Positions 1-49,129 of a stretch of DNA of 49,129 nucleotides are shown one piece after another; positions within the stretch are counted from its first letter, which is position 1; each line of letters opens with the position of its first letter. A program made the position numbers and the translations under genes. Location of the stretch: positions 156,312 to 205,440 of the forward strand of contig NW_003116457.1 in the NCBI RefSeq assembly GCF_000003605.2, read 5' to 3'. The notes under the pieces are model-generated. The model had not been told where the DNA came from and did no database searches. It saw only the letters and a list, made by a program, of their open reading frames with translations. The DNA comes from Saccoglossus kowalevskii (Eukaryota > Hemichordata > Enteropneusta > Harrimaniidae).

Positions 1-1140
1 CTTTTTAATACGATATCCCAGGTAACAATTCCGAATGAAACTTCCAACTTTGGAATCGCTTTTCACAACTTTGTTGGCAGTTCGTTGTCGATTTTTCTGT
101 TGACTGTTGGGATAATATTTTTATATATGAGGCATTCTCGGAATATTTACTCTATATTTTTGAAATTTAACTGCGGGGTTGTCATTATAATGACTAAGGT
201 TAAATATACAAGCAACTCCGCCAACATTTCCTTCGGTTTTTCCAACTTTGCACGCTGTTTTCTAATATTTTACAGGAAGCTCATGTAAACATTTATAGGC
301 TGCTTGCAACTGGCTTTTATTAAATTTGTCGACTTTATAACGGCGCGTGTCTATACGCCAACAATTTAGGTCATATATGCAAATACATCTAAAAACTGTG
401 CAATGACTTTGCACAATTTTGTAATCACTTTGAACAACTTTGCACGGTGGGTTAACAACGTAGCACCCACTGCGTGCCGACAACTTGTTCATGAAAATTA
501 GAAGGAATTTAGAAAAAAACTTTCCATTAATTAAAAAAGTTAAAAAATTGCCACTATAAATGATTGACATCTCAGTAAGCAAAGCAGGAACGTTGGCTTA
601 TATCTTGTCCATGTGTGTGATGAAACAAAAGAAATAATAATTCAACAGGTTGTTTAGTCAGTGTGTCTCCCATACAAGTACTAACCACGCCCGATTGTGC
701 TTTACTTTAAATATTTGTTGGGCATTAAACAACAGAGCTGCATAGATCATTTGAAATTAAGCCGAATCTACCTTCTAGATTGACCTATAACCTCTTGATA
801 CTTGGAGTAACGCTACAGTAATTTAACAGCAATTTACGAAATATTTATTCACAATCCAAAATGTTCAACTATGGAACTTGTTAATATGATATGACAGGTA
901 CACAGGCAAATGAAACTACCAAATTTGGAATCGCTTTTCACAACTTTGTAAGTAGTTTGTTGTCGGTTCTTTCGGTTGACTGCTGTGATAATCTCTTATG
1001 TATGAGGTTTTTACGGAACATTTTCTTAACTGCGGGCCGGGGTTGTCATGATAATGACTTAGGTTAGGTTAAACTCGAATGAAACTACCAAATTTGGAAT
1101 TGCTTTTCACAACTTCGTAAGTAGTTTGTTGTTGATTGTG
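1..1140. repeat. Imperfect dispersed repeat, three partial copies
   Basis: Bases 1-90, about 868-966 and about 1070-1137 share a diverged block built around the words GAATGAAACT, TTTGGAAT and CGCTTTTCACAACTT. The copies are direct and separated by unrelated AT-rich sequence. I see no coding capacity, terminal repeat or target-site duplication. No gene is recognised in this stretch; the short open frames have no recognisable domain. Confidence 0.55.
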
Positions 1141-1429
1141 TCGGTTACTTTTCACGGTGCGTTAACAGCGTATATCCACTACGTGCCGACAGCATCAACA
1201 ACTTCTTCAGGAAAATTAGAAGGAATTTGCATGCGTTCGTGGGGAGAGTGTGTTTACACCGTCCAATTCAAATGATGGGTTTAACAACATTTCACAAAAT
1301 GTTAATACGTTCATCGCAAAAAAAAAATAAACGCTGAAAGTATTGCAACGGATACCAATACGGTATGTTTAAAGTGTAATATGATTTTGTTTTTGCATAT
1401 TCAACATTAAAGTGGTTTTATGTAACACA

Positions 1430-2160
1430 GGTTATATATCACATCCCAAACATGTGATCTGTCAGTTTAAATTTTAAGCTTCATGAGGCCTACAAGTAGG
1501 TGCATGGGAGACCACCTAGCGACACGAAATCATCTAGCGACACGAGATTGTAAAAAAAAATTGTTAAAAACATTGAAATTCTACATTTCTATAAACATGT
1601 GTTGTTTGTGACTGTGACTATTTTTTCTAGAAAATCGTAATGCACTTAATTTCAATATAATATTGTTGATTATACTGGCAATAGTAGCTTTGATCTGATG
1701 AAAAGAAAATACAAAGTTGTAAAATGCGATTTGAAAGTTGGTAGATTTGTTTGCAGTGGTTGTCCTACCAAACCCAGCATCTAAAAGCAGATAAATTAAT
1801 CATCGAAATCTTAGTAGTTGAGTTGTCTTTCCAAAAACCCGTAGGGGAAAGTTCAAAGAAGCAATGACAAGCTTGATAAACGACCCACAAATTATCGTTC
1901 GAAGCATGTAGAGGTAAATGGTCAATTTTCAAACATACAAACTCCATCAGTTTGAAACATTTCCGAACATTAAATGGACGCTGAATTGATTTAATTTCAG
2001 CAGACCCCATTAGCAGTGCGGACATGTGATCCCCCATTTTGAAATGGTAAGCTTCATTTAACCTACAAGTACCTACATGGAAGACCACTGAAGAAATCAC
2101 CAAGCGGCACTGCATTTGTTTTCACACACAATGAATTTCTATATTAATGTTCAATTATGT
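1430..2160. repeat. Copies of an unclassified dispersed repeat family
   Basis: Characteristic blocks here are ACAAAGTTGTAAAATGCGAT (about 1711), GTTCGAAGCATG (about 1899), GAAACATTTCCGAACATTAA (about 1955) and CCTACAAGTACCTACATGG (about 2062). The same blocks recur in the same order at about 6.9-7.3 kb, with partial copies near 3.28 kb, 7.5 kb and 7.85 kb. The block at 1430-1600 is a partial copy of the 3' portion. No reading frame is conserved between copies, so this is probably a non-autonomous element or the decayed end of a larger one. Confidence 0.6.
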
Positions 2161-2363
2161 GTGTTATTTGTAACTTTGTCGAGGACTATTTTTCTTGATT
2201 ATCGTATCTGATCCCGTGTTTGCCACCCACTGATTATTTCTCATTAATATATAGTTTCATGGACTCTCTGTTAATGTACCTATCTAATATTTCCAAAGTA
2301 CTTCTATTTGGCGAGTTGTCGGCCTGGACAGACTTTTTGTTAACGCTGGTAATTAAACACACT

Positions 2364-2533
2364 ATGGCCGCCAGGCCATTAGTGACTGTCACCGTAGCTC
2401 GTACGAATACGACGGCGATTCCTACTAAAAACAATACTATTACCATCGTGGACGACCTGTTACAGACGCTGGAAATTATTAAGACTATACATGAAGCGAC
2501 GGATAATGGTCACTATGTATATTGTGTACGAAC
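2364..2533 (+). CDS. Possible orphan exon, product unknown
   Basis: An ATG (MAARPLVTV...) opens a frame of about 57 codons, rich in Thr, Val and Ile, that runs into a good donor (AC|GTAAGT) at 2533/2534. Composition looks coding rather than random. I do not recognise the protein. A possible next exon after the acceptor at 2890 (TTYFWSY-like aromatic and hydrophobic frame, stop near 3000) does not match in phase. It may be part of a real but unassembled gene or a relic. Confidence 0.2.
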
Positions 2534-3159
2534 GTAAGTGGATTATGGCAAGTACCATTGAGTCAAAAAGAACACATCGTTTTGTTATTAGAACAACGTA
2601 TCGATAATGACGGTTAAGGCTATGAAGTTCGATGACTCAGCCGATCATTCATAAGAGTTTCTTTTTTTTAAATCTACCGACTTTTGTTGATGATGTGGTT
2701 TTGGAAGACAGGCTTCTACATTTTAGAAGTTCATAGCGCGATTATTAGTAAACCCAACAAAGGATTCCTAGTATTCAAGATGATTTGTTGAACTACCCAA
2801 TGACGTAAAGCCATTATCATACGCATTGAAATTGGTTGTGCATAACGACCAAACTAAAGTGTGCAACAATCGTTTGAGTGACACACACAGTATCCACCAG
2901 TGTCCGTCTTATATATGAAACATATGCAGTATTTCTGGTCATACACTCTGAACGTAGCTGTGGAAATTGCCGGTGCCATATATGTGCGTCACCAGCGAAA
3001 ATGATCGAAGCAACGAGACTGTTGGGATTGAAACAGACAGCTGAACGCGTTCGTGATACTCACACTGAAATACCTCCAACGAACATTACACAACAACACC
3101 AAGAACAACTCTGACAAGACCTGTCATACGATTGCGAAAATGACAACAATTGCCCAGTG

Positions 3160-5380
3160 ATACCTGACCAAGAAACCACCACACAACCGTGCTAGTCCGG
3201 CACATATGCTTCCTATGAGTCTGGTTCAGTAAATATGGAGGTATTAAGCCTAGTATCGTTGAATATGTTGAAAAGAACGTACAAAGTTGTAAAAAGCGAT
3301 TTGAAAGTTGGTAGATTTATTTGCATGATTGTCCTACCATACACTGTAGTTAAAATATAGAGAAATCAATCAAAAGTCACGTTAAAGCCAAGTACAACGT
3401 GTAATGTTAGTAAATTGACAACATTAACGTGACTGATGTTGTGTTTTTACTTCCTAGGTTTAGAACTCGTTCTAATCACAGTGTAAAGCCTGCGTATTGC
3501 TATTGAGAGGGCCACTCACAGAACTCACACTTGACAGGGGATTCTTTCACTGCCAGAATGGGGTAGACAAGACAATAGTATTGGAAATGATACACCAACA
3601 CATACACCAAAATATCAAGCTAAAGCTCCTGGTTTTAATACCTCTCAAAGTACAAAAGCACAGAAAAATACAATGAATAAATTCACTAAAATAGGGGACT
3701 GCCTAGGAAGTTGTGCGTTGAGGATAACTCATAGTTCCGGGATATTGAAATGGCTTCTGCAACACAACGATAAGAAATACAGGAGTCGTGTTTGCAGAGG
3801 AAAGCTATTATTCTGGAGGGCACCACTGATAGAAGAAGATGGCAGAGCAGTTCATATAAATTACACAGAATGATGGTTGAAGCCTGTATCACTTGTCTAT
3901 CACAATATCGCAGCAGCAACACACAAAGTATTTCATGGTCCACAACTGTCTTCAGTCTAGCCAATTTATAGACATAAGTTGCCCAGATTCAGGTACACCA
4001 CCAGGGTTTCCACATGAGCCAATCGTAACGTGGTCCTGCTAGCAGCTGTCCCACGTAGGCAAGTCAGTAACTGAGTTAGTATGAAAAAGTATAAATTGAG
4101 AAAATCATGACATATTATCAAGTTAAAAAAGAAAACACATAGTATTCAATGTAGCTAATACAAGTCGTATAACAGTGAATTGGAACAGCATGGCTACATT
4201 AATTACATACAGTAATACTGAACTCGCAATAAATTGAAGTTTACAATACAAGTCAAGTCAACTTACCACACTGGGAAATCTAGAGCTGAACTAGAAAATG
4301 GACTGAGCTATTTTGTAACAACGATTGATAACAGTTAATAAATAAACGAATTTGTATATAGTGTTTCCAACACTTGCAATTGCACGACCTTTGTGGTCAT
4401 ACGTGTGAAAAGGTATCCCTATCTCTCAACTTTTCTTCGTGCTCTCTTCACTATAAATGATGTTTCGTCTAGAGACATGTCGATATTTGGCTAGTATGAT
4501 TAGGTGAATTGCCTTGTAAGGCATAAATTAAATATAAAATATTACAAAATCATTTAAATGTATTTTAGTTAGAAATTAATTTCAATAGCGTTCTCCACTG
4601 TGTCTGGTTAAATGTGGTTTGGGCCGTTGGTTGTGTTTTTTAATTCACAATGCTTCGCATCTTTCTTATATGGATTTTGCTATTTTTTTTGTTTTGACGT
4701 TGACGTGGATAGTTTCGTTTATTTCACTCTTGTTTCCTTTTCAAATTTAAAGCTTTTTTCAGGTGTCTTCTGTTTCATGTCGTTCCAGTAATCCGCAAAA
4801 TTCGTCAGTGCCGCCCGAAGTATGTACCTGTACGCAATATTAAGACAAAGAAAAGTCGCTCTACAAATTTCGTGATACAACAAAGACCGGCCACGTGGTC
4901 AATACTCGTTCGCCATGGAATATACTTGACATTGATTTGATAAGTAGACCCTATTATTATTGTACGTAGAGTATCTCATTGTAATGTAACTTTATTTATA
5001 TATTTGAGTTGTGTAAATTCATTTATATGTTTATGATCATACTACTATAAATGATATGAGAATATATTATCTCATACATTTGTGTGATTATTTATTAATA
5101 GTTCAACCCAGGAAACATAGGGGAATTTGTCCACCCTTGGCTCTTAGTTGAAATGTCAAATGTCAAGACTTACATTTAGGTGATCTCGACATAGTGTTCC
5201 TTTGATAAGGTAAGAGTTCTAACATTTGATGTCACCAACCCGTAAATAAACTGCAAGGGTATTGATGCTGATATTTTTTAGCTTCAAGGGGTTCGATCTA
5301 ATGTTGTGTTTTTACAACATCCAGCCACCTTGCATTCCCATTTGTATGTATATAACTCACTGTTGTGACGCTTCATCAAA
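3160..5380. other. Spacer with no recognised gene
   Basis: AT-rich sequence. A 66-codon open frame at 3673-3873 (plus) has no domain I recognise. A partial copy of the dispersed repeat lies near 3.27-3.34 kb. I see no RNA gene or transposon end here. Confidence 0.4.
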
Positions 5381-5389
5381 CAATCGAAA

Positions 5390-6500
5390 CACAGTTCCAG
5401 TTACACAAGCTTGAACTGACATCCCTGGAAAAGTGGAGCATTGACTAAAGTAATGTCCCTCACTACTTTTAGGACATTCAATACTTAAACTTGCCCTAGA
5501 TTGTGAGGTAGCTTCAGTGTCAGTTGGTGTCTTTGTTGAAAAGGACTGCTTTGTCTTGGGCTTATTGTTATAGTTGCTAGACTTGAACTTGAGAAAGAAC
5601 CATATCTAAGTTGATTGCCAAAAACTGGATCGGCTGCTTTTAGTTTCAATCATATCCAACACGTCGTCCAGCTTTGGTGGACGTCGAGACTCTGTTATTT
5701 TAAAGTTTATTGTCAACCATATTCGTTTCATCTGACAATTTCTCAACTATACTCTGCAGTGTGCGTCTAGAATTCAATTCATACTCACACTTCATGTCTC
5801 GCTGTATATTTCTACAGCTACGTAAGGTATCAGCAAGACTCTGTAACTTGTTATTATCTCTAATCTTCTTATAGTTGAGGACCCATACTTGAGCTACCGT
5901 GTATTGGCCTCCAAAACGCTTTCTCAGTATAGTCAGTCTTTATAGGAGGTTTGTACAGTGAGAAATGGCATTCCTAGCTCGGCCGACTGTGTAGCCTAGT
6001 GAGTTTTCCTTCACTTGACACTATGTCTTTATGGGTCGCCATCAAACTTGATTAGATCAGCTGGTAGTAGTCATATAGAATAATGATGCATCTTGTATAG
6101 TTACGTTGTCTTGATAAATCTCACATAGATGACATTGTGAGTGGAGACATTGGTGGGCTCTGATCAGGAGTTGATCTGCATTACAGAGATATAAACAACT
6201 ATTTGCTGAACCAGGTACCACACCAGGTCTTTGTGTTGAATTCCCCATAACTCTGAAGCTTTTTCCCAAAATCTTCATTTCTTTCTCTATTTTATATCTC
6301 TGAGTTTGAAGTTTAGTGTGCATGAGTGTTTCCTGTTGTGCTATAAATTGAATGAAATTATGTTTCTCCATGCTTTTCAGTTCTTGTACGTCTTGGACAT
6401 CAATAGAGAGTTGATCGGCTAAATGTGAATCGCAAATGTGAATTTGTGCGTGGTATTTATCATCCGGATTGTTTTGTAAGGTTTGTTTAGCCACTGAATC
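5390..6500 (-). pseudogene. Broken BEL/Pao-type retroelement gag-like region
   Basis: Read on the minus strand, the stretch resembles the gag-like DUF1759 region of BEL/Pao LTR retrotransposons. From 5' to 3' it holds a 145-codon coiled segment (6494-6057), a short FDGDP motif (about 6035), a KRFGGQYTVAQVWVL segment (about 5925-5880), a polar helical segment (5870-5760), and a zinc-knuckle-like C-H-C cluster (5476-5438, residues CPKSSEGHYFSQC) in which the second Cys is replaced. Stops and frame changes separate these parts, so it cannot be translated as one protein. No protease, reverse transcriptase or LTR is recognised beside it. The family call rests on motif order. Confidence 0.6.
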
Positions 6501-6879
6501 CTTGAGGTCACCTGAGACTAACTATCTTTCTTATAACCAAATCTGTAAAATACAATTTGAAAGTTCGTAGATTTGTTTGCATCTTTAAATTACGCGGTTG
6601 TAGTATGTTTCTTTGAAAATTAAGTTACAGCACGATAAAATATATCTTCACAAAACAGAAAACGGTTTCAGAACAAAATGCCTAAAAGATATGCCTCATA
6701 ATTAATTAAAAGCTGGAGTAATTAATCAACAGGCTCCTATGTATTACCAAATTGTCATACAAGTACAATGTATAATGTTAAGAAAAGCGATAGAAAGGTT
6801 GAAATTGGTTATTATATCAAACCCCAAAGTAAAGGGCAGTGTGAGAACAATATTAACAGACGGCAATATGAACTGAACG

Positions 6880-7900
6880 TATAATATCAAAAACATAACA
6901 TACAAAGTTGTGTAAAGCGATTGAAAAGTTTTTTGGTAACTTGTCGTAAGGGATAGTTCGGAGAAGCGATGAAGTAGACTAGTAAACGACCCTCAAATAG
7001 TAAGATCATTGTTCGAAGCATGAATTGGTTATAAGTCAAATTTAAAGGCGCCATCAATATCAGTTTGAAACATTTTCAAATATTGAATGGGGACAAATAG
7101 AGTCAAATTTATCATACCCCTATAGCACAGTGGTCATGTGATCGGCCAGTTTGAAATGTCAAGCTTTATTTGGCCTGCAAGTACATGCATTGGGGACGAC
7201 CAAAGAAATCACCTAGCAGCTTTATTTTTTTTCTATTTTGAAAAACACATTGAAATTCTACATTTCAATTTAAAAGAATGAGAAAATTGACAGCGAGTCA
7301 TGACCTCATCTGACGAAAAGCTGGACTATCTGTAATGACTAATGCTTATTTCTGGGGTTGAATCTGATGTCTGTATGTGTACGTGTTAGCAGCTAAGCGT
7401 GTCAAAGATCCACGAACACAACGCTATGTTCATAGCCATATCGTTCAAAGCATATATGGGTCAAATGTCAAACGCCAAAAATACAAGCGCCATCAATGTC
7501 AGTTTGAAACATTTCCGAACATTAAATGGATGCAAATTAGATTCTAATTAAGAAGACTCCTTTAGCAGTGTGGCCATGTGGTCGACAGTCCAATATTTAC
7601 AGACGGCTATACAAGCACAATGTATATTGTTAAAAAAATAGCATAAACAATTGCGAAAAGCGATAGAAAATTTGGTAGATTTGATTGTAAATTTTACCTA
7701 AGTGAATTTTGCGAAAGTGAAAGTCCAATATTAACAGACGACCATTTGAATTTAACATATGATATCGTACAATAGTTGAAAACGATTGAAAGTTGTTTTA
7801 TTTGTATGGTAACTTGATCCATGTGGTAGAACTTTCACACCCGTAGGGGGGAAGTTCAAAGAAGCTATGAAACGACTGGTAAATGACCCTCGAATTGTCA
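6880..7900. repeat. Second cluster of the dispersed repeat seen at 1.4-2.1 kb
   Basis: About 6955-7270 matches 1840-2160 block by block: CGACCCTCAAAT, GTTCGAAGCATG, GAAACATTTTCAAATATT, GTCATGTGATC, CCTGCAAGTACATGCAT. Partial copies follow at 7435-7590 and 7840-7900. The copies differ at many positions, so the insertions are old. No coding frame is seen. Confidence 0.6.
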
Positions 7901-8216
7901 AAATTTCGAAATTGAATCGTCCTATAACGTATCTTTCCTCCGATATAGATGACCCTCACCCTACGCCAATTAATCCACGAACACTGCTATCAACTATGAT
8001 GAACGTTCTGAACCAACTTTCGGCAACTGAGATGATCTAGCGAAACTTTAGACTTGTATATCAAAATTACAGCAGCAGTGCTTGCGATGCAGATAGACTG
8101 CAGAATAGCTGCCTTATATACACTAGCAGCATCAATTAACGGACAAACGTAATGAATGTAATAAAAGTTGGAGACATTTTGCTGGTTCAAAATAACAATG
8201 AACGACGCATTAACTG

Positions 8217-8720
8217 CAGGGGGACATACCAATAGTCAAATAATACCTATTAGGACTTACTGCAGCCCCAGTTTCATGTGTGGACAACAAAACAACGTTC
8301 AAGTCGTTGCATTTGCAAGATCCGTAATTTAAATGGTTGACTATTTCATTGGTCATATACTTATAGTTAGAACTTAAAATTACTTCACGTTTATAATCTG
8401 GCTTAATTTCTATGATCATATGATTTTCGCCGCCGGGGAATGTTGAAAAACCATTTTCGAGCTCGAGACAACTTTTGGATTCTCAGTAGAAACAGTTATT
8501 CAATCGCAAATTGTGAGATAAGGTTTTGACATGACTGAAACAGGCAAGAAATAACACAAATAGACCATGTTGTCTTACCTCGGGAAAACAAATCCATCAC
8601 ATCATAATTGAATACACTGAATAGATTTACTAAACCCTGCAAGGTATTACTGTAACTGTAACTTATGCATACGTGTTTATTTGTTCCGAGAGCTGTTCGT
8701 CTCATCGTAAATACTTGCAT
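8217..8720 (-). CDS. Unrecognised protein, possible two-exon fragment
   Basis: On the minus strand an ATG at 8720 opens a frame (MQVFTMRRTALG...) that reaches a strong donor, CGAG|GTAAGA, near 8577. An acceptor (TTTCTACTGAG) near 8481 continues in phase (ESKSCLELENGF...) into EIKPDYKREVILSS and on to a second strong donor, GCTGCA|GTAAGT, at about 8257. Two good splice sites with matching phase favour a real gene. The next exon is uncertain: a hydrophobic frame at 8232-7990 lies in a phase that does not join. I recognise no family. It could be an incomplete gene or a pseudogene. Confidence 0.35.
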
Positions 8721-9007
8721 ATGAATTTATTTCATCATTATATGTCCTATAGTTTACGGCTAGAGCATTTTCTATATTACACATCCATTAATACTAACAC
8801 AAACAAATCACATAACCAAGTAAATATTTATTACCAAATATTATAAATATAAGTGTATAATGTTTCGAAAAATAAATAAAAAGACCTGGACTGGGTTCTG
8901 GAAACAGAAAAGTCATCTGGGCGGTACCTCTCACTCGAGGTGGGTGAAAGGTTGTTCAGGATTATTATATAGACTGTTCAACACAGGTGTAGACCGGGGA
9001 GTGAGTC

Positions 9008-10640
9008 ATGTTTCTTGTCTTCGATAATGCTTTTATTCACTATGGGACATGTACGCCAATTTTATTTTTGAATTGTCCGTTTACAACACAGGTTCTACAC
9101 AAACAATATATGGACATTAAACACGCAGTATTCTTAAATCCTCTACCCGCATTATTAATAGACTATGTATCTACTATAATCCTGAACTATCTAGTCACTT
9201 TATTTATTTTATTACTCGAAACTGATTCACGCCTGATTCATGAACCGTGTAACCCTAATTCGTGGTCCAATTTATTCACCATATTCCTGAACTGTCTTTC
9301 CACATTTATTATGAGTTGTTTACTCATCATATGCCTTCACTGTTTACACACCTTAATCATAAGCTGTGTACAAACACTGTGCTTTATTTCAACTCAATTG
9401 CTAGATAATCTGCCCACCCTCCTCCTGGATATTCCACACACCCGAATCTTTGGCTGTATACCCAGCCTTATTCTGAACTAAGCACGTACCATATCCCCGC
9501 ACAGACTGTCGACCGTGTCCTAGGACTATTTAATCACCTTATTCCTGGACAGTGAACCTATTTTATTTATGGTCAATCTCACCTGGGCTTTCTATTCACA
9601 GTATTTCTGACGACAATTAAACCTGTCATGAACTCTCCCAATTCCTAACTGGTTACCTGGCACATTTCAGAAACTGTCTACCCTCCAATTCCTAACTGGA
9701 TACTTGGTATATTTCTGAACTGTATACCCTCCCTATTCCTAACTGGCTACCCGGCATATTTCTGAGCTATCTACCCTCCCAGTTCCTAACTGGCTACCTG
9801 GCATATTTCAGAAACTGTCTACCCTCCCGATTTCTAACTAATCACCTAGCATATTTCAGAAACTATCTACCCTCCAATTCCTAACTGGCTAACCGGCATA
9901 TTTCTGAGCTGTCTACCCTCCCAATTTTTAACTGGTTACCTGGCATATTTCAGAAACTGTCTACTCTCCCAATTCCTAACTGGTTACCTGGCATATTTCA
10001 GAAACTATCAACCCTCCAATTCCTAACTGGCTACCTGGCATATTTCTGAACTGTCTACCCTCCCGATTCCTAACTGGTTACCTAGCATATTTCTAAGCTG
10101 TCTACCCTCCCGATTCCTAACTGGCTACCTGGCATATTTCTGAACTGTTTACCCTCCCGTTTCCTAACTGGCTACCCGACATATTTCTGAGCTGTCTACC
10201 CTCCTAATTCCTAACTGGCTACCTGACATATTTCTGAGCTGTCTATCCTCACAATTTCCAACTGGCTACCCGGCATATTTCTGAACTGTCTACCCTCCCG
10301 ATTCCTAACTGGCTACCTGGCATATTTCAGAAACTGTCTATCCTCCAATTTCTGACTGGCTAGCTAGCATATTTCTGAACTGTCTACCCTCCAATTCCTA
10401 ATTGGCTGCCCGACATATTTCTGAGCTGTCTATCCTCTCAATTTCTAACTGGTTAACCGGCATAATTCTGAACTGTCTACCCTCCCGATACCTAACTTGC
10501 TACCTTGTATATTTGACACAGTTAACCTATCCTACCTGCTATCCAGCATATTCCCAGGCAATCTAGAAACCTTATTTTTATACCGTCTACCCAGTATATA
10601 CCTGAACAATCTATCCATCCCACTGTTGATTATTGTTTCC
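9008..10640 (+). repeat. Satellite: diverged 24-bp monomers around a 47-bp dimer core
   Basis: From about 9060 to 9630 the DNA is a string of diverged 24-bp units of the type CTGTNTACNCANNTTATTCCTGAA. From about 9633 to 10500 this becomes 18-19 much more uniform 47-bp units, each made of a 23-bp half (CTGTCTACCCTCCCAATTCC + TAA) and a 24-bp half (CTGGCTACCTGGCATATTTC + TGAA). From 10500 to about 10640 single diverged units return. The 157-codon open frame at 9008-9481 is the translation of the 24-bp units and shows an 8-residue period of Leu/Ile/Cys-rich segments; it is unlikely to be a gene. Confidence 0.85.
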
Positions 10641-10819
10641 TACGACTTCCAATATAAAATGCTGTATACAATACTATCCATAGCAATTATATTGTAAAGC
10701 TTGAAATCATATAAACTTTGTGTTTTCTAGTAATTTACAGGACAACAAAGTACAAGTTCACATAACAGGTTCTAATTCGCAAATATATTACGACATATCT
10801 AAGTCTGATTCGTTGATAA

Positions 10820-10825
10820 TTTAAT
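10820..10825 (-). promoter_or_regulatory. Candidate poly(A) signal of the PARP14-like gene
   Basis: ATTAAA on the minus strand, about 235 bases beyond the TAA stop at 11058. It is the nearest canonical-type hexamer I found downstream. Position is plausible but unproved. Confidence 0.35.
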
Positions 10826-11057
10826 GATTTCATTACGATGGCATGTATATATTAATCCATCAGTATCGATTCATGGGAAGTCTAACCGCTAATATGTTGT
10901 TTCTGTGAGCACTTCACAATATGATGGTGAGTTGATTAACACAACATTGTATGAAATTTGTGTGTGAGTGGGAGAGTGGATGTGTGCTCGTGTGCGTGTA
11001 CTGTTTATGTCTAACAGGGTTTCCGTCTGATTTGATAAAGTCCTTTTGTTCTGCCTA

Positions 11058-12302
11058 TTATGCGACTGTGAATGTGATTATATAGTCCGGATATGCCTGG
11101 TAATCATAGAAAACAGTAAACGCTTGTGGGTTGTTAACATTATCAGTCACCGAATCATAACGATCAGCTTGGTTAGATCCTTTTGGTGGTGGTGCCCGTA
11201 GTTCTTTGGAACCTTGGGTGTATTCGCCAACAAGAACTCGAGCTTCGAACATCCACTTCTGACCATTGCTATCTTTCGGAGAATATCTGTCTTGCATAGA
11301 GTATTCTGAGTTGATGGCAAAGTAACAGCCCTTCCCATACCAAGTCCCAGCTGTAAACACAAACATACATTATTGAGGGGCTGTATCTAGATAGACTCAC
11401 TGTCTAGACAGGTTTAACCAGTAACTTGCGCACTTATAAATTTACAACAATAGATGTATACATGAATATGTAGTTAGACTCTCCTCACCTGCATCTCCAG
11501 CATAGGATCTGTTAAAGCCATCATGCGCAATGCTGATCACAGAGTCCGCCCTGGTACCATGATATAGTGTCCATTCATTCTGTATTCTGTACATAGAGAA
11601 CATACGTTGCAGTATGAAAACTGTTTAAAATGATTTAGCATTGAATATATGCAAGTACACTCATAAACGTGTATTGTATTAACAGTGTCATATTACATCA
11701 AGACATTATAAGGCACGTGACCACATGTCATTACAATTACTACTACTGTTACATGCGGCCCAGTTAATTACATCCAATGTCTTACATATTCATGTGATCA
11801 TCGGCATTAAAATTTTAAATACCAGGTCAAAGAATGTTCCGTGCTACTCTTTTTGGCGCAATCAAATATGACTGTCAAATTACTACCTATCACTAATAAA
11901 TTAAAATAATTTTAAAATGCCTAGTATGCACTCACATTCAAAGAAAAAAAAACTTCCTTTAATTTAAGGGAAATTTATTTGAGGGTAACGGGAAGGAGGT
12001 TGATTAGTGGTCTTGTCCAATTAGACATTCAGTCATACAATAATTAGCGACAATGACGGATACTACTCACAACTTATTTTTATCTTCAAATGTTCTTTTC
12101 TTGATGGAGTATTGCTCGTATAATTGACGATTTTGTATACGTTGAATATTGTCCACACTTTTAAGCTTTTTAGCTGTTGAATTACGAAACCTTGTTTCAA
12201 CATCTTTGTATTCTTGTGTAGATGAACTTAACGGCACCAAATGAGGTTTATCAACGCGAAGGTCTTTCGGCATTTCTGTCCAATGTTTTGGAAACGCAAT
12301 AC
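11058..12302 (-). other. PARP14: PARP catalytic (ART) domain (exons 24-26)
   Basis: Starts at GIAFPKHWTEMP and ends the protein. The NAD-binding signatures are YHGTRADSVISIAHDGF (catalytic His about residue 1610) and YGKGCYFA (Tyr about 1643). The third triad position, in YPDYIITF near residue 1724, is Ile in place of the Glu of polymerising PARPs, giving an H-Y-I triad as in PARP10-like mono-transferases. All regions expected for an active mono-ART are present. Confidence 0.85.
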
Positions 12303-15300
12303 CTAATTGAGTAAAATATTGTATCAATATGTTCAGTACTTTGGGTGGAAATGTCAATGAATGAATGAATGAATGAATGAATGAATGAATAAAAAGTTTG
12401 TTAAAGCGGTTCACCCCATAATAACTCAATATATGAATACTATATGCACAAAGCAAGTTATCCCCGTTGGAAAAAAAAACTTTTATAAGTCTACGTCATT
12501 GGAACTCGTGTCAATACTATTAGTTCTGTAAAGAAAGAACTATTTTTACATAGTTCTAGTTTTCAAAATCGTCAGCAATGATAGTTGTTTTTACCTTCGA
12601 ACGTGATGACATTTGTGTTTGTTCAAATGGGGAAATACCTGTGATGTACGTGCCGTCTTTGACTCGTAATATTAAGTCACCTTTATTTTCCTGAGCTAAA
12701 CGAAGAAATAATTTTTAAATGTATGGTCGTGAGGGCACTTTCAATGTAGACAAATTACATACCTGTACTAGATTCTCTTTTAATCTTCCAGGTTTCCGCT
12801 GTCTGAATGTTTGTACATTGCTCCGCCTGTAAGTCAACGTGATACTGTGGTTCGAATTCATTTGGGATATAGACGCTTGTTTTCTTCTCGTTCAGTGCAG
12901 TCTCAATCAAAGTACTCTCCATGTCATCAAATTGATGATCACAATTTCTACTGTCGATATAGTACCTGTGTTAAGTATTACAGATATTAAATATATAAAT
13001 TAATTGCTTATTATTAAACCTCATGATATCGACAGCCAATAAGATTCGCGCATTACAGGTAGACGTATTGGGGTGTCGACCTGCTGTCTAACTTCATCCG
13101 GGTACCTTCCTTCCAAATTTACTTGATTTGCGCCAATAACAAGTACAATACGTGGCGATATTCACAAACTGATTAGATTGCCGGGTTTGCGTTAATTATT
13201 TCTATTAGAGAGAAAACTAGGATTTTGTAGCGATTGTGCGTGTTCTCCTGCATTTCATCAGTACGCTCAGCTACGCGCTTGGAGACATTCGATCCGCGAT
13301 TGCAGTACCTTAATAATCTTAGAGTCGTGGAATTTGCCGTTTGATGGCACCGTTTTGTTTGATTTTGTTTCGTTTTTGTGCGTTTTGACAGTATATAGAC
13401 ATATTATGTACAGTGTATTTGTTGAAAGAGAATGATGATGTCATGAACGTATACTGAAGCAGCATGCAACTCCGTGTTGAGCTCGCTTCAGCGTTATAAT
13501 GCGAACTGGAACGCATTTTGGCGTATAGCTGCATACAAGGTGGCATGGGTGACAATGGGATATTCGGGTCGCTAAAACTGTATGTCTTGTATTTGTATAA
13601 TGTTAATATACTATGTTTATCCTCCTATTTGAGAATCAGCACTTTCGACGTTTTGGGGTCTACGCACTTGAATTTAATTGTTATACAAAGAAGAAAATTG
13701 AATCGCACCATTTGACTTGTGCCCCACACAATTTCTCTATATCGGAGACTTTCTTCATATTATCCAATTCGTCACGAAACGCCTGTATGTCCCTCTTCAG
13801 CCCTTCCATGGATATTGTACTTAACTCTGTATTATACATGAAACATCAACAATATAGGATATTTAATATTCATATTTATAATGGTGAATAATACTGGATG
13901 AAATAATTTGAGAAGATATACCCAGGAAGATAGTAGACCCCGTCATCGTAGTAAGTAAATAATGTTGTATATAATTTTCAGCGTCACTTACGTTTATCAA
14001 TATGTATGTCTAAACATAAACACTCAGCTTTGTCTTGGATCTTTTTCAACCGATGGTAATTATAATCTGTTAAGGAATCCTGTTTATAAACATCATATTT
14101 CATCTGTTTATCTACAAAATCTATAACCGATTTCAGGCCAATCTCAACATCTTTGTCACTCCCAGCATAAACATGCACTTTTACTACTGCAGCTGAAGAA
14201 CGGAAGAAAAAGCATTAGCATATATTTCAAGTTCACGTAATGTTGTAAAACTAGCAAACAAAAAATTAAACTCTTTCTTTTCAAACCACGAAAAATCCAT
14301 TTTTAAAAACATTGTATTTTGATGACCAAAATTATTTGGCGAGAAAAGAGAATTGAAAATATCGCCACGAATTTAAATTAACAAATCTGACATAGGCTCA
14401 CCCAAGGAACCTCCATACCAAATATCGAAGCAATTATGCTGCTAGTTTGCAGGAAGTTTGAAATGACATTTTTGTATCAAAAATGACAAAAATATTCGCG
14501 CAAAATAGAGAATTGAAGTTATATTTATGAAATTAACAAATATGGCAGAGGACCATACAAGGTATCTACGTGTCAAGTATCAAAACAATTTTGTTTGGAA
14601 TTTACTGGGAGAAGTTGAAAATAGAAATTTTACAAAAATATTCGCCAAAAATAGAAGATATCGTCAGAAAATGAACAAAACTAACAGAGATCCACCCAAG
14701 GTACCTACAAACCAATTATCAAAGCAATTGAGCTGGTTGTAAAGAAGAAGAAGCTGAAAACAACATTCTTTAACAAAAATGACAAACTATTCGCTAAGAT
14801 ATGTCCTCGAAATGAACAAATCTGACAAAGGTCCACCCAAGGTACCTACGTACAAGTGCCAAAGCAAGAACAAGTTGAAAAAATAATATTTTACCAAAAT
14901 GACAACAATATTTGCAAAAAATAAAGAAATAGTGTTATCGTCATGAAATAAGCAAGTCTGTTAGAGGTCCACCCAAGATACCTAAATACCAAGTATCAAA
15001 ACAATTGTGCTCCCGTTTTCAAGAAGAGGTTCAAAATACAATATTTGACGAAGAATGGATGGACAACGACGGACAACACATATATGAATAGCTCCGCTCT
15101 GTCTACGATGACAGCGGAGGTTAAAAAATGACGAGTCCATGTAATATTTGTTAATTGTGAAATTTCCATATATTTACCATTAACCTTAAGAATATTCTCC
15201 TTGTGAGGAAACGGTCCCCATTGTCCAATATCAAGGGCTTCGTCCTTATATGTAGTTGTTGCATCTAGCTTTAATTTTAACTCTGTTAGAAAAGATGGGA

Positions 15301-18300
15301 CCATGCTTTTCTCAAAAACAATGAACCGGATCTCTCTTATCGACTGTGGGTTATTAAGCTTCACAAAATCAAGTACAGCATCTGTCATGTTTCGAGCTGC
15401 AGCATTTGGTGGTATTTTGAAGTACCCTGTTTCGAAAAAAGCGTAAAAGGTACTAGACATGCGATAGATGTACAAAAGAGTGTTCCTATTTCGTAGTGGT
15501 GGATGTATGTTCATTGTTCATAATTCAAATAACGTATAACATACCTGTTCCCATTGCAGGTAATGCAATCGATGTTACTTGATTGTTTTCGGCAAGCTGC
15601 AATAAGTCAATCACTGACCTTTTCATGTTATTTAAATTTGGTGTTACAGTGTGAAGTATCTTCTGGCAAGACAAGTTTCCTCCATCTTTAAATACAAAAC
15701 TTTAGATGTAACAGTTACATACACACCATACACTTATATTATCAAAATCAGATTAAATCATATGTTTTGCGATCGATGGAAAATCCTATGTCAAATTTGT
15801 ACTTTTTGTAAAGATCTTAATTCACTCCCTATAGAAGATAATGTATTAACGCATCGAGCCAAAAAAGCTTAATCGAAAATTTAACGATTTCTTTGTCAAT
15901 TTACCTGTTATAATTGGTCCTTTTCTAAGCTCTCTTTTTTTGACTGTATATTCCTTTCTAATAGACTTCCCTCCGTGTTTTATTATAGACTTCCCAATAG
16001 TACATAATTCTAGATAATTATATATATAAGTAAAATGTGCATGTACATACAATAGCCTATATTTGCATAATTAGGAGCAATGTGATAATAATGCTTTAAT
16101 GTAAACTTACCACCGTCATTAGCCACCGTGTTAACAATTGCATGTGAAGAACATTCAATAATATCGCCATGATGGACGGAAATAATAACCTTGTTGTCAA
16201 TCGTAAATTCATTTAATGCTACGGAATAATGAAAAATGCATCACAATTGAATAGCCCAGCAACTAGTCTTTAAAAGTATATGCTATCAAGTCACTGTTAT
16301 AAATTTGTATGTACTTGTTTTCATGCATTAACTGATGAACCGCCATTAACGACAATCCTGAAGTCTGGTTGACTATCCGCACCACACATAAAAAGAAAAA
16401 GGTTTTCGGCTGTTGCCATGGCAGGACATGAACGTGAAGCTAACGGCGGTTTATAGGTAAAACCGGGTCCTGTATACGAAGTTCGCAAAACACATTTTAT
16501 TTTTCAGAAGTCATTTCACTTTATTACTAGCACGTATTCTGTGCAACGTAACCAAAATAAAAAGCATGATCATTTGTACACTGCTGTTACAAGACTGATA
16601 GGAGGTAATACATTTGGGCGAATGTATTCAAAAATGAAATTTTTGGCTGTTGACATTGCAGCGAATGGCCAGGATTTTTTTCCAAATAGTGAAGGTATGA
16701 CCTGCCTGTCAATTATGAACAAAATCAGCCAAGCCAAACAAATCACAGGAGAGTTAAAAAGCCGTACAGTTGAAAAGTTGCACCAGCTTTGAGGTCAAAT
16801 TTCTGCTGAGTAGAATGGGGTATATCCGAGCTTTTTAATCTTAGAAGTGTAGGGTAAGACATATTTGGCGCAAATGTATTCAAACAATCAGTTTTTGGTT
16901 CTTGCCATGGCAACGGCGGGCCAGGAGTTTGTTCAGAGTTTACCACCTAAGCAGAGTGAAGGTGTGACTTGCCTACCAAAATTGGCAGTTCGATTACTGG
17001 TTAATATGCCACCCAGCATAATTGATGGCCGTCCATATTGAAACAATGTACCTGAGACGTTCATAGCATTACCAGTGGCTCCAGAGGCTGAAGGAAACCT
17101 ATTGAGTTCTGTGATGTAGGTACGTAACATTGCCGTCTGGAATATTACAATACGTATAGATGTCAATGTTGTTGGTTTGAATCCAGATATTGCGCCAATT
17201 ATTGCACATGCAGAATCTGTTGCAGATATGCCAAAGCCACCTGAAAAATTCAAATACTAAATTAACGTGGTTTTTCCTGAACCATTAGTGTTTAACTCCT
17301 GAATTTATCAATTTCATTCATTCACCTGTTCCAACAGCTGGCAGCGACACCGACGTCAATCCTTTGTTGTCTGCTTCCGCTAAACAGCTCTCTATAGCAT
17401 ATTTGAGTCCTTGTGAATTAGGGCATATAAAGTGAATGATTTTGGCACATCGAAGCTTTCCTGCATCTACAAAAAATGACAGTATATGAATACAGCGAAA
17501 TTGTTATCTCTAAAATGTTAAACATATAATAATAATATAACTGTCTTACAAAAGTTTAAAAGAAATTGTAATGAGACATTTGACCTAATTGACCCTATAA
17601 AAAACTAAAATTTAATAGTGGTAATATTATACATTATACAAGTGGACTAAAAATCACCCTCTTTAAACTCGCCCTGGCAAGTACGCTTCTTGGCCCTGAT
17701 AAATGTCGTGCGCTGTTAAGTTGCATTACTAAGTTGCTTGTTTTGAAACATTCCTCTCGTCTTTCTCTGTACCCATAATAAGCTCATTAGATTCATTCAA
17801 CTGATTTGTATGTACATAACCAATAAGTACGCAGTGACTTTTCCGTAAAAGACATGTTTTTCAGAGAAAGGTTAATATTGACAGTTAATTAGACTTCAAA
17901 CACGAGTTGATATGTGCGTCAAAGTATGAAAATATGCAAATATGGAAATACACCGAACGTTAGACGGACACAATTACGATGTAAACATAGTGTAATTATT
18001 ACCAGTTGTTATTGGGCCACTTTTCAGACCACTTTTGTACCGACTATACTGGTCTGCTACACTTTTACCACCATCTTTCACAATGGTTTGACCAATAATA
18101 CCAAATGCTAAAAAAAATTATAATAAAAAATGAAAATAGCATTTTGCTGTTGCGGGTAGAGACAATTAATGTAATGAGATTATGGTACCAGTAAATACAC
18201 CCTGCAAGTCAACACATTCTACACTATTTGCATATATTTTTAATATTGTAGCCCCACTCACGTGCACGTCAGACTATTGAGAATATACTGAGACATGTTC

Positions 18301-21300
18301 GTTGTAGAGCACTTCAAACAATTAAACTTACATAAATTTGAACTGACCGGATGGAGAATGGCATCACAATTTTCCTTTGTCAAATCACCTTGCTCAATTT
18401 CAACCGATATGTGACCCACAATTCTTTGATTGGATAATGAAGCTGCAACTGAAATATAATCGCAGTCTTTAATGAATCTTAACATTATATGTGAAACAAA
18501 TTAGCATAATACATTCTATGCATACTTTTTAAAAAAAAATGTGTTGTAAGATACAATTCATAGATTGTATCATTTTGTAAAACTGGTGTACGTTTTATCA
18601 AGAGAGCTAGACTAATTGCAATCTATAATATAATATAATATAATGTAATATAATACCCGAAGTTTTGCCATAAGTTGAACGCAATGCAAACAGCTTCTGA
18701 TGATCGCGAAGTCGTTTAAAGAAAGCGTCTGTCGTGTTCTTGTCATATACAACAAATGTTATCTCCTATAATGGTAGAAAGTTATTGGTAATATATGATT
18801 CAATTTGTATTGTTTTCTATAATAGGTAAACTGATTTTCAAACAATCGTGTCTCTATTCTCTACACAGATCGACGCATCCAAGCAACTAAATACATTGTA
18901 AATTGGAGGTTTTCGTTCAGAGACAACTGTACGTACCTGAAGATTACATCCTGGATGATTTTTGCTAAATTTGATAACCTCGTCAAAAAATATGAAAGCC
19001 ACTTCATCTTTTGGAAATCCCATGTAACCAGTACCGATAGCAGGAATGGCGATAGAAACACATTTACTCGCAGCATTCAAACACTTTGATATAACTGCCC
19101 TCAGTCGCTAACATAAAACACATAAAGATGATGTAGACCAATAACCAAAGAATGTTCAGTGTTTGCTGTAGTTCATGTTTTGTTACTAAATAACTAATAC
19201 TAATTTGCATATATCATTATATTAATATATCGTTTTTTAAATGAGTATTGACTGAAAGCATAATACATGATATATCTATAAGGATTCAGCTTTCTAGAAC
19301 TGTTTCTTTTAATAACTTTTTCATTTTCGTTTCAGACACTCCTGCTAAGTTGAAGGGAAATTATATTTACAATTTGTACGAAGTTTAGAATCTATTTCTT
19401 TTGAATATTTATTTTGACAATTTGTACGTCTCTATATTATTCAATGAATTGATTACTGAAGGAAAAATGTTATTATTACAGGATTGAATCGGGTGAAAAT
19501 CAATGACAGTATGCACGATTGCATATATTATAATATTCCACTTTAATATATAATACCCCAAACACGTGGAATGAGTGTACTGTACTTACTGATTCTCCTG
19601 TTCCACTATCCCATACACCAACTACTGCCAATATGATTTGTTTGCATGGAAACTTTCCTGGGTTAATAACTGCAATATCCCCATCCTTGACTTGTTTTAC
19701 TTTCTTGCATTCCTGAAAAGATGAATGGGTGGACATGAATAGGCATACATATCTGAAATACTTATGTAAAATAGAAAAATGCGGGGTATTACATTATCTG
19801 GTCTTGTTTTTGTTTTTTTGCGCATCTCATTAATATTTTCAAATATTATAAGATATCTAAGATGAGAACCGGCGTATTGATAATATGATAATAGATATGG
19901 AAAGAACACACAATAACACAATAACTCACATATTGTAGCACGGTTCCTGCCTTCTCGAAGACAGCTTTAGCAACACCAGTACGGAGATTCAAGTCGCTAC
20001 TGCATGGAAGTACAATATAGTCTGCCTGTAGAATATTTGTAATTACACACATCATCACTTTTGCATGAATAAAATTAATTGATAATATTATAACAATTTG
20101 CACACTGTGTAGCTTTGTATAGTTAGTGTTATAATATTTTCCTCTACGTCCACAAAAATATTTCTTTCACAGTGTTGTCAAAATCCTGAATAAACAAGTC
20201 AAAATACCTTCTTATCAGCTATACTTCCAGTGACTATTTTAACAGATGTTCTTTCCAGAGTTAGCAAATCATTGGATCCTGGAGGCGAAGACGAAGGAAC
20301 ACCTGGAGGTTTCAAGACGGTAGCCTTTGTAAGTGCCCCCTGTGAATATAAGGCAACGTAATATCTTAGGCATGTGTGAGTGAATGAGTAAATGATATAT
20401 ATTGCCAGCATGCATTTTAGTAAAGTTACAATACCTCTGTCGCAACACTATACACACACTCTTTCTCTTCTCCAATTGGTTTCAATAGTACTTCACCATT
20501 ATCGTAAAAAAATAGCTTGCACTCTCCTACAAAATCAAACAAGTAAGAGTTAACAATGTATACACAAGTGTAATTTGATCGCCTTTAAAATGCAAGGCGA
20601 GGGATTTCGTTGTTCTGTTATATATTCAATGTAGCATTTTCTAGAATTGTCAAGTAACACTCCAACAAAAGAATAACTTTTTAAATGAAGACAGACCTAC
20701 TTCTTGGAGTGACACGTAATGTACCATCTTTATGTACAACTATAATACTCACCTTTCTTAGTAAATGTTGCACACTTAGCCATTCTTTTAATACTGGTTG
20801 ATAGCTCAGTAAGCTTCTCGTGTGCAAGTTTCAGACCCTGTGAAGTCCCTTGAATGATAATCTTATTTTCTTGTGAAAGTATACTAACATGGTGTTCACG
20901 AAGAGATTCAGCAATTTGACGATGAGGCTGATACTTAATCATGTAGCTCAATACGGCTGGCTCAGTTGAAAACACACATTTCATTTTTACATTTCTTTCT
21001 ATGAATTGTTCAAGCTTTTGACAGACTGGTATAACATGGTCCTTCACACCAACTACTCTCAGTATTTTTCCCTCACATTTCTGTTTGACCATATATTCCT
21101 GCTGCAAACTGGTGGCGAATTGTTTGTATTTATCCCCCTCCAAAAATCTACTATTACTTTTTATCACTATTTCATTTTCAATGAACGCATCGTCCAACAT
21201 TTTTTTGACGGTTTTTATTTCGCCACTAGTCATTCCAGAAATAGTAACACTATCACCATCAAAATTAATTGCTGCCTTCAGTTTGTTCTTTTGCATCAAT

Positions 21301-24250
21301 TGTACGAAATGATCGAATGCATTTTTGTCTTCTAACATTTCTAAAATAACTGCTGAAACCTCAACAATATTGCAATCTATCTTATTCAAAAACTCCATGA
21401 TAGTCACCTTTGCGACATTTATTGAGACTTTGTCACCCTTCATGATAATCCGTTTGTTGGCCGTATCGAGGGAAATTATTGGATCGCTATCAAATTGTTG
21501 TTTCATTGAGTTAAAGGCAAATCGTTGGAAAAGCTCGAACTTGCCCTCATTAACACAAGCAATGTGATCAGTGACTGTGTTAGCCTCTTTCTCGAGTTTA
21601 TGTTGTAATTCCTGAACATGCTTGTTAATCTGATATTGTGCATCGGAAACATAACATCTTAGACCCGCTATGATAACTTTATGATTGGTGGATGAGAAGT
21701 CCATCTGTATAACAACATCACCACTGTTCATTTTTTCTTCCATATCAAAACATGAGTTTCTTATTTCAAACCAAAAATGGCGATTGATCCGAATGATCTT
21801 CATATCAAACTCAGCAACAAATTCCGAAAACTTCTTTTCATTGATATATCTCCATTGCTCATATGTTGTTTGGTCTTGAAGCTTATTTTGTGATTTTATA
21901 TGACACTCGGCCTGAGAAATCTGCCACATGATGTCTGAAACGTTTTGCAAATTATTTCTAACTTCTGTTGGGTATTTATCATGGCTGATAATGAATTTCA
22001 TTATATGTTTGTTGACTGGTATTTTCAACGCCTGATTTGAGTAAACCAAAGGTGGGATAGGTCTGTCTGTCTTAAATGTGGGATGATATGGCGTGTCTAC
22101 GTTTTTACCATCATCACTGTCATTATTATCATCCAATTCCAAAGTCCCAAGGACATCATAAAATGGATAGACCGTGATGTTCGTTCTACAAATACATTGG
22201 TCATGTTTCAATACGGAGTCAACCACTGCAAGTGAAAAGAACAATTTTGTTTGAAGGAAAACATACAAACAATCATACCTAATGACACCTGAAAATACCC
22301 CCCATTTCCTGGAAAAAAAAACGAAAATAGTATTTTGTACAATTGATCCGGTGATGACACTGACATGGTAATCAAGCACATCAAAGTGATGTATTATGTT
22401 TTGCGATTATGGGCATAGTTCAAGTTGCCTACGACACCCGAGGCAATTCTTCTCACTAGTGCCTACAGTCAAATAGTTGCAGTTATAGATAGCATATATG
22501 TATATATATATGTATATATATATATTGCATAATTGGAATGCACATTTTTTTGTGAGTTTGTCGTTATTTTTCCAACAAACGAATCACATCATTGTTTTTA
22601 CAACTATAATATTAACTATTAATTGCACCCCAAATAAATGGCAATGTTAGCCAATCATATTCAAGCATTTGTGTATTAAAACCGTTTTATCACTGCTCTC
22701 CGGATTGCCTTAGAGTTTTTTTTTAGAATTACTTTATAATATTTACCTTTTTTCTACCTTCTTTATTAATGAGAACATTTAAGTAGGTATATAGTCTTTA
22801 GATGTTTTAAGGGCGCTGTAATCGCTGTGAATTACATTCTCTAGCTTCGGTGTCTTTTCAAATTTGTTAATTGAGTAAGAGATTCGTTATCAATGGCGCG
22901 GTTCCACGAAAGCTTATAGTGATTTGATTCTGGTACAACCGGTGAAGAAAGCTTTAATGACGCTGCAAGCTTAATATATTACACTTTCGGTGATACACTC
23001 CATAAGATTTGCAGAACACATGCTGAAGCGAAAAAACACTTACTGCCAGTTTGTATCATTGTGGAAATATTGATTACAGTTAGGACCACAAAGGTTGGTC
23101 TTGGCCACATGGCAACCAGCTCTCAAGCCCTTCAAGAACAGCAAGAGCATACACTAATTCCACATCAGTTGAGATCATACAGCTGAGGACCAGAAAGACA
23201 TTGAGGCCACCAATTGCACTTAATCAGACTCCACTGGTGTTCAAGTAAGTAAGTCCCAGGCAGGTTTGTTGATACCACGTGGTATGGAAAAGAGAAAAGC
23301 TTGACCCAATACTCAACTGTAGATTGCAGTACAACATTCAAGTCCATAAACAATGACTTGCAAGCAGCAAAGGCATAGACAGCATGATGCAGTATCAATC
23401 AAAGAATTTACTAGTAAATCTAACGTGAATTTGAAGCTTTCATTGAAATTGTGAGTTACACAAGTCTGTATTTGATACTATGTGCATGATTGATATGCGG
23501 CGTAGCACTACTTATGTAGATTTGAGGATAAACATGGTTGCCTTGAATTATTCATGTCACCTGTGTTAATTATGTCATTGTTTTATTAAAGAAAACTTTA
23601 ATCCATTTACAGGCATGTTAGTTTTCATGAACATTGTATGTTAATTGTATAATTGCAAAACCATAGAACAGAGTGATGGATATGCCAAAATTGTACAACA
23701 TGTTACTTCACAAACTTGTACACAATTTATCAGGTGTCTCCAACTACAATGGTTCGAGAATAATCTTTACAAATGGCAATAATATGTTAACAGTTATAAC
23801 ACTTTATCAACGAAAAACGAATTCCAAAGAGAGTCGGTTATTGGTGTAGCGTTAATCACCTTACCATGGACATGCAATAAAATGACATTTTAATAACAAA
23901 GTAACAAAGGACAGCCACTTTAGAGGGCAATTCGGGTATACATGGATCACCTGTAGAGGGCGCTACTTCAGCAAATTACTATTGCGCATCTTTAATCATG
24001 TCTGTCAAATTTGTCATTATCTTTCTAGATCAATTCTTTTTCTACTTTATAAGTCGCTAATCATATGCAAAGTCTAGAGATTCAAGGAAACATGCACAAA
24101 TCAGTCCAATTTCACTTCTCCGGAAAAACATCATGCGTCTTATCACTTTCCTAGACGACGTTGCTCACATAGCACTTTGTTCAAACAAATTCAAAAAATG
24201 AAATATTCTAGCTCACCTGCTTATTAATATTCGACGTAATGCATAATCGT

Positions 24251-24297
<47 letters not shown>

Positions 24298-27200
24298 GTC
24301 ATTTGCTTAGTCATTTGGTCATTTATTTATTTAGACATTAATGTGACTTTTCTACTTGAAAATGTTTACCTAAATGTCTTCATCATTAAGGTAATGCAGT
24401 TTGAACCTCATACCAACCCCTCCTAATAAGCTAGTAATTCGGAACATATCTAATGTAAGATACCCTAATTTAAAATAAACATCTTGCTCAGACCAAAATT
24501 ATTCAATCAGAGGGTGTCTATAATACCCTATCTATTATAAGCATTTATATGGAGTGAAAGAACAAGGTTATATACACTGATAAATTCACACTCATATTAG
24601 CCAGGGATATGCAAAGAAACAAACAAAAAAAGTACCTGTAGGGTCACTAAAATAAACCAAAGCAGAAGTCCCTTTGATAGTCACATGGTCCACATCACCG
24701 CCGCCACTTTTTCTCTTGTTTTCAAAGTATAACTCTAATGTATCACTCGTTATATTTGAGGGCAGCCCAGTTACCAATACACAGTCTGTAACACCCGTAG
24801 GTGAGATTTTCACTTTCCGTTGGTTAATACTTTTTTTCCTTGTGTTCATTTCAGTGGTGTCGAAGTCTGTAAGTATGTATTGCGAACAAAGTTCCACTTA
24901 TGACAAAATGTTATAGTTTTGTATTATTTGATTTCATTTCAGTTTTATTAAAACAATTACCTATGTTTTCCTCAAACATGACTAACGCTTTTCCGTTATT
25001 GGCCTTGTAATACATTCTGTCAACTCCTATATCACCTGTAACACTTTCCATGAAGTACAACAATGCATCATAAGATGTATTTGGAGGGATTGACTGTGAA
25101 GAGAAGAACCATACAAGGAACATTGTGATGATTGTATCATGCTTACCTGTGATATGCTCGTAGGTTTATATAAAATTCTTTAACAAATATTACTTTAATT
25201 CAATAGGTGATCATTGGAAACTTTTACAAAAGTCTCAAGGTACATACCTCAACCAATAATCTTGTGCATTCATTTTCTTCATCTGCAGATTGTTTCACAG
25301 TTAGCTTGGCGCCATTGATTATATGAGTACGTCCGAGGACAGTTGGTATTACTAATCAATTGAAATGAAAATATGATAATATTACTGGTAGCTACAAAAT
25401 TATGCTATTTTTCACTGTTTGGGAGTCTATATTTATGCATCTAGGTATACTTAATAGTACTGTTATTTACTGTTATTAGGGTGTCCGAGCCCTCTTGTTA
25501 GAGTTCTGATTTTTACGGGTTCAAGCGTAAATGGCTGAATCTTTATTATTATTGTCCGTTTTTTTCTATCTTTACCAATTGGAACTTGTGCACTTCACTT
25601 CAAAATGCTAATAAGTCAAATGGTTATCTTGAAATTTTCTATTGCCAATTTTATTCCAAATAACGTGAGATCATCAAACTAGTTGCGCAATGTCACGTAC
25701 GTACGTAACGTACGCTCATTTCCTCCAGCGGTCTCAAGAAAAAGTCGATGTATGGATGATTGGTCCAGGAATCCTGTGGCTTAATCTACAGCGAAATTAA
25801 AAATGCCATACTTCACTCATACTTCATATCCAATAACGATAGTGCCTTTTGTTACTATCAAATCAAAAATTGTTTTCCACTTCCTCCGCCGTTTAATATG
25901 TCAAGCTTTTTGAGAAAACTGCTGACCTGAATGCACATTTTTGAATTACTTGTTGTACACAGTACACAAAAAAATAATGTAATGTATTTGTTTATTGTAT
26001 TATTTGTTTATTATAACGAATTACGTGTTGTACACGAGGCGTTTATGTAGGTATGTATTAATATCGTAGTATAAACTGATTTGAAGCCTAGATGGGCGCA
26101 TTTAACACTACAGTACACATGTCTCAAAGTCGAGCTACGTGCCCCAGCTGCGCCCCTAAGGTGTTGAATTTATTCGTGCTGTTAAAGTCAACATTATCAT
26201 AATAGCTAATATATTTACTCAAAAATGTATACAACTATACCTACATATTAACCATATCTATAATTTTGAAATAGGTCAGCTGAGTATTATTGGAGTAATT
26301 ACGCCCACAAAAACATTTTACGACGATGATGCACAAAAAATATTATTATTACGTTTAGAGGGGGTGTTCGCGACAGTCGAATCTTGAATGCTTTGATAAG
26401 GATATGACTGATATCAATCTTGAAATGAATGTAATTGTTGTAATATACTGCTTGTAATGAGTGCAGTTTACAACATAGGGGTAATAACTACAGGCAAAGT
26501 CCAGCATGCTAATACCATGAGCAAACAAAAAGTCATTCCCTACTTATCCGTCGATCAGTGCACACCCCTTCAAAATCCTTATCAACTGACGTTCTACGTG
26601 TTATAAATTGTTGAAGTTTTTATTGATAGGTTGAGGGAAGGTCATTTTAAAGTGGCAAAGCCTATCATTATTTTGGAGTTAATGTACAGTTAACTAGAGA
26701 ATAATCATGACGCTCTGCTTCATTTTATATATTGCTATTTTCAGTACGTTTCTTGTGGGAGTGTATAGCCAGAATATCTATGCGTGTAACGATAAACTAT
26801 AAATCTCAGGGCTTTATTTAGGTAGTAACAGCAACAGTAAATTTGCTAATCAGTTTTCAATTAGGATATTCTTCATAATAGCAATTACTAAATATTTCTA
26901 GATAGCGGGTCCTAAACACCTAACCCATACACAAACCTGACACATAAACAGAACAACTACAACATAACAAACTGTAGGCGATGTTTTGAATTCCCAATCT
27001 TTTTTTAACAACTATAAATCGGGCGAAGGCTTGGCAGCATGAGATCGGAATGAATCGGTAACTATAGGTGCCCTGGTGAGCTAAAACATCCTCTCAGACG
27101 TCCAGCTCAACGATAAACAACACTGCCAACTCACTGCCTGTTAATATATGATGCACTGGTGAGCATCGTCGTAGAATTGCTGAAGTACTTCATTTCTAAA

Positions 27201-27390
27201 ATATGAAAAGTTTCTTACCACTGTCGTCTTCATAACTTATCCGGTATTTGTTCCCAATTCTCTCAATCTTTGATATTTCTCCACCGCCAGACCGTCTCTT
27301 GTTTTCAAAATAATTCTCAATGGTTTCTTGATCCGTGTTTTCTGAAGCACCGTATATGTATAAGACGGAATTCGTGCCGGCAGACGCCAT
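11058..27390 (-). CDS. PARP14: PARP14-like mono-ADP-ribosyltransferase (RRM-KH-macro x3-WWE-ART)
   Basis: Spliced gene of 26 coding exons (5'->3'): 27390-27219, 25351-25248, 25093-24961, 24866-24636, 22225-20753, 20526-20435, 20339-20208, 20025-19930, 19712-19590, 19107-18937, 18765-18657, 18448-18332, 18107-18003, 17466-17326, 17240-17052, 16218-16111, 16009-15905, 15685-15545, 15426-15178, 14192-13992, 13826-13709, 12965-12763, 12695-12639, 12302-12071, 11586-11489, 11350-11058. All junctions are GT-AG and keep frame; the sum is 5193 nt, 1730 residues, close to human PARP14 (about 1800). The start is the first ATG after an in-frame TGA (MASAGTNSV). Domain order matches PARP14: RRM-like segments (about 1-245), KH-like array (255-735), macrodomains (745-945, 946-1130, 1131-1330), KH-like segment (1331-1436), WWE (1437-1523), ART (1530-1730). 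Family role: transfer of single ADP-ribose units to proteins in antiviral and stress signalling. Splice boundaries are my own reading and lack transcript support. Confidence 0.9.
12355..12390. repeat. (ATGA)n microsatellite
   Basis: About nine ATGA units in intron 23 of the PARP14-like gene, roughly 50 bases upstream of the exon 24 acceptor on the coding strand. Confidence 0.9.
12639..14192 (-). other. PARP14: KH-like segment and WWE domain (exons 20-23)
   Basis: Exon 20 starts with VVKVHVYAGSDKDVEIGL and exon 21 is helical, like the KH-like segment before WWE in PARP14. The first WWE Trp codon is split by the exon 21/22 intron (TG|G), giving VKWYYIDSRN; MESTLIETAL and QYHVDLQAEQ follow. WWE domains bind ADP-ribose-containing ligands or proteins. 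In exon 23 the donor is taken at ACATCACAG|GTATTT because only this keeps frame with exon 24. Confidence 0.75.
14330..15060. repeat. Tandem repeat, about 140-bp unit, five copies, in intron 19
   Basis: The block CCACCCAAGGTACCTAC recurs with variation at about 14399, 14552, 14692, 14832 and 14968, spacing 153, 140, 140 and 136. Each unit also carries ATTCGCNAAAAATAGA and TGAAATNAACAAATCTGACA. The array is followed by GAATGGATGGACAACGACGG and a GC-rich hairpin-like end near 15085-15120. It is probably the internal repeat of a non-autonomous element. Confidence 0.65.
15178..16218 (-). other. PARP14: Macrodomain 3 (exons 16-19)
   Basis: Exons of 108, 105, 141 and 249 nt, all phase 1, parallel to macrodomain 2. 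Motifs: IISVHHGDIIECSSHAIV, NTVANDGELCTIGKSI, CQKILHTVTP, IALPAMGTGYFKIPP, IREIRFIVFEKSM. It keeps NTVAND but lacks the downstream GGG run. Reader function is plausible; hydrolase function is not supported. Confidence 0.75.
16219..17051. other. Intron 15, with a diverged direct duplication
   Basis: Blocks at about 16590-16740 and 16845-16985 share GAATGTATTCAAA, GGCCAGGA and GTGAAGGTNTGAC(C/T)TGCCT in the same order. An extra partial copy of the CTGTTGCCATGGCA word is at about 16410. No exon is seen here. Confidence 0.45.
17052..18448 (-). other. PARP14: Macrodomain 2 (exons 12-15)
   Basis: Exons of 117, 105, 141 and 189 nt, all phase 1. Motifs: ISVEIEQGDLTKENCDAI, IIGQTIVKDGGKSV, CAKIIHFICP, VSLPAVGTGGFG, IRIVIFQTAML. 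The first Asn loop is HPVSSN and the GGG-type glycine run is missing, so the ADP-ribose pocket is altered. Exon sizes match macrodomain 3 closely. Confidence 0.75.
18623..18656. repeat. (TAATA)n microsatellite at a splice donor
   Basis: A short pentanucleotide run with one interruption begins right at the donor of exon 11 (last base 18657), so the 5' end of intron 11 is microsatellite. A far longer run of the same pentamer forms an intron of the partner gene at 33.5 kb. Confidence 0.85.
18657..20339 (-). other. PARP14: Macrodomain 1 (exons 7-11)
   Basis: Macrodomain order is visible: VKIVTGSIADKKADYIV, then GVAKAVFEKAG, FPCKQIILAVVGVWDSG, IAIPAIGTGYMGFPKD and the final strand EITFVVYD. The loop that is VNAAN in canonical macrodomains reads VLPCSSD, so the key Asn is missing, while GTGYMGFP is kept. 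Exons 7-10 begin and end in phase 0, unlike the phase-1 exons of macrodomains 2 and 3. Likely a non-catalytic or weak binder. Confidence 0.75.
20753..22225 (-). other. PARP14: Large exon 5: KH-like array of the PARP14-like gene
   Basis: One 1473-nt exon holds about 490 residues, far larger than the other exons (57-293 nt). It starts with an RRM tail (VLKHDQCICRTNITVYPFYD), passes an acidic linker (DDNNDSDDGKN) and continues as repeated alpha-beta units such as IIIQGTSQGLKLAHEKL and VTISGMTSGEIKTVKKML, the pattern of degenerate KH domains in PARP14. GXXG loops are mostly absent, so RNA binding through them is doubtful. Confidence 0.75.
22226..24635. other. Intron 4 of the PARP14-like gene
   Basis: 2.4-kb intron. 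It contains a TA-rich run at 22497-22534 and a (TTTA)n run at 24249-24297. I see no exon: the open frame at 23165-23398 lacks splice support. CCTGTAGAGGGCGC at 23950-23963 is one mismatch from the CTCF core, but the AGAGGGCGC core is frequent in this window. Confidence 0.6.
24249..24297. repeat. (TTTA)n microsatellite
   Basis: About twelve near-perfect TTTA units within intron 4 of the PARP14-like gene. Confidence 0.95.
24636..27390 (-). other. PARP14: N-terminal RRM-like exons 1-4 of the PARP14-like gene
   Basis: Exons 1 and 4 encode related RRM halves that share YFENKR[R/K]SGGG followed by an acidic residue, a signature of PARP10/PARP14 RRMs. Exon 2 supplies the second half of the first RRM (VLGRTHIINGAKLTV). 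Exon 3 encodes a diverged RRM half (ALLYFMESVTGDIGVDRMYY). The repeated signature points to internal duplication. These domains are expected to bind RNA or protein; canonical RNP aromatics are weak, so RNA binding is uncertain. Confidence 0.75.
26402..26594 (+). repeat. Direct repeat copy A, in intron 1 of the PARP14-like gene
   Basis: Matches 27993-28191 over nearly its whole length, with core identity over TTGTTGTAATATACTGCTTG, GTTTACAACATAGGGGTAAT and AACTACAGGCAAAGTCCAGC. Both copies lie in plus orientation, one on each side of the first coding exon. Confidence 0.85.
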
Positions 27391-27530
27391 ACCTTCACGC
27401 AGCAATCAACGATGTTACACCTGTCAAAACTAAAAGGCTGCACTGAAGTGAATGCGGAACTTTTTTTAATTTTGTTTGTTGAAGTACATCTATTGTTTCA
27501 ATTCGGCGAACTTGCTTCATGTAGAAATAA

Positions 27531-27541
27531 GGGGATTTCCC
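27531..27541 (+). promoter_or_regulatory. Perfect Rel/NF-kB-type site
   Basis: GGGGATTTCCC fits the GGGRNWYYCC consensus fully and is 141 bases upstream of the PARP14-like ATG. Such sites are bound by Rel-family factors in animal innate immunity. Binding here is inferred. Confidence 0.5.
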
Positions 27542-27992
27542 TGCAACATGGTGTGAGTAAAAGTAGCCAATCAAATATCACTACCTAATCGAATCATTTA
27601 CGTATAATCCTTTTGCAGAGTGTATACGTGTTGGCGACAACGATTACATTTCTGCCACTTCAGCTGCTAACAGAGGTTAGTGTAGCGCACACTCGTGCGA
27701 TTGATGTCTACATATGCAAGCGGGAATTCTCTGTACTTGTCAAAAGGTAGGTTATTACCTGTGGCACTAGTCAATATACATATCAAATCGACGTGTCAGG
27801 GTTATACAGGTTGGCTGTTTGCAGTTAGCTTTAGAACACCGCTGAGCGGAAAATGGCGCACCAAACTTTCAAAATGTTGGTCTTGTGGTTCTACGGGTTA
27901 ATCAAATAGATTCTTATATTGTCAGGGAGGGGGTGGTGTGGTGGATACCCGACTAAATTGAATTAAGCTAGTTGCTTATGGACTACTTATTT

Positions 27993-28191
27993 ATATGACT
28001 GATATAAATTTTGATTTAAGTAGAGTGAAATTGTTGTAATATACTGCTTGTAATTGGGACAGTTTACAACATAGGGGTAATAACTACAGGCAAAGTCCAG
28101 CATGCTAATACAAAGAACAAACAAAAAGTCATTCCCGACTTATCTTTTGATCAGTGCACAGGGTGTGCAACATTCCCATCAACTGACGTTC
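27993..28191 (+). repeat. Direct repeat copy B, between the divergent genes
   Basis: Partner of 26402-26594. It probably lies in the 5' UTR intron of the plus-strand gene. Differences are scattered substitutions and small indels. Confidence 0.85.
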
Positions 28192-28765
28192 CATTAAAAC
28201 ACTTCATCCACGAACAGACATTGTGATACGTTCATGGATATATAACAGCTAAAATAGTAACATAAAACAATGAGTTACTTCATAACAGAGCAAAATATTA
28301 AAGTATCTGTTTATCTGTCCTTGGGCATGAGGTTAAGCTCAAATCTATTTTTTATTTATTTGTTCAACATATTATTTTCTGTGACGAGTGAATTGGCGTA
28401 TTTTTATTGTATAATTGTATAAGAACAGTTTTAGGTGGTCATTTAGACCTTTTCAAAATTGGAATACAAGATACCTGATGGATATAATATACCAACATTC
28501 CCTAGCAACCACAGATAATACCCATGACAACCAACCTAAATCGGCATCTCTGAAGCATGTTTAACATTACAATTTTCAAAACCTAAAACATAGTATATTG
28601 ATATGAATAATAACCATAATCATAAACATAATGAGATGGCCCTAGAGCAAATGTAGGAATAGTAAGATAAAACAAATAATTTAAAAGTACGGCAGTATGA
28701 CAGTAATAACAACTATTTACTTGTTGCATACTTTTGTTTACCTTCAATGTTATTTCAGAAACATA

Positions 28766-31700
28766 ATGTCAAACACAAGGACGGTTCTGGTTGTAGGTCT
28801 TCCGGATACTACAAAGAAGTGTGTGCTTGAAGAATGGGTGAAGAAGTTTATTAATAAAGATTTTGAATTGAAATATCAGCTTGGCTCAACAACTGCGTTG
28901 GTAGTATTCAGAAGAAAGAGAGGTATTGTTTCCCGTCTATAAAATAATGAAACTTTTTTTGACAGTAGAGTTCAATATGTGTCTGAATCGTATATATGCT
29001 TTCATGTCAAATAAGCTGTCCACTGAACTTGATTTGCATTGTGTCGTTTCCTTGATGGTGTTGATAGAAATTTGTTCGTGAGAATTTAGCAAATTACAAA
29101 CCAACAAATATAACATTGCCGATAATGATAGTGTACGTGTATTAGGTTGAACTCAAAATTGTGATAACATTTTCAATTCATTACCTTTGACGAATATTTT
29201 AGTGAATATTTTTGTCAGTCTGGTGAAAAATACTAAATACAACAATCTGCTTTCAGATTACTGATTGGTCAATTACTTTCATGTTGAATATTAGAAAAAA
29301 TCGAAAGTGATTATTTTATCCATGCGCTAGGGACATTTCGTTTTTCGTTTATTTTATCATTGAAATGCCTATTTTTAGCAAAAACAGTAGACGATATTTT
29401 AACAGAGGAGGTATTTTTCACATTTAAGTGTATCATGTGTAACAGAATGCAGTTACTGATTTAAAAATAAAATAAGTTTTTAAGTAATGTACCAGCTACA
29501 CCAGTACTCGGCAATAGAGTCCATTACTGTGAATAATTTGTAGTGATGAAACCGTGCAACTCACTTCTTTTGACAATATATTGTTAGGTCTTTAAGGAAC
29601 ATTGTCTACTATTTGATCCTTGAGAGGGTCTGCAAGTAAATAGTCACAAACAGCTCAGATAATATAATTATATTAGATTACACTAACTTTTCATCATATT
29701 TTTTGCAGATGCATGTACATTCTGCAATACGAAGAGTCCAATAAAAATAAAAGATAGAGCACTTGACGTGTTGCCATGTTGCCAAGTAGGTTATTTTTTT
29801 AAGTTATGTTACACATTCCGAGTTTTTAAGGGTGGTATTAATTAAGTTTTTAAAGGTAAATATAATGTCAACAAATTTTTGGAAATATTCTGATACTTAT
29901 TGGTCATTGTCATATGTGAATTTAAAAAGTTTTACCCCATTTACATCATGTTTACGATGTTAAACCACCTGATGTGGCAGATTTGATATTGTTATACATC
30001 AGCAACAGAACGTACTGTAAAACATGTCTTTTTAGCTAGCATGTTGTTTTAGCTAATTTAACTAATATGCAATTTCGCTAATTCAAGATGTCGCTAATTT
30101 AAAATAAATTATATTCTCACAATAAGATTAATTGTTGACACTTAAATTAAGATTCAGTTGATTGTCCTTATTTATCTTTCTTTCCATATTCTAAATAGTT
30201 TATTATGTTGAAAATAAATGGCAATATTAACATTTTATGTTTATCCAAAAAAATTATGAAGCATGGCTCAATCACCAGTGTAAATAACTGTGCAATAGAG
30301 CAAAAAAGCTGTATCAGGGAAAGAAACGTCAGATTAAGATTACATCAGTACCTAAGAATAATGGTCGACAATCTAACTGAAGTGTGGTTATATTTATTGA
30401 AACATGAAACCAGAACCTAATAAACTTTAAACCTATATTTGTTTTGTTTTTTACATTTAGGTATTCTCCTTTCTAAACATGAAGTGTGCACCGTGGGTCA
30501 GTGTTATTTACACGCACATCAGAGACACAATAACTACAAATGGGTTACGTTTTGATAATAAAATGCCTCTAGAAATGTGTGGTGGGCTGGGTTCAATTTT
30601 AGACGCAATTGAAGCATTAATGCAGAATTTAAACCTAATTCGTTTTGATAAAGGGGACATTGGTGAGTATATATTTATATAGTTTAGCTTATGCTAAATG
30701 CTATGCTAAGTTAAGCAGGTTTAGGTTCTTTGCTCGAATTGGGTGGGGTGATTGGTGGGGGCGTGGGGGGGGGGGTAACATACTTTATTCATTTCTGAAA
30801 CTAGCTTGTAAAGTGGATTTTTGCCAACAATTGTTAACCTTTTAAAAGCGTCGATCAATGACTACATTTGCTTGTCAGTTCGTTTGTATGGTGTAATATA
30901 TATGGTGTTATATAATTATCGTTTTTAGGTTCAAAGCTATTGAATGTTGCGTATATTTATAAAGTTTCGGATGAAGTATCGCAATCATCACTTGAAAGTG
31001 ACATCAATCGCCAAGGTAATGCTAAACTATACTTGAGACAAGCAGGACAACGGGATGCACTGGTGATTTTCACATCTGAAAATGGTAAGGCATATTTCTG
31101 TTTTTAAATAATATTCTCACCTATAATTGTGTAGCGATTTGCGTAACAATGCCAAACGTTCAAACTGGATATCATGTTGTTGTTTTTTTTTCATTTATAA
31201 ATATAATTGAAAACAAATCTATTCTTCAGTGCAAAATAGAATTATTCACATTTTCATATTTCGTAATTGTTTGACCAAGGTCATAAGGTTGTTTCGAATA
31301 TTTCATTATGTTTTCACACCTTCGCTGAAATAGGATACATTGCAATTGTGGTTTTTGAATCAACAATCACACCATTCCGTTCGTCTGTCAATACTTATGA
31401 ATGAGTAGGCAGACTAGTGAAATCTAACTCCCGCTTTACGGCCAATAGAGCATCCATTGCTGCAGTGAATTGATTCGTTGACAACAATCTGTCATTTTTT
31501 ATACACATTTATATCCGAGTCACTACAATATCTTATAATAGACCCCAATAGAAATAACGACCACTACTGCATTCCATGCCATGTGCAACTATACTAACAT
31601 GCTCAGATATTTACTACACAAATTGCAGCACAAGTTATTCGTATTGTATTCGTTATTTGTACTCACGCATTAATGCATTGTTATATTTATATATTTATCT

Positions 31701-33731
31701 CAAAAGATGCAAGGCATTTCACTGAGAAAGATCATAACCTATATAAAGTAAGGAGATGTGAACAGGTATGAAATATCTTTTTCATCAGTTTGTTATGCTC
31801 TAAGTGTAAACATGTTCGATGACAAAATGTAATCAAACTTCATGAGGTCTTACAGAGAAAGTATTTTTCATTGTATCAGATATTTGACTCTGGAACCGCG
31901 AAGGGCGAGACATGGTTGAAATTGGACGGCAAACGCATTAAACAGATCGCACGGGACACAAAAGTGGAAATACTTCCAGCTGATACACCAACATTCAATG
32001 GTACCTTACAAAATCTGATGGAATTTAACAACTCAATAACAACTGAGTATATTAATGAAAGACACGAGTCTGCCGATTGTAGGGATGCTCTGTTTCCCCT
32101 TCGAGAAATGACGAAACAACAGAACAACAATAACTTACCTTCCGGACATGGAGAGGCATCAAACCAAAATGTCATTACAACGTCTCATATGAATGAGACT
32201 GGGAAGTATGATGTAGCCAGTGGAAGATTACCATCCAATGAACAATGTAAAACAATCCCATCTCCTGAAATAATGACTGACACCCTTGACGTTGATGAAG
32301 ATATATTAAAATATATGAGCAAAACCAAACAGACAGAATTGAGAGACATTGAAAAACGGTATTATGTCGATATTCAAACAAACCCATCTGGTTTCACGAT
32401 AAACGGTAAAGCCCACTCATCCCCCCAAAAGGTTAATGACGCGAAAGAAGTCGTAGGCTCCATTTTAACCCAAATACTACCGAATCTTGAGTCGACTAAC
32501 AATGTAGTAGATGTGAGTTCACATCGTGTTGCAGTGTGTGTGCTACGGAAATCAATTGACAAAATTAATGATGAGCAACCCCATATATACGTAAAGAATA
32601 ATTTGAACCAATTTGAGATCATATTTTATGGTGAATCCAGATATGTATTCCCAGCAATAACGAAATTCAAATGGTACATTAATGAATCACGGGAACAAGA
32701 CGACGATGATTCTACGAGTAGTCAGACGGCGTCGATCTCAACTAATGCAACTGCAGATTACTCAAGTTCATCTAGATGTTTGAAAACACCTGCAGATGCC
32801 GAGTTAACAGATTTATTGAGAAAAGGGAAGTATGCGTTTACAACTAATGAAGGGATGGAAATTGTCGTTAAAACAGATGATATAGTGAGGCAGAAAGTCA
32901 ACGCCGTTGTTAATACTGCAAATGACACTTTGGAACACGGTGGTGGAATCGCAAAAGTCTTAGTCAAAGCAGGTGGATTCATAATACAGACAGAGTCCAG
33001 AGCACATGTGAAGAAATATGGTTGTCTTAGAGTCGCAGAAGTTATGCATACCAGTGGTGGAAAGATGTGCAAATACATCATACATGCTTACGGGCCTCAA
33101 TGGAAACTTCATGGACCAAAGAGTTTGGATTTACTATATGACACAGTAATGAACGTCCTTACTTATGCTAATGAAATATTACATATTGAATCACTAGCCA
33201 TTCCAGCCATCAGCTCGGGTAAAGTATATATCAAACATGCACAGTTGATTGTAAAACATTCTAGATGACTATGTTTCTTATTGTAATGTTAAGTATTACT
33301 GTAATCTTTAAATATTTATTCGTTTTCATTATCTTACAATATAGGTGTGTATGGTGTACCGAAAGACATGTGCGCAAAAGCAATGTACAGAGCCTTGTCG
33401 GATTTTTCGTCAATGTATTGCGGAAGACGTTGTAAGACTCGCAAGGTTTCATTTGTCAACATAGACCGTGAAACAAACAACGCATTCATAAGAGAATTCT
33501 ATCAACAGAACATGGAACGCGCGTATGGTAGTAGGTATAATATAATATAATATAATATAATATAATATAATATAATATAATATAATATAATATAATATAA
33601 TATAATATAATATAATAATATAATATAATATAATATAATATAATATAATATAATATTTCAGATATGGTTACCCAGATCCAACCTACTTGTCCCGAGTGAA
33701 AAGCGAGTTGGCAGCCAAGGGTGTCAAATGA
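28766..33731 (+). CDS. RRM/KH-macrodomain protein, PARP14/PARP9/DTX3L-like, no ART
   Basis: Eight coding exons: 28766-28922, 29709-29785, 30461-30662, 30929-31084, 31707-31765, 31856-33218 (or start 31880), 33345-33534, 33662-33731. Frame is kept throughout; both choices for exon 6 are in phase, giving 757 or 749 residues. The N-terminus is an RRM-like fold (TVLVVGLPDTTKKCVLEEWV). Exon 2 has four Cys (CTFC, CC). Exons 3-5 look RRM-like. Exon 6 holds KH-like segments (ILKYMSKTKQTELRDIEKRY), a Ser/Asp-rich linker, and a macrodomain from about residue 545 to the end. The macrodomain keeps VNTANDTLEHGGGIAK and IPAISSGVYGVPKD, the ADP-ribose loops of the PARP9/PARP14 first macrodomains, some of which hydrolyse ADP-ribosyl bonds. 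The protein stops after GYPDPTYLSRV and no ART exon follows. Function is inferred; the exact ortholog is unclear. Confidence 0.8.
30741..30776 (+). other. G-quadruplex-prone G-rich run
   Basis: GGGTGGGG, then GGGGGCGTGG with an 11-G tract: four runs of at least three G within 36 bases on the coding strand, about 80 bases into intron 3 of the macrodomain gene. It is isolated in AT-rich surroundings. Confidence 0.5.
33535..33661 (+). repeat. (TAATA)n microsatellite that makes up a whole intron
   Basis: The 127-base intron 7 of the macrodomain gene is almost only TATAA/TAATA units (about 24, with one phase slip near 33615). The donor is GTATAATATA and the acceptor TAATATTTCAG. Only the last few bases, TTTCAG, are outside the repeat. 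Exon phases (2 to 2) and the macrodomain tail show that it is spliced out. Confidence 0.9.
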
Positions 33732-34249
33732 TTTAAAACCAGAACCAGTTCCTGAGTTAACGCAGTTAATCTATCAGATCTGTAATATTTGTTCCGTCTA
33801 TGTATATTATATATATTATACATATATTGAGTAGCAACATGTTGATGATGATCGTTTAACATTTTGTGTTGTAACTGATCATCAAAATAGTATTATTGTT
33901 ATTGTTAATATTGTGAATTTTTAAAGGTGACAATATTCGTAGTTTTATAGTGTGTGCTGACTCTGAAGAACACTGACGTTGCTAGTATATTAAAAAATGT
34001 ATTTATATTGCCACGTATTTGTTTAAAATAGTAATTGAGATTTTAGTTAAAACAGGCTAAAACATAATAGTATCTTATGTAACGTGTTTTCTGCGTAGAT
34101 TGATATGAGCGTTTTACTTGTGAGTTATGGCGGGGGTTGCTTTCTTTAATTAAACATTCATTTTTCCAGAATGTAAATGACTTTAGCTGTTTTCACCAGC
34201 TCGTTGACCAGCGTTCCACAGCGCAGAGTCTATAGAAATCATGGTACAG

Positions 34250-34335
34250 TGGTGCGTGTTTTAGCAACGTTGAACGTTATGTGACGTAGCTCCGCCCCGA
34301 GAACACGTGAGTTGAAGGTAGATGACGTCAGATTA
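34250..34335. promoter_or_regulatory. Promoter-like motif cluster
   Basis: Within 90 bases there are a CCGCCCC GC-box-like word, a CACGTG E-box (about 34305) and a perfect TGACGTCA CRE (34323-34330), in a local GC rise within AT-rich DNA. No gene start is recognised next to it, so this may be chance or an enhancer or unannotated start. Confidence 0.25.
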
Positions 34336-34343
34336 AACTTTGT

Positions 34344-34349
34344 AATAAA
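34344..34349 (+). promoter_or_regulatory. Candidate poly(A) signal of the macrodomain gene
   Basis: AATAAA about 613 bases after the TGA at 33731, with ATTAAA a few bases before it. A nearer signal was not found. Confidence 0.3.
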
Positions 34350-36046
34350 ACGAAATAGTTGGAATTATCTACGTAGTCTCAGCTATAAACAAACATGACT
34401 TCAACAATAGTTATTGTATCCTAGATGTGGTTACCTTTACTTTGACACTACAAGACCCATTTAAGAAGCGTATAATTAATTGATCAATGCAAATTAGGTA
34501 AACAGGAGTTTTAATTCATACAACCATATATTAAATAATTTGTTTAGATATTTAGCATATGTGTCTCAACTTGTTTACGAATCTCTGTTGTGGACGTTCT
34601 TTTCAAATGTCAAGGTGATAGAGTGGCTTTGAAGTTGTAAATGCTTCCATTGTTGTTTTAAGTATTGATTTAGTAGTTCACTTAAAATAAAATGTATATT
34701 AAACCAATGACTTAAGTGGTTGGGTTTCATTTTACCCAGAGATTGAGTGTCAAAGTTCATCGCGGATTTCAATGAAACAATACAGGACCAGAAAAAGGTT
34801 ACGCAATTAAGATTCTCTTCTAGTACGTCGTATGATAAATGGGTTCCCCTATTGTAACAATGTTAGGCTCGAAAATTAACATTATTTTATTCTCTACTCG
34901 AGTGATTCTACAGTGTTAATCTGGATGTCTACTCTCGTTGTTATTTTTTTATGACGCTCCATCACATAGACCCGCCAGTGTAATAGTTATTTGACGTACA
35001 GTGCCCTTTACGTGTAACTAATACGAAACATAAGGTATGGAATCGCACACATTGACTAAAGAGTAGCATACCGTGACATGCAACACGTCAATACTGATAA
35101 TTTAGACAGGCAAATACGCTTACACTAACACGTACAATTTTGTACATTATCTGAATTGTACTATTCTTTATTTTAAAACGTACAATCTGTATACAGTATT
35201 CGTTTTATATTTTGCATTCGTTTTGTTTTTATTCTATTTTTTTACCACAATGATTAGTATCTACATAAAACCTGTTCATCTGTTGTTATAACAGTCTACG
35301 CCTATAATAACTTATCATCTACAAAATCATCATTAGGTAACAAACAACAACATATAAGTAATTGCTTTTACCGTGAACACTTTCACAAGTAGCCCAATCA
35401 AATGATATTTAATAAATAAAAAGTTCAGAGTGAGACACAATATTATTTTAACGTTTAGGAGCTTACTGTGGATAATAAAAAAATAGTCGCATTTCATATA
35501 GGCTGTAATAACCACCGTTCTCCGTACATGTAACATGACAGGTCATATATTGACGTGGTTAAATGATGCATCTCACATTAAAATACAGTATTACATCTAT
35601 GGCTGAAGAGTTATTACATTTATGGTTGATCGATATTACATTTGTATGTGTGTGTTTTGTTTATTTACATTTTGGATTGTATTCCATTTATAGTTGGTCA
35701 TTTGTGGGTGCAAGCTCTATTGCATTATATAGGTACTGACTCTCAGCTGCTGAATTCTACTTCAGTATAGCTGAACTATGACTTGACAATTTATATGACT
35801 AAATAAATAGTAAGCGATATTGCTTGTCTTGTAGAATGGAATAAACATGTTTTAAGTTTCAACGCACACAATTATAGTCCAGCAAATATGAAAAAAAAAT
35901 GATTGATTCACATGGTCATATTTTTTGATGAGATTTTTAAGCTGTTTCCCCGTTATCTAAACATACTGCAGGCTACGTAAGACGTCAGTTTGGTCACTCA
36001 ATGACACAACGTTGGACACTCGCCAACCATCGATGGTGCTATGTTC
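34350..36046. other. Spacer with no recognised gene
   Basis: AT-rich. Open frames are short and have no recognisable domains. Confidence 0.5.
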
Positions 36047-36110
36047 TTATTTATTTACTCTGCATAAAGTATAGCACATATAATAATAATAATGTTTATT
36101 TGCCATAGAC

Positions 36111-36160
36111 NNNNNNNNNNNNNNNNNNNNNNNNNNNNNNNNNNNNNNNNNNNNNNNNNN
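36111..36160. other. Assembly gap of 50 N
   Basis: A run of exactly 50 N. The size is probably a placeholder; real sequence is missing here and may include part of a reading frame on the minus strand. Confidence 0.99.
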
Positions 36161-36253
36161 TGTTGACCTTTTTGCATTACAACTTGCGCATAGCATCAGG
36201 TCGCCTTGGCACAACTTTACACCCTTTCTGGCATTACAATCGTGGCATTTCAT
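36161..36253 (-). CDS. Cys-rich zinc-finger-like ORF start, cut by the gap
   Basis: From ATG at 36253 (minus) the frame reads MKCHDCNARKGVKL, LMLCASCNAKR and then enters the N run. The pattern C-x2-C...C-x7-C-x2-C fits a small zinc-binding fold such as the N-terminus of some transposon-encoded ORF1 or PHD-like proteins. Nothing after the gap continues it clearly. The family is not certain. Confidence 0.35.
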
Positions 36254-36634
36254 GATGAGGTAGATAGATCTATACGCTTGAACGAGTAAAAACTTAAAAT
36301 ATAGCTCAGAGCATCTGCAATTGCATGTGTTCTACCGGAAAGCGCCCTCTCTTATATTGTGGCCTGTAGAGATCAGTTTCTCTCTAGTTACCCGGATGCT
36401 CATCATGGCTCGATAAATGGATCGTTCCGCGAGGAAATAAAAAGATGACATATATGTATGATCCATAATTTGCTATGTGCCATCTTATTTTCCCATACTG
36501 TCAATGCGTCATGTGTGAGCGCCTGTGCAGTGGCCTGTGGACGACCTGCACAAACGAGTAATTGTAGATTTCGCACGAAAAGTAGACAATGTGTTAAAAT
36601 AACTTTTGATTTATTGAACAGATAACTAGAGATT

Positions 36635-36702
36635 AAAGCGCGGTGGTCGTCGCGTAGCGCGTGTTCGAATTTCATGTAAATAAACAATGTATTTTACACG
36701 CG
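36635..36702 (+). repeat. Repeat with an inverted copy at 48.8 kb
   Basis: About 80% identical to the reverse complement of 48807-48873, sharing GTCGTCGCG[T/C]AGCGCGTG and GTATTTTACACGCG. Both copies sit in CpG-rich islands within AT-rich DNA. Confidence 0.7.
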
Positions 36703-37552
36703 TTTCGTACGACGCTATGAGTCCCATATCGAACAGGACGAGGCACGCTACCGCCGCCCTTTAAGAAACACGTCATGTTGAACTTTGACAGATAGGTATG
36801 GATGTGTGTATGTGTAAGATGCATGTATGTATAAATGCATATAATTTCAATCGATCAATGCACTACTCTCTCTCTGTACTTTGTCCGGCATCGACATACT
36901 AAGCATGTTTAGACACGTTTCAATCATCGGTATGCTAGAGGCAATATAGACCGATAAAACAGCAATTGTAAAGGCAACCACACTAAGTGTCCATTCGTGA
37001 CTCCTGTATGTAAACTGACATAATGGGTTTGATTCACTCAATGTTGTGTATGGAGCTTACGTCTGCACGGTAGTTAATGCTGAAACTACCTGATTTTGTT
37101 TAACGTCAGAGCAATGTGTTACACGTTACAAAGGAATGTTTATGTGGGGATAAGTCAGTCTGGTGGATTGTGAATTCTCCAAAAATAAGAGACAACATTT
37201 GTTTGTGGGAGGCATGCATCTTGACTATATTACCCGATCAGGTGTTAAAAGAAACGGTAAAAATTGTACCGATGGGGGTGGTGGATTGACGAACATCTCA
37301 CCGGCTTCCTAAATACGTAACATATGTATTATTCCGTGTTAAAACACGAAAACAATATTGGAATACGAAACTTAGTATAAAAAGTGATCCGAGCAACCGC
37401 TAATGCAATGTAATCGAATGACAATCACAATGATAGTCTATTGAAACCACTACCTTTGAAATATATTTGAAATTAAACTCCTTGAAATCATTCTGAAAAG
37501 AAACACATTCGAGTTTAATAATGAATATTATACCCAAACTTGTGGAGTTAGC

Positions 37553-38566
37553 ATGAGATCACCATCTTCACCTGAGATTGCTGACATTACATTCCACCTA
37601 CTGGAAACTCAGATTTTACTACTTGGTGCTTGTTATATTAAAACTTGGTATTGTTTTAGAGACGACATCTTCATGGTACTAGTATTCAAAGGTACCATAC
37701 CTGAATTACACAAATTTGTTCAGGATGCCAATATGCTTCATGGCAGATACCGGCTCACATTTGAATACTCCATGACACAAGTCACGTAAACTGACCTTAA
37801 CTTATATAAAGGTCAACGCTTCCATGATCTGAATATATTAGACGTGAAAACGCACACCAAGACAACGGAAACGTTTCAATATATAAAACGTAATTCTTGT
37901 CACCCTTCATCAGTATTCAAAGGATTTATTTAAGGCGAAACTATTCGGCATGCCAGTACATTTAATAATGTAAACGATTCTATACATAAACGTAAGTTTT
38001 TTATTGAAAAATTGCGTGAAAGAGACTACACAGATAACGATATCGAAAGATACTTTTAAATTAATGAACATGATAATCGTATCTCACATTTACGTGAATC
38101 AATGCAGTGGTGGATACAGGAGTTTTTGTGGAGGGGGTCCAAACTCAAAAATCGCTAGACTGAGTTAATTGTGTTTTTTATATTATACAAAAACAAATTG
38201 AGTAAATTTATTAATGGGGGGTCCCGGACCCCAAGAAACCACCCCCTAGATCTTCCACTGCAATGCCTAATAATGAAGGGCAAACAATATTCACAACTCA
38301 TTCAACCCTCATATACAAGGGTCCTATTAAAACACTGGGACTTAATTCGGAATGATTTATTACTCAGTAACATTTTTCCAAATCCTCCCCTTATTGCATT
38401 TCGTAGAAATACTAACTTGAAAGCTAAACTTACAAGTTCTACTCCACGTACTGACAAACTCGTGAAAAACGACACACCAAACGACGAAGAATTACTTTCT
38501 ATTTTAACTAAATTGTATAATGAAAGTAATAATGTCGAACATTCTGAAAGCTAAATAAATCGAACG
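37553..38566 (+). pseudogene. Reverse transcriptase fragment
   Basis: A decayed RT region inside the element at 37.27-38.85 kb. The open pieces are 37553-37789 (contains RDDIF) and about 38262-38554 (contains the C-terminal FRRNTNLK motif). In-frame stops lie near 37790 and 38058, and a 156-bp MITE is inserted at 38105-38260. No activity is expected. Confidence 0.7.
38105..38260. mobile_element. 156-bp MITE nested in the retroelement
   Basis: The ends are inverted: CAGTGGTGGATACAGG at the left and the complement of CAGTGGAAGATCTAGG at the right, with inner GGGGGTCC and GGACCCC words. It is flanked by a perfect 5-bp duplication CAATG (38100-38104 and 38261-38265), the scar of transposon insertion. 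It has no coding capacity. The TIR type is common among DNA-transposon MITEs; the superfamily is not fixed. Confidence 0.8.
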
Positions 38567-38572
38567 ATTAAG

Positions 38573-38676
38573 TACTGTTCCGACTGATGAAGGGTTCAAC
38601 AAAGAACCGGAAACAGCACCATCACACTAGTGAATAATCCATTTACGGATAAATTTGAGTGCTGTATCGACATAGG
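38573..38676 (+). ncRNA. Hammerhead-ribozyme-like structure
   Basis: The core box CTGATGA (38584-38590) is followed by a stem-loop GGTTC-AACAAA-GAACC, then GAAA (38610-38613). ACAGCAC (38613-38619) pairs with GTGCTGT (38659-38665) as helix III, placing the cleavage base A at 38666 after GU (NUH = GUA). The bases after it, TCG and ACATAG (38667-38675), pair back to CGA and CTGTT before the core (38575-38583) with a 2x2 internal loop, as in natural hammerheads. Helix II has a defect at its base (AG against G), so activity may be reduced or lost. Such ribozymes are known from Penelope-like terminal repeats. Confidence 0.5.
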
Positions 38677-38852
38677 CGTTCTTCGTACTCAGTTTCGTAT
38701 TCCAATATTGTTTTCGTGTTCACTTCTATCGGGATCACACCTGAAATATTTTAACACGGTTAATAATACATATGTTACGTATTTAGTTAGCTAATGCAAT
38801 ACTGCCCTCAGTCGGTGAGATGTTCGTCAATCCACCACCCCCATCGATATAA

Positions 38853-39105
38853 TATTATTGGACAATTGCCAGTCAGTGCCGAGGCTCTGTTCTCATTTAT
38901 TTACACCGCCCAATGTACAGGGCTTCAAACCTTGCGACTGAGTTCTGCGTTCCTTGAAATGAAAGTTTATTTTATTTTCATCGTTAGCGAGTCCACCGCA
39001 GTTAATGTTTGTTCAGAATCTGTGGCACTATGTGGATTAACCTCGGTGGTACTCACATAGATGAGATATACGTAGTTTAGCGGTGAAGACAAAATGTTCA
39101 CCGGG

Positions 39106-39161
<56 letters not shown>

Positions 39162-39423
39162 TCTTCAGTATCTTATAGAACCGAGTCTTCCCTTTGAACA
39201 TCGTGTTTGGCGTTTTGTGAAAACTCAGACAACTAAAAATTAGTGAAGGTGAAAATGAGTACTTACCATATATTTTTATCAAAATGTAGAACGAAGAACT
39301 CTCAATAAAACTACCAGCGAGCATACTCTTAATGTGTTGGGATAAAAGTGCAGAGCAAACGACTGACATAACTGCGGGCTGTTTTCAAGAGAAATAACCA
39401 AACTGGTGATTCTGCGAAATAAG
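38853..39423. other. Spacer with a (TA)n run
   Basis: Contains (TA)26 at 39108-39159. No gene is recognised. Confidence 0.6.
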
Positions 39424-39582
39424 TTAGAGAGTTGTCACCTGCGCACGGGCGGGAATTGAGTCCCAAGCGATGATAACAACACACGGTATAAACGCAAAGA
39501 CTCATGTGTAGGCGCTTGTTTGTAAACAATGACACGTCATGGCCATCTGACGCATGCGCAGGTGACGACTCCCCGGTTTTAA
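39424..39582 (-). mobile_element. TTAA-type MITE, copy 1 (diverged)
   Basis: Reverse complement of the element at 45203-45334 and 46369-46514. It begins (minus strand) TTAAAACCGGGGAGTCGTC and shares CCTGCGCATGCGTCAGATGG, CATTGTTTACAAACAAGCG and CGCTTGGGACTCAATTCCCG. The far TTAA is eroded, so the left limit is approximate. Confidence 0.7.
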
Positions 39583-40050
39583 ATTTTTGGGCGATCTAAC
39601 CAGATGACCATGACAGGGACGGAGACAGAGACGACAACAACAGCTGTATTTATAAGGAATTTCCTTTATTGGCAGCACTAGACGGACAATTCATAAATTT
39701 TGAATTGTATGCGATATACATAGTCCAGTTATATAATGCGTTCTCTATATGTGAAACAGTACAATTAAAAAAAAAACTGTACATGGTCTCAGAGTGGATA
39801 ATCCAGTGCAATCTCTACTAGTCTTGTGTAAGCCAATTTACCCCTAAAGACGACCGTCCTATGTGAACCACATTTCTTATACACTCGTTATTGTAACGCT
39901 AAATCAAATCAAGGAAATATCGCCGAAATAACGGCATAGCATTATGTTGAATGAAAGTAATCATGCACCGTGACTGCGTGAGTGATTCGAACCATACACC
40001 GTGTCGTGTATTCGGTGTTATTTCCTTGTATCATTCCCTATGTTGGCGGC

Positions 40051-40252
40051 TACTGTATTTTCGCTTGGAATTAATTTTCGCTATTATTGCCGAAGGAATG
40101 ATTCAGTGAAAATAAAATCCAGAAAATATACCTTTTTTCCTATATTTTACATTCAACTCATCAGAAATCAGAGAAAATCAATTCCATACAAAACATCCAA
40201 AAATTCTTTTCAGCGAAAATTAATTCTACCTAAAATAAAGTTTTTTACAGTA
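40051..40252 (+). mobile_element. TA-flanked MITE, left member of an inverted pair
   Basis: Starts TACTGTATTTTCGCTTGG and ends TAAAATAAAGTTTTTTACAG+TA. With TA as target duplication, the terminal repeats are CTGTAAAATACTTTATTTTC-like, as in Tc1/mariner-type MITEs. Its reverse complement matches 40306-40508 along nearly the whole length. Confidence 0.75.
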
Positions 40253-40305
40253 CTATGAGTTTATATCAAATTAAGCAAAAAGGAATTAATGATACATTTT
40301 TGATA

Positions 40306-40508
40306 TACTGTAAAATACTTTATTTTTACTGGAATTAATTTTCGATGAAAAGACTTTTTAGGTGTGTTGTATGGAATTTATTTTTACTGATTTTTAGCGA
40401 GTTGAATGTAAAAGATAGGAAAAAAGGTATATTCACTGGATTTTATTTTCACTGAATCATACCTTCAGCGAAAATATGTTCCAAGCGAAAATAAAGTATT
40501 TCACAGTA
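40306..40508 (-). mobile_element. TA-flanked MITE, right member of an inverted pair
   Basis: Starts TACTGTAAAATACTTTATTT and ends AAGCGAAAATAAAGTATTTC+ACAGTA. It is about the same length as the left copy (203 against 202) in opposite orientation, 53 bases away. Together they could fold as a hairpin of about 200 bp. Confidence 0.75.
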
Positions 40509-41974
40509 TTGTAAGTTCACAACCTGGTACCGGTTACTTTGCTTCTCTTGTACTTTTTATCTTCGGGAATTACCATTTAGACATTTCAAATCCGTTTTAA
40601 CCATTCCCCATTGAAAATAATTCACAGAACATTGTATCATTATTTTTGTTTGTTGTATAACGTTTTTGCTACATTTCCACTAATCAAATATTCAATCACG
40701 GCGACTGTGTGATCTACATAAAATCCTACATAGAAGAGCACATATGTTCTTAGTTTGAATACTTCCTGGAAAACAAATACGTTTATACCGGGATAGGTTC
40801 TTTAGTTGAGAAAGTGTAGTAAATTATGGCGGCATTCTGTAGTATATATCATCGGTATATTTTTCGGCGCCACATACATTTATTTTTTTATATTTACAGC
40901 ATTGTTCAATAAATGGCAAATATGCAAATTATTGCAATTTAGTTATTTTGTATGTCGATGTAATCACTTTGTTGGTTATTTATTTCACTGTACATGAAGT
41001 CAGAACAGTACAATAGCGCGCAAATTGCGTGTTTCGTAGCGCCCTCATGCGACTGTGGGGAATCTTAGCGAAACTCCGTAAATATATGTACACACAAGAG
41101 AATACTAGTATACGATATTTACGTAGACTTTATTATACTGATTACTGACAGTTATTTGTAGAATTATTTATTCAAAAAACATGTAACGTCATATCACATA
41201 TATTACGTGGTAAATTCTTGGACATTGTTTCACGTATACATTCGATATTTTTGAAAAACAGCGCCCTCTGTGATTATTTTATAACATTTATCAATTATCG
41301 TTACTGTATTAGCCGCGAGTGAATTTTTTTTTTGAATCTCTGTAACAACTAAAAAAACACATGATACCCATATTTAAACAACAACAATAACACGCTACCA
41401 TTTTTAGCTTATCATTTCCAAATAGTCATTGTGCGAGATCGACGGGTTTGTATTAAGAAAACAAAAGAATCACTATCCGCAAGCAAAAATGTATAAACTC
41501 GTCCCTCGTCATGGTTGCAGTGTATTTGTTCTTGTATTAGTTAGTGGTCTTATTCAGTTTTCAAATCCCGAAATAACAGAAGCATCTGTTTGAAAACGGT
41601 ATCAAATATTGATAAACACGCAACAAACAACAGAACAGAACTACAGTGAAAAAATGTCGCACATATAGACAATAATGATTTAAAGGGGCATCTATTATTT
41701 TCGTTGATTACGTTACTGTCGTCAAATAGATACGTAAATTAAATGACCCCGTCACGTGACTGGAGTACAATGAATTCAATTATAGAAATATTGCAGCCAA
41801 GTAAAATGCATTTTCGAGCCTATGTATTATTTGTTGTGTCGTTTGAACCCCCAGTGTGATGTTAATTGCCACCGATTATACGGAGATAGTAAAATAGTAT
41901 ATAAACGTTCATCTTCTTTATTTTGGTCTTGGTGCACGGTTTTAACACATTTAACGTTTCCTGCAACACACAAG
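40509..41974. other. Spacer and 5' flank of the cellulase gene
   Basis: AT-rich. No exon is recognised. An upstream in-frame ATG at 41822 could extend the cellulase by 51 residues, but that would put a charged segment before the signal peptide. Promoter elements are not clear. Confidence 0.5.
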
Positions 41975-44900
41975 ATGTTAATACATACTCTTATATTATC
42001 GTGGATGATGGTTATTGGAGCCATTGCTTCACAAAGCTTCGACTCTAGTGTTATCATTCGTTCTCGTTGGAAGAAACAGTTCATTGGCACCGTTGAAGTT
42101 GATGTTCTAGAGAAGGTGACGGATGGATGGAGCATTCATTTAAATTTTTCAACCCCGGTTACCAATTTGCAGGTATTCAAACGCATGTTTTTTTTTTATT
42201 TCAGTCTTTCCTTGTAGTCTAGAGAGCTGTTGGCATACATGACATTTCCCGTGTCTGTTGTTGTATGAATACCTAAATATAAGATTATGTTGAGAAGTTT
42301 ATTTTATTCTACTCGTGAACCATGTACAAAATAATTTATTTGCCTACATTAGCATGGTATAACTGTTTATGAGAAATCACACAAGCCATTCAATATATTC
42401 AACTAATGCTCATGTTTTGACTGTTAAGTATATTAAGATACACGCCGTGAAAGTCGACACTCCCGAAAAACAATTACCTACTAACTATTTTATATTAACA
42501 TATCGGGCGATTCCGTTCATAAGATGACAAAATACCAGAGCTAGGTAACGCGTGAAATTAGAGCTAGAGGTCGTTGACATATTCTCATGATAATACAAAT
42601 GTATGTAAACAAAGAGAAATTATAATGACCCCTGTTTCATGGTACAGGTATGGGATGCAGAGTTGGTCTCCAGCGATAGTGGAAATTACCGCCACGTCTT
42701 ATGCAATACACTGTATAACAGTGATCTGGAAGCCGGTAAACACCTCCATCTTATGTTGATGGGCAATGTCGATGAGGATAAACTATTAACCGTGGATGTT
42801 TCGATGTCTCACGAACCACTACCGGTAGCGGAAGCTGAGGAACAGAATCTACCTGGAAACTCGAGTAAGTTGTTCTAACGTGGTGGTGTGTTATTTTTCA
42901 AATATCCATTCCACACAATAAATTTTGAAAATAACGTACATGTTTTTGTTATTTTCTTAGCTACGTATGACTACAACATGGTCCTGCATCTATCCATTTT
43001 GTTTTACGAAGCCCAGCGTTCAGGCCATCTACCGTCGACCACGAGAGTTCCCTGGCGGTATGATTCCGCACTATATGACATGGGGAAGCACGGCGAAGAT
43101 TTGACAGGCGGTTATTACGACGGTGAGTTCTACGTCAAAATATTTTCAGTATATATAGTCAGCAAGATACCAGAACCAATAAGTCCTGTTCTGTATCAAT
43201 TGACAGTACTATAAAACTCTTGCCTGAAAAGGACACAAAACAATTCGATGTTTTTCAACAGAGTCTCTGTACTGAACAAAATCTGAATAGAACAGTTCAT
43301 CTCACAAACTTACTCTATTTGGATACAAAACCCCTAGGATACCCGTCGAGTTTATGCGGTCGTGGCTCCATTCTACGTCGACTCTCCCACTCACTTAATG
43401 CACTGTATAATATTATTATAATTGTTTTCACGGTACGCAAACTGTGATGCCGTTCTAGTTAATTGGCTTGTTTTGTAGTCTATTTAAAGTATGGACTGTA
43501 GAACAATTACCCCATGTTACTTGCTAGTGGCACTGCTGGGTTATAGAAATCACGATAGTTTCAATCACAGCATGGGGCGTATTTTGAAGAAAAATAAGTA
43601 CATTGTTTACAACATTTCGTCGCGTGTATTGCTGAAAGTACTTTATTATATCGCTCGTATTTTAAAACGCAAATTTGTTATTTCTCGTCCTGTTTAGCTG
43701 GCGACCATTTGAAGTTTACTCACACTAATGCTTACGCTGCCTCTGTCCTGGCCTGGGGCTTGATAGAGTATGTTGATGCTTACGAAGCAGGTGGCATGGT
43801 GGGTCAAATGCTAGATACCATTAGATGGGCAACTGACTATCTCATCAAATCACACACGGGACTTGAGGAGTTCTATTACATGGTAAGATTTAAAGCCAGA
43901 AATGTTATTATGTAAATAGAACAGAAATATTTTATTAGTAATGTAAGCCAAAATGCAAATTAAAAATTACAATAAACGAACAACTGTTATTTAAATTGAC
44001 CTTTTATTAGGTCGGTGATGCAAATGATCATGCTTATTGGGGGCGTCCTGAAGACATGACAATGATCCGTCCTGCATCTGTAATCACGCCACAGAATCCT
44101 GGAACTGAACCATGCGCCTCTGCAGCCGCCGCCCTGGCTGCCGCTGCCATTGCGTTTCGAGACACAGGTGAGTATTTATATTACAGCGATGACGTCACCA
44201 GGATGTTTTTTCACATCAAGCGAAAAGAAGTATCGACATATTTTTTTTATATACAAAAACATTTACTACATATATCATCGATTTGTGATAAAGGTGTTAA
44301 GTGTAAGTTGTAATACTTGATAAGCATACCAAATGTTATTTCATTACCTTGATGTCCACAGATTCGACGTACTCGGACACAATGACACAACACGCAAAGG
44401 AACTCTATGACTTGGGTAACAACTACAGACTCAACTACAACGACAATGGGTTTTATAAGTGAGTTATATTTGTTTACAGAATATTGCCAAAGACTTATAT
44501 ATTTGTTAATACAAATGTATTATTGTTTGATAATTCATGCTTTAGCGAATTGTGATTTATCATAAACTAAAAATTTTGCATTTACAGAACACACAACAGT
44601 AATTCGTTGGATGAAAAATCAAAAAAACTACTACGCATGCGCAGTGATTGTTATTGTACGTACTAAAACCTTCAGTGCACATGCGTATTGGGGATTTTTT
44701 TTCATCGAACGAATACTGAGATACATGCTACAAGAACAGCGTTTTCAGTTCGTGATAAAGTATCAAACAACAATAATAAAAACTGTATATTCTCGTCCCG
44801 ATAAGTTGCATCTTCGAACCGGCATAACTTTTATGGTGACAATTAACATATAAAATGATGTATTGAGTGAGGAATGTGTGGACACTCGCACAATATGCTG

Positions 44901-47110
44901 TCAGCGTTGACTACGAAATGTAGGCGACATTTTCTGACAATAATGTTGAAATTTGCCTGGCGTATTATATATTATCCCCGTAGTTTAGTTAGAAATGTCA
45001 CGTGACTCGTTCTAGGTCTGGTTCTTACGCGGACGATCTGTGCTGGGCAGCTATCTGGTTGTATAGAGCTACAAGTGAACAGCGGTATTTGGACGATGCC
45101 GAGCAGCATTATATAGAGTTCGAGTTGTTTAAAAAAGGTTATTCGTTTGCATGGGGTGATGTGAAGGCTGGTTGTCAGGTAGGTTACGAACAAGACGGTT
45201 AATTAAAGCGGGGGAGTCGTCGCCTGCGCATGCGTCAGATAGCCATAGCGTGTCATTGTTTACAGACAAGAGTCTTGAGCCTTTGCGTTTTTAGCGCGTG
45301 TTATCGTGCGCAGGTGAAGACCCTCCCGCTTTAATACTTACACTGGGATACGTACATTTCAAATGCAATACGTTGAAATCCATTTGTAGTTGTAACAGAT
45401 GTTATTTAAAGAATGGCTAGTAACTTCATTTTCAATTTCACATGATACCATGATATATCTATTCCTGTCATGTATTTACAGTTGATGCTATTCCTCGTCA
45501 CAAACAACGCTGAATATTACAACGATTTTGTGACATTCATGGATGGCTGGCTGCCTGGTGGTACCATTCCGTACACAGATAATGGTTTGGTATTTCGCGA
45601 TGAATGGGGTTCTTTGCGATATGCAGGTTAATCTAAAATTGTCATTACGTAATATCAACACAAACATGTTCCCTTATATTATTTATGATTTGTAAACAAC
45701 AATGAACAGTGTTCACGGTCATGTGATCTCGATTGAGATAGACAAGTAAGCCGGTTTATTCAGTTTCGAACAGGGTCATAGATATAAGACCTTGCTTCAG
45801 CCAATCAGATGGTTAGATGTAGACTACCCATTATAAGCAGTAGCTTGAATAGGAACTTCGACGATATAATGTTTTGGTACAGTTCCAATTTGCGGATCAA
45901 TGATATGTCGGGGTTCAAGCAACTTACTTAAGGACTCGTTTATCTTTTCCAGGTGGCGCCTCGTGGATTGCATTGGTTGCCGCTGACAACGGCATCAGAG
46001 TTAACACATATCGTGAATTTGCAAAAAGTCAGATAGGATATATCTTGGGTGATACTGGAAGAAGTTATTTGATTGGATTCGGCAAGGATTATCCACATTA
46101 CCCTCACCACAGATCCAGGTGTGAAACTCGCATTTAACACTTGCTAAAACGGAGGCTTGAATGGTGTGAACATTTCTAGTATTTCTACTATGAGGTCTGC
46201 GAATTCAGAAAGTGCTGCCATCAACGTACATGGGACATAACAGTAAATTAAAAAAACAACGACCAGCGTCTCTGTATATGCAACAGACGTGTTAATTTGT
46301 CCCCAGCTATAAATAAGTAACAATGCATGAATAGTCGACATTAGTTGAAATAAATATTTCGATATATCTTAAAGCGGGGGAGTCGTCTGATGGCCATAGC
46401 GTGTCACCGTTTACAAACAAGCGTCCGCCCGTGAGCCTTTGCGTTTTTTTGCGTGTGTTGTTATCGTCGCTTGGGACTCAATTCCCGCGCGTGCGCAGGT
46501 ACCCCTCGCTTTAATATATATTTTACAGCCGCTTTATTAATTCTTGTTACTCCCCTTTCTCCCCATTTGTTTCAGTTCTTGTCCCAAACCTCCAGATCTA
46601 TGTACATGGGGCAATGCATTCGGTATTTCAACTCCAAATTACCATGTATTGTATGGTGGTCTGGTAGGCGGTCCAACAGATTTAAGTGATACGTACACAG
46701 ACAGTCGAGAAAACTATTTTGAGAACGAGGTAGCTATAGATTACAACGCTGGTTTCCAATCTGCCGTTGCAGGTAAGTACGTGTTTACAAGTTATTTCAA
46801 GTGTATGGCACGGCAATCAAATTTTTCCTCTACCATTACACGATGTCTAGTATTTCTTACCGAATTTATTTTTGTATACCCGGTATATGATGAGATATTT
46901 AAATTTAACGTCAATTAAAAACTGTCTGTAAACTGTATATTGCTAACTACTTTAACTTCTACTCGACGTAAGTGGAGCTCGTGCACAGTGTACATTGCAC
47001 TGGAACCAATTCAATCACTAGCTGCGCTAAATGTCTAAATTCTCTCACATTCATTCAATTTTACATTCTCAACAGCATTGCAGCATTTGAAGCTGACAAG
47101 CCAATTGTAG
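41975..47110 (+). CDS. GH9 endoglucanase (cellulase) with N-terminal CBM2-type module
   Basis: Eleven coding exons: 41975-42172, 42648-42864, 42961-43122, 43698-43882, 44011-44167, 44362-44458, 45016-45178, 45482-45626, 45953-46118, 46576-46772, 47076-47110. All are GT-AG and in frame, 573 residues. The start ATG (CAAGATG) gives a signal peptide, MLIHTLILSWMMVIGAIAS. Residues about 21-138 look like a CBM2 cellulose-binding module (WKKQFIGTVEVDVLEKV, VTDGWSIHLNF, VWDAELV). The GH9 domain follows: GGYYDAGDHLKF with catalytic Asp192 and Asp195, PHYPHHRSS with active-site His, and NEVAIDYNAGF with the acid Glu548. It should hydrolyse beta-1,4-glucan bonds outside the cell, most likely in digestion. 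The same architecture is known from abalone and snail cellulases. Introns and complete catalytic residues argue for a functional animal gene. Confidence 0.93.
44602..44714. mobile_element. 113-bp MITE in cellulase intron 6
   Basis: The ends are inverted over about 40 bases: ATTCGTTGGATGAAAAATC...ACGCATGCGCA at the left against the complement of ...TGCGTATTGG and GATGAAAAAAAATCC-type sequence ending in GAACGAAT at the right. TA lies at both borders. It has no coding capacity. Confidence 0.65.
45203..45334 (+). mobile_element. TTAA-type MITE, copy 2, in cellulase intron 7
   Basis: Bounded by TTAA on both sides. Left end TTAAAGCGGGGGAGTCGTC, right end GAAGACCCTCCCGCTTTAA, so the inverted repeat is about 16 bp. 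TTAA target choice is typical of piggyBac-type transposons. Internal words CCTGCGCATGCGTCAGATAG and CATTGTTTACAGACAAG are shared with the other copies. Confidence 0.8.
46369..46514 (+). mobile_element. TTAA-type MITE, copy 3, in cellulase intron 9
   Basis: TTAA at both ends, left end TTAAAGCGGGGGAGTCGTC, right end CAGGTACCCCTCGCTTTAA. Compared with copy 2 it lacks the CGCCTGCGCATG block near the left end but keeps CGCTTGGGACTCAATTCCCG as in copy 1. Confidence 0.8.
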
Positions 47111-47410
47111 GACTGTTATGAATTCAAAATACCAAAGAAATAGTCACCGTGCTGACAGGAAGGCTGTATTTCACTGAGGTCGACGCGTGTTAGTATGTTT
47201 AGATTCAACAATCTGGTTATCTATATTATAACTTTGTATTGAATATTTATATTCAATGTGTACTTAACAGCAGAAAATGTTATAATATTCGAACACAATC
47301 TGTCAATTGATGCCCTTGTTATTAAAGTTCAAATTCAAAAAACACGACTACTTTGTTTTAATGTAACAGTCATGCGCAGATCGACAAAACATGCAAGTCA
47401 ACCTGCGACC

Positions 47411-47416
47411 AATAAA
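47411..47416 (+). promoter_or_regulatory. Candidate poly(A) signal of the cellulase gene
   Basis: AATAAA 301 bases after the TAG stop at 47110. Confidence 0.4.
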
Positions 47417-49129
47417 CACAAATACTTTTAGATAGTGGTTTATATTCTTAAATCAATCGTTGAGCATGTATTATCAGAGAAATGCACAATTGTTTGAATT
47501 GTTTTCTCCGGAAATCAATCTATATTCTGAGAACATCAATAGATGAACTCTAAAAATCTCAGACTCAATATTCAAATTCCCTGTTACCAGGCAACAAGTC
47601 ATCGTTTACTGACCACCCAAATACAATGAGGCCATGAACATAAATAATTGTAGATCGAAACGTCGTTATCCACACTGTATCATTTATATCTTATCATATT
47701 TTCTTAAGTACCTCTCCCCACAACTATAGTCTATATGGTTTTGATCAAACTGATTTATGTTTGGGTTTGGGTGTAACAATGTAATGTAATTTAACGAACT
47801 TCGAAACACGTTTCGCGACGATTTCCTGCAATATTTATATATTTCACAAATACAGACATTTGAGCAAGCACCTTTTGATAAGCAAAATGTGAAGGTTGAC
47901 TATCAGCAATAGTTTGTAATTACTATATAGTGTGTGTTGCATTGATCTCAGTTATTTGCCAAATATGCCATATTTATGGTTGCTAGGTTACTGGGCGTGC
48001 GAATTGTGGATTCCGCGATGAAATGGAAAAGATGTTTGTGAGACCGTTTGCTGCTGGCATTTAAACGCTTAATATTTCCTAACTGCCCCCTTAAAATCCG
48101 TTTCGAATTCATCCTGGATACGTTCAAAACAAAATCAACTAGCGCACTGAGACATAATATACAAGTCTCGCGTTACTAGATTTCGATGAAGAAAAACCTA
48201 GTGTTAAGTTTTGAAACACCAAACGTATCGACTTCACAGGCTCAAACGTTATGCGTTATTGCATGGTTATGTTCATGGTTTATTAAACTTACTCGAACAA
48301 CTTCCTGACATCTCTGAAAAGTAACCTTTTGCTACGATATAACCGCGTTTTCAAAGTTTGAAACTTTTCGTCGCTAAAATTTGACCCTTACGCTTTTATG
48401 GTAACAGCGTCCCACATTTCCTTCTAGTTTAGTTCTACGAGTAATACTAATCATATCTCTATTTATAAACAAACAACAACAACCTGGCTATATTGCGACG
48501 CAACACGTCTGTCGCAATTTTGACGCAAAATGGTGCGATTATGGTGCGTGGCCTATTCGTCTTCTTCTCATTTCACATTGCACTCTTCGATTGGTGACTC
48601 TCGCAACGTGACGCGATTGTTAGTGCATATCACTCAAAGTTAGGTCTGTCATGTAGCGCATCAGACTAATACCGGCCGGCCAAACCGTCTTTACCGCTCC
48701 TGTCGAAATGCGAACCCTCGTACAACACGCTAGTTTGCGCCCTTTTCATCAAACGAGGTCGTTATCGAGTCTTGGTCATGCGGGGTTAACGGTACAGTTG
48801 TCACAGCGCGTGTAAAATACGTTGTTTGTTTACATAAAATTCAATCACGCGCTGCGCGACGACTCTGGCGCTTTCGATAAAATTGCATACCTGAGGTGTA
48901 CCTAGACAATCTAGACACCGAGAGAGAAAAAATGCATGCAAGTTGTTGCAGGGAAAATATTTTGGCACATTCGAGAAAAATGAAAATGTTCGAACAAGAT
49001 ACCGCGCACACTCTTCCAGACACCCCCATGACTTGAAATGTTTTATCCCTAAATTCACCACACTATTTACTGTGATAGTAGTTTATAAATAAATAAACGC
49101 TGCTCGGGCTGATAAATATGATATATAGA
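47417..49129. other. Spacer downstream of the cellulase
   Basis: No gene is recognised. 48807-48873 is an inverted copy of 36635-36702. The surrounding 48.5-49.0 kb is richer in CpG than its neighbours. The 86-codon minus-strand frame at 48801-49061 overlaps the repeat and has no recognised domain. Confidence 0.5.

Follow-up and report, generated by a model that had tools for sequence, protein, structure and literature searches.

A head-to-head PARP14-family gene pair in Saccoglossus kowalevskii: a probable transferase with reader-type macrodomains beside a partner with an MD1-type macrodomain and a DTX3L-like end

Background

In vertebrates PARP9 and DTX3L are separate proteins which form a complex and are divergently transcribed. 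PARP9 is regarded as a partial duplicate of PARP14 confined to vertebrates, and DTX3L is regarded as a separate ligase partner. According to PMC10221186, PARP9 is known only from jawed vertebrates. PMC10470015 states that the macrodomains MD2 and MD3 of PARP14 bind ADP-ribosylated protein without hydrolysing it, and that MD1 works more efficiently when joined to MD2 and MD3.

Here we compare with these systems a locus of the hemichordate Saccoglossus kowalevskii located in a stretch of 49,129 nucleotides (contig NW_003116457.1; the window).

Organisation of the locus

The first-pass annotation had proposed a divergent pair of multi-exon genes, and spliced in-silico models bear out two such genes, head-to-head on opposite strands; position 33731, at which that annotation ended, proved to be the stop codon of the last exon of the plus-strand gene. 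Both the long open main exon of the latter and the domain matches, which lie well beyond their thresholds, exceed what chance would give.

11058 to 27390, minus strand: PARP14-like gene, 25 coding exons, 1702 aa, complete from ATG to stop, frame open throughout, introns GT-AG
27391 to 28765: region between the two start codons, 1375 bp
27531 to 27541: kappaB-like site GGGGATTTCCC, sole match in the window
28766 to 33731, plus strand: partner gene, 7 coding exons, 683 aa, 6 introns GT-AG

The exons of both models were picked by hand from listed splice sites, and the splice scoring matrices were home-made. A 5' non-coding exon of the plus-strand gene is possible (acceptor 28759, donor 27746). 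An origin of the pair by recent inverted duplication was rejected, no inverted repeats of at least 60 nt (seed 14) being found between positions 11000 and 34000. The Rfam search gave no matches at gathering scores and ARAGORN no tRNAs. The same window also contains a GH9 cellulase gene, and GH9 is not known from vertebrates.

The count of GGGRNNYYCC between the genes, one of nine motifs tried, was equalled in 1 of 300 shuffled versions of that region; the exact 11-mer GGGGATTTCCC was picked after being seen and weighs little. The kappaB-like site is suggestive only. Interferon-type motifs were rejected as candidates, their counts in the intergenic region being nil (three ISRE/IRF patterns and TTCNNNNGAA) or at shuffle level (TTCNNNGAA, found once against 0.26 expected and equalled in 69 of 300 shuffles).

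The PARP14-like gene

The minus-strand gene encodes RRMs, a KH region, three macrodomains (A to C), a WWE domain and a PARP/ART domain:

24636 to 27390, minus strand: three RRM units, Pfam RRM_PARP14_3 in 3 stretches, E 3.6e-40
20753 to 22225, minus strand: large exon with PARP14-type KH region, Pfam KH_PARP14_2 E 1.4e-7 and KH_PARP14_5 E 1e-5, region searched alone
18657 to 20339, minus strand: macrodomain A, MD2-like or possibly a decayed MD1, hydrolase motifs absent (LPCSSDLNLRTGVAK, GTGYMGFP)
17073 to 18442, minus strand: macrodomain B, MD3-like, hydrolase motifs absent, top PDB match PARP14 MD3 with 64.6 bits
15178 to 16218, minus strand: macrodomain C, MD3-like, hydrolase motifs absent, top PDB match PARP14 MD3 with 83.5 bits
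12763 to 14192, minus strand: linker region and WWE domain, Pfam WWE E 2.3e-4, aa 1426-1491
11058 to 12302, minus strand: ADP-ribosyltransferase domain with the triad H-Y-A, PARP15/PARP14 chains 172 bits, E 1.5e-49

The RRMs are encoded by the exons 27390-27219, 25351-25248, 25093-24961 and 24866-24636, with the RRM end in the following exon, and a phase-1 intron lies inside every one of the three units. KH_PARP14_2 falls slightly below the cut-off when the whole protein is searched. The macrodomains were recognised by Pfam Macro in three stretches (E 2.4e-39), in tandem and N-terminal to the ART domain. The gene therewith shows the features of a PARP14-like macroPARP (an ART closest to PARP14/15, three tandem macrodomains, PARP14-type RRM/KH and WWE), except for a catalytic-type MD1 heading the macrodomain array.

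The ART domain noted earlier was confirmed by Pfam PARP (E 4.1e-19), its triad had to be corrected. In the alignment with PARP14 and PARP15 the segments YHGT and GCYFAINSEYS supply the His and the Tyr, which we take to be the NAD-pocket residues. Because the position occupied by Leu in PARP14 and PARP15 (PSLFVAFYD, PKLFVVFFD) reads Ala in the minus-strand gene (PQAFTVFYD), the triad is H-Y-A and not H-Y-I as previously read; the Ile of that reading presumably stems from YIITF, which lies further along. In the active mono-ADP-ribosyltransferases that are known, the third residue of the triad belongs to the Ile/Leu/Tyr class, and an H-Y-A triad is not known from an active human PARP.

Hydrolase motifs were scored as N(6x)GG[VLI] and G[VIA][YF]G, a definition given in PMC10470015. 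Neither motif occurs in any of the three macrodomains of the minus-strand gene, so that their loops are indeed altered as claimed, but this is not peculiar to them: both motifs are likewise missing in PARP14 MD2, PARP14 MD3, PARP9 MD2, PARP15 MD2 and macroH2A1.1. The label “degenerate”, which implies decay, is not supported for at least B and C, which are sister macrodomains in the tree and look like ordinary MD3-type readers.

The partner gene

28766 to 29789, plus strand: RRM-like unit 1 (exons 28766-28922 and 29709-29789), weak match to Pfam RRM_PARP14_3 below cut-off, E 0.033
30929 to 31765, plus strand: RRM-like unit 2 (exons 30929-31084 and 31707-31765), weak match to Pfam RRM_occluded below cut-off, E 0.013
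31880 to 33218, plus strand: main exon of 446 open codons with linker, KH-like segments and, from about 32835 on, the larger part of the MD1-type macrodomain, Pfam Macro E 2.9e-21 in the genomic frame
33345 to 33534, plus strand: end of the MD1-type macrodomain from the GVYGVP loop onward, PARP9 MD1 105 bits and PARP14 MD1 79.5 bits for the macrodomain
33535 to 33661, plus strand: intron, nearly all (TATAA)n, TRF array 33536-33656 with 24.6 copies
33662 to 33731, plus strand: terminal exon, about 22 C-terminal residues of the Deltex C-terminal domain (Pfam DTC) and stop

The N-terminal part gave no match up to E 5 against PDB sequences, and the two KH-like segments in the main exon are a by-eye reading without Pfam match. 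Both RRM-like units contain a phase-1 intron at the same place as the RRMs of the minus-strand gene (5 of 5 RRM units). A phase-1 intron is likewise found at PAVGT/G in macrodomain B, PAMGT/G in macrodomain C and PAISS/G in the plus macrodomain. As stated earlier, the plus-strand gene is devoid of an ART: its model has no PARP-domain match, and a missed ART exon downstream, named as a reason to give up the proposal, is lacking in all three plus frames of 33551-48552. No second macrodomain (MD2) was detected in the model or in these downstream frames.

The macrodomain (Pfam Macro E 8.7e-27 in the spliced protein) contains the two loops ascribed to it, VNTANDTLEHGGG and SSGVYGVP. It is the sole one of the four macrodomains of the locus with both N(6x)GG[VLI] and G[VIA][YF]G, and it thereby has the loop motifs of a predicted macroD-type mono-ADP-ribosyl hydrolase. 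These motifs are imperfect predictors, since PARP9 MD1 (GIFQ) fails the strict loop-2 pattern and yet is reported to be active. In a tree of 12 short, divergent sequences, in which PARP9 MD1 was included without its C-terminal part, the plus macrodomain grouped with PARP9 and PARP14 MD1 apart from the other nine (SH-aLRT 94.2, UFBoot 93) and nearest to PARP9 MD1 (87.7/87). Its placement with MD2 or MD3 was rejected (AU p 0.008 and 0.004). Judged by its sequence, it is an MD1-type macrodomain closest to PARP9 MD1.

The terminal exon, which is absent from the first-pass annotation, is in frame, has a GT-AG junction and a stop at the domain end. The splice scores at 33534/33662 are weak (donor -1.2, acceptor -0.7, home-made matrices), and an alternative stop is present within the array at 33550. 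Pfam DTC matches it over profile positions 112-133 of 133 in the genomic frame (E 9.2e-5) and over 110-133 of 133 in the joined protein (E 1.4e-6). Among the structures, DTX3L (3pg6, E 5.5e-6) was a better match than DTX2 (0.0012) and DTX1 (0.054), and 16 of 23 residues are identical to the aligned DTX3L segment. Because of this DTX3L-type tail the suggested parallel to PARP9-DTX3L beside PARP14 is closer than had been argued; together with the MD1 closest to PARP9, the tail makes the partner a combination of PARP9 and DTX3L features.

The RING and DTC profile positions 1-109 are absent from the model, and the place where they would be expected is the (TATAA)n intron. It is possible, though less likely than not, that this junction is an assembly collapse and that the true gene has the order RRM-KH-MD1-RING-DTC, encoding a full ADP-ribose-directed ubiquitin ligase plus eraser. 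A nearly pure TATAA array is a spot where an assembler could misjoin, and the tail is, in our judgement, too well preserved for an old relic. Against a collapse speak the in-frame junction with GT-AG, for which the chance expectation is only about 1 in 3, and the lack of any other RING or DTC piece in the frames scanned. A collapse would be compatible with the explanation that we prefer, since the two differ solely in how the ligase part vanished.

Macrodomain A and the origin of the pair

Less likely is the view that the minus-strand gene represents a PARP14 of the usual kind, with macrodomain A as an MD1 deprived of its catalytic residues, the plus-strand gene being one of many tandem PARP14-like duplicates and truncated by chance, without any division of labour. 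A decayed MD1 is a possible identity of macrodomain A, as its grouping with MD1 was not rejected (AU p 0.15). PARP14-like genes are commonly duplicated and frequently close to each other on the chromosome (PMC4245714), and the catalytic residues of mammalian PARP14 MD1 were lost at least three times (PMC10221186). However, macrodomain A scores better with MD3 (62.4 bits) and MD2 (61.9 bits) than with MD1 (44.9 bits), and the colinear assignment of A, B and C to MD1, MD2 and MD3 is rejected by the AU test (p 0.0001); the SH test, which is more conservative, does not reject it (p 0.063). The plus frame is furthermore intact with both motifs retained, and truncation of a PARP14 leaves the DTX3L tail unexplained. 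There is no space for an MD1 directly upstream of macrodomain A, since the introns flanking the preceding 92-bp exon comprise only 226 and 95 bp.

A decaying relic that lost its ligase half, the rest being an incipient pseudogene, seems improbable, for despite the missing RING-DTC and one or more negative-scoring splice sites (home-made matrices) in 4 of 6 introns, the main exon has 446 stop-free codons (P about 2e-14 given the base composition) and the macrodomain is complete with both ligand-loop motifs.

Proposed roles of the two genes

We lean towards a divergent PARP14-family pair consisting of a writer with reader macrodomains and a partner with an MD1 and a DTX3L-like end. One promoter region would drive both genes. 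The minus-strand gene would encode the writer, a mono-ADP-ribosyltransferase which mono-ADP-ribosylates targets while, by homology, its three reader-type macrodomains may hold the modified proteins. The plus-strand product, with its RRM-like N-terminus, single MD1-type macrodomain (the eraser type in PARP14/PARP9) and DTX3L-like last exon, may free acidic side chains or the ends of nucleic acids from ADP-ribose. Most likely, the ancestor of the plus-strand gene would have united an MD1 with a RING-DTC ligase module of Deltex type, the ligase part having either been deleted between TATAA arrays or dropped out in the assembly.

The earlier proposal that writing and erasing are split holds in so far as the ART gene either lacks a hydrolase-type MD1 or has only a decayed one, and its neighbour has one with both motifs; the split of writer and eraser-type domain over two genes is supported at the level of sequence only. 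As MD1 and the other macrodomains reside here in different proteins, the locus may serve as a natural experiment on whether writer and eraser need to share one chain.

A farther-reaching and rather unlikely reading is that the plus-strand gene is a natural fusion of a PARP9 eraser macrodomain and a DTX3L ligase, divergent from a PARP14 writer without its own MD1, and that the module predates vertebrates. If this were true, the pre-vertebrate PARP14/PARP9/DTX3L module would be a two-gene switch of writer versus eraser-ligase, and one ancestral protein would either have been split into the PARP9-DTX3L complex of vertebrates or have that complex as its parallel. Neither a macrodomain-Deltex fusion nor an MD1-less PARP14 is described in the titles and abstract openings among the matches listed from the open-licence literature, which is weak evidence of absence. 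A PARP9-type macrodomain with a DTX3L-type tail beside PARP14 in a non-vertebrate bears on the origin of the cooperation between writer, eraser and ubiquitin ligase, and the pair may show how an antiviral-type immune module was assembled.

Comparison with known systems

The minus-strand gene resembles PARP14 (ARTD8/BAL2) in its RRMs, KH region, three macrodomains, WWE and PARP14/15-type ART (172 bits), and differs in the lack of a macrodomain with MD1 hydrolase motifs, in having two MD3-like macrodomains and in the Ala replacing Leu in the triad. The plus-strand gene is similar to PARP9 (BAL1) with respect to its macrodomain, nearest to PARP9 MD1, and its divergent orientation next to another pathway gene; unlike PARP9 it has neither MD2 nor ART, while its N-terminus is RRM-like and its tail is that of a Deltex. 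With DTX3L (BBAP) it shares the terminal exon, which fits the DTX3L C-terminus better than those of DTX2 and DTX1, and its RRM-like N-terminus recalls the RRM-KHL region of DTX3L as given in PMC11080071; in contrast to DTX3L it is without RING and DTC positions 1-109 and has a macrodomain where DTX3L has none. The locus as a whole resembles the bidirectional PARP9-DTX3L locus near PARP14 in the head-to-head arrangement of genes of the same pathway, whereas here the PARP9/DTX3L-like gene is divergently paired with the PARP14-like writer itself.

Structure and domain content of the divergent gene pair

The genes in the window are eukaryotic and intron-bearing, and spliced models were used rather than plain reading frames, the exons being picked by hand from splice-site lists scored with home-made matrices. 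The features concerned are:

27390-11058, minus strand: PARP14-like gene (minus gene)
20339-18657, minus strand: its macrodomain A
18442-17073, minus strand: its macrodomain B
16218-15178, minus strand: its macrodomain C
28766-33731, plus strand: divergent partner with a single macrodomain (plus gene)

The minus gene comprises 25 exons with GT-AG introns; once spliced, they form a continuous open frame of 1702 codons. According to Pfam its product contains three PARP14-type RRM stretches, a KH region, three macrodomain stretches, a WWE domain and a PARP catalytic domain. The plus gene comprises seven exons encoding 683 aa; all six introns are GT-AG, four of them with a negative-scoring splice site under the home-made matrices. 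Open frames and domain continuity provide the main support for both models, and the head-to-head pair proposed in the first-pass annotation is therefore real at the level of gene models.

The RRM matches in the plus N-terminus remained below the Pfam cut-off (E 0.033 and 0.013), and no match to it was found among the PDB sequences. Nevertheless, we read two RRM-like units there, since all five units (three in the minus, two in the plus gene) carry a phase-1 intron at a similar position, where the fourth RRM strand would by our reading end (LVYFSDPT/VV, LVVFRRKR/DA, LVIFTSEN/DA and two more; the slash marks the intron). KH-like segments were read by eye in the main exon of the plus gene.

The start codons lie 1375 bp apart. 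The plus gene may have a 5' non-coding exon, since a splice acceptor (28759) closely precedes its ATG and a donor is present at 27746 (score 5.3); transcription of the two genes would then start at points no more than a few hundred bases apart. The region between the genes contains a kappaB-like site, GGGGATTTCCC, at 27531; the count of the general kappaB class, one of nine motifs tried, was reached in one of 300 shuffles of the region. The vertebrate PARP9-DTX3L pair is reported to have an interferon-gamma-responsive bidirectional promoter (Juszczynski et al. 2006). In Aplysia, transcripts annotated as DTX3L and PARP14 belong to separate co-expression modules, each enriched for orthologues of the oyster immune response (PMC8195618). 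This favours an immune function in molluscs but does not speak for tight co-regulation.

Other features of the window

A tandem array (9635-10514; 47-bp unit, 18.7 copies, 82% matches) lies just downstream of the minus gene. The intron separating macrodomain B from C contains two 70-bp direct repeats that are 74% alike (16613-16682 and 16865-16934); shorter related pieces were seen by eye. Downstream of the plus gene there is an assembly gap (36111-36160, 50 N). By eye, the open frames at 37460-38551 (+) resemble a reverse transcriptase of the Penelope type in degenerate form, although the frames scanned gave no Pfam match at E 0.1 or better. A multi-exon GH9 (cellulase) gene extends over 41786-46918 (+), with the best stretches per frame at 42972-43139, 43697-43885 and 44002-44163; by eye, an upstream frame is CBM2-like and the frame 46541-46918 GH9-like. 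The GH9 gene suggests that the DNA comes from an animal other than a vertebrate.

Transferase domain and macrodomain classes

The transferase domain of the minus gene scored 172 bits to the PARP15 and PARP14 chains, followed by PARP10 with 125 bits. Its His (YHGT) and Tyr (CYFAINSEYS) align with those of PARP14/15. An Ala (PQAFTVFYD) aligns to the Leu of PARP14 (PSLFVAFYD) and PARP15 (PKLFVVFFD), which we take to be the third triad residue. The predicted triad is thus H-Y-A, the Ile of the previously assigned H-Y-I having been misplaced.

In single-domain comparisons with PDB sequences we took 9qyd to be PARP9 MD1 and 3v2b to be PARP15 MD2; 3Q6Z, 3Q71, 4ABK and 5AIL represent PARP14 MD1, MD2 and MD3 (its first to third macrodomains) and PARP9 MD2, as listed in PMC10470015. 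The plus domain matched best PARP9 MD1 (105 bits) and PARP14 MD1 (79.5). The best matches of A were PARP14 MD3 (62.4), MD2 (61.9) and MD1 (44.9 bits), while MD3 was best for B (64.6 bits) and C (83.5 bits). With the two-domain chain 3vfq the summed scores of the plus domain and of A were higher, owing to a double match.

A tree built from 12 macrodomains placed the plus domain with the two MD1s (SH-aLRT 94.2, UFBoot 93), PARP9 MD1 being nearest (87.7/87). B and C were sisters (94.2/93), and A was weakly joined to MD2 (76.2/38). Among the same domains, placing the plus domain as MD2 (AU 0.008, SH 0.026) or MD3 (AU 0.004, SH 0.020) was rejected. A colinear arrangement (A=MD1, B=MD2, C=MD3) was rejected by AU (0.0001) but not by the more conservative SH test (0.063), as was B=MD2 with C=MD3 (AU 0.005, SH 0.098). 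A was not rejected as MD1 (AU 0.15) or MD3 (AU 0.36).

B and C have three phase-1 intron positions in common, of which that at PAxGT/G also occurs in the plus domain (PAISS/G), whereas A is interrupted by four introns, all in phase 0. This difference suggests different origins within one gene.

Ligand loops and proposed division of functions

Torretta et al. (PMC10470015) regard N(6x)GG[V/L/I] and G[V/I/A][Y/F]G as signatures of mono-ADP-ribosyl hydrolases and describe PARP14 MD2 and MD3 as lacking both. The plus domain contains both motifs (NDTLEHGGGI, GVYG); neither was found in A, B or C. Among eight reference macrodomains both occur in PARP14 MD1 and 1spv/YmdB and neither in five; PARP9 MD1 has only loop 1 under the strict pattern, its loop 2 being GIFQ. 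Since PARP9 MD1 is described as active (PMC10499325, PMC10221186), the pattern is an imperfect predictor. The minus macrodomains, previously called degenerate, do lack the hydrolase motifs, but their loops match the usual reader state rather than any special decay.

Delgado-Rodriguez et al. (PMC10221186) describe an ancestral macroPARP with three macrodomains and an active MD1, poor conservation of key residues in MD2 and MD3 across metazoans, and PARP9 as restricted to jawed vertebrates. Compared with this picture, it is unusual for a PARP14-like gene to lack an MD1 of catalytic type and to adjoin an MD1-only gene.

The minus protein would act as writer and reader, attaching and binding ADP-ribose, and the plus protein would contribute an eraser-type MD1. 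According to PMC10499325, PARP14 MD1 strips off ADP-ribose that PARP14 itself has attached to protein or nucleic acid, and modification by PARP14 is also reversed in trans by PARP9 MD1, so that a trans-acting eraser is reasonable on biochemical grounds. The first-pass annotation is confirmed in part. The proposed split of writer and eraser between two genes is consistent with the domain classes and loop motifs, and is partly supported as an overall interpretation.

Deltex-like tail of the plus gene

The downstream plus frames gave a Deltex C-terminal (DTC) match below the cut-off of 25 bits in the genomic frame alone (23.1 bits, E 9.2e-5). An exon at 33662-33731 (+), with the acceptor TTTCAG, stays in frame with the exon of the macrodomain; that exon ends at 33534 when joined and otherwise reads into a stop at 33550. 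It encodes YGYPDPTYLSRVKSELAAKGVK, followed by a stop. The joined protein matched DTC above the cut-off (29.0 bits, E 1.4e-6, profile positions 110-133 of 133). By PDB sequence DTX3L was nearest (E 5.5e-6; 16 of 23 residues match), followed by DTX2 (0.0012) and DTX1 (0.054). Neither a RING nor DTC 1-109 was detected by Pfam in the model or the downstream plus frames.

The last intron (127 bp) consists almost entirely of (TATAA)n. Three histories would fit: the sequence between two TATAA arrays was deleted, exons were lost where the assembly was joined, or the gene captured a terminal exon from elsewhere; the high identity to DTX3L argues against an old relic. Deltex ligases ubiquitylate ADP-ribose via RING-DTC (PMC7615817). 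The plus protein could do so if its RING-DTC were complete, and in the form present in the window it should not.

The tail raises the interest of the locus beyond the pair as first described. The terminal exon resembles the C-terminus of DTX3L, but unlike DTX3L the plus gene has no RING and no DTC 1-109. There is a modest chance that it represents a fused ancestor of, or a parallel to, the PARP9-DTX3L complex.
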